Shown here: in pieces, positions 1-42,169 of the stretch
How the letters are laid out: each line of letters opens with the position of its first letter
Position numbering within the stretch: position 1 is the stretch's first letter
Source of the DNA: Brevinematia bacterium
Lineage (GTDB): Bacteria; Spirochaetota; Brevinematia; DTOW01
DNA length: 42,169 bases
Assembly: GCA_039630355.1 (NCBI GenBank)
Contig: JBCNVF010000063.1
Coordinates: forward strand, 1-42,169
Direction: 5' to 3'
The notes under the pieces: model-generated
What the model saw: only the letters and a program-made list of their open reading frames with translations
Databases searched by the model: none
What the model was told of the DNA's origin: nothing
Made by a program: the position numbers and the translations under genes

Positions 1-267
1 TATCCAACCCCTACGGTTATCCTCACTCACAACATAAAACCTGCCCCTATACCCCATCTCAACCTTAAACTTCTTACCATCACCTAACTTCCCAATAACC
101 CTACCATCATCATCCTCCAGCACCAACTCTCCCCTCACAACAAACACATTATCACCTCCCCAGTCTATACCTACCTCCCCCTTCTCCTCAGATACTCCTA
201 AAAAAACCAAGACACCTACAGCTAGACTGACCGCTGAAATACTCCTAATAACACCTCTTAATACCAT
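1..267 (-). CDS. Secreted SH3-like domain protein (5' part, cut by the window edge)
   Basis: The reading frame runs from an ATG at 267 to the window edge without a stop, giving 89 residues. The N-terminus is a Sec-type signal peptide: MVLRGVIR, then a hydrophobic stretch ending near VLVFLGVSEE. The mature part has the pattern of a bacterial SH3 domain: VVRGELVLEDD, then VIGKLGDGKKFKV, then GRFYVVSEDNRRGWI. Such domains usually bind peptidoglycan or other envelope ligands, so an exported envelope protein is likely. No clear Shine-Dalgarno sequence precedes the ATG. The C-terminus is unknown, so a fused catalytic domain cannot be excluded. The SH3 call is from residue pattern only. Confidence 0.6.
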   Translation of the reverse strand, partial: MVLRGVIRSISAVSLAVGVLVFLGVSEEKGEVGIDWGGDNVFVVRGELVLEDDDGRVIGKLGDGKKFKVEMGYRGRFYVVSEDNRRGWI

Positions 268-372
268 ACTTTTTCAAGATTATCACCTAACAAACTACCA
301 TCTGGCAACTTAACAAGTTGCCTTCCAACTTCGGCTTTTCTTATATTTAGAAAGGTTTTGAGAACAAATGGC

Positions 373-1620
373 ATGAGAAAACTAAGAGTAAAGTATACGG
401 AATTTGACTATGAGAGAATAGTAAAGGAAAAGAGAAAAAGAGGTGATAGGAGAAAACCTTACGAAATAGACCGTGATAGAATAATACACAGTAGCGCCTT
501 CAGAAGACTTCAAGCAAAAACTCAAGTGTATGGTGCAGGACTTATGGATTTTTACCGCACTAGGCTTACACATTCAATTGAAGTAGCACAGATTGCAAAA
601 GCAATAGGCCTTAAACTAGGAATAGATACCGAACTTCTTGAAGCCATTTCTCTTGCTCACGACATAGGACACCCTCCTTTCGGACACACAGGTGAAGAAT
701 GCCTGAACAGACTCAACAATTTTGAAGGGTTTGACGCAAACGCCCACAACATCATAATCCTCTGCTTCTTAGAAACCAAGATTGAAGATAAGGGACTCAA
801 CCTAACAAGAGCTACTCTTGATGGGCTTCTAAAATACAAAACTACTAAAAATGAGAATAAACAAAAATTCCTCTACACATACGACTTCTTCAGCTCAATA
901 ATAACATGGATTGATCCTAATTGGTTGTCCAACAAACCTATTGAGAACAAAAGAAGCATAGAATGTCAGATTGTAAACTGGGCTGATAGCTCAGCTTACT
1001 CCGTCCACGACCTTGAAGATGGCATAAAAAGCGGACTCCTTAAAAGTCACTTCTTTAACAACAGTCTTCTTGAAAAAGTCATAAAACATTTTCGTGAACC
1101 ACCAGACAAAATTGAGAGAATATTCGGTAGAGTAAGAAAGATAGTAGAATTTATTGAAAACTCACCCTCGGAAGTTGAAAGAAAAAGAAGACTAAAAGCC
1201 ATAACATCAAAACTAATAAACGACTTCGTAATGGGAGTAGAGTTGGAAAAAGTAGACGAAAAGAACACTAGGTATAGCTATAAACTTAAAATCAGAGAAA
1301 ATGTAAAGTTGAAAAACAGAGTCCTGAGAGCAATTGAAGATGAACTTATCTACAAAAGCAAAAACATCCTCAGAACAAGGGAAAAGTGTGAGATGATAAT
1401 TGAGAAGTTATTTGAGGTATTTACAGATAAAAACGCAAGAAATCTTTACCCCAGAGAATACCAAGAATACTGGGATAGGTTTAATGCAAATAATAGTGAA
1501 GAATGGAGAGTAAGACTTGCTTGCTGGTATATTGCTGGAATGACCGACAATTTCGCCATAAAAACCTACAAAGAATTTTTTGATCCTAATACCCTGATAG
1601 ACATATTTATAAGCGTATAG
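373..1620 (+). CDS. dgt: dGTPase-like deoxynucleoside triphosphate triphosphohydrolase
   Basis: Family members hydrolyse dNTPs to deoxynucleosides and triphosphate and so tune the dNTP pool. The N-terminal half shows the family signature: SSAFRRLQAKTQV, then RTRLTHSIEVAQIA, the HD metal pair in AHDIGHPPFGHTGE, and GFDANAHN, the counterpart of GFEGNAQN in classical enzymes. The length of about 415 residues fits the short bacterial type. I prefer ATG 373 over the in-frame TTG at 358: it gives MRKLRVKYTEFDYERI and adds no unsupported residues. The ribosome-binding site is weak for both. The gene stands alone, followed by a 430-bp gap that holds a repeat element. Confidence 0.88.
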   Translation: MRKLRVKYTEFDYERIVKEKRKRGDRRKPYEIDRDRIIHSSAFRRLQAKTQVYGAGLMDFYRTRLTHSIEVAQIAKAIGLKLGIDTELLEAISLAHDIGHPPFGHTGEECLNRLNNFEGFDANAHNIIILCFLETKIEDKGLNLTRATLDGLLKYKTTKNENKQKFLYTYDFFSSIITWIDPNWLSNKPIENKRSIECQIVNWADSSAYSVHDLEDGIKSGLLKSHFFNNSLLEKVIKHFREPPDKIERIFGRVRKIVEFIENSPSEVERKRRLKAITSKLINDFVMGVELEKVDEKNTRYSYKLKIRENVKLKNRVLRAIEDELIYKSKNILRTREKCEMIIEKLFEVFTDKNARNLYPREYQEYWDRFNANNSEEWRVRLACWYIAGMTDNFAIKTYKEFFDPNTLIDIFISV

Positions 1621-1788
1621 ACAGACCAAAAACCCAAAATCATCCAAGCAATAATACCAAACGTTCTTTTCAAAGATTAAAACCACCTAAAAACTCCTGA
1701 AGTCTGACAAAAAGTTTCGCAATAACTTCCTGTTACTTCCAACCTACTAAAATCTATACTTCAACCTCAGACTTTGGCCTTGATATAC

Positions 1789-1997
1789 CAATAAATCCAA
1801 AATCTTAACTAAGATGTAGTTTTCCTTTTCATTATCCTCGCAGTCCCTGTCGGGACTGGGTGAATACTTTTCTTAATAAATAAAAGGCTTAGTGCAAAGT
1901 GAAATTTGTGATTGATGAATGCTATCTAGAAACAGAGAGAGTGAGTAAACAAAAAGTTAAATCTTATCTATCACCTAACGGAAATTGGAATTTATTG
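1789..1997 (+). repeat. MITE-like intergenic repeat, copy A (full length, 209 bp)
   Basis: This is the best full copy. It starts CAATAAATCCAAAATC and ends ATTGGAATTTATTG, so the ends are inverted repeats. A hairpin CAGTCCC-tgtc-GGGACTG sits near 1841-1858. The right half (GTGCAAAGTGAAATTTGTGA and onward) recurs in copies B and C. The 8-mer TTGATATA flanks it on both sides (1780-1787 and 1999-2006), one base outside each inverted end, which may be a target-site duplication. There is no open frame inside. Confidence 0.8.
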
Positions 1998-2015
1998 TTT
2001 GATATATCTTCCTAG

Positions 2016-2045
2016 ATGACTTGGTAAAACTAAGTTGTTTATACT
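2016..2045 (+). promoter_or_regulatory. Candidate promoter of uvrC, leaderless
   Basis: ATGACT (2016-2021), 18 bp, TATACT (2040-2045). The -10 box ends exactly 7 bases before the GTG start of uvrC and no Shine-Dalgarno sequence is visible, so transcription would start at or beside the start codon. The -35 match is only moderate. Confidence 0.4.
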
Positions 2046-2052
2046 TTAAATC

Positions 2053-3660
2053 GTGGTTAACAAGGAATTTCTAAAACAAATACCAGAAACTACTGGTGTA
2101 TATGTAATGTATAGTGAGACCGGAGAAGTGTTATATATTGGAAAATCGGTAAACCTAAAAAACCGCATAACCTCTTACTTCACTTCCAAAAACCATTCAA
2201 GGAGAATTCAAAACCTAGTTAACAAAGTTGCAAAGATTGACTATATAGTTGTAAACACCGAGTCTGAAGCACTAATACTTGAAGCAAACCTTATAAAAAG
2301 ACATAAACCAAGATACAATGTTTTAATGAAGGACAGTAAGTTTTTCCCCTTTGTCAAGTTATCAAAGGATGAGTTTCCTTACATAAACGCTACACGCAAA
2401 TACGAACCCAGCCATGAATTTGAATACTTCGGGCCATTTACAGATAGCACCTTGCCTCATAAACTAGTGGATGTCATACAGAGAGTCTTCAAGATAAGAA
2501 CTTGTAGAAAAATGCCTAAAAAAGCCTGCCTAAACTATTACATAGATCGCTGTTCTGCTCCTTGCGAGAAAAAAATCTCACCAATAGAATACATAAACAA
2601 TGTTGAAAAAACCAAAAAGGTGTTGAAAGGTGAGATAGACGAAGTCATAGCGATTCTAGAAAAAGAAATGAAAGAAAGTGCAAAAGATCTTAACTTTGAA
2701 AAAGCATCCTTTCTAAGGGATAGCATAAACGCACTAAAGGAAATTGAGACACAAAAACAGTTTGTTTTTTCGGCTGATGAATTTACAACCGCTGATTATA
2801 TTTCCTTCTCTGAGACCGAAGATCTCATAAACTTCTACATAGCCCACATAATAGGAGGAAAGTTCCTAGGGAAAGAAAGTATAACCTTAGAGAAGAAGGA
2901 AGAAGAGAATCCTTTAGAGAAGTTCTTATCCTCAATATACTTGTTAAGTAGTGAGGATCTCAAAATCAGTAGGATCTTTGCAGAGGTTGAGATGTTACAT
3001 GGAATTAGAAGCTTTTTTGACAAGATTAAAGACAGTATCAGCTATCCTATTGATATTCTAGCTCCTCAAGAGGAGAAAGACAGTAAAATTTTGGAAATAT
3101 GCAGAAAGAATTCAGAGATCACCTTAAACGAACACTTGGCTAGGATTGACATGGAGAACAAAGAATTAGAAGAGCTATGTAACATACTAGGTATTGAAAG
3201 CATCTCGGTAATAGATGGCTTTGACGTTGCAAACTATGGTGATGAAATATCAGTAGGTTCCAGCGTTAGATTCATAGATGGAGTTGCTTCAAAGAAATAC
3301 TATAGGGTATTCAAGATAAAGACTGTTGAAGGGCAAAATGATTTTGGGATGATAGAAGAGATCGTATACAGAAGATATAGTAGGGAAAAGGAAGATGGGC
3401 AACTACCAGAGCTTATACTCGTTGATGGTGGGAAAGGGCAATTAAATTCTGCTACAAGATCTCTTAAGAAGTTAGAATTAAACATCCCCGTCATTGCTCT
3501 TGCAAAGCAAGAGGAGAAAATAATACTTCCTAATGGCGAGGAGTTAAAGCTCCCAAGAAGCTCCTACGCCCTAAGGTTGCTACAAAGAATCAGAGACGAG
3601 GCTCACAGGTTTGGTAATACCTTCATAAGAAACATCAAGTCAAAGAGAATGAGTAGGTAA
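2053..3660 (+). CDS. uvrC: UvrC excinuclease subunit lacking the C-terminal HhH domain
   Basis: UvrC makes both incisions in UvrABC nucleotide excision repair. Visible in order: the GIY-YIG nuclease domain (TTGVYVMYSETGEVLYIGKS, residues 13-32); a four-cysteine cluster at 151, 159, 167 and 171, as in UvrC proteins that bind an iron-sulfur cluster; a UVR motif around 195-230 that contacts UvrB; and the RNase-H-like endonuclease domain with ILVDGGKGQL and RDEAHRFG. The protein has 535 residues against about 600 usually. It stops right after SKRM, where the helix-hairpin-helix tail normally begins. Start is GTG; no upstream in-frame alternative is convincing. Confidence 0.93.
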   Translation: MVNKEFLKQIPETTGVYVMYSETGEVLYIGKSVNLKNRITSYFTSKNHSRRIQNLVNKVAKIDYIVVNTESEALILEANLIKRHKPRYNVLMKDSKFFPFVKLSKDEFPYINATRKYEPSHEFEYFGPFTDSTLPHKLVDVIQRVFKIRTCRKMPKKACLNYYIDRCSAPCEKKISPIEYINNVEKTKKVLKGEIDEVIAILEKEMKESAKDLNFEKASFLRDSINALKEIETQKQFVFSADEFTTADYISFSETEDLINFYIAHIIGGKFLGKESITLEKKEEENPLEKFLSSIYLLSSEDLKISRIFAEVEMLHGIRSFFDKIKDSISYPIDILAPQEEKDSKILEICRKNSEITLNEHLARIDMENKELEELCNILGIESISVIDGFDVANYGDEISVGSSVRFIDGVASKKYYRVFKIKTVEGQNDFGMIEEIVYRRYSREKEDGQLPELILVDGGKGQLNSATRSLKKLELNIPVIALAKQEEKIILPNGEELKLPRSSYALRLLQRIRDEAHRFGNTFIRNIKSKRMSR

Positions 3661-3726
3661 GGATTATTATTCTTAAGAACTTTAGTAGATTTCCGAAAGT
3701 TAATAGTGCTGTGAGGGATAAACGTT

Positions 3727-5082
3727 ATGATGAGGTCACTTTATTCGGGTGTATCTGGTCTAATTAACCATCAGGTCAGGATGGACGTTTTAGGTAACAA
3801 CATTTCCAATGTCAATACTTATGGGTTTAAGAGAGAAAGAGTTACATTTCAGGACATTATCTCTCAGATGATGGAAGCATCTGCTAAACCTACTGATGAG
3901 CGAGGGGGTATTAACTCCAAGCAGGTAGGATTAGGAATGACAGTTGCAAGCATTGATAAGATTATGACGCAGGGTAGTATACAAACAACAGGAATTAATA
4001 CCGATCTTGCTATTGCTGGAGAAGGGTTCTTTGTCCTGAAAAAGGGTGAGCAATTGTTTTACTCAAGAGCTGGTAATTTCTATATTGATAAAGATGGTAC
4101 ACTAGTCAACTCAAGTGGTTTTAAAGTACAAGGGTGGAAAGCACAGAAGCTTGAGACTGGTGAAATAATAATAAACCCATCTGGACAGATAGAAGATTTA
4201 GTTATACCCAGAGGAGCCAAAAGCCCCGCAGCAGCTACTACCATAGTCAAATACAGATCAAATCTTGACAGTAGAACACCCATCTTAACCCCAGAATCAA
4301 GCTTGCTTGACAGAGAGAAATATACCCATAAGACAAGTGTTGACATATTTGATTCCTACGGAAACAGGTATAGAATGTTCGTTGACTTTGTTAGAAGCGA
4401 CCTTAACACTTGGGTTGCTACGGTAAATGTGGAAAACGCTAGCGGTGTTGTTGTTAGTGTAGGTGAAGAGAAAGTTGACAATAACAACCAATTTACCGTA
4501 CTCTTTGATAATAAAGGAACTCTAAGAAGTGTATCCGACAACAGTATAAATCCTACGGTTCTGGATGCTGGAACCCTAATGGCCAATGTAAGTTTCACTT
4601 TACCTGATGGAACAAGGCAGACTGTTAAGATAGAGCTTGGAGTTGCAGGTAGTATAGAAAACAGTATCACTCAATTCTCTTCACCCTCAACTGCATCAGT
4701 TTACGACCAAGATGGACATGCTATGGGATACCTTGAAAGCTTTAAGATTGACAGTTCTGGGACAATAATAGGTGTTTTTACAAACGGTCTACAAGAGCCT
4801 CTTGGGCAAATAGCTTTAGCTGGCTTTACAAACCCTCAAGGATTAGAAAAAGTTGGAGAGAACCTTTATATTGAGACTATGAACTCAGGACTAGCGGATA
4901 TCAGTCCTGCTGAGCTAAAAGGTAAAGGGAAAATATATTCTGGTGCATTAGAAATGTCAAATGTTGACTTATCTGATGCCTTCGTTGATATGATCGTTAC
5001 TCAAAGAGGCTTTCAAGCAAACTCAAGAACAATAACAACTACTGACCAGATGTTACAAGAAATACTGAATCTCAAGAGATAG
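3727..5082 (+). CDS. flgE: Flagellar hook protein FlgE
   Basis: FlgE builds the hook that joins the motor to the periplasmic filament. The N-terminus (SLYSGVSGLINHQVRMDVLG, NNISNVNTYGFKRE) and C-terminus (SNVDLSDAFVDMIVTQRGFQ, then ANSRTITTTDQMLQEIL) are the paired helical ends shared by hook and rod proteins. The middle is the variable hook domain. Length of 451 is normal. A GAGGG ribosome-binding site at 3713-3717 serves the ATG at 3727; a second ATG follows at once. I find no cysteine anywhere in the protein, which matters because studied spirochaete hooks are cross-linked through a cysteine. No other hook genes are adjacent. Confidence 0.93.
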   Translation: MMRSLYSGVSGLINHQVRMDVLGNNISNVNTYGFKRERVTFQDIISQMMEASAKPTDERGGINSKQVGLGMTVASIDKIMTQGSIQTTGINTDLAIAGEGFFVLKKGEQLFYSRAGNFYIDKDGTLVNSSGFKVQGWKAQKLETGEIIINPSGQIEDLVIPRGAKSPAAATTIVKYRSNLDSRTPILTPESSLLDREKYTHKTSVDIFDSYGNRYRMFVDFVRSDLNTWVATVNVENASGVVVSVGEEKVDNNNQFTVLFDNKGTLRSVSDNSINPTVLDAGTLMANVSFTLPDGTRQTVKIELGVAGSIENSITQFSSPSTASVYDQDGHAMGYLESFKIDSSGTIIGVFTNGLQEPLGQIALAGFTNPQGLEKVGENLYIETMNSGLADISPAELKGKGKIYSGALEMSNVDLSDAFVDMIVTQRGFQANSRTITTTDQMLQEILNLKR

Positions 5083-5103
5083 GTATCGCACCGCCTACTT
5101 ATT

Positions 5104-5129
5104 AGGGGGGACATAATCCAGTCCCTCCT
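5104..5129. terminator. Bidirectional hairpin between flgE and the HD-GYP gene
   Basis: AGGGGGGAC (5104-5112) pairs with GTCCCTCCT (5121-5129): nine base pairs with one G-U and an 8-base loop. It lies between two convergent genes and abuts the stop codon of the minus-strand gene. Neither side has a long T run, so it may act as a 3' end stabiliser as much as an intrinsic terminator. Confidence 0.6.
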
Positions 5130-5130
5130 A

Positions 5131-6285
5131 TCACATTAGCAGGATTTTCAGCCTGTCAACTTCTTCCATCTCAGTAATCACCTTTACAATGTATCGGTGC
5201 GGATCTAGCTGTAAATTCAGCTTTATCTTACTACTAACCCTCCCCAGCGAATTCTCTATTATCAAAACGCTTGGTTTCATTGAATACTCAGAATCTTTCT
5301 GGAGTATTACTCCCTTCTCTCCAGTATTCAACAATACAAAGGCTCCAGGAATATAAGGAGATGGTAGACCGTAAAGCTTTGACAGCTCAATTATAAACTT
5401 CTGTGCCAGAAGAGGCTCAAAGTATATTCCGGACTTCTTCATTATAAAGTCTAACGCTTGAGGTATAGTCATCCCACCCTTATACGGCCTTTCTGATGTT
5501 AAAGCATCAAAAACATCCGCTAAGCTTACAATCTGTGGATACCTACCAATCCTGTCAAACTTTATCCCCAATGGATACCCATTACCGTCGTATCTTTCAT
5601 GATGGAATAAGACGATCTTCTTAGCATAAGTGCTTACAGTGGGTTCATCTTTTACCGCAAAATACCCTATTATTGGATGCTTTTTTATAACAGTAAACTC
5701 TTCTTCCGTAAGCTCTTCAGGCTTATAGAGAATAGAGGTAGGTATTTTGATCTTACCCACATCATGTAGTAAAGCACCCGTTCCTATCTCCTTTATGACA
5801 AAGTCACTAGCCCCCAAAAACTTTGAGAAAAACATTGACAGTATCGTGACATTTATAGAGTGAATATAGGTGTATTCATCGTAGTTCTTTACCACCGAAA
5901 GGTTTATCACCGCTTTCCCCAACTTCTGTATCATCTCTCTAAAAAGCTGTTCTATAATCTCTTTAACTTGCTGAATTTCTATTTTCTTATCTTCTTTTAC
6001 TTGCTGTAAAACATTATCTATCACCTCCTTAGCACTTTCCTTAACCTCCTCCGAAAACATAGGAGGACGAAACTCTGAGAGATCTTTCTTTATCTCCCTG
6101 GTGTAATACAACTCTTTTATTCCTTGAGCTTTTATTTGATTTATGAAACTCTGGGTTATTGGCCTTCTAGCAGGCCAGAGTAAAACTCCTTCTTTAGAAA
6201 AAAGATCTCCCGCCAACATCATTCCCGGCTTTAGAAAATCTACCACTATATCGTGTTTAACTCTATCTTTCTCACCTTCTTGCAT
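5131..6285 (-). CDS. HD-GYP domain protein, probable cyclic-di-GMP phosphodiesterase
   Basis: The C-terminal part shows the full HD-GYP signature: ALLHDVGKIKIP, then FHHERYDGNGYPLG, then YPQIVSLADVFDALTSERPY. This family degrades c-di-GMP and often controls motility. The N-terminal 60-70 residues (HDIVVDFLKPGMMLAGDLF) resemble the regulatory segment common in such proteins, followed by a charged helical linker. No receiver domain or membrane segment is seen. I start at ATG 6285 (MQEGEKDR). The frame extends to a GTG at 6327, but that adds a hydrophobic MRVILIIYLKLEF without a ribosome-binding site. Its position between flgE and flaA suggests a role in motility, which is inference. Confidence 0.88.
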   Translation of the reverse strand: MQEGEKDRVKHDIVVDFLKPGMMLAGDLFSKEGVLLWPARRPITQSFINQIKAQGIKELYYTREIKKDLSEFRPPMFSEEVKESAKEVIDNVLQQVKEDKKIEIQQVKEIIEQLFREMIQKLGKAVINLSVVKNYDEYTYIHSINVTILSMFFSKFLGASDFVIKEIGTGALLHDVGKIKIPTSILYKPEELTEEEFTVIKKHPIIGYFAVKDEPTVSTYAKKIVLFHHERYDGNGYPLGIKFDRIGRYPQIVSLADVFDALTSERPYKGGMTIPQALDFIMKKSGIYFEPLLAQKFIIELSKLYGLPSPYIPGAFVLLNTGEKGVILQKDSEYSMKPSVLIIENSLGRVSSKIKLNLQLDPHRYIVKVITEMEEVDRLKILLM

Positions 6286-6327
6286 AAACTCTAACTTTAA
6301 ATAAATTATTAATATAACTCTCATCAC

Positions 6328-6645
6328 ATTTCAAGAGAAGCCTACCCAGAGCAACAAATTCCAAATTACTTTCCTGTTTCCAACTTTCTCAAGAATTTTC
6401 TTGTTAACCCTTCCCATAGTAATTCCACGATTATGCACCTTACTAGCTATATGTATTAGAATCTTTTCTTCTTTCTTGGACCCTTTATACTCAGAAGTTG
6501 CTGGTTCCTAGATTTTTTAAATATTTGCCAAGGTGTTCTACAATGTTTTCATTCTCACCCACAACCCTAAACCAAATTACTGAGCATCATACAAAGAATT
6601 TTAGACTCTACTGCACCTAGAGTTTGGTGAATAAGACAGTTGCCG
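6328..6645. other. Gene-less stretch upstream of the flaA promoter
   Basis: No credible frame on either strand. Near 6341-6380 there are short pieces resembling the dispersed repeat family (GAGAAGCCTACCCAG on one strand and CAACAAATTCCAA on the other), possibly the scrambled remains of a copy. The rest shows nothing I can name. Confidence 0.35.
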
Positions 6646-6674
6646 TTGAAAGAGAAAACCATTACATTTATCAT
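6646..6674 (+). promoter_or_regulatory. Sigma-70-type promoter of flaA
   Basis: TTGAAA (6646-6651), 17 bp, TATCAT (6669-6674). Spacing is ideal and each box has one mismatch. Transcription would start near 6681, just ahead of the hairpin at 6685. This points to housekeeping rather than sigma-28 control of flaA. Confidence 0.6.
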
Positions 6675-6684
6675 TCTTATGGAA

Positions 6685-6722
6685 TCGGAAAGGGTTTTAA
6701 ACTAAGGATAACACCCTTCCGA
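6685..6722 (+). promoter_or_regulatory. 5' hairpin in the flaA leader
   Basis: TCGGAAAGGGT (6685-6695) pairs with ACCCTTCCGA (6713-6722), with one bulged A and a 17-base loop. It would sit at the extreme 5' end of the predicted mRNA, upstream of a strong AAGGAGG site (6738-6744). 5' stem-loops of this kind stabilise abundant mRNAs; an operator or attenuator role is also possible. Confidence 0.5.
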
Positions 6723-6749
6723 TAATCCTATAAGCAAAAGGAGGATGTT

Positions 6750-7778
6750 ATGAGAAGAGTAGCGATTTCCGTTTTGCTCTTAATAGTAACAGTTGGAGTA
6801 GGGTTTGCAGAGATTGAAAGAACTCTCATTGACTTCGGTTCATACGAACAAAAAATTGGCCAGTATCTGGCAAGAGAGAAGCAGAATCTCCAGAACCTAG
6901 TTGATAGCTATAAGAAAGAAGGACTAGACTTATACAGAGAATGGTTCTACTCCCAGGAAAACGCCCAAAAGCTTCTGGACATTTGGTTTGATCCAGCAAC
7001 ATGGAAAATAAATAACTGGAAAGTTGAATTGGTCTCATCTGCAAGGTTTGTTCCAAACATTGTCAATTCATACGTGCTGAAGGTCCAAAGTGCGAAATGG
7101 GGAGATGTAATGGGTGTGAGAATAAAATTTCCAGCAACACCATTCCTCTCAAACGCTAAAATAATTCCTCCATTCAGATTTACTCCTTACTACCTTGACG
7201 GTACACCAGTAGATCCTGAAGGAGACTTCTCAAAAAAGCAGTTTACCGAGGAAGAGAAAGTAAAAAGCGGAATACTGATGAATGTTCTCCAGATCAAGAG
7301 AGTTTCCGTATGGGTTGCAGGTAGAAACTATAAACACCTTATGTCTGTTATCTTTAGAAATGAAGACGGTGCAGAAGAAGAATACTTTATGGGAGCATTA
7401 TATTTCCAAGGATGGAGAAGACTAGCCTGGGAAAACCCAAATTATATTGAACAAGTCAATCAAAGAATTTTACAAAGACTTCCTTTATACCCAAGACCAT
7501 TACCTTACAAAGAACTGGCTTACTTCAAAATCTACAAACCCCAGGAGGAACAAGGTGGCGACTTCGTTGTATACTTCAAGGACGTCGCTGTTTCATTTGA
7601 CAGAGCTATAGTTTATGAAGAACTTGACATTGACGATGAGAAATATTGGCAAATACTCTCAAAAGAAAAGATTGAGTATACCAAAAGAATGCTAAGAAAA
7701 ATAATAGACCAAGTTGAACTTGTTGAATTGGAGAAGAAGAGAAAAGTAGCATCTCAAGAACCAACTACCAGACAATAA
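6750..7778 (+). CDS. flaA: FlaA, periplasmic flagellar filament outer-layer (sheath) protein
   Basis: FlaA coats the FlaB core of spirochaete periplasmic flagella and is exported by Sec. The first 20 residues are a signal peptide (RRVAISVLLLIVTVGVGFA, cut near FAE). The mature protein matches the family: NNWKVELVSSARFVPNI, then GVRIKFPATPFLSNAKIIPP, then LQIKRVSVWVAGRNYKHLMS. Length of 342 is usual. Start is fixed by AAGGAGG five bases before the ATG. It has its own promoter, a 5' hairpin and a downstream terminator, so it is a single-gene unit, as expected for a major structural protein. The C-terminal third is charged and helical. This gene is the strongest marker that the host is a spirochaete. 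Confidence 0.88.
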   Translation: MRRVAISVLLLIVTVGVGFAEIERTLIDFGSYEQKIGQYLAREKQNLQNLVDSYKKEGLDLYREWFYSQENAQKLLDIWFDPATWKINNWKVELVSSARFVPNIVNSYVLKVQSAKWGDVMGVRIKFPATPFLSNAKIIPPFRFTPYYLDGTPVDPEGDFSKKQFTEEEKVKSGILMNVLQIKRVSVWVAGRNYKHLMSVIFRNEDGAEEEYFMGALYFQGWRRLAWENPNYIEQVNQRILQRLPLYPRPLPYKELAYFKIYKPQEEQGGDFVVYFKDVAVSFDRAIVYEELDIDDEKYWQILSKEKIEYTKRMLRKIIDQVELVELEKKRKVASQEPTTRQ

Positions 7779-7786
7779 TTCTTCCT

Positions 7787-7830
7787 AAAGGGTAGCCTTG
7801 CTACACACCAACAGCTAGCTACCCTCTTTC
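7787..7830 (+). terminator. Terminator of flaA
   Basis: GGGTAGC (7790-7796) pairs with GCTACCC (7818-7824), preceded by AAA and followed by TCTTTCT. The loop is long (21 bases) and the T run is interrupted, so strength is uncertain. Confidence 0.55.
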
Positions 7831-7859
7831 TCATCTTCTATAACAGCTTCTCACCTTCC

Positions 7860-8879
7860 TTAAAATTCCTCAATCTCCTCAATAAAGTCTGATACTTCCG
7901 AAGTTGTAAAATCATCACTAGAAAATGAAGTAGATAAAGCCACCCTATTCCAGTGTTTCAGGTATATTGTATCAAATGGTTTCCTTTCGTTCACTATCTC
8001 AGGATACACCACAAAACATTCATCGTTTTCAAAACAAATTCTTTTTTCATACTCCGAAATAAGCTTCTCATGGATTTTCTCACCAGGCCTAGGTTTAGAC
8101 TCAATAATTCTCGCCATAGGATATAATATCTTAACAAGATCCAATACCCTTGACGCTTGCATTTTAGGAATAAATATCTCTCCACCTTCCATCAAGGACA
8201 AACACCTAACTACAAACCTAGATGCTTCTTCTATAGTTATCCAGAACCTCGTCATATTTTTATCAGTCACATAAACAGGTTCCATATTTCGCTTTTTCTC
8301 TTTCACTACTTCAAAAATACTCCCCCTGCTGTTTATAACATTACCAAGCCTAACTACTGAAAATTTGGTTCTAAAGTTATTCCTTTCATCTATATTTCCA
8401 GAGATAAATATCCTCTCCGCACAGAGCTTTGTTGCTCCATAGGTGCTAGATGGCTCAACTGCCTTATCAGTGCTCACCATCATAGCCCTCTCTATCCCAC
8501 TTTCAATACTTGCATCAACTAAATTCTTTGTCCCTTCTATATTAGTCTTCACTAGCTCATAGGGATAGTATTCTCCAAATTCTACCCTCTTTAAAGCAGC
8601 TGAATGAATCACCAAATCTACACCTGAGGTATACCTCTTAATAGCTTCAACATCTCTTATATCCCCTAATTTAGGAACTACCTTCCTGTAATCCTTAAGA
8701 TCTTCAACCAACTTTGACAGCTTATACTCATCTCTACTTAACACTCTTATCTCCTTGACAAGCTCATAAAAGTTACTAAGTATGTATTTTAGGATACCAC
8801 CACCTATAGTGCCAGTAGCACCTGTGATGAGTATTACTTTATTTTCAAATAACAACCTCTCAATGAGCATCTTTACCAA
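7860..8879 (-). CDS. PseB/CapD-like nucleotide-sugar dehydratase (extended SDR)
   Basis: Extended short-chain dehydrogenase of the UDP-GlcNAc 4,6-dehydratase group, which starts synthesis of pseudaminic acid and related surface sugars. The nucleotide-binding loop is VILITGATGTIGGG. SAALKRVEFGEYYPYELVKT and NIEGTKNLVDAS are group-typical. The active-site region STDKAVEPSSTYGATK has the TDKA and YxxxK pattern of PseB and FlaA1 enzymes. The length of 339 lacks the membrane domain of long CapD proteins. The start overlaps the DUF3467 gene by 20 bp, so translation is probably coupled. Flagellin glycosylation is a plausible use in a spirochaete but is inference; other polysaccharide pathways are equally possible. 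Confidence 0.8.
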   Translation of the reverse strand: MVKMLIERLLFENKVILITGATGTIGGGILKYILSNFYELVKEIRVLSRDEYKLSKLVEDLKDYRKVVPKLGDIRDVEAIKRYTSGVDLVIHSAALKRVEFGEYYPYELVKTNIEGTKNLVDASIESGIERAMMVSTDKAVEPSSTYGATKLCAERIFISGNIDERNNFRTKFSVVRLGNVINSRGSIFEVVKEKKRNMEPVYVTDKNMTRFWITIEEASRFVVRCLSLMEGGEIFIPKMQASRVLDLVKILYPMARIIESKPRPGEKIHEKLISEYEKRICFENDECFVVYPEIVNERKPFDTIYLKHWNRVALSTSFSSDDFTTSEVSDFIEEIEEF

Positions 8880-9132
8880 ACTCCGGAAGAATTATAACAC
8901 CAAATTTCTTCTCATATTCAACTATATTGTTAGACAACAGACCAGCAAGCCTCTTTGCATTCCTCGGATTAAGGACTATCCTAGACACTACTCTAGGGTT
9001 TCTGTTACCAGGCATAATCCTAGCAAAGTCAAGAATAAACTCATCCTCATTGAACGAAACTATTATCAAATTTGAATAATGAGTAACTTCTAAATTCTCT
9101 GGGACTTCCAGTTGTAGCTCCTTCTTCTCCAT
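8860..9132 (-). CDS. DUF3467 family small protein
   Basis: 90 residues matching DUF3467: YSNLIIVSFNEDEFILDFAR, then MPGNRNPRVVSRIVLNP, then NAKRLAGLLSNNIVEYEKKF. The function of this conserved bacterial family is not established. The start codon overlaps the M16 stop (TAATG) and the stop lies inside the next gene, so it is the middle of a tightly coupled three-gene operon. Confidence 0.8.
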   Translation of the reverse strand: MEKKELQLEVPENLEVTHYSNLIIVSFNEDEFILDFARIMPGNRNPRVVSRIVLNPRNAKRLAGLLSNNIVEYEKKFGVIILPEFGKDAH

Positions 9133-10457
9133 TACTCACCCCCAACAATAACTGTCGCAAGCTCAGTCGGACGAAGATATTCTCTTGCAACTCTCTCTAT
9201 ATCCTCTCTTTTAATTACGGAAATTCTTTCAACATCTTTAATAAAATAGTTCTCCTTTAGCCCAAAAAGCTTCTCATACAGTAAAAACGAAGCAATGGTG
9301 GAGAAACTTTCCATACCAAGTAGTATGGAACCCTCTGAAAAGCCTTTAGCTTCCTCTAACTCTTTCTCTGTAATACCATCTCTTACTAGACTCAAAATCT
9401 CGTTCGTTATAATTTCTACAACTCTAGAGATATTCCTACCCTCGGTTTGCGTCCCAACGAAAAAATACCCGTTGAGCTTCCTATCAATATAGAAGTTACT
9501 AAACACCCCATAAGCAAGACCTTCCCTTTCTCTTATCTTCTCCATCAACCTAGAACCAAACCCACCACCCCCGAGAATAAAATTCAACACCTTCAGCTCT
9601 ACTCTATTGCGATCCTTAATATTGGTTGACAAGTGTCCAACCCTTATAGTAGCCTGCTTCAACTTCTTGCTTATCCTAACCTCCCTACTTTTGGACACAT
9701 TAGTAACCTCCGGTAGCGAAACTTCAGCTCTTTTCCCTTTCCACCCGGAATACTTTCTCTTTATAAACTCCACAAGTTTCCTCTTCTCCACCCTACCAAC
9801 TATCACCAAAACCGCATTATCAGGTGTGTAGAAATCCCTAAAAAACTTCTCCACATCCTCAGGTTGAATAGCACTTATACCACTTTCCTCTCCCTCAGGC
9901 TCTCTCCCATAAGGATGGTCACCATAAAGTTCCTTTAAAAACACTCTCCTCGTATACTCCCAGGGATCATCCTCCTTAACCTTAAGCGCAGAGATTATAT
10001 TTGGCCTAACTATATTCAACACCTCACCATCCACTTCAAACCCAGTCAAAACATCAAATAACTTTGAAAGAGATGTGTAAATATCCTCATACAGGCACTT
10101 AATGCCTATAGTGGCTATATCATGCCCAGACGAAGTATCTATACTCCCACCCAAAGACTCAACATGGTTTGGTATCTCCAGCATTCCATATCTTCTATTC
10201 TTAAATAGAAGCACCTGCGAGGTGAGATAAGCCAACCCAGGTTTACTCTCATACAAACTACCAGCTTCAAACCCCAATAGTATATTCACACTTCTAGCAT
10301 CACTAACATTCAATATCACAACTCTAAGACCATTATCAAGAGAAAAATCAGTTCTGTTTTTGCTTAAAGTCTTCAATACTTCAGAGATTCCCCCTCCCAT
10401 GCCTATCTCCCCCATCAATATCATCAAAACCAATACACACCAAAATACACACCTCAT
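9132..10457 (-). CDS. M16 family peptidase homologue without the HxxEH zinc motif
   Basis: Fold and flanking motifs are those of M16 peptidases: TDFSLDNGLRVVILN at the N-terminus, PNHVESLGGSIDTSSGHD, DPWEYTRRVFLKELYGDHPY, and in the second half REREGLAYGVFSNFY. Where the zinc motif HxxEH should stand after PG, the sequence reads GLAYLTSQVLLF, so both histidines and the glutamate are missing. It is therefore probably a non-catalytic partner subunit, like one half of bacterial M16 heterodimers. A signal peptide (RCVFWCVLVLMILMG) sends it to the periplasm. I prefer ATG 10457 to the GTG at 10466 because the predicted transcript starts near 10462. Confidence 0.85.
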   Translation of the reverse strand: MRCVFWCVLVLMILMGEIGMGGGISEVLKTLSKNRTDFSLDNGLRVVILNVSDARSVNILLGFEAGSLYESKPGLAYLTSQVLLFKNRRYGMLEIPNHVESLGGSIDTSSGHDIATIGIKCLYEDIYTSLSKLFDVLTGFEVDGEVLNIVRPNIISALKVKEDDPWEYTRRVFLKELYGDHPYGREPEGEESGISAIQPEDVEKFFRDFYTPDNAVLVIVGRVEKRKLVEFIKRKYSGWKGKRAEVSLPEVTNVSKSREVRISKKLKQATIRVGHLSTNIKDRNRVELKVLNFILGGGGFGSRLMEKIREREGLAYGVFSNFYIDRKLNGYFFVGTQTEGRNISRVVEIITNEILSLVRDGITEKELEEAKGFSEGSILLGMESFSTIASFLLYEKLFGLKENYFIKDVERISVIKREDIERVAREYLRPTELATVIVGGE

Positions 10458-10468
10458 AACCTGCACTA

Positions 10469-10498
10469 AGTATATTTAATCCTAAGTCTCCTTATCAA
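10469..10498 (-). promoter_or_regulatory. Candidate promoter of the M16 / DUF3467 / PseB-like operon
   Basis: On the minus strand, TTGATA (10498-10493), 18 bp, TATACT (10474-10469). The predicted start near 10462 leaves only a few leader bases before ATG 10457. Confidence 0.5.
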
Positions 10499-10588
10499 AA
10501 ATAGCTAAGCCTGATAAGTTAAAAATACTGTAAGCAGAAAACCAATCGGTGAATTCAAACTATTTTGCATCAGCCCTAGAAATCTAGC

Positions 10589-12016
10589 TTAGTCTCTTAT
10601 GATCGTTTTTACCAAATTCTTCCTGCTATCAAATATCTCCACCTTCATCGGCATCTGCCCGATAGCATGTGTTGAACAGGAAAGACAAGGATCAAAACAT
10701 CTTATTCCAGCTTCAATTCTGTTCAGCATTCCCTCCTTTACATCCCCATTTTTTATGTATGCCTTAGCAATCTGCAAAACAGTTTTATTCATTGCAAGGT
10801 TATTGTGTCCCGTTGCAATTATAAGGTTAACTTTCTGTAATATGCCATTCTCATCAACCCAATAATGATGAAACAGCGTTCCTCTTGGTGCTTCGGAAAC
10901 CCCAACACCCACCTCTTTGTTCACTCCACCATAAACTCTGTATTTTCCTTTATAAATCACAGGATTCTGCACTATCTCTTCTATCTTCTCAAGGCAATGG
11001 AGGATCTCAATAAGCCTTGCATAATGATACATGAATGAGCTTAGCACAACCCCATTCGGTGAAAGAGATTTAAACTCCTTTAGTTCCTTATCTGCTAAAG
11101 GAGTTCCCATCCTATTTACTATATTAAGCCTTGCAAGCGGTCCAACCCTATACATTCCACCAGGATATCCAACAGACTTAAGATATGGGAACTTTAGGTA
11201 AGAATACTCTGAGCTTGCCTCACCTATATACTCATAGTATTTCCTAGGATCAATTTTATCCAGAATCACATTTCCATTAGCATCAATAACTCTTAGAAGC
11301 CCATCATGATGGTTATAGGAGCCATCCTCATTCACAAGCCCAACAAAATAGCTTGAAAAGTTTCCAAAGTTCTCTACAGTATCTTTGTTTTTATCAATAT
11401 AGGACTTGAAAAACTCAATTCCTATTCGCGTAGTTTCCTTTGCCTCAGGAATCTGGTCTAGTATCACCTGCTTTTTATCTTCCGATAAAGGCTCTCTAAC
11501 TCCTCCGGGCACAGCCCAGGCTGGATGAATCTTTTTGCCACCAAGCATTTCTATAATATCCTGCCCAAACTTCCTAAGCCTGATACCTCTCTTTGCTAGG
11601 TCAGGAAACTTCTCTATAACCCCAAAGATGTTTCTTTTCGCTGGATCTGAATCAAACCCTAATAACAGATCTGGTGATGATAGATGGAAAAAACTAAGAG
11701 CATGAGACTGAACAAACTGTGCAGAATTCATTAAATATCTTAGAAGCTTTGCTGCTTCTGGAACCTCAATTCCCATAATATCGTCACCAGCCCTAGCAGA
11801 TGCCAGAAGATGACTAACTGGGCAAATCCCACATATCCTCTGCGTTATACCTGGCATCTCGGTATACAATCTCCCTTCACAAAATTTCTCAAACCCTCTA
11901 ACCTCAGTAACATGAAAATGAACATCCTCAACATTACCATTATCATCAAGATATATACTTATCTTCGCATGTCCCTCTATTCTTGTAACAGGGTCAACTA
12001 TTATCCTTTTCACCAT
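10589..12016 (-). CDS. hoxH: [NiFe]-hydrogenase large subunit HoxH
   Basis: Carries the Ni-Fe catalytic site of a cytoplasmic group 3 hydrogenase. The N-terminal cysteine pair is in [10 protein letters not shown] (Cys62, Cys65) and the C-terminal pair in DPCLSCSTH (Cys444, Cys447). [12 protein letters not shown] opens the protein as usual. A 25-residue tail follows His450; in this family a dedicated endopeptidase removes it after nickel insertion. No such protease or Hyp maturation gene is in the window, so they must lie elsewhere. It is the last gene of the hox operon, with a good AGGAGG site and a 9-base gap after hoxY. Confidence 0.93.
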
Positions 12017-12025
12017 ACTTACCTC

Positions 12026-12589
12026 CTAACCATATCTATAATGCTCTTCCGTAAACTTAGGTTGTCTACCTTCAAGCAAACATTTTATAGTATACCAGAT
12101 TGTATCAGCAGAAGGTGGACAACCTGTAATAAAGTAATCAACCTTCACAACATGAGAGATAGGCACAACTTTATTCAAAAGTTTAGGAATGACTGTCTTA
12201 TCTGACGGAACCTGCTGATTGTAACTCGCTTTTTCCAAATATACTGCATTCAGAACATCATCTACCCCAAAAAGATTTCTATAAGCAGGCACATTACCCG
12301 AAACCGCACAATCTCCAAACGCTATAACTAGCTTACTTCTCTCTCTCACGATCTTGAGAACTTCAACATTATCTGTATTCACAACAGCTCCTTCAACTAA
12401 GGTAATATCAACTTCTGGGTAATCCTGATACTCCTTGATAGGTGTATGGAGCTTCCAATCAGTAATTGGCGAGGACATAAACTCAGCATACTGAGCAAGC
12501 TCAAGTAGCCTTTCGTCTAGATCTAGAAACGACATATGACAACCAGAACAACCACCTAACCAAACAGTGCCTATTCTTATCTTGCCCAT
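12026..12589 (-). CDS. hoxY: [NiFe]-hydrogenase small subunit HoxY
   Basis: Short small subunit (187 residues) with only the proximal [4Fe-4S] cluster: Cys14 and Cys17 in GGCSGCHMSF, Cys94 in FGDCAVSGN, and Cys157 in TGCPPSAD. The missing medial and distal cluster domain and missing Tat signal are typical of cytoplasmic Hox-type enzymes. It passes electrons between the HoxH active site and the HoxU clusters. The start overlaps the end of hoxU by 13 bp, indicating coupled translation. Confidence 0.92.
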   Translation of the reverse strand: MGKIRIGTVWLGGCSGCHMSFLDLDERLLELAQYAEFMSSPITDWKLHTPIKEYQDYPEVDITLVEGAVVNTDNVEVLKIVRERSKLVIAFGDCAVSGNVPAYRNLFGVDDVLNAVYLEKASYNQQVPSDKTVIPKLLNKVVPISHVVKVDYFITGCPPSADTIWYTIKCLLEGRQPKFTEEHYRYG

Positions 12590-13293
12590 AGTTTAGCCTC
12601 CCTTCCTTCAAGAATTCTTTGCAAAAAGCTCCTATCTTTAACCATTTCAGATGGAGTCGCAGTTTTATCAAACAAAGCTCCCACAGGACATACCTGAACA
12701 CATTTGCCACACTGAGTGCACTCTTTAACCTGCCCCCAAGGCTGATTTAGCCCCGAGACAATTCTAGTTGCAATTCCCCTACCCTTAAGATCCCAAACAT
12801 GCGCTCCCTCAACCTCATCACAAACTCTTATACACCTTGTGCACTTCACACATTTACTTTGATCTGCCACAAACCGAGGATGAGACGCATCTATCTGGAA
12901 AGACTGCCAAAGGTAATCAAACCTTACATGATCCATTTCTACCATAAATCCAAGTTGCTGTAAGTCACAGTTTCCATTTACCACACAAGAAGCGCATACA
13001 TGATTTCCCTCAGCAAACAGTAATTCAACTAATATCCTTCTATAAGTCCTCAGTTTCTCAGTATCCGTCTCAATAAACATTCCTTCCTGAATTTTTGTAG
13101 TGCAAGCTGGAACTAGTTTAGAAATCCCTCTGACTTCAACCAGACACAACCTGCAAGCACCCACAGGAGTAAGTCCTTTTAAATTACACAAAGCAGGAAT
13201 AGGAATATTGTTCTCTCTTATAACATCAAGAATCGTCTGTCCTTCTCTTCCAGTGCACTCAATACCATTTATGGTTAAAGTTAAAACACTCAT
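12577..13293 (-). CDS. hoxU: Hydrogenase diaphorase iron-sulfur subunit HoxU
   Basis: NuoG-like N-terminal module that wires the flavin subunit to the hydrogenase. Visible sites: a plant-type [2Fe-2S] cluster (Cys36, 47, 50, 64); a His/Cys [4Fe-4S] site (His98, Cys100, 103, 109) in GNHVCASCVVNGNC; and two ferredoxin-type [4Fe-4S] motifs, CVKCTRCIRVC (148-158) and CTQCGKCVQVC (192-202). 238 residues is the usual HoxU length, without the large C-terminal domain of NuoG. A strong AGGAGG site precedes the ATG. Confidence 0.92.
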   Translation of the reverse strand: MSVLTLTINGIECTGREGQTILDVIRENNIPIPALCNLKGLTPVGACRLCLVEVRGISKLVPACTTKIQEGMFIETDTEKLRTYRRILVELLFAEGNHVCASCVVNGNCDLQQLGFMVEMDHVRFDYLWQSFQIDASHPRFVADQSKCVKCTRCIRVCDEVEGAHVWDLKGRGIATRIVSGLNQPWGQVKECTQCGKCVQVCPVGALFDKTATPSEMVKDRSFLQRILEGREAKLWAR

Positions 13294-13304
13294 AATATGA
13301 CCTC

Positions 13305-14966
13305 CTAAACATAAGAATTTATAGTATCAAAAGATTTTATTTCACAAACCCCAGCAATACATCTCTTTTCGTTGATATGAGCTAAATACTCTTCCTCAAA
13401 ATATGTAATAGAACTTAAGACAGGATTAGGAGCAGTCTGCCCAAGTCCACACAAGCTCATCTCTCTAACAGCAAAGGCAAGATCTTTAAGATTGCGATAA
13501 TCCGTCATAGTAGCCCTACCCTCTGTTATTTTCTGAAGTATATTCCTTAAAGTTACAGTTCCTACCCTACAAGGTATGCACTTACCGCAAGACTCCTCAG
13601 CGCAAAACTCCATAAAAAACTTCGCAACATCAACCATACAAGTATTTTCATCCATCACTATAAATCCACCAGATCCCATTATAGAACCAACTTGCTTCAA
13701 GCTATCGTAATCAATAGGAAGATCAATATATTTCTCAGGAATACAACCACCAGAAGGTCCACCAGTCTGAACAGCCTTGAACTTCTTTCCGCCTTGTATT
13801 CCTCCACCTATCTCGTATATCATTTCTCTTATAGTTATACCCATAGGAACCTCAACAAGCCCAGTATTATTTATCTTCCCTGCAAGAGCAAAGATCTTAG
13901 TCCCCTTACTTCTCTCAGTTCCGATAGACGAAAACCAATCTCCACCATTTTCAATGATTGCGTAAATATTCGCAAAAGTTTCCACATTGTTTATAAGAGT
14001 TGGGTATCCCCAAAGTCCTTTCTCCGCTGGAAACGGTGGCCTTTGCTTAGGCATTCCTCTCCTACCCTCAATTGACGCAATCAAAGCGGTTTCTTCACCA
14101 CATACAAAAGCTCCAGCTCCAACCCTAATGTGTATATCAAAGCTAAAATCAGTATCCATTATATCAACACCAAGTAATCCAGCCCTTCTTGCTTCCTTTA
14201 TAGCCTTATTTAACCTCTCTATCGCAAGTGGATACTCAGCCCTTACATATATAAACCCTTGCGTAGCACCAACCGCATAAGCTGCTATAGTCATCCCTTC
14301 TATCAATCTATGGGGCATACTCTCCATAACACTTCTGTCCATAAAGGCTCCCGGGTCTCCCTCATCACCATTACACACGACAAACTTAAGCTCAGAGGAC
14401 TGTTTAGCAACTGTTTCCCACTTTATACCTGTCGGAAATCCTGCACCACCTCTCCCCCTCAAACCACTCTTTTTTACCTCCTCTATAACATCCTCCCTAC
14501 TCATCTCTGTCAAGACTTTAGCCAAAGCTGAATATCCACCAGTAGCAATATACTGTTCAAGACTTGCAGGATCAACCTTATCAAAATCCTTCAACACTAT
14601 ATAAAACTGCTTTCTGTAAAAAGGATCATCCCTAGTTATGATATTCCTCTCATCAGGAGTCCCCCTAACAAAATGCTTTTCCACTATCTCCGGCAAATTT
14701 GCCTCAGAAACGTTAGTGTAGATCTTCCCATCTGGCTCAACAAGCATAAGTGGACCCTTTCCACAAAGTCCCAAGCAACCAACATTTATCACCGCAACCT
14801 GATCCCTTATACCATATTTCGCTAATTCATCCTCAATAACCTTCTTGAAAGAGTTACTACCCAGAGAATAACAGCTAGCCCCACTACATACCAAAATCCT
14901 ATACTTATACTTACTCAAACTCTCAATCTGCTTTTCTGCTACTTCCCTCAGTTCCTCCGAAGTCAC
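13305..14966 (-). CDS. hoxF: NAD(H)-binding flavin diaphorase subunit HoxF (first of two)
   Basis: Oxidises or reduces NAD(P)H at FMN for the hydrogenase. Domain order: an N-terminal thioredoxin-like [2Fe-2S] domain (VCSGASC and GCLGLCGKGP); then the NuoF core with the FMN loop GLRGRGGAGFPTG, the nucleotide region VVCNGDEGDPGAFMDR, and CGEETALI; then the [4Fe-4S] motif SCGKCIPCR with the fourth cysteine in SLCGLG. It ends in KRCIAGVCE without the C-terminal ferredoxin domain seen in HydB proteins. The GTG start has AGGAGGG five bases upstream. It is closely related to the gene before it in the operon. NAD versus NADP preference cannot be read from sequence alone. Confidence 0.9.
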   Translation of the reverse strand: MTSEELREVAEKQIESLSKYKYRILVCSGASCYSLGSNSFKKVIEDELAKYGIRDQVAVINVGCLGLCGKGPLMLVEPDGKIYTNVSEANLPEIVEKHFVRGTPDERNIITRDDPFYRKQFYIVLKDFDKVDPASLEQYIATGGYSALAKVLTEMSREDVIEEVKKSGLRGRGGAGFPTGIKWETVAKQSSELKFVVCNGDEGDPGAFMDRSVMESMPHRLIEGMTIAAYAVGATQGFIYVRAEYPLAIERLNKAIKEARRAGLLGVDIMDTDFSFDIHIRVGAGAFVCGEETALIASIEGRRGMPKQRPPFPAEKGLWGYPTLINNVETFANIYAIIENGGDWFSSIGTERSKGTKIFALAGKINNTGLVEVPMGITIREMIYEIGGGIQGGKKFKAVQTGGPSGGCIPEKYIDLPIDYDSLKQVGSIMGSGGFIVMDENTCMVDVAKFFMEFCAEESCGKCIPCRVGTVTLRNILQKITEGRATMTDYRNLKDLAFAVREMSLCGLGQTAPNPVLSSITYFEEEYLAHINEKRCIAGVCEIKSFDTINSYV

Positions 14967-15094
14967 TTTTCCCTCCTCTAGATTACCTAAATTTTATATA
15001 TTTTAAGCGAGAAGTTTAACGAACTTGCAAAATAATACATAACTTGTAGCATTTGTTATAAAAATTGTTAAATACAACTCAACCTTCACCAATA
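14967..15094 (-). other. 128-bp gap between the two hoxF-like genes
   Basis: This is the only sizeable gap inside the hox operon. It is AT-rich and holds a TTGCAA box (minus strand) followed by TA-rich sequence, so an internal promoter is possible but not convincing. I see no stable terminator hairpin. Confidence 0.35.
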
Positions 15095-16762
15095 TCAATG
15101 TGCAAGAGCCTCCTCAAAATGAGATAATTCACACACCCCTGCTCTACATATCCTTTTCTCAAAGTGTTCTTCAAACTCTTCCCTAAAATACTTAAGTGCC
15201 GAGATTAGTGGATTCACCGACCCTTGTCCCAATCCACATAGACTACACTCTCTTATAACATCTACTAGCTGGAGAAGGTTATCAAAATCCCTTTGAGTAG
15301 CACTTCCCTTAGTGATCTTGACCAATATATCTTTTATCACAGTATCTCCCACTCTGCATGGCACACACTGTCCACAAGACTCGTCTGCACAAAACTCTAT
15401 GAAGAACTTCGTCACATCTACAATGCAACTACTATCATCAAGAACTATAAATTCTCCCGACCCTAGGTTAGCTCCTACCCTCCGCATACTCTCAAAATCT
15501 GCTGGCGTGTCTATCAGCGCCTCAGGAACAAAGCTACCTAAAGGTCCCCCTATTTGTAGTGCCTTAAACTTTCTCCCATTAGGAATACCCCCACCTATGT
15601 CAAATATTATCTCCCTGAGCGGAGTTCCAAGAGGAACCTCCACTAACCCTATGTTGTTTACCTTTCCAGTAATACTAAAAAGTTTGGTGCCAGGGCTATT
15701 TTTAGTGCCAAAACCCCTAAACCATTCACCGCCGTTCTCAATTATAGCATAGATGTTTGCAAATGTCTCAACGTTGTTTACTACAGTAGGACGCCCATAA
15801 ATTCCCTTCTCCGTTGGAAATGGTGGCTTCTGCCTAGGATTTCCCCTTCTACCTTCAAGAAGTGAAATAAGCCCTGTCTCCTCACCTGTTATGTATGCAC
15901 CCACTGCTATTCTAACATCTATCCTGAAATTGAAATTAGTGCCGAATATTCTAGTGCCCAAAACTCCTAACCTCTCGGCAGAGTTTATAGCTTTAATTAT
16001 CCTATCAATCGCCAAGGTATACCTTGAGTTTATGCAGATAAACCCATGAGAAGCTCCTACCGCATACCCAGCTATTGCCATACCCTCAAGAACCCTATGC
16101 GGTAAGCTTTCTAGTATTCCCCTATCTACAAATGCACCAGGATCACCTTCCTCCGCATTGCATATTATATACTTTATCTCACCTTCCTGCTTTGATACAT
16201 TCTCCCATTTCACACCAGTTGAGAATCCAGCTCCACCTCTTCCCTTTAAACCACTCTTTTTAACCTCTGAAATCACCTCCTCAGGCGTCATTTCGGTAAC
16301 CGCCTTATAGAGAGCACCATACCCACCAACCGCAATATACTCCTCAATACTCTCAGGGTCAATTTCTCCACAATGATCTAATACTATCCTAACTTGCCTC
16401 TGATAGAAAGGTATATTAGTATCCAGAAGATTTCTCTCATCAATCTCCTTATCAACAAGATGCTTCTTCATTATTCTCTCAACATCATCAACAAACACTC
16501 TCTCATACACTACCCCATCAGGCTCTATCTTCACCAGTGGCCCCCGACCACACAACCCCAAACAACCAACTTGACTTACATCAACTTTATTCTCAAGATT
16601 ATATCTCTTAAGAAATTCTCTTATAACATCAATCACTTTCTTACTACCCTTTAATAAATGATCACAACTTGCACCTCCACAAACTAATACTCTCTTCTCA
16701 AATCTGCTTCTCCTATCCTCAACCTTAGCTATCGCTTCTCTCAAAACTGGATCCATACCCAT
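15095..16762 (-). CDS. Second HoxF/NuoF-like diaphorase subunit, first gene of the hox operon
   Basis: Same architecture as the following gene: a thioredoxin-like [2Fe-2S] domain (VCGGASC and GCLGLCGRGP), FMN loop GLKGRGGAGFSTG, nucleotide region IICNAEEGDPGAFVDR, and cluster motif SCGQCVPCR with SLCGLG. All cluster cysteines are kept. It differs at nucleotide-site positions: NAEEG for NGDEG, TGEETGLI for CGEETALI, and GGPLGSFVP for GGPSGGCIP. It occupies the place where hoxE stands in cyanobacterial hoxEFUYH. The frame extends to TTG 16807, but that codon is part of the predicted -35 box; ATG 16762 or 16756 follows an AGAGGGG site. It may bind a different nucleotide or serve as an electron-transfer module. 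Confidence 0.85.
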   Translation of the reverse strand: MGMDPVLREAIAKVEDRRSRFEKRVLVCGGASCDHLLKGSKKVIDVIREFLKRYNLENKVDVSQVGCLGLCGRGPLVKIEPDGVVYERVFVDDVERIMKKHLVDKEIDERNLLDTNIPFYQRQVRIVLDHCGEIDPESIEEYIAVGGYGALYKAVTEMTPEEVISEVKKSGLKGRGGAGFSTGVKWENVSKQEGEIKYIICNAEEGDPGAFVDRGILESLPHRVLEGMAIAGYAVGASHGFICINSRYTLAIDRIIKAINSAERLGVLGTRIFGTNFNFRIDVRIAVGAYITGEETGLISLLEGRRGNPRQKPPFPTEKGIYGRPTVVNNVETFANIYAIIENGGEWFRGFGTKNSPGTKLFSITGKVNNIGLVEVPLGTPLREIIFDIGGGIPNGRKFKALQIGGPLGSFVPEALIDTPADFESMRRVGANLGSGEFIVLDDSSCIVDVTKFFIEFCADESCGQCVPCRVGDTVIKDILVKITKGSATQRDFDNLLQLVDVIRECSLCGLGQGSVNPLISALKYFREEFEEHFEKRICRAGVCELSHFEEALAH

Positions 16763-16778
16763 ACCCCTCTCTACCTGA

Positions 16779-16807
16779 AATATAAATAAAGCCCAACTAA
16801 TAGTCAA
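16779..16807 (-). promoter_or_regulatory. Promoter of the hox operon
   Basis: On the minus strand, TTGACT (16807-16802), 17 bp, TATATT (16784-16779). Both boxes are one base from consensus at ideal spacing. The start would be near 16772, giving a very short leader that holds the AGAGGGG ribosome site. Confidence 0.65.
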
Positions 16808-16933
16808 TCTTTTACAATATCAAAAGTCCTCAAAAACCATCACAGCACAAAACAACAGCTAAACCTTACGCTCACAAACTTGAAAAAACTGGAAGTGCTT
16901 ACTGAAAATTAGACAAGCTTAATTCCTAAACTT

Positions 16934-17917
16934 ATGAGAAAAATAGTAAAAGTAATACCTTTGGTTGTAGTTACAAATTTTATCCTCACAAATGTTTACA
17001 GCGTAATAACCATTGACAGAACCTACATGATCTCACCTCTAAAAACACCGATTGGCGAAAAAGAATTCAACTTTCTTACCTTCACCGCTGCAACTGCCGA
17101 GTTTGGCAAATATCTCCCCGAACCTTTTACCGATTTCAACCACTTCTGGATAGCAAAAGCTAGCGTTTTTGGAGAACTTTTTAGGTATAAAAACCTCTTC
17201 AGCATCGTTCTCTTTTCTGACATTGAACTTATTGCTTCTTCAAACAACATCATCTATTTTGATCCAAGGTCATTTTATTGGCAGGAGGGAATACTATTCT
17301 CCTACAAGTATGGAACTTTTAACTTCCAAGGAAGCTTTACGCATAGGTGCAAACACGACATTGACAATGCCGATCTCGTAACACTCTATGACGAAGTCAG
17401 AGCTAGAGTCATAATATGGGATAGTGTGTGGCTTAGGTTTTTTCCAGATCCACTAGAAATATACAATCTAAACAACTTTATGGTCGTTGAAGCTATACCA
17501 TTTATAAGAAACGACTTCTATGTTATGAGTGTTGATGAGACAGTGTGGTACAAAACCTACCCCTACACATCATTCAAATCAGACTCAGAATACAAAGTCA
17601 ACAAGATAGTTGACTCCTTTTCAATAGGAATGATTGTAGATGTAGAGTTGTTCAAGAATTTTGGGTTCTACGCCAAAGGCTATTGGTGGTTTGATCTTTT
17701 GGGAGACAACGAGATTTGGAAATGGTCCAAAATAGAGAATATCGTCACTGAGCATTATGCAGAAATAGCGCTCTACCTCAAAGACAAAGGAGGTAAAATC
17801 TTCATATTCTTACAAAACAATCTCGTTAGAGATCCAGCTATCGAACCTTTTGACCAAGGTAGTCTAAATGTCTTTCATTTCGGAATCAGAGCGATAAGCG
17901 AGATGTTTTCATTATAG
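16934..17917 (+). CDS. Exported protein, possible outer-membrane beta-barrel
   Basis: I do not recognise the family. The N-terminus is a signal peptide (MRKIVKVIPLVVVTNFILTN, then VYS). The rest is rich in aromatic residues and alternating strands (FSIVLFSDIELIASS, GILFSYKYGTFNFQGSF, HYAEIALYLKD), which suggests a beta-barrel or other beta-rich envelope protein. It ends in phenylalanine-leucine rather than a terminal aromatic. The lipoprotein gene follows after 22 bases, so the two are probably one transcript and may work together at the outer membrane. No Shine-Dalgarno sequence is obvious. Confidence 0.6.
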   Translation: MRKIVKVIPLVVVTNFILTNVYSVITIDRTYMISPLKTPIGEKEFNFLTFTAATAEFGKYLPEPFTDFNHFWIAKASVFGELFRYKNLFSIVLFSDIELIASSNNIIYFDPRSFYWQEGILFSYKYGTFNFQGSFTHRCKHDIDNADLVTLYDEVRARVIIWDSVWLRFFPDPLEIYNLNNFMVVEAIPFIRNDFYVMSVDETVWYKTYPYTSFKSDSEYKVNKIVDSFSIGMIVDVELFKNFGFYAKGYWWFDLLGDNEIWKWSKIENIVTEHYAEIALYLKDKGGKIFIFLQNNLVRDPAIEPFDQGSLNVFHFGIRAISEMFSL

Positions 17918-17939
17918 ATAAGAAATGAGAGGTGCTGAT

Positions 17940-18716
17940 ATGGAAAAGCTTTTTTTGAGAGTTTTTGCTCTCCTTGTCATTTTGTCAATTACAGGGTGTA
18001 TTCCCAGCAGAGAAGAGGTAAAATACATCTATGACTACGAGGCAGGTAAAACCTACACCTACGACCTCAACGTTGACGGAAGTGGCGTACTATCATACTT
18101 TATGTTCTCTTCATCTGGCAAATTCAACCTAAAAGCAAATATAGTTATCGCTGTCTCATATTACAAAGACAAGAAACTGTATACTCTAGCTATAAGTAAT
18201 ATCGTATTCAAACCTTCTATTGACATAAACAATGAAATCCAGAAGCTTCTAGCAACTACCAATGTAGTTATTTCCTTCTATATGGACGAGAAAGGGAATA
18301 AAGAAATTTTTGGGAATCCAATAGGAATCAAAGCAATACTAGACCTTTTAATACCAGCGCTACCAGAAGTGGGAACAACTAATGAACTCACCTTCACCTC
18401 TTTTAATTTTTCAGTAGGAGACATTGAAGTAAGAAACGAAAGTAGTAACATACTAACTGTTACATCCGGAACTCCGAGAAACTTCTACTTCCAAACTATA
18501 GGTGAACTAAGAGCTACTGAGCTTGAAACTATGGATATCACTGTGGTGAAAATAAGTTCTAAAGGAAATGGTAATGTGAAAAACTATGTCCTCTCAGAGT
18601 ACGTACTAAACCTAGAATCAGAAACCACTATTCCCCTATACAAAGGTAGTCTAACTAGAGTAATAGGTTTCAAAGGCAGTGCAGTAATAGTACTTAGGTT
18701 AAATAAAGTTCTCTAA
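17940..18716 (+). CDS. Lipoprotein of unknown function
   Basis: The signal peptide ends in a clear lipobox, LSITGCIPS, with the cysteine as the likely lipidated residue, so the mature protein is membrane-anchored. The start at ATG 17940 (MEKLFLRVFAL) is chosen because GAGAGGTG lies just upstream; the in-frame ATG at 17925 would put that site inside the coding region. The remaining 230 residues are beta-strand rich (YTLAISNIVFKPSIDINNE, ATELETMDITVVKISSKG) with no motif I can name. It lies directly downstream of an exported protein gene. Confidence 0.7.
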   Translation: MEKLFLRVFALLVILSITGCIPSREEVKYIYDYEAGKTYTYDLNVDGSGVLSYFMFSSSGKFNLKANIVIAVSYYKDKKLYTLAISNIVFKPSIDINNEIQKLLATTNVVISFYMDEKGNKEIFGNPIGIKAILDLLIPALPEVGTTNELTFTSFNFSVGDIEVRNESSNILTVTSGTPRNFYFQTIGELRATELETMDITVVKISSKGNGNVKNYVLSEYVLNLESETTIPLYKGSLTRVIGFKGSAVIVLRLNKVL

Positions 18717-18730
18717 CCAGATTCCTAGAT

Positions 18731-18804
18731 TCGGGGCGCCCGGACTTGAACCGGGGACCTCATGCTCCCAAGGCATGCGCTCTAACCATCTGAGCTACGC
18801 CCCG
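18731..18804 (-). tRNA. tRNA-Pro (anticodon TGG)
   Basis: Cloverleaf on the minus strand: acceptor CGGGGCG pairs with CGCCCCG, followed by discriminator A. D arm GCTC/GAGC, anticodon stem CATGC/GCATG with loop CTTGGGA (anticodon TGG), T arm CCCGG-TTCAAGT-CCGGG. CCA is not encoded. It lies just downstream of rpsT on the same strand. Confidence 0.95.
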
Positions 18805-18816
18805 AACAGTGAAAAA

Positions 18817-19098
18817 CTAATTCAGCTCTATACCATGTTTAGAAATAAAACTAAATATTCTTGATTTTAACCTTGCAACCTTGTTCTTCTTGAAAACATT
18901 CTTAGTATAGGTTTTGTCAACCAGAGACTGATACTCCTTCAACATCTTCTTCAATTCCTCTTTATCAATATTTCCAGATAGAACATACTTCACTATCTTT
19001 TTCCTAAGCACCTTCACCTTCTCTTTCCACACCCTGTTTCTAATATACCTTTTCCTACTTTGCCTTGCCCTCTTCTCATTTGACTTTATATTAGCCAT
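18817..19098 (-). CDS. rpsT: 30S ribosomal protein S20
   Basis: Small basic protein that binds 16S rRNA. It opens with the family signature MANIKSNEKRARQSRKRYIR and continues with two long basic helices to residue 93, the normal length. The start has a strong GGAGGG site. tRNA-Pro lies only 12 bases downstream on the same strand and may be on the same transcript. A promoter at 19130-19157 uses the end of a repeat element as part of its -35 box. Confidence 0.95.
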   Translation of the reverse strand: MANIKSNEKRARQSRKRYIRNRVWKEKVKVLRKKIVKYVLSGNIDKEELKKMLKEYQSLVDKTYTKNVFKKNKVARLKSRIFSFISKHGIELN

Positions 19099-19129
19099 TA
19101 CTCCCTCCTTGCTATGAGAATTTTAAACA

Positions 19130-19157
19130 ACTATAAGGAAATCTAACAACTTATCAA
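19130..19157 (-). promoter_or_regulatory. Candidate rpsT promoter at the edge of repeat B
   Basis: On the minus strand, TTGATA (19157-19152), 16 bp, TATAGT (19135-19130). The TTG of the -35 box is the outer end of repeat copy B (…ACTTATTG). The leader would be about 25 bases with a GGAGGG ribosome site. Confidence 0.5.
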
Positions 19158-19376
19158 TAAGTTCCACAACAAAGTCCAATTCATAGTAGATAAGGTTTTA
19201 AACTTTTTGTCTGCTTACTTCCCCAATTCTAGACAGTATTCGTCAATCACAAAACTCCGCTTCACACTGAGCCCCTTAGATGCCTACTTAAGAAGAGTAT
19301 TCACCCAGTCAACAGTGATGCAAGAAGAAGAATAAAAGAAAAGCATTAACTAATCGTTAAATCTTGGAATTTATTA
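19155..19376 (-). repeat. MITE-like repeat, copy B (minus orientation)
   Basis: Read on the minus strand it starts AATAAATTCCAAGATTTAAC and continues GACTGGGTGAATACTCTTCT, TTGTGATTGACGAATACTGT and GACAAAAAGTTTAAAACCTT, parallel to copy A. It ends in two tandem end-like motifs, ATTGGACTTTGTTG and TGGAACTTATTG; the outer one is used here as the boundary. The central hairpin is decayed. Confidence 0.7.
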
Positions 19377-19574
19377 GAAAATGTCCAACATAATCTGTAA
19401 TTTACGATTGGGTATAGTTTCTTCTTTCCTTTGCAACTCCTGAAAATCGGATAAATACTTTTAAAAACAAAGAAGCTTTGTGCAAAGTGAATTTTATAAG
19501 CAACGAGCACCTTAGAGGCAAAAGGAATAGACAAGCAGAAAGCTTAGATTCTCAGCTACTCACCTAACGGAAAC
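19377..19574 (+). repeat. MITE-like repeat, copy C (plus orientation, right end lost)
   Basis: Collinear with copy A: GATAAATACTTTTAAAAACA, GAAGCTTTGTGCAAAGTGAA, GACAAGCAGAAAG, and CACCTAACGGAAA identical to copy A. The left end is diverged and abuts copy B head to head. The right inverted end is replaced by fragment E. Confidence 0.6.
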
Positions 19575-19625
19575 AAAGACTGCGAGAAAAACAAAAGAAA
19601 AAATCATACCTATTGGAATTTATTG
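19575..19625 (-). repeat. Left-end fragment of the repeat, copy E (minus orientation)
   Basis: On the minus strand this reads CAATAAATTCCAATAGGTAT, then GATTTTTTC and CTCGCAGTCTTTG: the left third of the element, breaking at the hairpin. Its outer end TTATTG is followed by ACA, making TTGACA, but no good -10 box stands 17 bp away. Confidence 0.6.
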
Positions 19626-19687
19626 ACACCTTCTTGGTTGATTTGAAAAGAAGAATACTTGACCTTAATAATAGTAATAAACAAAAT

Positions 19688-20587
19688 ATGTTTGAACTTC
19701 TTATAGCTCAGATCCTCAATGGTATAACACTTGGAAGCATTTATGCACTAATAGCTCTTGGATACACAATGGTTTACGGAATATTGTTTATGATAAACTT
19801 TGCTCACAGTGAGATTTTTATGCTTGGTGCATACATATCCCTGGGAACCTTTATTCTTCTCTCTACCCTTTCCACAGCTTTTGGCATTATTCTCCCAATT
19901 TCGGTGATAGTCGCTGCAACAATTGTAGGAATGGTAGGAGTAATGATAGAAATAATCGCTTACAGACCTCTTAGAGCATCACCAAGACTTACACCACTTA
20001 TAAGCGCTATAAGTGTCTCAATAGTGTTACAGAACATTGTTTTCATATTCGTCAGTAGTTATGCAATACCTTACCGTATCATTTCAGATTTGTTCCCTCA
20101 GGGAAATTTCCTAGGATTTGAGTACAAGGGAATTTTAATCACTTTAGTAACTCTTCTCCTGATGCTAGCACTAGCTTTATTTTTATCAAAAACAAAGCTT
20201 GGCATAGCAATAAGAGCAACTTCTCAAGATAGAAATACCGCAAGTCTTATGGGAATAAGTATCAACAAAGTAATATCCTTAGTGTTCTTCATTGGGGCAT
20301 TCTTGGGAGCAGTAGGTGGTTTCTTCTACGGAGCTTACTACTCTATGATAAGGTATGACATGGGATTTATACCAGGGATAAAGGCTTTCACATCTGCAGT
20401 TGTTGGTGGAATAGGCAGTATCCCGGGAGCTGTATTAGGAGGTTTCCTGATAGGTATATTTGAAATCTTCGCAGAAACTTACATATCCTCCGCATACAAG
20501 GATGTAATAGTGTACTCAATACTCATACTAACTCTTCTCCTAAAACCAGAGGGAATATTAGGAGAGAAAATGACAGAGAAAATCTAA
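19688..20587 (+). CDS. livH: LivH-type branched-chain amino acid ABC transporter permease
   Basis: Inner-membrane permease of the HAAT family. It opens with FELLIAQILNGITLGSIYAL and IALGYTMVYGILFMINFAHS, the family signature, and is hydrophobic throughout with about eight membrane segments. KTKLGIAIRATSQDRNTASL before the last third is the loop that contacts the ATPase; GGIGSIPGAVLGG follows. ATG 19688 gives 299 residues, a normal length. An upstream TTG at 19613 would add 25 non-homologous residues, partly from repeat E, and is rejected. No livM, livG, livF or binding-protein gene is nearby, so partners must be encoded elsewhere if it functions. Confidence 0.9.
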   Translation: MFELLIAQILNGITLGSIYALIALGYTMVYGILFMINFAHSEIFMLGAYISLGTFILLSTLSTAFGIILPISVIVAATIVGMVGVMIEIIAYRPLRASPRLTPLISAISVSIVLQNIVFIFVSSYAIPYRIISDLFPQGNFLGFEYKGILITLVTLLLMLALALFLSKTKLGIAIRATSQDRNTASLMGISINKVISLVFFIGAFLGAVGGFFYGAYYSMIRYDMGFIPGIKAFTSAVVGGIGSIPGAVLGGFLIGIFEIFAETYISSAYKDVIVYSILILTLLLKPEGILGEKMTEKI

Positions 20588-20598
20588 GGTTAGGAAAT

Positions 20599-21309
20599 AT
20601 GAAAAAAACGAACTTTTGGAGTGCAGACATAAGATTCCTATCGGAAGAGGAAATATCAGAGAAAGTTTTTAAAAACCTACTTACTAAAGAGAAATTCTCT
20701 ATCCTCTTTCTAGAACCTAACACAATGTATCATCTTCTTTTTGATAGAGAATTTCAAAATGCTCTACTTCCTCACACTATTTTTGTTCCATCCTCAAAGT
20801 TTATTGCATCGCTTGTTGGTAATCTCAAAGAGTCCAACAATGTTACGTATGTCAAGGAGTCCTCTGCTATTTTTAGGTCACTCAGGCATATCTCGGATTA
20901 CCACTACCGAATACTTCTTATAGACAGCTCAGACAAGATCGTATCAAGATTTAAAAAGAATATTAATTCCTCAATTCGTGGTTCTTCGCTAAACATCATT
21001 GGTATCCACAATATATACACCAAGAAGCATAAGAACCAAAAAATTGAAACAATCAGGAAAATTGAACCCGATATAGCCATAGTTGGAGATAATGTAATCA
21101 AGTTCATCAAACTTATTCACAAAGATAGAGAGCTCCTAAAGAATTCTTCTCTCATATTTTCCAATAGTGGTGTTAAAATCATAGCAGGAAGCTTCGGAAT
21201 TAAAACGATCTTTAGCAAAGCGAAAAGATTTCTTGAATCAGTGATGATATTCCTCTGGTTTCTTAAGGAAAGAATTCTTATCACCTTACGAGGCAAAAAA
21301 TGGAAGTGA
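20599..21309 (+). CDS. Uncharacterised protein, weak resemblance to WecG/TagA/CpsF glycosyltransferases
   Basis: 236 residues that I cannot assign firmly. The middle (RILLIDSSDKIVSRFKKNI, SLNIIGIHNIYTKKHKN, IRKIEPDIAIVGDNVIKF) follows the pattern of WecG/TagA proteins, where a Gly-rich strand, an IVG-type strand and an INxxxPDIxxVG strand occur in this order. The PKQE motif of that family is absent. The C-terminus is hydrophobic and basic (FLESVMIFLWFLKERI), like the membrane-associated end of that family. It lies 11 bases after livH and its 3' end overlaps mtnA by 10 bp, so it is the middle of a three-gene operon. AGGA precedes the ATG. Confidence 0.5.
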   Translation: MKKTNFWSADIRFLSEEEISEKVFKNLLTKEKFSILFLEPNTMYHLLFDREFQNALLPHTIFVPSSKFIASLVGNLKESNNVTYVKESSAIFRSLRHISDYHYRILLIDSSDKIVSRFKKNINSSIRGSSLNIIGIHNIYTKKHKNQKIETIRKIEPDIAIVGDNVIKFIKLIHKDRELLKNSSLIFSNSGVKIIAGSFGIKTIFSKAKRFLESVMIFLWFLKERILITLRGKKWK

Positions 21310-22307
21310 TAGATTACCGAAGAGGTGTCCTAAGAATACTTGACCAAAGGTTACTACCTGAGAGAGAAATCTACCTAGAGTGTAGGACCATTGAAGAAGT
21401 AGTCTCTGCTATAAAGAGTCTAGCAGTGAGAGGAGCGCCACTCATATCAATCTCTGCTGCTTATGGAGTATGCATAGGACTTTTTCAGTATAAAACACTA
21501 GAGAAGCTTGACTACATACTATTCTCGCTGAGAAACTCCAGACCCACAGCTTACAATATCTTCACAATCCTTGATAGGATTGAGAATAGGATAAGAACTC
21601 TCAATACCAACGATTACGAGAAGGCGCTTGAATTAGCTGAAGCTGAAGCAATAGCTATCCACAACGAAGATAGAAACCTATGCAATAAAATTGCAAAAAA
21701 TGGTCAAAAGGTAATACCAAACAATGCTAATGTAGTAACAATATGTAATACTGGCATGCTTGCAACTGGTGGTATAGGCACAGCACTAGGAGTAATATAT
21801 GAAGGGTTTCAAGATGGAAAAATAAAGCACGTCTTTGTCTTAGAAACTCGTCCACTTTTACAGGGAGCAAGACTAACCGCCTACGAACTTGCAAAAAACA
21901 AAATCCCAGTTACCCTTATAACCGATAACATGCTGTCATTTCTATTTTCAAGAAGCAAAATAGACCTAGCAATAGTCGGTGCAGACAGGATAGTCAAAAA
22001 TGGAGACACTGCAAACAAAATAGGAACACTCAACCTAGCAATAGTGTGTAAGTATTTCGGAGTGCCATTTTACGTCGCTGCACCATACACAACAATAGAC
22101 CTCAGCCTAGAAGATGGATCGCAGATACCAATAGAGGAGAGGGATCCCAACGAGGTAAGATTCTTCCGAAACCAACTTATTGCTCCTCCGGAAGTAGAAG
22201 TTTGGAATCCTGCTTTTGATATTACACCAGCAAGCCTTATCACTGGAATAATAACTGATAGAGGTATCTTCAAACCTAATGAGATCTTTGCACTAAAAAT
22301 TCAATAA
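21300..22307 (+). CDS. mtnA: S-methyl-5-thioribose-1-phosphate isomerase
   Basis: Converts methylthioribose-1-phosphate to the ribulose form in methionine salvage, or in related salvage of 5'-deoxyadenosine. Signatures: VRGAPLISISAAYG, CNTGMLATGGIGTALG with the catalytic Cys149, VLETRPLLQGARLTAYEL, and VGADRIVKNGDTANKIGT with Asp229, then AAPYTTID. 335 residues is typical. The ATG lies inside the end of the preceding gene. The last two codons and stop (ATT CAA TAA) overlap the inverted end of repeat F, so the element supplies the natural stop. No other methionine-salvage gene is in the window. Confidence 0.93.
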   Translation: MEVIDYRRGVLRILDQRLLPEREIYLECRTIEEVVSAIKSLAVRGAPLISISAAYGVCIGLFQYKTLEKLDYILFSLRNSRPTAYNIFTILDRIENRIRTLNTNDYEKALELAEAEAIAIHNEDRNLCNKIAKNGQKVIPNNANVVTICNTGMLATGGIGTALGVIYEGFQDGKIKHVFVLETRPLLQGARLTAYELAKNKIPVTLITDNMLSFLFSRSKIDLAIVGADRIVKNGDTANKIGTLNLAIVCKYFGVPFYVAAPYTTIDLSLEDGSQIPIEERDPNEVRFFRNQLIAPPEVEVWNPAFDITPASLITGIITDRGIFKPNEIFALKIQ

Positions 22308-22445
22308 AGCTTAATTTCAACAGTGTCACTTTACACCAAGCTTCAAGATTTTATTGAGAGGACATCACCTCCGGTCCCGAAAGAGACTGTGGCAAGGGAA
22401 GTAAAGGGAAAAACATACCTAGTTGTTAAATCTTGGAATTTATTG
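22302..22445 (-). repeat. MITE-like repeat, copy F (internally deleted, 144 bp)
   Basis: Minus orientation. The left end CAATAAATTCCAAGATTTAA is at 22445, and the other end reads CAATAAAGC on the plus strand at 22302. The hairpin region CAGTCTC-tttc-GGGACCG and GTGTAAAGTG are kept; about 65 bp of the right half are missing. AAAATT occurs just outside both ends (22296-22301 and 22449-22454). It fills the whole mtnA-peptidase gap. Confidence 0.75.
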
Positions 22446-22466
22446 CTGAAAATTTAACAGATCTGA

Positions 22467-23612
22467 CTATAAGGTTATAAGCTCGGTTCCTAGTTTCGTC
22501 AAAGTTTCACAGGAATTCTTCCTTATCAAGACCATATTTTCTGTCCTTATTCCAAACTCGCCAGGAATGTAAATACCAGGCTCTATGGTTATTACCATCC
22601 CTTCCTTCAACTCTTGAGAATTGTCCTTACTGATAAAAGGAAATTCATGTACCTCTAACCCTACACTGTGCCCCGTTGAGTGTGTAAAGTGTTCTCCAAA
22701 TCCATAGCGCTCTATAACGCTTCTAACTTTATTATCAAGGTCCTTTGCCAGAACACCTTCTTTTGCAAAAGATATACCTTCACTAAGAGCCTCAAGCACC
22801 ACATTGTAAGCATCTTTAAACTTTTGAGGAGGAGTTCCCAAAAATACTGTCCTGGTCATATCTGTACAATACCTGTCCTTCTTTATACCAAAGTCTATCA
22901 CTATGGGTTCATTGTTTGATACTACTTTTGAAGAAGCTCTAGCATGTGGCAAAGAGGATCTAGTTCCAGAAGCAACTATAGTTGGAAAAGCCATCTCTTC
23001 AGCTCCCTTAGACTTTAGATAGTATTCTAGCTCTGCACATATCTGAGCTTCAGTCACCCCAGGCTTTATGAACCTGAGAATGTATAAAAACCCCTCATCG
23101 GATAAAAGATGGTTGTCTTTGATTATTTCAATCTCCCCCTCTTCCTTCACCATCCTAACTTTGTGAGTCAAATATTCCTTAAAATACACCTTTATATTCC
23201 CCACAGCAAAGTGATCCTCCCTAAGAGAAAGAAGTTTTTTATTCAACCCCAGAAGTTTCTTTTCCTTAGCTAACTCTATCACAGATATAAACTCGTTTAG
23301 CTTAGTATCCGTTGAAGAGATAAAAATCTCACCTATCTCTAAACTTGTGAGTATCTCTATTATCCTAGAAGGTATCTCCTTCTTATCAGTTATATGCACA
23401 TCAAATATAGAGCTATCAACCTCCTTTAAAACATTCTCCTGAAACATTTTAGTAGTTATTATGTAAGACTTAGGTTGTGAAATAATGACAGAGCCACAAT
23501 CACCAGTGAAGCGGGAAAAATAAAAAAGATCTTCGCACTTGGAGGTTATAAACGGATTACCTGCAGTGCTGATCAAAAGTTTGTCAATTCTGGATCTAAT
23601 TACAGACCTCAT
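22467..23612 (-). CDS. M24 family Xaa-Pro aminopeptidase
   Basis: Cytoplasmic metallopeptidase that removes residues next to proline. The C-terminal pita-bread domain has the five metal ligands: Asp240 and Asp251 in VIDFGIKKDRYCTDMTR, His315 in HSTGHSVGLEVHEF, Glu344 in TIEPGIYIP, and Glu358 in RTENMVLI. The N-terminal 130 residues form the creatinase-like domain. 381 residues suits PepQ/PapA-type enzymes; prolidase versus aminopeptidase cannot be decided. ATG 23612 follows GGTGAAG. It faces mtnA across repeat F. Confidence 0.9.
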   Translation of the reverse strand: MRSVIRSRIDKLLISTAGNPFITSKCEDLFYFSRFTGDCGSVIISQPKSYIITTKMFQENVLKEVDSSIFDVHITDKKEIPSRIIEILTSLEIGEIFISSTDTKLNEFISVIELAKEKKLLGLNKKLLSLREDHFAVGNIKVYFKEYLTHKVRMVKEEGEIEIIKDNHLLSDEGFLYILRFIKPGVTEAQICAELEYYLKSKGAEEMAFPTIVASGTRSSLPHARASSKVVSNNEPIVIDFGIKKDRYCTDMTRTVFLGTPPQKFKDAYNVVLEALSEGISFAKEGVLAKDLDNKVRSVIERYGFGEHFTHSTGHSVGLEVHEFPFISKDNSQELKEGMVITIEPGIYIPGEFGIRTENMVLIRKNSCETLTKLGTELITL

Positions 23613-23639
23613 TTTACTTCACCAAAGGGTATTGCAGAA

Positions 23640-23669
23640 ATTATAAACCCTCTAAGTCCCCTTTAGCAA
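23640..23669 (-). promoter_or_regulatory. Promoter of the M24 peptidase gene
   Basis: On the minus strand, TTGCTA (23669-23664), 18 bp, TATAAT (23645-23640). The -10 box is perfect. The start would be near 23633, giving a leader of about 20 bases. Confidence 0.6.
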
Positions 23670-23793
23670 GTAGAAAGCTTTGATCACTCATATTCCTTTC
23701 TCTTGCAGTCTACTTTGCAAACCAAGTAAGCACTATACTCAAATTTCGCTATTTAGAAAAATTCCAAAGATGTTGTATATAATTGTTTCAGAG

Positions 23794-24741
23794 ATGAACA
23801 AAATAAGCGCCTACAGTTTAATAAAAGCAGGAAAGATAACAGAAGCATTGAGATTCTTTGAAGACACACTCAGAAAAGGTGTAGACGAAGAGTCAGAGTG
23901 CGGTATAAAGATAGTAAAGTATATTCTCTCAAAAATCAAAAGGATAAGAGAGATGGGTGATCCTCACAAAATCGGAGATATGTTGATAATTGAATGGAAG
24001 AACCTACAGCAGTGGATTAACACAAATAACTGTAGCAGGTTTTCCGACCTTGTTGAATCTATGAAGTACTACATTTTTTTACTTGCGTTGAAATATTACC
24101 AATCAATAGTTGATAATATAAATGCGAACAACAGTGGTAACGTTATAGATATTGATCTGATGGTGAAGGTCAGTAAATGCTACAGGGAGATAGGGGAAGT
24201 TGTCAGATGTATTGACATATTGGAAGATGTTAGGGAATACAGACCTTACGACTCAGGAGTTCTAGCTAATCTTGCGGACGCTTACTTTGAGATCGGTGAG
24301 ATAGACACTTCAAAGCTTCTCTTTAGAGAATCTTTTTTCTGGAATCCTCAGGAGGTGGAGATATTTGAGATGAAGTCTATGATAATAAAAGGGCTTATAA
24401 AAATAGTGGTAAGCAATGGCTATAGGGCAGAAGAGATAAACGAGTGGATACCCATCTACGGAGTAATAGAAAACCTATTTGACGTAAGAAGAGAACTATC
24501 TCAAGAGGAAGTAAACTTGATTTTAGAGAGAGTTAAGACAATGGAAAGAGAATACGAGAGCAATAGAAGGTGGAGAAACATCCTTGAGCCTAGACTCATC
24601 AATAGCTACATATGGCTTATAGATTACTACTCTTTGCAGATTGAGGACTACGCTCTTGCAAAGGAAGTTGGCAAAATTCTGCAGAAATTCTCTCCAAACA
24701 TATATAACAAACTAAAGTTGGGGGTATATAAATGGCTTTGA
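23794..24741 (+). CDS. TPR-repeat protein
   Basis: All-helical protein with tetratricopeptide-like segments: ISAYSLIKAGKITEALRFFE at the N-terminus and VLANLADAYFEIGEIDTSKL in the middle. TPR proteins are scaffolds for protein contacts; no catalytic motif is seen. The frame is open upstream to 23680, but I start at ATG 23794 because a TATAAT at 23778-23783 would start transcription just before it and the added residues look non-native. Its end overlaps the TPR-GreA gene by 10 bp, so the two are co-translated and may interact. Specific role unknown. Confidence 0.65.
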   Translation: MNKISAYSLIKAGKITEALRFFEDTLRKGVDEESECGIKIVKYILSKIKRIREMGDPHKIGDMLIIEWKNLQQWINTNNCSRFSDLVESMKYYIFLLALKYYQSIVDNINANNSGNVIDIDLMVKVSKCYREIGEVVRCIDILEDVREYRPYDSGVLANLADAYFEIGEIDTSKLLFRESFFWNPQEVEIFEMKSMIIKGLIKIVVSNGYRAEEINEWIPIYGVIENLFDVRRELSQEEVNLILERVKTMEREYESNRRWRNILEPRLINSYIWLIDYYSLQIEDYALAKEVGKILQKFSPNIYNKLKLGVYKWL

Positions 24742-27458
24742 CTAACACTAATGTTGAGTATAATGAAGAAATGATCAAACTTCTTAACGAAGAAAGACTA
24801 TCAAAGCATTCTCTTGATGACTACTCTAGAAAAGACTTTGTCAAAATTGAGAGCATAGTTGATCAGGTAATACTGGCAGGAAAGGAAAAGGATCTTCAAT
24901 TTCTATGTGAAGAGCATCTTAAAGAAAATCCTAACAGCATATTTGCTCTTTACACTGTAGGCTTGATACTACTGAAAAAAGGTTCAATTGATACCTACTA
25001 TATGCCTGAGATCTTACTAAGGTTTAGCGAGCACAAAAAACTCTCAATGTCAGTATTCGTTGCTGAGAAGATTCTTTCCTACAGAGAGGAGAAGTATGCG
25101 CTAAAGCTTCTAGAAGAGTATTACAAATCTGAAAACCGAAAAGATGAGCTTGTTGACATAAAAGAAAGGCTAGTTAAGGTAGACTCAAAAGATGCTTACA
25201 CACCCAAATCTCTTGCTGAGTATTATGAGGATGAAGGAAATATCGTCAAGGCTGTGTATTACTACAAACTCTCTCTGGAAAGGTTTATAAACTCAAAAAA
25301 CTCCACTTCTGCCCTAGCAGTGTTTGAGAAGCTTCTGTCCCTACACCAAGGACTTGATGTAAAGTACGTTCTTAACGTATCTCTCAGACTTCTGGATCTA
25401 GTATCACATGAAAAGATAGGAAGGTTACTACACAAGTTTGCAATGCATTTTAAAAAGAAGGAAATGTACGAACATGCGCTGGAGGTGCTGAAGTTTATTG
25501 TCTCTAAGTGCATGCCAAACGACGCAGGAGTAAGAAATGACCTTAGAGAAGTCTATAAGTCCCTATACCCTACCCACTCACTACTACCAAAGTATTGGAA
25601 CGAATTTATGGAATTTATAAAGCGTAAACTTCACTCACATGTCAGAATCAGTTCCAGCGAAATTCTAGACAAATTAGGAGAGTTTGAGAAAAAGCTAAAG
25701 TTTGATATAGGTGTGTATGTATACCACAAAACCTTTGGCGTTGGAATAGTATCTGATGTTCAAGATGAATGGGTTGTAATTGACTTCGCTAAAAAGAAAC
25801 AGCACAAGATGGCTAGCAATATAGCGTTTTACTCACTTGACTTTCTCTCGCAAGATGACATAAGGGTATGGAAGGAATATAGAAAAGATGAGCTAACAAA
25901 GCTTATAGAAAGCAATTCACCAGACGTAATAAAAAGCGTCCTAATCTCCCTTGGTGGGAAAGGTAATGTCAAGGAGATAAAGGAAGTCCTTAAAGAGTTT
26001 ATGTCCGATAAGGAGGTTGACGATTTCTGGAATAAGGTTAGGCACTCTCTAGGTCAGGTTAATGTAGTTGTATCGCCCGAAAGTAAGAATACCTATATTT
26101 ACATAAGTGGCAAAAAACTTGAGGAAAACATAAGAGAAGAACTTGAGAGCTTACCAACACTTGAGGAAAAGATGAAGTTTATTTACAACTTCTTACAGCA
26201 GGTTGACAGTTTGGATGGGCCACAAGCTCTGCCTATCGTTGAATTCCTAACTAGCATAGTAAAAAGCTCAAGTGTCAAGACTGAAATAGTTGAAGCTGGT
26301 ATCATCCTAATGCTTAAGTATAGAGACTTAGCGCAAGAGATCAAGGAAAAGGTCCTTGAAACTGTCAGAGGCATGAAGGAAGAGGAAATAATAGAATTTG
26401 TTAAATCGGTAGAGTTTGCTGAAGTAAGAAAGCATCTGCTTAATATTGTCAAAGGAATGTTTGATAATTGGTCGGAGATTTTTACTAAAATCCTACTCTC
26501 AGTTGATACCATAAGACTGAACAACTACATTTTATCCGAGCTTGTAAGTTATGACAAAATGGATGCAATCAAAACCGTGGTTACAAATATAATTGATTCA
26601 GTAAGTAGTCCCACCGGAAACAGGTTTAAAGCATATCTGAAGTTCATGTGGCTTGCAAAGATGATATTTCAGAGAGAATATGAGGATGTTTTTAGAAGTG
26701 TTGGGATCAACAAAGTTAGCATCCTTCTCAGTATTGCAAACATTCTCTCATCAATCCAATACAGTTTTGAGGAGAGAGGAGAAAAAGGAGTATCTAAGAG
26801 AATATACTCTCTTGCTAGAGAAGTCTTTAACAACTACCAAGAAATAGAGAAAGTTGTTCTTGAATCAGGCAAAGACACCTCATTCGTTCTACTTTCCCAA
26901 ATCCAAGAGTTTGATCTTCTTGAGGTAAAGGAACTCTCCACCTTAAGGCAAAAGCTTTACTACAAGTATCCAGACCTTAAAGATATGGAGGATACCAGAG
27001 ACAGAAGGAGTGCATTCATGATAACAAGAGCAACCTATGAGAAGATAAGAGAGGAGTATAATAGAATACTTAACGAAGAATTACCAAAAGTCTCAAAAAC
27101 GATTGCTTCCTCTCCAACTCCAGAACTTCTTGAGAGAGAAGAGGAGCTAAAAGCAATAGCTGAGCAAATGGCAAAAGAACTTCTGGAGTTTAAAGTTATA
27201 AACCCTGACGCAGTTTCCAGAAATTACGTTGATGTAGGAACAAAAGTAGTGCTTAAATCCAAGAAAACAAGCGAAGAATTCATATACCACATTCTGGGAG
27301 ACAAAGACGCAGACCCATCAAAGAACATAATCTCCTACAGATCTCCTATGGGTGTTAAGCTGATTGATAAGGAAGTTGGAGAAACTGTGGTTCTAAACAT
27401 CAGAGGGCAAGATGAAGACTTTGAAATAAGATCTATCTCTCTCTCCGAATACGTTTAA
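24732..27458 (+). CDS. TPR protein with C-terminal GreA-like transcription factor domain
   Basis: 908 residues. The first 300 are TPR-like helices (SKHSLDDYSRKDF, TPKSLAEYYEDEGNIVKAVY). Residues about 318-365 form a small beta domain (FDIGVYVYHKTFGVGIVSDV) like the CarD/Tudor-type domains of RNA-polymerase-associated proteins. The end, about 763-908, resembles GreA: a coiled-coil (ITRATYEKIREEYNRIL), then the C-terminal globular part (GTKVVLKS, YRSPMGVKLIDKEVGETVVL). Spirochaetes such as Borrelia encode a similarly long GreA. The acidic GDLxENAEY tip that stimulates RNA cleavage is not recognisable; the region reads SSPTPELLEREEEL. It therefore may bind polymerase without full Gre activity. 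Confidence 0.8.
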   Translation: MALTNTNVEYNEEMIKLLNEERLSKHSLDDYSRKDFVKIESIVDQVILAGKEKDLQFLCEEHLKENPNSIFALYTVGLILLKKGSIDTYYMPEILLRFSEHKKLSMSVFVAEKILSYREEKYALKLLEEYYKSENRKDELVDIKERLVKVDSKDAYTPKSLAEYYEDEGNIVKAVYYYKLSLERFINSKNSTSALAVFEKLLSLHQGLDVKYVLNVSLRLLDLVSHEKIGRLLHKFAMHFKKKEMYEHALEVLKFIVSKCMPNDAGVRNDLREVYKSLYPTHSLLPKYWNEFMEFIKRKLHSHVRISSSEILDKLGEFEKKLKFDIGVYVYHKTFGVGIVSDVQDEWVVIDFAKKKQHKMASNIAFYSLDFLSQDDIRVWKEYRKDELTKLIESNSPDVIKSVLISLGGKGNVKEIKEVLKEFMSDKEVDDFWNKVRHSLGQVNVVVSPESKNTYIYISGKKLEENIREELESLPTLEEKMKFIYNFLQQVDSLDGPQALPIVEFLTSIVKSSSVKTEIVEAGIILMLKYRDLAQEIKEKVLETVRGMKEEEIIEFVKSVEFAEVRKHLLNIVKGMFDNWSEIFTKILLSVDTIRLNNYILSELVSYDKMDAIKTVVTNIIDSVSSPTGNRFKAYLKFMWLAKMIFQREYEDVFRSVGINKVSILLSIANILSSIQYSFEERGEKGVSKRIYSLAREVFNNYQEIEKVVLESGKDTSFVLLSQIQEFDLLEVKELSTLRQKLYYKYPDLKDMEDTRDRRSAFMITRATYEKIREEYNRILNEELPKVSKTIASSPTPELLEREEELKAIAEQMAKELLEFKVINPDAVSRNYVDVGTKVVLKSKKTSEEFIYHILGDKDADPSKNIISYRSPMGVKLIDKEVGETVVLNIRGQDEDFEIRSISLSEYV

Positions 27459-28648
27459 TGAAAGAAGACTCTCTGTCTCAAATAATAAAGCATACAATTG
27501 AAAAAATAGGAAAAATCCCCCAGACTACCCTAGTCAAACTCCTTGAAGAACTCTGGGAAGAGAGAGAAAGGTTCCTGACTATTCTCAACTTTTCCCTAAG
27601 AAGAGCAGTCTTCGTGGTAAGTTCTCTAAAGGAGATAATCTTTTTCAATGACTTTTGTATAAAGCTTGGTATTTTAGAAGGCACAGAAGGAAACTGGATT
27701 TTTGAAGAAAACTTTGGAGAACACATCAGCAGAACTCTAGAGAACATGATCAAAGAGAAAATCAGTTTCTACTCTGTAAGCGTAAAACTAAACTCCAAGT
27801 GGGATCTTGGAGAAAGTGTCTTGAAGGAAAGAACCCTTAAGATAGAATGCTCTACAAAAAACTTTGAAGTTTTTTACTTTGTCGTAAGTGACATAACTGA
27901 AGAAACTATAGCAAACCTTGACAAGATTCAGGAAGAATCTCTGACCTCACTTTCTAATGTTGCATCAAGCATAGCACATGAAATAAAAAACCCTCTCTCT
28001 GCAATGTATCTTCATGCTAAAGTGCTTAGAAAAATTCTTGAAAAGAAAACATTTAACAGAGAATATGCACTGAGGGAGATAGATGTAATCCTTTCGGAGA
28101 TAGATAGACTTAACAATGTAGTAAACGAGATGATGTTCTCTCTTAGACCCTATAAATTTGCGGAGAAATATGAAAACATAAACTCAATAGTAAACGAAGT
28201 GGTTGAGTTCTTTTTGCCCGAGTTTAGAGAAAGAGGGATAATTATAGAAGTAATGCTAGACGAATTCCTTCCAATGGTTTTGTGTGACAAGAACCTTATA
28301 AAGCAAGCACTAGTTAACCTCATTAAGAACTCAATAGAGGCTGTGAAGGACGGAGAGGGGGTTATAGAGATAAGGACCTATTTTATCAGCAAATTTGACG
28401 GGGATTTTGTTGTCATTGAGATAAAAGACAACGGTTATGGAATACCAGAAGAGGTAAAACAAAGAATATTTGAGCCTTTTTTCACAACAAAAGAGAGTGG
28501 TCTGGGTATCGGATTAAGTATAGTATACAAGATCATAAAGCTTCATAAAGGCAATATTGACTTCTCATCTAGACGTGGTGAGACTGTCTTTAGAGTTTCT
28601 TTACCAGTTGCCATGAGAACCAAAGAGCTAAGGTACGACAGAAGGTAA
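27458..28648 (+). CDS. Soluble sensor histidine kinase (NtrB-like)
   Basis: Two-component kinase. The phospho-accepting His174 lies in SIAHEIKNPLSAM. The ATPase domain has the N box (QALVNLIKNSIEAV), the G1 box (IKDNGYGIPEE), an F-box region (IFEPFFTTKE), and the G2 box (GLGIGLSIVYKIIKLHKG). No membrane segment is seen, so it senses a cytoplasmic signal, presumably through the N-terminal 150 residues, which contain no clear PAS motif. The start codon overlaps the stop of the TPR-GreA gene (TAATG), so it depends on that gene for translation. No response regulator is nearby. Confidence 0.9.
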   Translation: MKEDSLSQIIKHTIEKIGKIPQTTLVKLLEELWEERERFLTILNFSLRRAVFVVSSLKEIIFFNDFCIKLGILEGTEGNWIFEENFGEHISRTLENMIKEKISFYSVSVKLNSKWDLGESVLKERTLKIECSTKNFEVFYFVVSDITEETIANLDKIQEESLTSLSNVASSIAHEIKNPLSAMYLHAKVLRKILEKKTFNREYALREIDVILSEIDRLNNVVNEMMFSLRPYKFAEKYENINSIVNEVVEFFLPEFRERGIIIEVMLDEFLPMVLCDKNLIKQALVNLIKNSIEAVKDGEGVIEIRTYFISKFDGDFVVIEIKDNGYGIPEEVKQRIFEPFFTTKESGLGIGLSIVYKIIKLHKGNIDFSSRRGETVFRVSLPVAMRTKELRYDRR

Positions 28649-28698
28649 ATGCTCAACCTAAAGCAAATCCTTTTTTCCAAAACAGAAGGGTAATCATT

Positions 28699-28704
28699 TA
28701 GAAT
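28699..28704 (+). promoter_or_regulatory. Candidate -10 box of purQ, leaderless
   Basis: TAGAAT ends exactly 7 bases before the purQ ATG, and there is no Shine-Dalgarno sequence. No good -35 box is seen, so this rests mainly on spacing. Confidence 0.3.
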
Positions 28705-28711
28705 TTTAAAT

Positions 28712-29401
28712 ATGATAAGAAATACCGTGGGGGTTATAGTTTTTCCTGGGGCAAACTGTGATGCTGATACTCTATACGCTCTAAGCAATATTTTGGGAGT
28801 AAAGGCAAGGTATGTATGGCATTCCGAGACTGATCTATCTGATTTAAGAGCAGTAGTGCTTCCTGGCGGATTCTCTTACGGAGACTACCTTAGGGCAGGA
28901 GGACTTGCCAGATTCTCTCCGGTAATGAGAGAGGTAAAAAACCTTGCGGAAAAAGGATACCCTGTTCTAGGAATATGCAACGGCTTTCAGATATTAGTTG
29001 AAGCTGGACTTTTACCCGGAGCTTTTCTAAAAAACAAAACCCTGAGGTTTGTATGCAAGTTTCAGCACATAAAGGTGGTAAACAATAGAAGCATCTTTAC
29101 GAGAAAGTATAAAAACGGTCAGATACTCACCATGCCTATAGCTCACGGGGAAGGGAATTACTATCTTACGGATGATCAGCTTAAAGAAGCCCTAGATAAC
29201 GAACAGATCCTATTTCAATACTGTGACAAATTTGGCATAGTAAATGAGGAGAGTAACCCAAATGGTTCAACCTACAGTATAGCAGGAATCCTAAACAAAA
29301 CAAAGAACGTTCTAGGTATGATGCCACACCCAGAAAGAGCTTCCGAAATCTCCCTAGGGTCAGTGGATGGCAAAGCAATACTTGAAGGGCTGATTTCTTA
29401 G
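28712..29401 (+). CDS. purQ: Phosphoribosylformylglycinamidine synthase glutaminase subunit PurQ
   Basis: Class I glutamine amidotransferase that feeds ammonia to PurL in the fourth step of purine synthesis. The nucleophile Cys89 is in LGICNGFQILVEAGLLPG; the His206-Glu208 pair is in MMPHPERASE. PGGFSYGDYLRAGGLARF is diagnostic of PurQ. 229 residues is the normal length, so this is the separate PurQ type that needs PurS and a small PurL; neither is in the window. It lies 63 bases after the kinase gene, without an obvious ribosome-binding site. Confidence 0.94.
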   Translation: MIRNTVGVIVFPGANCDADTLYALSNILGVKARYVWHSETDLSDLRAVVLPGGFSYGDYLRAGGLARFSPVMREVKNLAEKGYPVLGICNGFQILVEAGLLPGAFLKNKTLRFVCKFQHIKVVNNRSIFTRKYKNGQILTMPIAHGEGNYYLTDDQLKEALDNEQILFQYCDKFGIVNEESNPNGSTYSIAGILNKTKNVLGMMPHPERASEISLGSVDGKAILEGLIS

Positions 29402-29436
29402 CAAAGCCTTCAACCAACACATACTAAAGTTCACAC

Positions 29437-30342
29437 TCAGGCGTGCGGGTGAGCATTAGTGTAGACCTCTTTCAGTCTCTTAAGAGAAGTGTGAACATAT
29501 CTCTGGGTGGTGGCTATTGACGAATGTCCTAGTATCTCTTGTATCACTCTTATGTCGTTTCCATCGTTAAGCAAATGTGTAGCAAAAGTATGCCTTAACC
29601 CATGAGGTCCTAACTTTTCACCAACTAGCGACGTATACTTATAAACCAAATTCCTTATCTGTCTAATGCTCAAACCTCCATTTCTGGAATTACCAACAAA
29701 AAACAGCTCCGTTTTCTTAACCTTAATCTCATCCCTTATAGAAAGATACAATTTTAGCTTTTCCTTGAGAACAGGATGCATCGGCACTAATCTTCTTTTT
29801 CCACCCTTGCCCTTAACAATAATCACATCGCTTGTAAAGTTGACATCACTAAGAGTAAGATTGGTAACCTCTGAAACCCTAAGTCCCGTAAGATAAAGAC
29901 AAAATACTACTGCAATATCACGGATAGCCTTAACTCTCCTTTCTACCTCAAAGCTTTTATAAACACTGTCCTCAAGATTACTAAGAAGAGATAATACCTC
30001 ATCTTCATCTAGAAACTTTGGTAGTTCGGACGGCAGTTTAGGATACACTATATATTTTCCAAAGTTCTTTGAGACGAGCCCATTTTTGTACAAAAACCTT
30101 GAGAAGGATCTTACCGAAGATAAAAGCCTTCTTAGAGAACTTGGTTTAAGCTTCCTTGTAGAGTTTATGTAAAGAGAAAACTCCCTCATAACTTTAGGAT
30201 TGACCTCCTCCAACGAAATTCCCTTACTTTCAATAAACTCAAGGAAATACCCAATGTCTCTAGAATAACTTTCAATAGTAAGCTCAGAGTAGCTTCTATT
30301 GAGCCTAAGGTATTCCAAAAAGCTGTCTAAAAGCTCATACAT
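29437..30342 (-). CDS. XerC/XerD-type tyrosine recombinase
   Basis: Resolves chromosome dimers at dif in the usual role. It has the SAM-like N-terminal core-binding domain (FLEYLRLNRSYSELTIESYS) and a complete catalytic set: Arg155 in LTGLRVSEV, Lys179 in VKGKGGKRR, His247 and Arg250 in HGLRHTFATH, His273 in LGHSSIATTQ, and nucleophile Tyr282. 301 residues and no mobile-element genes nearby support a housekeeping Xer rather than an integrase. XerC and XerD cannot be separated here. It converges with purQ, and I see no dif-like site in the window. Confidence 0.9.
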   Translation of the reverse strand: MYELLDSFLEYLRLNRSYSELTIESYSRDIGYFLEFIESKGISLEEVNPKVMREFSLYINSTRKLKPSSLRRLLSSVRSFSRFLYKNGLVSKNFGKYIVYPKLPSELPKFLDEDEVLSLLSNLEDSVYKSFEVERRVKAIRDIAVVFCLYLTGLRVSEVTNLTLSDVNFTSDVIIVKGKGGKRRLVPMHPVLKEKLKLYLSIRDEIKVKKTELFFVGNSRNGGLSIRQIRNLVYKYTSLVGEKLGPHGLRHTFATHLLNDGNDIRVIQEILGHSSIATTQRYVHTSLKRLKEVYTNAHPHA

Positions 30343-30404
30343 ACTCTATCATTATCGTCAACCTAAGAGCCAAAACGCAAAAAAACAAAACTAAGTTTCC
30401 TAGG

Positions 30405-30498
30405 TGTTCGTTGAGAGAAGTGTCTACCCAGCCCCGACAGAGACTGTGAAAAGAATAAAAGAAAAACCATACCTATTGTTAAATTTTAGACTTCATTG
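30405..30498 (-). repeat. MITE-like repeat, copy I (left half only)
   Basis: Minus orientation. The left end is diverged (CAATGAAGTCTAAAATTTAA at 30498), followed by CAATAGGTATGGTTTTTCTT and the hairpin CAGTCTC-tgtc-GGGGCTG, where G-U pairs keep the stem, then GGGTAGACACTTCTCTCAAC. The right half is missing. It sits between divergent xer and GNAT genes. Confidence 0.65.
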
Positions 30499-30567
30499 GA
30501 GAATGAGTCAAAAAATTGTTTTTTCGCTAACATTCTGAATAAAATATCACCGTTAGTGAGGTAACCT

Positions 30568-31701
30568 ATGGTAGAGGTAAGAGTTTGCAAAAACCCCAAT
30601 GAGTTTATAAAGGTTGCTTTCTATGTTCAAGGTAATAATCCTAATTGGACTCCTCCACTGATCATGGATATAAGAAAAAAGCTTGACAGAAGAAGGTCAT
30701 CTTTTCTTAAGCACAACGAAGCAGAATTTTTTATAGCCTATAAGAACGGTAAACCTGTTGGCAGGATCTCAGCTATAAAAAACAACATTCACAATGAAAG
30801 ATACAAAAAGAAAGATGGCTTTTTTGGCTTTTTCGAGAGTATAGATGATCAAGAAGTTGCAAACGCTCTTTTTGACAAAGCTATTGAGTGGTTAAAAAGC
30901 AAAGGACTAGACACAGTATATGGTCCCGCAAATTACTCAACGAATGATGAGTGGGGACTACTGGTTGAAGGATTTGATAGCCCTTCGTTTGTAATGATGC
31001 CTTACAATCCCGAATACTACAAGCACCTTATTGAGAATTATGGCTTCAAGAAAGCTAAGGACCTTTATGCATGGTATTACGACCCTACTTTGCCGATAGA
31101 TGAAAAACTTCTAAACCTAGCAGAAAAAATCCTAAAAAGGGGCAATTTCAGAGTAAGATACGCAAACTTAAAAGACATTCATAATGAAGTAGAGAGGATA
31201 GTGGAGATATACCATGATAGTTGGTCTGAGAATTATATGTTCATTCCCGTTACTGAGGAAGAGAAGAAGGAGATAGGCGAGTTTCTTGGCTCAATAGCAT
31301 ATCCAGACATGGTGGTGATAATTGAGAATGACAAAGGTGAGGCTGTAGCATTTTCTGTAGCAGTGCATAACCTAAACGAAGTGTTAATAAAATATAGAAC
31401 CTCAAATCTCTTCTTGCTCAATATTCAGCAGATGCTAGCTTTGGCATATAGGCTCTACATTAAACCCAAAAACAAGTTTGAAACAGGTAGATTACTGTTA
31501 GCAGGCGTTAAAAAGGATTACAGAAGATTAGGACTGGACCTAATACTCTATATCCAGACATACCAAAACGCAACCAAAAGAGGATACAAGTATGGAGAGC
31601 TATCTTGGACTCTGGAGGATAACAGACTCATCAACGAAGGAATTGAAAAAATGGGAGGAAGGATCCACAAAATATACAGAGTATATTCTAAGGAGATCTA
31701 A
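30568..31701 (+). CDS. GNAT-family N-acyltransferase-like protein
   Basis: 377-residue protein of the conserved bacterial type with an N-terminal half reading FYVQGNNPNWTPPLIMDIRK, then EAEFFIAYKNGKPVGRISAI, typical of a GNAT strand-loop region, and YGPANYSTNDEWGLLVEGFD. The C-terminal half has a second GNAT-like segment (GRLLLAGVKKDYRRLGLDLI), where the acyl-CoA pyrophosphate loop would lie. The substrate is unknown. GAGGT precedes the ATG. Its last four bases overlap the convergent outer-membrane protein gene. Confidence 0.8.
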   Translation: MVEVRVCKNPNEFIKVAFYVQGNNPNWTPPLIMDIRKKLDRRRSSFLKHNEAEFFIAYKNGKPVGRISAIKNNIHNERYKKKDGFFGFFESIDDQEVANALFDKAIEWLKSKGLDTVYGPANYSTNDEWGLLVEGFDSPSFVMMPYNPEYYKHLIENYGFKKAKDLYAWYYDPTLPIDEKLLNLAEKILKRGNFRVRYANLKDIHNEVERIVEIYHDSWSENYMFIPVTEEEKKEIGEFLGSIAYPDMVVIIENDKGEAVAFSVAVHNLNEVLIKYRTSNLFLLNIQQMLALAYRLYIKPKNKFETGRLLLAGVKKDYRRLGLDLILYIQTYQNATKRGYKYGELSWTLEDNRLINEGIEKMGGRIHKIYRVYSKEI

Positions 31702-32582
31702 AAACTTGCTCCTAATCCCAAACCAACTACAGTATTACTACTACCTACAAACATTACTTCTACCGGGAGTAGTAGTTGGAAATACTGAGTATCTATCAAG
31801 ATTTCTAAACCGCTTGCAAGGAAATAAGAGCTCCGCAAGGCAAAAAAGCCACCCATTCCTAACTTTAGTTCTAACCAACCAAACGGTTCATAACTAATCC
31901 CGTATCCACCCACGAAACCCAACCAAGCTCTACCTAAGTAAAAGGTAAAATTACCTCTGTTGAACAATCTAGCCCTTACTCCAGAAATAAACATAGGATA
32001 GAAATTCAAAAAATCATAACACAAACCTATACTCAAAAGAAATCTGACTTTCCTATCTACCTCACTTTCGGATGTAACATTATTGACTGAAACATTGGTA
32101 ATACTGTTTGTGAAATAGTTTGTTACAAAGTTAGTGAAGCCAACAAAGTTAGTTATAACTTTCAAAACTTCGTTAGTTATTGATACATAATTTGTGATAA
32201 ACACAATACTTTGGTCTGGAATTAAAGTTTTAAGACGCACTTCCTTTACTTGAGATCTTCTAACAATATGCTCCCCAAAGGCAGTTTTCACTATTATTCC
32301 TTCTTTCGTCTCACCTACTTCCACTCCCTTAACCCTTTTACCGTTTAATTGAACTTCAACAACTTTATCAGATACAAACTCTATCACACCTACTTGCTTT
32401 TCATCTATACTCACAGTCCTACCATCCTCCGTTCTAAAAACTAAAGTATTACTCTCCTTTGATAGTACCTTTCCCTTCAAAACCTCATCATTCTTAAGAA
32501 TTATGACATCACAAATCCCTTGTAAATTTGCAAAAAAACTTACGAAAAGGAAACTAGTAAGAGTACTTAATCTTCTCAACAT
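31698..32582 (-). CDS. Putative outer-membrane protein with two small beta repeats and a Thr-Asn-rich linker
   Basis: A signal peptide (RRLSTLTSFLFVSFFANLQG) leads into two copies of a 47-residue motif: CDVIILKNDEVLKGKVLSKE at 23-69 and VVEVQLNGKRVKGVEVGETK at 72-117. Next is a linker with seven Thr-Asn pairs (ITNYVSITNEVLKVITN and onward, about 125-165). The last 120 residues look like beta strands of a small barrel (FTFYLGRAWLGFVGGYGISY) and end in phenylalanine, as many outer-membrane barrels do. The start overlaps the anti-sigma gene by 29 bp. The first motif also occurs at the end of the anti-sigma protein, so the three-gene operon is probably one signalling unit. Family not recognised. 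Confidence 0.65.
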   Translation of the reverse strand: MLRRLSTLTSFLFVSFFANLQGICDVIILKNDEVLKGKVLSKESNTLVFRTEDGRTVSIDEKQVGVIEFVSDKVVEVQLNGKRVKGVEVGETKEGIIVKTAFGEHIVRRSQVKEVRLKTLIPDQSIVFITNYVSITNEVLKVITNFVGFTNFVTNYFTNSITNVSVNNVTSESEVDRKVRFLLSIGLCYDFLNFYPMFISGVRARLFNRGNFTFYLGRAWLGFVGGYGISYEPFGWLELKLGMGGFFALRSSYFLASGLEILIDTQYFQLLLPVEVMFVGSSNTVVGLGLGASF

Positions 32583-33324
32583 CCTTTTTGTAAAACTCCC
32601 TTATTCCCCCATCTGTCTCAAAAATTATAACATCTTCCTTTATTCCTATCAAGTTCCCCTCTATTTCTCTACCATCCTTAAGGAAGATTACATTTCTATA
32701 CTTCTTGCCAAAAGCCACTGGCTTAATTTCCCTACCATCTACAAATAACTTTCCTCCACTTATTGTTGCCTTCACCTGCGCTGTTTGGAATCTATACTCT
32801 TGGTTACCAATTACTAGGACTACCCCACTCACACCAGAATCCGGAAAAACATAGACCCTACCTCTATCAATCTTAGGAAGATATACAAAAATTGTGTTAC
32901 TTTCCTCCTTAAGCTTTACTCCCTCAACTTTGTGATGAGTCGCAATTTTCACAATATTGTTCCCTACAGAAAAAGAAGTAGTTTGAAAACTCATCTCCTC
33001 AGTTGTAAAGAAAAAGAATATTGAAAACATCACTATCACAAGAAAAGACAATGCAACACCTAAAGCATACTTTATCAGATTCACTCTGCTAAATTTTTCG
33101 GAAATAGTTACTCTATTCCCAATCTTACCAAGTGTTTTCATCTCTCTGAACTTTAACAAAACACTCTCTTTCACCTTTGAATCTATTATCCCAATTATAC
33201 TATTATCTACCTGAATATTCACTGACTCATACAGCTTCCTACACTGCTCACAACTTCTTATATGCTCCATTCTTTTCTCATCAAGTTCTGACAATAACAT
33301 TTCTTCCAAAGTCACATGCCTCAT
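32554..33324 (-). CDS. Transmembrane zinc-finger anti-sigma factor
   Basis: The N-terminus has the ZAS motif HxxxCxxC (His21, Cys25, Cys28 in HIRSCEQCRKLY), which binds the partner sigma factor. A single membrane segment follows at about 84-107 (YALGVALSFLVIVMFSIFFF). The external part of about 150 residues has FecR-like beta strands (GRVYVFPDSGVSGVVLVIG) and ends in a short motif, RNVIFLKDGREIEGNLIGIK, that recurs in the next gene product. The start overlaps the end of the sigma gene by 4 bp (ATGA). It should hold the sigma factor inactive until an envelope signal releases it. Confidence 0.82.
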   Translation of the reverse strand: MRHVTLEEMLLSELDEKRMEHIRSCEQCRKLYESVNIQVDNSIIGIIDSKVKESVLLKFREMKTLGKIGNRVTISEKFSRVNLIKYALGVALSFLVIVMFSIFFFFTTEEMSFQTTSFSVGNNIVKIATHHKVEGVKLKEESNTIFVYLPKIDRGRVYVFPDSGVSGVVLVIGNQEYRFQTAQVKATISGGKLFVDGREIKPVAFGKKYRNVIFLKDGREIEGNLIGIKEDVIIFETDGGIREFYKKDVEKIKYSY

Positions 33325-33842
33325 ATATTCCCTCCTAACCCTAGTTTTGACTTTATCTCATTTATTGTTTTTTTCAAAATTCTCTTAATTGTCCTAGAAC
33401 TACAACTTTCCATTTCGGCAATTTCTTCTATTTTGTATCCTTCCAACCTAAGAAGGAGAATTTCTTTCTCCCTATCTGGTAGAGAATCCACAATGCACAT
33501 CATCTCTTCCTTCATGTTATCCCCATTAGACACACATCCACTGTTATAGGCTATTTCCTCAATAACTTTTCTCTCCCTTTTTTCTCTTCTTTTTCTGTCT
33601 CTAATTATATTCAAGGCTGTTTTAAAAATAAAGCTTTTGAAGCGACCCTTAGGTGAGTAAGTATTGATATTCTCTATAAACCTTACGAATGTCTCCTGAA
33701 CTACATCAATAGACATATCCACATCCCTCGTATACTTATACACAAAGCTAATAAGTGACTTGCTATATTTGTTATATAACTCAGCGAACGCATTCTCGTC
33801 TCCGCAGACTATTCGGTATATCAACTCTGCTTCGTTTTCCAT
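33321..33842 (-). CDS. ECF-type RNA polymerase sigma factor
   Basis: 173 residues with sigma region 2 (ENAFAELYNKYSKSLISFVY, then DVVQETFVRFIENI) and region 4 (LPDREKEILLLRLEGYKIEE, then SSRTIKRILKKTINEIKSKL), and no regions 1 or 3, as in extracytoplasmic-function sigma factors. It is the first gene of an operon with its anti-sigma factor and an outer-membrane protein. Upstream, TGAAAC and TAACAT at 17-bp spacing (minus strand, near 33850-33878) could be an autoregulated promoter, but I cannot tell. The regulon is unknown. Confidence 0.9.
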   Translation of the reverse strand: MENEAELIYRIVCGDENAFAELYNKYSKSLISFVYKYTRDVDMSIDVVQETFVRFIENINTYSPKGRFKSFIFKTALNIIRDRKRREKRERKVIEEIAYNSGCVSNGDNMKEEMMCIVDSLPDREKEILLLRLEGYKIEEIAEMESCSSRTIKRILKKTINEIKSKLGLGGNI

Positions 33843-33974
33843 AGTTGATATGTTAAAAGAAGTCTAACTACCGTTTCATTCATCCAAATTCTTCCAATCC
33901 ATATAATTTAACGGATTTAACCTAAAAATCGTGACAAAAAAAATAAATCTGCCTCCATAATAAAAAAATTAGGT

Positions 33975-34167
33975 CAATAAAGGCCAGAACTTACAACTAG
34001 GGGTAGTTTTTTCATTTTTTCGCAGTCTTTCTTGGGACTGGGTAAGTATCCTCTCAACAAAGGTTAGAAGCTAGATTTTGCTAACTTGAATTGCACTTTA
34101 GATGTATAAGCTAAGTAAAGCGTATTCTTCCTTTTATTTCTTATCGGTTTCCAGTGGAAGTTTATTG
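33975..34167 (+). repeat. MITE-like repeat, copy D (193 bp)
   Basis: Starts CAATAAAGGCCAGAACTTAC, ACAACTAGGGGTAG and ends CCAGTGGAAGTTTATTG. The hairpin CAGTCTT-tct-TGGGACTG is kept by a G-U pair, and GACTGGGTAAGTATCCTCTC follows as in the other copies. The right half is strongly diverged. The right end forms part of the predicted nadB -35 box. Confidence 0.7.
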
Positions 34168-34193
34168 AAATTCCAGTAGACCATTTGTTAAAT
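34165..34193 (+). promoter_or_regulatory. Candidate nadB promoter overlapping the end of repeat D
   Basis: TTGAAA (34165-34170), 17 bp, TTAAAT (34188-34193). The TTG is the last three bases of repeat D. The -10 box matches consensus at only four positions. Confidence 0.4.
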
Positions 34194-34218
34194 TTCTTAC
34201 GAGAATGCGAACAAGGGT

Positions 34219-35787
34219 ATGGATAGTTTTATAACCACTGATGTATTGGTGATTGGGCTAGGGATAGCTGGAGGCATCTGTGCTTACAAGCTTGGAAAGG
34301 AAGGTCTTGATGTAACTGTCTTGCTGAAGGAAACAACTGAGGACGATGGTAGCACGCATTATGCTCAGGGAGGAATAGTTTACCTTGGTGAAGATGACTC
34401 TCCGGAAAAACTCTACAATGACATAATTCGGGCAGGAGCAGAAGTAAATAATCCCGAGATTGTTAGGCTGGTGGCGTATGAAGGTCCTAGAGCTGTTAAG
34501 GAGATTCTAGTGGATGAAATTGGTGTTGAATTCGTTAAGGATGACAACGGAACATTTGAATTCACCGAGGAAGGGGCCCATTCTGCAAGAAGGATAATAT
34601 TTTCTGGCGATAAAACTGGTAAGGCGATAATCTCTAAAATCATCTCTAAGCTCAACGAACTTAAAAATGTGAAGATCCTACAGAAACATTTGGCAATAGA
34701 TCTAATAACTTGGCAGTTTCACTCTAGAGACAGGTTTAGGATGTATAAAGATAAAACTTGCTTAGGTGCCTATGTTCTAGATCTATCTACTGGAAAGGTT
34801 AAGAACATTTTGGCGAAGGTAACAGTTTTAGCAACAGGTGGAATGGGGAAGATATACCTACACAACACTAATCCAGAGACTGCAACTGGAGATGGGTATG
34901 CAATGGCTTACAGGATAGGAGCAGAGCTGATAAATATGGAGTATACACAATTTCATCCTACAACTCTCTACCATCCCCTGAAGAAGAACTTTCTCATATC
35001 CGAGTCTGTGCGAGGTGAGGGAGGAGTGATAGTAAACTCCAAGGGTGAAAGGTTTCTTCTCAAGTATGACCCAAGAGGTGAACTTGCACCTAGGGATATA
35101 GTAACAAGAGGGATAATATCAGAGCTGACGGAAAGCAAAGAAGAGTGTGTATTCCTTGATGCAAGCAAGATAGGAAGCAAAGACAAACTTAGAAAGAGAT
35201 TCCCAACTATATTCTCTACTCTTGAAGAGGTTGGCATTGATATGTCAAAAGAGCTTATTCCGATAGTTCCTGCTTTCCACTTTCAATGCGGTGGAATCAA
35301 AACCGATAGTTTTGGCAAAACGAACATAAAAAGGCTTATGGCAATCGGAGAAGTTGCATGCACTGGATTACATGGTGCTAACAGACTTGCAAGCACTTCA
35401 CTACTTGAAGGCGTATTTTTCGGATCCAGATGCACAAAATTTATTCTTGAAAACCTAAACAAAGACATGTTCAACGAGTTTCCCGATGTTATACCATGGA
35501 CAGACACTGGCACAGAATATCCAGACCCAGTTCTTATAAAACAAGACTGGGACTACGCAAAAAACATCATGTGGAACTACGTAGGGCCTATAAGAACTAG
35601 AAATAGGCTAAAGAGGGCACTAACAGACCTCAAAAACCTACTTAACGACATTGAAGATTTCTATAAGGATGTGAAGATAAACAGAGACATAATTGAATTA
35701 AGAAATGGTGTACAGACAGGATTCATAGTAGCACTTTCCGCTTGGTCCAACAGAGAAAGTATAGGAACTCACTATAGAACAGACTAA
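34219..35787 (+). CDS. nadB: L-aspartate oxidase
   Basis: FAD enzyme that makes iminoaspartate from aspartate, the first step of de novo NAD synthesis. The FAD loop is VLVIGLGIAGGICAYKL near the N-terminus. STHYAQGGIVYLGEDDSPE, FHPTTLYHP, SESVRGEGGVIVNSKGERF, RGELAPRDIVTRGI and GLHGANRLASTSLLEG are diagnostic of NadB as against succinate dehydrogenase. 522 residues is normal. In an anaerobe fumarate would serve as electron acceptor. ATG 34219 follows AAGGG very closely, and I see no better start. nadA and nadC are not in the window. Confidence 0.94.
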   Translation: MDSFITTDVLVIGLGIAGGICAYKLGKEGLDVTVLLKETTEDDGSTHYAQGGIVYLGEDDSPEKLYNDIIRAGAEVNNPEIVRLVAYEGPRAVKEILVDEIGVEFVKDDNGTFEFTEEGAHSARRIIFSGDKTGKAIISKIISKLNELKNVKILQKHLAIDLITWQFHSRDRFRMYKDKTCLGAYVLDLSTGKVKNILAKVTVLATGGMGKIYLHNTNPETATGDGYAMAYRIGAELINMEYTQFHPTTLYHPLKKNFLISESVRGEGGVIVNSKGERFLLKYDPRGELAPRDIVTRGIISELTESKEECVFLDASKIGSKDKLRKRFPTIFSTLEEVGIDMSKELIPIVPAFHFQCGGIKTDSFGKTNIKRLMAIGEVACTGLHGANRLASTSLLEGVFFGSRCTKFILENLNKDMFNEFPDVIPWTDTGTEYPDPVLIKQDWDYAKNIMWNYVGPIRTRNRLKRALTDLKNLLNDIEDFYKDVKINRDIIELRNGVQTGFIVALSAWSNRESIGTHYRTD

Positions 35788-35801
35788 CCGAAAAATAAAG
35801 A

Positions 35802-38456
35802 TCAACTCACCTTAGACTTAAGCTCTTCCAAAATCCTCAACGCTTCTACAGGCGTAATAGAATCAATATCTACCCTCCTAATATACTCAATCACCTCCTT
35901 TATCTTCTCGGGCATATCAAATACAAAAAGTGAAGGTTGAAGAATTCCAATATCCTCCTTCTTAATCTTCTCCCTAACGAACTTCTGGGATTTCTCAAGT
36001 TCAAGAAGAATCTCATTTGCCTTATCTACTATCTTCTCAGGAATTCCAGCAATCTTAGCAACAAATATTCCGTAACTTTTGTTAGCCACCCCCTTTACAA
36101 CCTTCTTTAAAAAGACAACTTCGTCCTTATACTCTCTAACAGCCATTGTGAAGTTTTTTATTCCCCTTTTCTCATCATCGCCAAGTTTTGTAAGCTCATG
36201 ATAGTGCGTAGCAAAAAGTGTTTTCCCATACTTATGAGGGTTATTAGCAATATAATCAATGACAGCCCAAGCTATTGACACACCATCAAAGGTTGAGGTT
36301 CCTCTACCTACTTCGTCCATAACTATAAGACTTCTGGGAGTAGCATTCCTAAGAATGTTTGCTACTTCTATCATCTCAACTAAAAATGTACTCTGACCCA
36401 GTGCAAGATAATCACTTGCTCCAATCCTCGTGAATATTTTGTCAATTATCCCTATCCTACACTCCTTCGCAGGCACGAAAGAACCAACATGAGCCATAAT
36501 AGCGATAAGAGCATTTTGTCTAAGATAAGTAGATTTTCCAGCCATATTTGGACCTGTAAGAATTATTATCCTGCTATCTCTGTTATTCATGTTAGTATCA
36601 TTTGGAACAAACTCACCCCTAGAAAGGTATCTCTCTACAACGGGATGTCTACCCATCCTAATAACAAATTCATCGCTATCTACAACCTCCGGTCTTGAAT
36701 AATCATTCTCAACTGCTAAAAGCCCCAAACCAGAAAAAACATCAATCTCCCCAACAAAGTCCGAAACCTTCTTTAGCTCCCCATAATACTTTGAAAGTTC
36801 AGAAAGAACAAAGTTAAACAATTCTCTCTCAAGAACTACTACTCTCTCGGAGGCATACATAAACTTATACTCTAGTTCCTTAAGTTCGGTGGTCACGAAT
36901 CTTTCCGCGTTTACCAGTGTCTGTTTTCTTTCATAGTCACTGGGAACCAAATGGAGATTAGCCTTAGAGACCTCTATGTAGAACCCTATGACCTTATTAT
37001 AGCCAACCTTCAGTGACTGGATACCCGTTCTTGCCCTTTCCCTTTCCTGAATCCTCTCAATATACAGCTCAGAGCTACTCTTTATAGTTCTAAGTTCGTC
37101 AAGTTCTTTACTCACTCCTTCTCTTATGACTCCTCCTTCATCAAAACTATTTGGAGGATTGTCATTTATCGTCTTATCCACTAGAGTGTAGATCTCAGAG
37201 ATACTTTCGGGAATCTCAATGCCAAACTTCTCCATATAATCTGCTATGAGCCCAATAATTTCGGAAAGCGCTCCAATGGAATTCTTTAGGTTAACTAACT
37301 CCTTCGGTGTTGCTCTCTTGAAAAAAATTCTATTACTTATCCTCTCAATATCCGCAATCTCGGAAAGTTTCTTCCTAAGTTCCTTGGTTCTAGAGTAATT
37401 GTTGAAAAAGTATTCAACTTTATCTAATCTAGTCCTAATGACATTAAGCTCAACTGAAGGATTAAGAAGCATCTTCCTAATGAGTCTTCCTCCCATCGGT
37501 GTTGTTGAGTTATCCAGAACCTCAAGAAGAGTATATTTCTTAGTGCCATCCAGTAAATTTGAAACTATCTCCAGATTTTTTATTGAAAATTCGTCTATCT
37601 CCATATACTTTCGGTTATCAATAAACGATATGCTTGATACACCTATATCCTCGGTAAGTTGAGTCTCCTCAAAGTATCTAAGTATCGCACCTATTACTGT
37701 TTTCTCATCTTCACCAAACGGAAAATCCATCTGTGCCTTACCACTGTGCTTATTGAATATCCTCACGCAGTCGGTCCTATCAAAAAACCACTCAGGGTAA
37801 GAGGTTATAGTAATCCATTTGAACTCAGAAAGCACAGAAGATATCAAAGAATTTGACAAAAGAGTGTTGCTAATAAGAACTTCCGAAGGCTTATATTTCG
37901 TCAACAACTCCCTAAGTTCCTTCTTAAGGAGGTATATTTCCTCCTCATCATGGATCTTATCAATATCTTCAGAAAGTTTTATTCTTTCAATGAGTATCTC
38001 ACCGGTGGATATATCTCCAAACGCAGAGAACAAATTCTCCCCTATGCTTTGAATACTCATAAGGAAGTTGTTGGACCTACTCTCAAGAACATCAACATCT
38101 GTTATCGTTCCCGGAGTTATTATTTGCACAACTCCCCTTCTCACTATTCCTTTAGCCAGAGAAGCATCTTCAAGTTGTTCACAGATAGCCACCTTATACC
38201 CGCTTCTAACAAGCTTATATATGTAATTGCTAGCTGAGTGTGCAGGAAACCCACACATGGGTAACTCATTTCTAGAGGTAAGAACTATATTCAGAACCCT
38301 AGAAGCTTCGTAGGCATCATCCCCAAAAAGCTCATAAAAGTCACCAAGCCTAAACAGTAGAAGCTTATCCTTGTGCTTCTCCTTTATTGAGAAGTATTGA
38401 CGAATCATCGGAGTTGAGACTTTTACCTCCTCAAAGAGTCTCTCTTCCTTCTGCAT
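35802..38456 (-). CDS. mutS: DNA mismatch repair protein MutS
   Basis: Recognises mismatches and starts repair. The N-terminus has the mismatch-binding motif in LLLFRLGDFYELFGDDA, with the conserved Phe-x-Glu. The ATPase end has Walker A (TGPNMAGKST, near residue 635), Walker B (LIVMDEVGRGTSTFDG), and TLFATHYHELTKL. 884 residues is full MutS1 length with clamp and lever regions. ATG 38456 has no ribosome-binding site, but a perfect TATAAT lies 7 bases upstream, so the transcript may be leaderless. It converges with nadB. mutL is not nearby. Confidence 0.95.
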   Translation of the reverse strand: MQKEERLFEEVKVSTPMIRQYFSIKEKHKDKLLLFRLGDFYELFGDDAYEASRVLNIVLTSRNELPMCGFPAHSASNYIYKLVRSGYKVAICEQLEDASLAKGIVRRGVVQIITPGTITDVDVLESRSNNFLMSIQSIGENLFSAFGDISTGEILIERIKLSEDIDKIHDEEEIYLLKKELRELLTKYKPSEVLISNTLLSNSLISSVLSEFKWITITSYPEWFFDRTDCVRIFNKHSGKAQMDFPFGEDEKTVIGAILRYFEETQLTEDIGVSSISFIDNRKYMEIDEFSIKNLEIVSNLLDGTKKYTLLEVLDNSTTPMGGRLIRKMLLNPSVELNVIRTRLDKVEYFFNNYSRTKELRKKLSEIADIERISNRIFFKRATPKELVNLKNSIGALSEIIGLIADYMEKFGIEIPESISEIYTLVDKTINDNPPNSFDEGGVIREGVSKELDELRTIKSSSELYIERIQERERARTGIQSLKVGYNKVIGFYIEVSKANLHLVPSDYERKQTLVNAERFVTTELKELEYKFMYASERVVVLERELFNFVLSELSKYYGELKKVSDFVGEIDVFSGLGLLAVENDYSRPEVVDSDEFVIRMGRHPVVERYLSRGEFVPNDTNMNNRDSRIIILTGPNMAGKSTYLRQNALIAIMAHVGSFVPAKECRIGIIDKIFTRIGASDYLALGQSTFLVEMIEVANILRNATPRSLIVMDEVGRGTSTFDGVSIAWAVIDYIANNPHKYGKTLFATHYHELTKLGDDEKRGIKNFTMAVREYKDEVVFLKKVVKGVANKSYGIFVAKIAGIPEKIVDKANEILLELEKSQKFVREKIKKEDIGILQPSLFVFDMPEKIKEVIEYIRRVDIDSITPVEALRILEELKSKVS

Positions 38457-38463
38457 AAGATAA

Positions 38464-38469
38464 ATTATA
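38464..38469 (-). promoter_or_regulatory. -10 box of mutS, probably leaderless
   Basis: TATAAT on the minus strand (38469-38464) with seven bases to the mutS ATG and no Shine-Dalgarno sequence. No clear -35 box. Confidence 0.4.
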
Positions 38470-38513
38470 AAAATGCATAAGCCATGTTTTTTAGTTTAGA
38501 GAGAAAAACCTAA

Positions 38514-38601
38514 CAAATTCCAAAACCTAGCATTAGGCGTGGCTTCCTTTTGTCTTTCCTTTAGAATCTTGCCAGTTATCAACCGAAACCGGAGTTTATT
38601 G
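38514..38601 (+). repeat. MITE-like repeat, copy G (88 bp, deletion derivative)
   Basis: Starts CAAATTCCAAAACCTAGC and ends CCGAAACCGGAGTTTATTG, matching both ends of the family with the centre and hairpin deleted. It lies between mutS and the STAS gene. Confidence 0.5.
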
Positions 38602-38619
38602 TATTCTGAAGTCACTAAA

Positions 38620-38649
38620 TTGAAAAAGTAGGTTTAGGTGCTTTACAAT
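38620..38649 (+). promoter_or_regulatory. Promoter of the STAS / PAP2 operon
   Basis: TTGAAA (38620-38625), 18 bp, TACAAT (38644-38649). Each box has one mismatch. The start would be near 38656 and the leader carries AGAGGT before the ATG. Confidence 0.6.
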
Positions 38650-38669
38650 CTAAAAAAAGAGGTCATGTT

Positions 38670-39011
38670 ATGTTTAAAGTTGAGAAAATAGGAGATGTAG
38701 TTGTAGTAAGGTTAGGAGGCAGAATAGATGTCCAATCAGCACTTGAACTAGAAAGACAGATAAATGAAATCTTAGGAATGAATGTAAACAAAATAGTCTT
38801 TGACTTCACAGATGTCCAACATCTTTCAAGTAGTGGAATAAGGGTACTGATCTCCTCTCTAAGGAGAACCACTGCCAACAAAGGTGGAATAAAACTTTCT
38901 AACGTTAGCCAATCTGTTAGAAAAATACTTAAGTTAGTTGAACTAGAAAACTTGTTCAATTTCTACAACTCTGTTGATGATGCTTTAAAAGCATTTGAAG
39001 AAAAAGTGTAA
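38670..39011 (+). CDS. STAS-domain anti-sigma factor antagonist
   Basis: 113 residues forming a single STAS domain, like SpoIIAA and RsbV: VVVVRLGGRIDVQSALELER, then KIVFDFTDVQHLSSSGIRVL. The serine phosphorylated by a partner kinase would be Ser54 or Ser55 in LSSSGI. Such proteins switch partner anti-sigma kinases, but no RsbW-like kinase or phosphatase is in the window, so the partner is unknown. The stop overlaps the start of the PAP2 gene (TAATG), which indicates translational coupling. Confidence 0.9.
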   Translation: MFKVEKIGDVVVVRLGGRIDVQSALELERQINEILGMNVNKIVFDFTDVQHLSSSGIRVLISSLRRTTANKGGIKLSNVSQSVRKILKLVELENLFNFYNSVDDALKAFEEKV

Positions 39012-39634
39012 TGCTTATTGAGAGATTGAAACTATTCTTTTCAAAGAAATTCTCTCTCGTTTCTAGATTTGATTTTTGGTTCATTTCCAAGGTTATAAAA
39101 ATAAGATGTAGCTTTCTAACAATTTTCTTCAAGATCATTTCTACCTTATGTGACTGGTGGGTTCTTTTAATTATAACCATTGTTATCCTCCTTATAAACT
39201 CCGACCTAGGAGTGTTACTAGCTATATCGTTGATAATTCAAATTCTTTTACAGAAAACTGCAAAAAACATCGCAACCAGAAAAAGACCCTATATAAGATA
39301 CAGAGAGGAAGTAAAGAGACTAATAGTTCCTCCAGATAGATACTCCTTTCCCTCAGGTCACACTGCAGGAGCCTTTGTTCTATTTTTCTCGGTAAACACC
39401 TTTTCTATTGAAATTTCAATTCCTATTTTAGTTTTCGCCATTCTTGTAGGATTTTCCAGAATCTACCTAGGAGTCCACTATCTCACAGATGTAATAACCG
39501 GAATTCTTTTAGGATTCATCTCAGTTGAGATTACAAAACTCTTTTACCAAGACATAGCTAAGCTGATTAAGCAGATAATCCCTTACCTACCTCATTTACA
39601 GCTCTCCCTAGAAGAGTATCATGTGTTTGTATAG
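39011..39634 (+). CDS. PAP2-family membrane phosphatase
   Basis: Integral membrane phosphatase with all three signature motifs: KNIATRKRP (motif 1), SFPSGHTAGAF (motif 2) and SRIYLGVHYLTDV (motif 3), between hydrophobic segments (LLIITIVILLI, ISIPILVFAILVGF). Likely substrates are undecaprenyl diphosphate or a phospholipid phosphate at the outer face of the inner membrane. 207 residues is normal. The start is coupled to the STAS gene. Its last 68 bases overlap the end of the convergent flgF gene; both frames look real in the overlap. Confidence 0.88.
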   Translation: MLIERLKLFFSKKFSLVSRFDFWFISKVIKIRCSFLTIFFKIISTLCDWWVLLIITIVILLINSDLGVLLAISLIIQILLQKTAKNIATRKRPYIRYREEVKRLIVPPDRYSFPSGHTAGAFVLFFSVNTFSIEISIPILVFAILVGFSRIYLGVHYLTDVITGILLGFISVEITKLFYQDIAKLIKQIIPYLPHLQLSLEEYHVFV

Positions 39635-40427
39635 TCTTAGAGTTTGCTTCATATGCTCTTTCTGCAGAAATCATTTTTACCATTTCCACTACCGGATTGA
39701 CATTTGATGTTTCTAAAAAGCCCTGATGAACTTTCGGTCTTTTATCTTCTTCAATACTCTTCATCTCACCAGAGAGCTCAGTAGTGCTGTAATATGAATG
39801 CCCTTCCTTCTTAAGATACCTTGGAAAATCAACAGTAACAATCATAATTCTATCAACTACTTCCTGATCCTTGATATCACTTCGGTCTGTCGCAACAAAA
39901 TCATCAAGAATCGCCGGATCGTGTGACATATCTATGAGTATATTACCCTGCTTGTCAACCTTGAAGTTACCAATTTTCACCCTTATATACCCATTCTCAC
40001 CAAGCACCTTAAAACCTTCTTTCGTAACCAGATAGTTATCATTACTTATTTTGAAAGCTCCATTTCTAGTAAGCTTTAATCCTTCCGGTGTCTCAACTAC
40101 AAAAAATCCTTCTCCCTCAAGCGCCAAATCAAAATGGTTCTCCGTCTGCCTCAAAGAACCTTGCTCAAATATAGTCTGTATCTCGTTTATTTCAACTCCT
40201 GTGCCGAATTTCCCCACTACTGGAGCTTTATCATACGAACCAAGTGGAAATGTTACAACACCGTTGTCATTCACCCTTCTTGCTAACATCTCCGGAAATG
40301 CCTTGAATAAAGAAATCTCTCTTTTGTATGAAGTAGTATTTATATTCGCAAGGTTGTTCGCAATAGTGTTTATGTTATCAAGTTGAGCTATCATTCCTGA
40401 AGCTCCAGTATATACCCCTCTTACCAT
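39567..40427 (-). CDS. flgF: Flagellar basal-body rod protein FlgF/FlhO type
   Basis: Rod component of the periplasmic flagellar motor. The N-terminus (VRGVYTGASGMIAQLDNINT, IANNLANINTTSYKRE) and C-terminus (QGFLETSNVNPVVEMVKMIS, AERAYEANSKTIQTHD) are the paired ends of the rod/hook family. The middle, LGSYDKAPVVGKFGTGVEIN and then EQGSLRQTENHFDLALEGEG, matches the protein called FlhO or FlgF in spirochaetes, where it usually stands next to a second rod gene. That partner is not here. The start has AGGGGG just upstream. A strict FlgF versus FlgG call is uncertain. Confidence 0.85.
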   Translation of the reverse strand: MVRGVYTGASGMIAQLDNINTIANNLANINTTSYKREISLFKAFPEMLARRVNDNGVVTFPLGSYDKAPVVGKFGTGVEINEIQTIFEQGSLRQTENHFDLALEGEGFFVVETPEGLKLTRNGAFKISNDNYLVTKEGFKVLGENGYIRVKIGNFKVDKQGNILIDMSHDPAILDDFVATDRSDIKDQEVVDRIMIVTVDFPRYLKKEGHSYYSTTELSGEMKSIEEDKRPKVHQGFLETSNVNPVVEMVKMISAERAYEANSKTIQTHDTLLGRAVNEVGKGLSA

Positions 40428-40730
40428 TTTAACCCCCTATTTTAATTTTCGTAGCAGTAAATCTTTTCTTCAGATTTTACAAACTACTTCCCAAAACCTA
40501 AACCTCGGTCTCATTCCCCGGGTATGAATTCCTTTTGTTGTATTGATAAACGAAAGAGTAACTACAACAATAAGACACTAACGAGTAGATAGCAAAACAA
40601 ATCCAGAGTATAAATCAACCCCCAAAGCATATCTCAACACTAAGACATACTCTCTAACTACCAAGGTTCTCAGAAAAATATGGTAAAGTCCAAATAACGC
40701 CTGAAGATTCTGTAGTTAGAATAGCAGATT
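40428..40730. other. Gene-less stretch between flgF and the DUF4912 gene
   Basis: No credible frame. The part near 40495-40555 (CTCGGTCTC, CCGGGTATGAATTCCTTTTG) vaguely follows the centre of the repeat family and could be a decayed copy. GTTGTA (40536) and TACAAC (40562) form a short inverted repeat. It must hold the flgF promoter, but I cannot identify it. Confidence 0.3.
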
Positions 40731-41801
40731 TTATTTTTTTATATCCTCGTATCTCTCAGTTTTCTTTTCTACTATTGGTATTACTGATATAGTATGGGTT
40801 CCATCAGATGAGGTTCCAACTATTGGGATGTTTCTTATACCATCAGGCAGATACATCTTAAGGTAAAACTTACCATCTTTATCAAGCTTAATTTTCTCAC
40901 CGAATATGGTTACTGTTGCATCTGGTTCAGTCTGACCGTATACTGTAAGTTCGGTATGCACCTCAAGCCAGAAACCTTTTTTCTGGGGTGGTCTTTCAGG
41001 TATAGCAAATGAACTCATAAACTCTGCTGATGATATATTAAACGGCATTTCTAAAGCTCTGATCATCATCCCAGAACCTACAACCTCGTGAAGCATTCCT
41101 AGACCTGAAGCCCTCAAGATGTCATCAGTAACTATCATCCACTCTTCGTCATAATAAGGAGAGACACTACCTCTAGGAACCCTTATTATATTGGACCTTG
41201 CTATAACTATAAAATTCCCATCAATCATTACACCTAAGTCTGCACAATAGCTTTTATCATATTCAGGAACGTTGATATACCAATTGTTCGTATAGTCGTT
41301 TACATAAACATCAAAGAAAGAATTTGCGTTAAGACCATTAAATATGCTTTCAACTCCTGTAATATCATAAACTCTGACTACCAACTGCTTGCCATGCTCT
41401 CCTCTAGGAAGAAGTCCCAGCTCTTCTCTTTTTTGGTGAGAAATTTCCCAATACACATGTGTCCAGTATGGATCTTGAACCAGAAATACTATTTTTGTCT
41501 CTCCATACTCATGAGGAAGCTCCCTTGAAGGTTCAACAATATATACGATTCCTGTTTCACGCTCATAAACTTGTGGCGATGAAACAACTGTCTCAATAGA
41601 ACGCTCTATTTGCTCTAGTATTTTCTTCGTCTTGGATCTGCAAGAAGACCTCTCCTTACCCTTAGCTGAAACCTTTGCTTTCTCTCCCTTCTCTAAAAGG
41701 CTAACTATATCAGATTTCTTCATTTTAGAATTGACACTAAACCCTCTCTCCTTTGCAACCTTTAGTAGCTCTTCCTTAGTCATTGAAGAAAAATCTTTCA
41801 T
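40731..41801 (-). CDS. DUF4912 protein with an N-terminal SAP/Rho-N-like domain
   Basis: The first 38 residues (SSMTKEELLKVAKERGFSVN, SKMKKSDIVSLL) form a helix-extended-loop-helix domain like the nucleic-acid-binding start of Rho or SAP domains. After a basic linker comes DUF4912: VEPSRELPHEYGETKIVFLV, then QDPYWTHVYWEIS, and FDVYVNDYTNNWYINVPE. The C-terminal third has a beta-rich segment (HTELTVYGQTEPDATVTIFG). Function is unknown; the family often occurs beside glycan-metabolism genes, which is not seen here. The ATG follows GGAGGT. It is transcribed alone as far as the window shows. Confidence 0.82.
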   Translation of the reverse strand: MKDFSSMTKEELLKVAKERGFSVNSKMKKSDIVSLLEKGEKAKVSAKGKERSSCRSKTKKILEQIERSIETVVSSPQVYERETGIVYIVEPSRELPHEYGETKIVFLVQDPYWTHVYWEISHQKREELGLLPRGEHGKQLVVRVYDITGVESIFNGLNANSFFDVYVNDYTNNWYINVPEYDKSYCADLGVMIDGNFIVIARSNIIRVPRGSVSPYYDEEWMIVTDDILRASGLGMLHEVVGSGMMIRALEMPFNISSAEFMSSFAIPERPPQKKGFWLEVHTELTVYGQTEPDATVTIFGEKIKLDKDGKFYLKMYLPDGIRNIPIVGTSSDGTHTISVIPIVEKKTERYEDIKK

Positions 41802-41864
41802 ACCAAACCTCCATTTCGTATCAGTATATTAACAATTATAAAGAATACTTTGCGAATTTTCAAC

Positions 41865-41880
41865 AAAAACCCCGAAGGGG
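41865..41880 (-). terminator. Intrinsic terminator for a minus-strand gene to the right
   Basis: On the minus strand CCCC-TTC-GGGG is followed by TTTTT. It would end a transcript arriving from beyond 41880, supporting a minus-strand gene near the right edge. Confidence 0.5.
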
Positions 41881-41925
41881 CAATAAATTCCAAAATTTGA
41901 GAGTTATGTGGGTATGGTTAATACT
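41881..41925 (+). repeat. Left-end fragment of the MITE-like repeat, copy H
   Basis: CAATAAATTCCAAAATTTGA is a near-perfect left inverted end, followed by GGGTATGGTTAATAC, which resembles the next segment of the family. The similarity then fades. Confidence 0.5.
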
Positions 41926-42032
41926 TTAAGTGTCCATAAGCCCTTATTCTCATCCTCAATCCCATCAATCACCACAACCCTTTCGCTCCTTCAAATTCCT
42001 TACCCCTCCCTCACACCCCCAAGCAGACAGAA

Positions 42033-42169
42033 TTATCTCATACCCGTTGAGGTTAGTAAAGAAAACAGGGAAACCAAAGAGTGTGATACACTAAGAACAT
42101 CCATCTCATACCCCTGAACTATATTATGAATCTCCACACAAAAAATGTTAGACTTAAGTGATTTACTAC
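42033..42169 (-). CDS. Possible 3' end of a minus-strand gene, cut by the window edge
   Basis: A frame open from the edge to TAA at 42035-42033 encodes about 45 residues (including EIHNIVQGYEMDVLSVSHSL) that I do not recognise. The only support is the open frame and the terminator about 150 bases downstream. It may be chance. Confidence 0.2.
   Translation of the reverse strand, partial: SKSLKSNIFCVEIHNIVQGYEMDVLSVSHSLVSLFSLLTSTGMR

Follow-up and report, generated by a model that had tools for sequence, protein, structure and literature searches.

Bacterial miniature inverted-repeat elements (MITEs), such as Correia/NEMIS, RUP, and ERIC-like repeats, are gene-less sequences of about 100–250 bp with inverted ends, which lie between genes and occur in many copies; to our knowledge, none of these families has been described as lying at a set distance from promoters. 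Precise targeting of promoters has been described for the ISLre2/TnGBS elements and part of the ISKra4 group, which insert ahead of sigmaA promoters, 15–17 bp upstream of the -35 box (Guerillot et al., 2014, PMC3942029). Such elements encode Mutator-like transposases, produce 8–9-bp target site duplications (TSDs), and have 18–39-bp inverted repeats ending in C; contact with the RNA polymerase initiation complex has been proposed for them, and elements with nearly symmetric ends were found with promoters on either side (PMC3942029). Here, we analyzed a window of 42,169 nucleotides, the complete contig C63 of a Brevinematia bacterium genome (G000; 1.75 Mb in 126 contigs), in which a first-pass annotation had pointed out gene-less repeats with inverted ends. 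In our view these are probably MITEs moved by an insertion sequence (IS) that has the same ends, with 9–10-bp TSDs and integration aimed at promoters. This promoter-phased insertion is a property beyond what the first reading had observed.

An iterative nucleotide profile, seeded with four window copies, converged on a family of 217 positions, with matches reaching E-values as low as 1e-51, and CAATAAATTCCAA, allowing up to one mismatch, occurred 150 times genome-wide against 4 occurrences of a reversed control pattern. The repeats are therefore one real family, with a consensus of 217 bp, and a median copy length of 206 bp; the sequence-only model, run over up to 150 candidate stretches, counted at least 158 copies across the 1.75 Mb. 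Hence the copies are neither restricted to the few loci first noticed nor a product of chance similarity in AT-rich DNA, being widespread and far above chance. The terminal inverted repeats are imperfect, of about 30 bp (CAATAAATTCCAA... and ...TTGGAATTTATTG), with tips reading CAATAAATTCCAATTTCCATTAGGTGAGTA and, inverted, CAATAAATTCCAAAATTTACAATTAGGTATAGT, and with C at the tip. With the same model, a sister species yielded at least 50 copies, which are more diverged, and two further species of the genus yielded none; a search of 41 genomes gave matches in no further genome. The copies are old and deeply decayed, since median identity to the consensus among the 111 copies of at least 150 bp is 80%; the best pairs of copies are 92% identical, and no protected block is left except the tips.

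Most of the window copies listed in the first-pass annotation matched this profile. A full-length copy occupies 1789–1997 (minus strand), with a TSD formed by CTTGATATAC (1779–1788) and TTTGATATAT (1998–2007), identical at 8 of 10 positions and differing by transitions. Another (19155–19376, plus strand; profile match 19167–19375) is followed by a spacer of 9 bp (19377–19385), which in the spacing analysis has target-duplication length and separates it from a composite copy (19386–19625, minus strand) in which an inverted right-end fragment (19555–19625, plus strand) takes the place of the left end; thus, an element does follow where one had been placed from 19377, but its first nine positions belong to the spacer. 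In what follows, a predicted promoter is a match of at least 9/12 to TTGAAA-16..18-TATAAT, a consensus-based call rather than a mapped start. Such a sigma70-type promoter (TTGAAA-18-AATAAT, 11/12; 19643–19672, plus strand), with its -35 box at +18 from the element end, is predicted beside the composite copy, upstream of a branched-chain amino acid permease gene (PF02653). Truncated copies were recognized by the profile at 22318–22445 (plus strand; right part, between convergent genes) and about 30390–30498 (plus strand; right half), the latter accompanied by a weak predicted promoter, TTGTTT-18-TAAAAT (30516–30545, plus strand; -35 at +18), which at 8/12 is under the threshold, and a diverged full-length copy was found at 33975–34167 (minus strand). 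The copy at 38514–38601 (minus strand) did not reach the profile threshold; inspection by eye shows that it is heavily deleted but keeps a recognizable right-type end plus the other end, and it has predicted promoters on both sides, among them TTGAAA-18-TACAAT (11/12; 38620–38649, plus strand; -35 at +19 from the element end). The stretch from 41881, taken earlier for a left end of the repeat, belongs instead to a transposase-bearing relative that shares the terminal repeat, and is its right end; this internally deleted IS relic runs to the contig end (41881–42169, minus strand). Exactly 17 bp from this relic lies a predicted consensus promoter, TTGAAA-17-TATAAT (12/12; 41835–41863, minus strand), which lies upstream of the gene at 40731–41801 and has its -35 box at +18 relative to the IS end.

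The initial impression that the repeats lie between genes and carry no open frame was borne out genome-wide, since only 2 of the 126 copies of at least 100 bp overlapped an ORF (at least 120 aa) by more than 15%, compared with 78% of random placements, and the MITE interior is without ORF. Spacers holding elements were divergent in 57 cases, tandem in 45, and convergent in 4, a distribution with few convergent spacers that promoters as the target would explain. Intergenic location and inverted ends would also suit a non-mobile structural repeat, that is, a REP/ERIC/BOX-like RNA hairpin, and individual copies fold slightly better than shuffled sequences (mean z about -1). Nevertheless, RNAalifold gave no pairs for the family, so that, with single folds only mildly better than shuffles, a conserved RNA fold was rejected; the target duplications and the arrays with 9-bp spacers, both presented below, leave such a repeat with a negligible probability, the duplications refuting it outright. 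An Rfam search of the window retrieved only one tRNA.

Flanks of the 84 full copies with both sides available were compared with shuffled pairings. Identity over 9 bp was 0.388 versus 0.269 (z = 7.3), and a match was also detected at 10 bp (z = 5.3) and 8 bp (z = 4.1), with no signal among these copies at 2–7 bp or 11–15 bp; under a strict criterion, 26 pairs were convincing TSDs, compared with 1.8 by chance. Consequently, with target duplications of 9–10 bp flanking full copies, the MITE copies have transposed. Moreover, the gaps between neighbouring elements measure 9 bp in five cases and otherwise 8, 10, and 12 bp, which is explained if a promoter received a second element at an unchanged distance, with the duplicated target left between the two. 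In one pair (L192) the spacer is identical to the outer flank (ACACCCAA), while in most other pairs it no longer resembles the flank well. Head-to-tail IS-type elements separated by exactly 9 bp, right to left end, were also seen in a related genome (L212 of G002, 1527–1537). A TSD was present in 1 of 16 MITEs with promoters on both sides (Fisher p = 0.06) and was absent from six or seven short derivatives of the IS that retain its two ends; our guess, a plausible one, is that copies recombined later and so lost the duplications. Empty sites were sought at base level in relatives, but these proved too distant for the purpose, with about 72% identity in the protein compared, and their gene order is shuffled. 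Likewise, comparison of the window with stretches of G002 and G003 indicated that gene order is poorly kept within the genus, where hundreds of dispersed repeats could be driving rearrangement.

Position-wise counts of the flanking host DNA revealed a fixed motif beside both MITE sides and beside IS ends, which, read outward, corresponds by consensus prediction to a sigma70-type promoter (TTGAAA, 16–18 bp, TATAAT). On 166 element sides there were 97 promoter matches starting at +17 to +20, with at least one match on 79 sides, against a background of 0.91 matches per position between +25 and +170. The predicted -35 box started at +18 on 48 sides and at +19 on 26, compared with 0–5 per position past +23. 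In-register promoters were recognized on at least one side of 65 of the 84 full copies (about 77%), and roughly one full copy in four lacks a recognizable one. Both element ends are used, with a promoter in register at 46/82 left and 33/84 right ends, and on both sides of 16/84 full copies; by orientation, a promoter at +18 was found on 55/158 sides facing a gene start and on 5/41 facing a stop. Furthermore, IS ends in sister genomes display the same peak (16/36 at +18). Insertion at random between genes, with selection keeping the copies that spare promoters, would leave nearly all copies intergenic, and hits within a core promoter should be harmful; however, purging predicts a minimum distance and not a peak of one or two bases, and the 8–12-bp spacers between neighbours need repeated hits at one point, so we find this account improbable.

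The fixed phase, the use of both ends, and the two-sided cases would also be expected if the elements were regulatory cassettes, whose ends bind an activator and beside which promoters evolved at a fixed distance after insertion. We consider this quite unlikely, given the deep decay that has left only the tips protected, the identical register at IS ends, which belong to a different and less diverged element, and the fact that some element-free orthologues carry the same promoter. In this regard, the predicted promoter at L187 (TTGAAT-17-TAGAAT, 26 bp before the start codon) recurs as TTGAAT-17-TAGAAT, at 30 bp, in the element-free G003 orthologue; L002 has TTGAAA-17-TAGAAT and its element-free orthologue TTGAAA-17-TAAAAT; and the element-free orthologues of L011 and L142 (compared with G002) likewise keep the promoter. 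Several other orthologue comparisons were uninformative. Where the comparison was informative, promoters thus came first, and together with the sharp register and the 8–12-bp spacing this indicates insertion aimed about 53 bp upstream of predicted transcription starts.

MITE copies differ from the consensus by 3812 transitions and 674 transversions, and their purine/pyrimidine pattern is about 97% conserved. Selection on structure was rejected as the cause, because the target duplications, which are host DNA, are equally biased (24 transitions, 4 transversions); hence the transition excess looks mutational and suggests an unusual neutral mutation spectrum in G000. A full-length MutS gene is present in the window (35802–38456) despite this bias. 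In a few IS relics near contig ends, by contrast, most differences are transversions, and four-fold sites compared with relatives were saturated and uninformative. Two contig ends, the first 387 bp of C49 (L091) and of C46 (L092), around a 126-bp mini-IS, are 94% identical with mostly transversions, and are perhaps strain variants or an assembly error.

A transposase gene with the same ends, which the first-pass annotation had supposed to exist elsewhere, was found in a search of relatives, as a 376-aa ORF in a sister species (L097, G003; with a copy in G002), and relics of it occur in this genome. After the L097 ORF comes CTATACCCAAATAACTCTCAAATTTTGGAATTTATTA, a match to the MITE right end, and the relic at 41881, read towards its end, codes for a transposase fragment and continues into sequence that C37 and C117 share with it at about 95%. 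Ends common to the MITE and the transposase-bearing element were recorded at L097, L096, L089, and window position 41881; the two share just about 18 identical terminal bases and a short inner stretch. This genome yielded only relics, with no intact transposase and no DDE_Tnp_1 gene, and the intact IS copy may have been lost from its assembly; plasmid homologues of the 376-aa transposase were not found. In addition, the sister species hold IS derivatives of about 90–330 bp with both IS ends and without TSD (L196, L202, L214, and L216 in G002; L206 in G003), which look like further non-autonomous elements. Taken together, the terminal repeats, the 9–10-bp duplications, the high copy number, the lack of an ORF, and the shared-end transposase support the original proposal that the MITE is mobilized in trans, for which the 376-aa protein is the likely agent.

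Regarding its class, the 376-aa ORF matched PF01609 (DDE_Tnp_1) with E = 4e-4 and 20.6 bits, where the curated cut-off is 23, and the IS4 model NF033592 with E = 7e-5 and 22.1 bits, where the cut-off is 115; these weak matches cover the C-terminal catalytic region, and no IS4-type match in Pfam or NCBIfam exceeded its curated cut-off. Candidate DDE motifs are IDGT, LDGL, and RWGIE (R-W-x-I-E context), of which a 34%-identical homologue from another genome of the phylum (L103) keeps IDG and RWRIE, with LDG not kept as aligned. From these profile matches, the protein is probably a DDE transposase, IS4-superfamily-like, and TSDs of about 9–10 bp fit several IS4-type families. Membership in ISAs1 was rejected, as comparison with E. 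coli YhhI, presumably a putative transposase of ISAs1 type, was not significant. A Mutator-type transposase (ISLre2/ISKra4-like) would be the natural alternative mover, given that promoter targeting, 8–9-bp TSDs, 18–39-bp repeats, and a terminal C have all been described there (PMC3942029). Yet the transposase found with these ends has its matches among IS4-type models and its own ends exhibit the same targeting, while Mutator-type models were absent from its Pfam and NCBIfam matches up to E = 10. Four genomes of the genus were searched for PF06782 and gave no match, the controls being equally silent. We therefore give a Mutator-type mover little credence.

In the preferred reading, an IS encoding the IS4-superfamily-like DDE transposase of about 376 aa would act in trans on the MITE of about 217 bp, and integration would duplicate 9–10 bp of target and place the element 17–18 bp upstream of a -35 box, at about -53, with either MITE end adjoining the promoter. 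A new element landing again at the same promoter would leave about 9 bp between elements. The transposase-DNA complex would dock against promoter-bound RNA polymerase, rather than reading DNA alone. The footprint of RNA polymerase holoenzyme ends near -55; as the edge of the element is found at about -53, docking on the polymerase is the simplest explanation, and we infer that it accounts for the register. More tentatively, and with somewhat less than an even chance in our estimation, an IS4-like, non-Mutator transposase may have independently evolved integration guided by RNA polymerase holoenzyme, the MITE marking many promoters at about -53 genome-wide.

Elements at a fixed promoter distance would provide, for an uncultured lineage, an extensive natural record of its transcription starts, and tolerance of at least 158 insertions by a compact genome is explained if genes and core promoters are spared. 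The findings suggest that promoter-guided integration arose outside Mutator-type transposases, and the MITE/IS pair offers a system for testing RNA polymerase as a transposase landmark.

In brief, this MITE resembles Correia/NEMIS, RUP, and ERIC-like repeats in being short, gene-less, intergenic, and abundant, with inverted ends, although its sequence is, as far as we know, unrelated to theirs. Like TnGBS/ISLre2 (p-MULT 3) and the ISKra4 group (p-MULT 4), it stands at a set distance from the -35 box, here 17–18 bp (starts at +18/+19), and its TSDs of 9–10 bp, repeats of about 30 bp, and tip C are likewise similar. In contrast, those systems are ISs, transposons, and ICEs whose transposases are Mutator-like, whereas here we describe a high-copy, gene-less MITE in a probable spirochaete host, whose presumed transposase matches IS4-type models and no Mutator model; the register (17–18 against 15–17 bp) and the TSD length (9–10 against 8–9 bp) differ as well. 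Compared with the IS4 superfamily (DDE_Tnp_1: IS4, IS701, ISH3, ISAs1, and relatives), which this protein of about 376 aa matches weakly at its C-terminal part, precise promoter targeting was unreported in the literature we found and is present in this IS and MITE. Such targeting had, then, been reported only for an apparently different kind of transposon, the Mutator type, and the repeats are best filed as a MITE family served by a transposase that works alike but is apparently different.

Follow-up and report, generated by a model that had tools for sequence, protein, structure and literature searches.

Within the 42,169-nt window, meaning the whole stretch of DNA analysed, we identified three minus-strand genes in the order ECF sigma factor, putative anti-sigma factor and outer-membrane protein, the first two overlapping by 4 bp and the last two by 29 bp (Table 1). 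A sequence-only reading of this DNA had already placed the sigma gene first and described overlapping starts; its coordinates and overlaps proved right, and the three segments that it quoted are present in the anti-sigma and outer-membrane proteins. The domain matches and the 4-bp overlap indicate an ECF sigma factor encoded together with its regulator, as in FecI/FecR/FecA, and the sigma factor is 65-68% identical to its counterparts in two other genomes of the genus (G002 and G003). A 377-aa acetyltransferase-like gene (30568-31701) is convergent with the unit in the window and at L003, L004 and L114, and adjoins the locus in all genus genomes read, including one without the unit (G001).

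Table 1. Features of the three-gene unit and its upstream DNA (positions in the window; residues are those of the encoding protein)
Feature	Position	Strand	Basis or remark
Predicted ECF-type promoter, GTCAC-N17-CGTTA	33909..33935	-	66 bp before sigma start codon
ECF sigma factor, 173 aa	33321..33842	-	Pfam Sigma70_r2 3e-14, Sigma70_r4_2 2e-10; TIGR02937 5e-25
Putative anti-sigma factor, 256 aa, with a short cytoplasmic part, a single TM helix and a periplasmic part	32554..33324	-	Overlaps and follows sigma gene; Foldseek 4m0n
HxxxCxxC zinc anti-sigma-like motif, HIRSCEQC, residues 21-28	33241..33264	-	Sequence
Transmembrane helix, residues 84-106	33007..33075	-	Hydrophobic run; helix 80-107 in model
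Juxtamembrane all-beta periplasmic region, residues 107-208	32701..33006	-	Ten predicted strands, pLDDT about 80
C-terminal domain DC, predicted Sm/Hfq-like, residues 209-255	32560..32700	-	NF047433 1.2e-5; model; Foldseek
Outer-membrane protein, 294 aa	31698..32582	-	Signal peptide, then D1 and D2, TN-repeat linker and C-terminal beta region
Signal peptide	32517..32582	-	Sequence; helix 2-20 in model
Domain D1, residues 23-70	32373..32516	-	NF047433 3e-8; hhalign to DC 98.5%
Domain D2, residues 71-118	32229..32372	-	hhalign to DC 96.4%, to D1 97.3%
TN-repeat linker (TNYVSITNEVL...TNFVTNYFTNSITN)	32043..32228	-	Sequence; similar runs in other genus envelope proteins
Probable small outer-membrane beta-barrel, residues 181-294	31701..32042	-	Fastest-changing part; terminal F

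A small domain shared by the two envelope proteins

We refer to the C-terminal domain of the anti-sigma protein as DC and to the tandem N-terminal domains of the outer-membrane protein as D1 and D2, each about 46 residues long. BLASTP between the two proteins found no similarity (E=11), and Pfam searches of both returned just sub-threshold SH3-like and PH matches. In pairwise alignment, DC against D1 outscored all 2000 shuffles and DC against D2 reached p=0.03, while D1 against D2 was not significant (p=0.5). The NCBIfam model NF047433 (Lepto_7_Nterm) matched D1 with 33.3 bits and DC with 24.9 bits, and its curated cut-off of 43 bits was missed by both proteins; by their sequence, the window copies are homologous to Lepto_7_Nterm but divergent from it. 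When phylum-wide sets of each domain were compared with hhalign, the probabilities were 98.5% for DC-D1 (3e-15), 96.4% for DC-D2 (1e-9) and 97.3% for D1-D2 (2e-11). These profile tests reject chance similarity; DC, D1 and D2 are homologous at the level of sequence profiles, which bears out the earlier proposal of a shared small domain. A search of the whole 1.75-Mb genome with NF047433 gave confident matches solely in the anti-sigma and outer-membrane genes, with D2 at E=0.09 and one extra weak match (0.4) in a 27-aa frame, so by this search the three domains are the only credible copies in the genome.

The 256-aa protein, given its gene's position behind the sigma gene, would act as the anti-sigma factor. 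Two of the three genus members that carry the unit have the HxxxCxxC motif (HIINCKYC in G003), G002 being without it, and Pfam zf-HC2 did not match the window protein. Residues 107-208 occupy the position of the FecR domain of relatives; Pfam FecR left the window protein unmatched and matched 13 of the 16 sigma-adjacent relatives that carry DC. For the periplasmic part, an AlphaFold run without an alignment yielded a model good enough to use (pLDDT about 80); DC in it has five strands and a short helix preceding the last strand. In a Foldseek search against the PDB, the top 38 matches were all Hfq, with probability 1.00, rmsd mostly 1.1-1.5 A, TM-scores by target of 0.58-0.76 and E-values of only 5e-3 to 2e-2; rank 39 was the putative anti-sigma factor 4m0n (probability 0.91), a weak match. 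Sequence profiles of the domain also matched Sm-like proteins (RNase P Rpp29, 6e-4; the LSm domain of EDC3, 9e-4). DC is therefore predicted to be a five-stranded Sm barrel of the Sm/Hfq-like type. An STN subdomain at the C-terminus of the regulator was sought by model and Foldseek and was not found, the Sm/Hfq-like fold standing there instead. We also considered whether the Hfq-like domain binds RNA and rejected this as unlikely, because both carriers are exported and their domains would lie in the periplasm.

In each of the three unit-bearing genomes of the genus, the last residue of the outer-membrane protein's C-terminal beta region is F, and Pfam OMP_b-brl matches 2 of 12 relatives. Judging from sequence, residues 181-294 probably form a small outer-membrane beta-barrel, and the TN-repeat linker is a probable periplasmic stalk. 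Neither Pfam nor NCBIfam gave a TonB-receptor match for the 294-aa protein, and no TonB-dependent transducer with an N-terminal STN domain was recognized in it. Its AlphaFold model without an alignment was poor (pLDDT 36), with D1 showing the same strand order as DC. Unrelated folds among the three domains were thus looked for and not found, on the anti-sigma side by the model of DC and on the outer-membrane side by sequence profile. Runs of the TN-x-V/F repeat (TNYVxxTN) also serve as linkers in several other exported proteins of the genus (L119, L116 and L193), including a TPR/coiled-coil pair and a lipoprotein, and they are perhaps a lineage-specific periplasmic stalk.

Distribution and loss of the unit

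The three genes keep their order in G002 and G003, where they adjoin the same acetyltransferase-like gene. Within the genus, identity is 59-70% for DC and 50-60% for D1 and D2, compared with 24-38% for the cytoplasmic part of the anti-sigma protein, 25-32% for its mid-periplasmic part (21-50% overall outside DC) and 25-36% for the barrel, so that conservation in both proteins is highest in the three domains. In G001 (same genus, 84% complete) we found no anti-sigma gene and no sigma gene, the best sigma match, at 31%, being a paralogue; a 30-aa barrel remnant followed by stop codons lies in the syntenic place. The unit has been lost in this genome, its components having decayed together. Full units of sigma, DC protein and D-barrel protein recur in three other spirochaete families, represented by G048 (two units), G157 and G132. 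A lack of conservation of the three-gene order, which would have spoken against the envelope-sensing interpretation, was looked for and did not appear.

Proteins related to the anti-sigma family NF047528 occur in 95 of 393 Spirochaetota genomes, and at the loci examined most end in a DC-type domain. Among 35 loci with FecR-type proteins ending in the domain, picked by score and not by neighbourhood and counted irrespective of the relatedness of their genomes, the immediate neighbour carries the domain in 22, against 2 of 30 control loci. Partners with tandem domains are enriched beside such proteins (14/20 vs 7/61, p=1e-6). At two loci (L095 and L098), genes for ankyrin-repeat and FecR-type proteins converge, both products having the domain at their C-terminus, and a 239-aa exported protein consisting of four tandem copies (L099:5414-6133) lies beside two FecR-type domain-ending proteins.

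The domain itself is common, being found in 106 of 296 spirochaete genomes with, among the matches listed, up to 20 per genome, and most of the proteins that bear it have no sigma or FecR neighbour. Many FecR-domain pairs have no sigma gene, and the FecR protein in these starts with a lipoprotein-like signal; the pairing is therefore broader than sigma control. This abundance, together with the variety of partners (barrels, FecR lipoproteins and ankyrin-repeat proteins), would suit a periplasmic module of general use whose ligand is a third party such as peptidoglycan, a lipoprotein or a polysaccharide, its carriers being co-located rather than mutually bound and the outer-membrane protein a co-regulated product rather than a sensor. 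We consider this unlikely, at roughly one chance in four, since the adjacency of domain carriers lies far above the base rate, the tandem architecture is enriched in paired partners, and the only confident copies in the genome sit in one operon, a better fit to a mutual pair than to a general anchor. The ease with which copies of the domain spread in the phylum could also make the shared domain a mere trace of neighbour-gene duplication with no functional link. That explanation is disfavoured and strikes us as very improbable, as such pairs turn up in many families, with partners that differ in architecture, and no part of either protein is better conserved than these domains.

Candidate promoter and surface regulon

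The pattern GWCAC-N17-CGTTW lies upstream of the sigma gene in the window, G002 and G003, its 17-bp spacer kept in upstream DNA that has otherwise diverged; the match is the only one in the window, where 0.12 would be expected. A stricter form, GTCAC-N17-CGTT, has five occurrences across the genome. Two fall inside other genes, and the remaining three precede the sigma operon, the gene for a 1500-residue Ig-like lipoprotein and that for a 183-residue barrel protein. In G002 and G003 the orthologues of the lipoprotein have this form 22-25 bp before their start, and the barrel orthologue in G003 (48% identical) has it 18 bp before its start, so that the barrel is conserved with its boxes in two genomes. 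The chance of one such gene triple across 1500 genes is about 4e-10 by a rough estimate that assumes independence. Promoter-like sites are not more numerous genome-wide than matches to the reversed control pattern, their placement alone being telling, and the pattern was accordingly rejected as a genome-wide regulon finder. It is absent from G001 and G004. In G004, a genome of the sister genus (82% complete) with no unit detected, a one-mismatch site, GTCGC-N17-CGTTT, precedes the lipoprotein orthologue, which leaves room for another sigma factor to read the site there. On sequence grounds, we predict a surface regulon that includes the giant Ig-like lipoprotein and the small barrel protein besides the sigma operon. 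The lipoprotein (Big_7, about 1500 residues; L191 at G000:C123:7282, L194, L187 and L204) occurs in four genomes as a single likely orthologue apiece and is a predicted sigma target in three.

Discussion

The unit resembles FecI-FecR-FecA, PupI-PupR-PupB and FoxI-FoxR-FoxA in combining an ECF sigma factor, a single-pass regulator and an outer-membrane partner, and, as in PupR/PupB and FoxR/FoxA, the sigma regulator ends in a domain of the kind that its outer-membrane partner carries at the N-terminus. PupR binds PupB through its C-terminal STN subdomain, a homologue of the signalling domain at the N-terminus of PupB (PMC7186176), and FoxR and FoxA are predicted to meet via STN domains (PMC11637429). 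In contrast to these systems, the docking domain at our locus would be Sm/Hfq-like rather than STN, the partner is a probable small barrel with two domain copies rather than a TonB-dependent transducer, and the regulator has no Pfam FecR match.

A closer parallel in gene content exists in Leptospira interrogans, where LIC12756 is the FecR-like anti-sigma factor of sigma factor LIC12757 (PMC12155086). The next locus number, LIC12758, belongs to a protein with a Lepto_7 N-terminal domain, and a link of this protein to both was proposed in 2026 from STRING, in a report that also notes that L. interrogans has no TonB-dependent receptor with a signalling extension (PMC13118517). Gene layout and FecR content differ from those of our unit, and the accessible part of that report contains no statement that the anti-sigma LIC12756 carries the domain too. 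The domain also appears in Leptospira family models: the last ~42 positions of NF047528 (LIMLP_03685 family anti-sigma, Leptospira) align with DC, this C-terminal domain being the only part that aligns well, and the window anti-sigma protein reaches 19 bits, the cut-off being 200. In NF047433 the domain is N-terminal behind a signal peptide, whereas the window copies are also C-terminal and tandem. The sequence-only reading had not recognized the arrangement as a described system; that is right in part, given the proposed LIC12756/LIC12757/LIC12758 link, and holds for the shared domain on the anti-sigma side as far as the accessible part of PMC13118517 goes.

We lean, with modest confidence, towards a form of cell-surface signalling like that of FecIR-FecA, in which paired Sm-like domains take the place of the STN pair and a small barrel stands in for the TonB-dependent receptor. 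The anti-sigma protein, whose periplasmic part ends in the small Sm/Hfq-like domain, would keep the ECF sigma factor at the inner membrane, and the outer-membrane barrel protein would display two copies of this domain on a periplasmic stalk. Edge-strand pairing is typical of Sm folds, which makes contact between like domains plausible. By analogy, direct contact of DC with D1 or D2 may occur, the domains docking probably via edge-strand pairing as in Sm-type and STN domains. A change at the outer membrane would alter this contact and expose the anti-sigma protein to periplasmic proteolysis, and the freed sigma factor would transcribe its own operon together with the genes for the giant Ig-like lipoprotein and the small barrel protein. 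Computation shows the domain homology, the predicted fold of DC, the gene order and its recurrence, the loss of the unit in one genome and the conserved promoter boxes; anti-sigma activity, the barrel, docking and proteolysis are inferences. Weighing against signalling of this kind are the frequency of the domain in spirochaetes, which may point to a general role, the many FecR-domain pairs without a sigma gene, the number of promoter-like sites, which is no higher than for the control pattern, the near-match site in G004, the low pLDDT of the outer-membrane model and the missing HxxxCxxC motif in G002.

Instead of being a receptor, the outer-membrane protein could be an output that acts back as a brake: it would accumulate while the sigma factor is active, and its domains would stabilize the anti-sigma protein and so end the response, the signal itself acting elsewhere. 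The outer-membrane gene is the last in an apparently autoregulated operon, and the partner domain of FoxA shields the anti-sigma factor FoxR from proteolysis until the signal arrives (PMC11637429). We nevertheless judge this improbable: the rapid change of the barrel, set beside the conservation of the docking domains, suggests an input that faces the surface, with which feedback would still be compatible. As for the original interpretation of the locus as an envelope-sensing unit, it gains from the shared domain, the kept gene order, the joint decay, the phylum-wide pairing and the PupR/PupB and FoxR/FoxA precedents, and it is too narrow insofar as the pairing extends beyond sigma signalling.

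More generally, and only tentatively, at somewhat below even chances, we propose that spirochaetes evolved a cell-surface signalling of their own, based on an extracytoplasmic Sm/Hfq-like docking code that serves gene control where an ECF sigma factor is present and envelope architecture where it is not. In such a code, which we hold to be possible to the same limited degree, the domains would pair FecR-type inner-membrane regulators or lipoproteins with outer-membrane proteins. In the work on LIC12756 and LIC12757, no TonB-dependent receptor was noted to carry the extension required for signalling to the FecR-like anti-sigma factor (PMC13118517); the shared domain names a candidate for this missing outer-membrane partner and a putative binding interface that is testable with small soluble domains. 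It would be an Sm-fold module acting outside the cytoplasm as a protein-protein connector.
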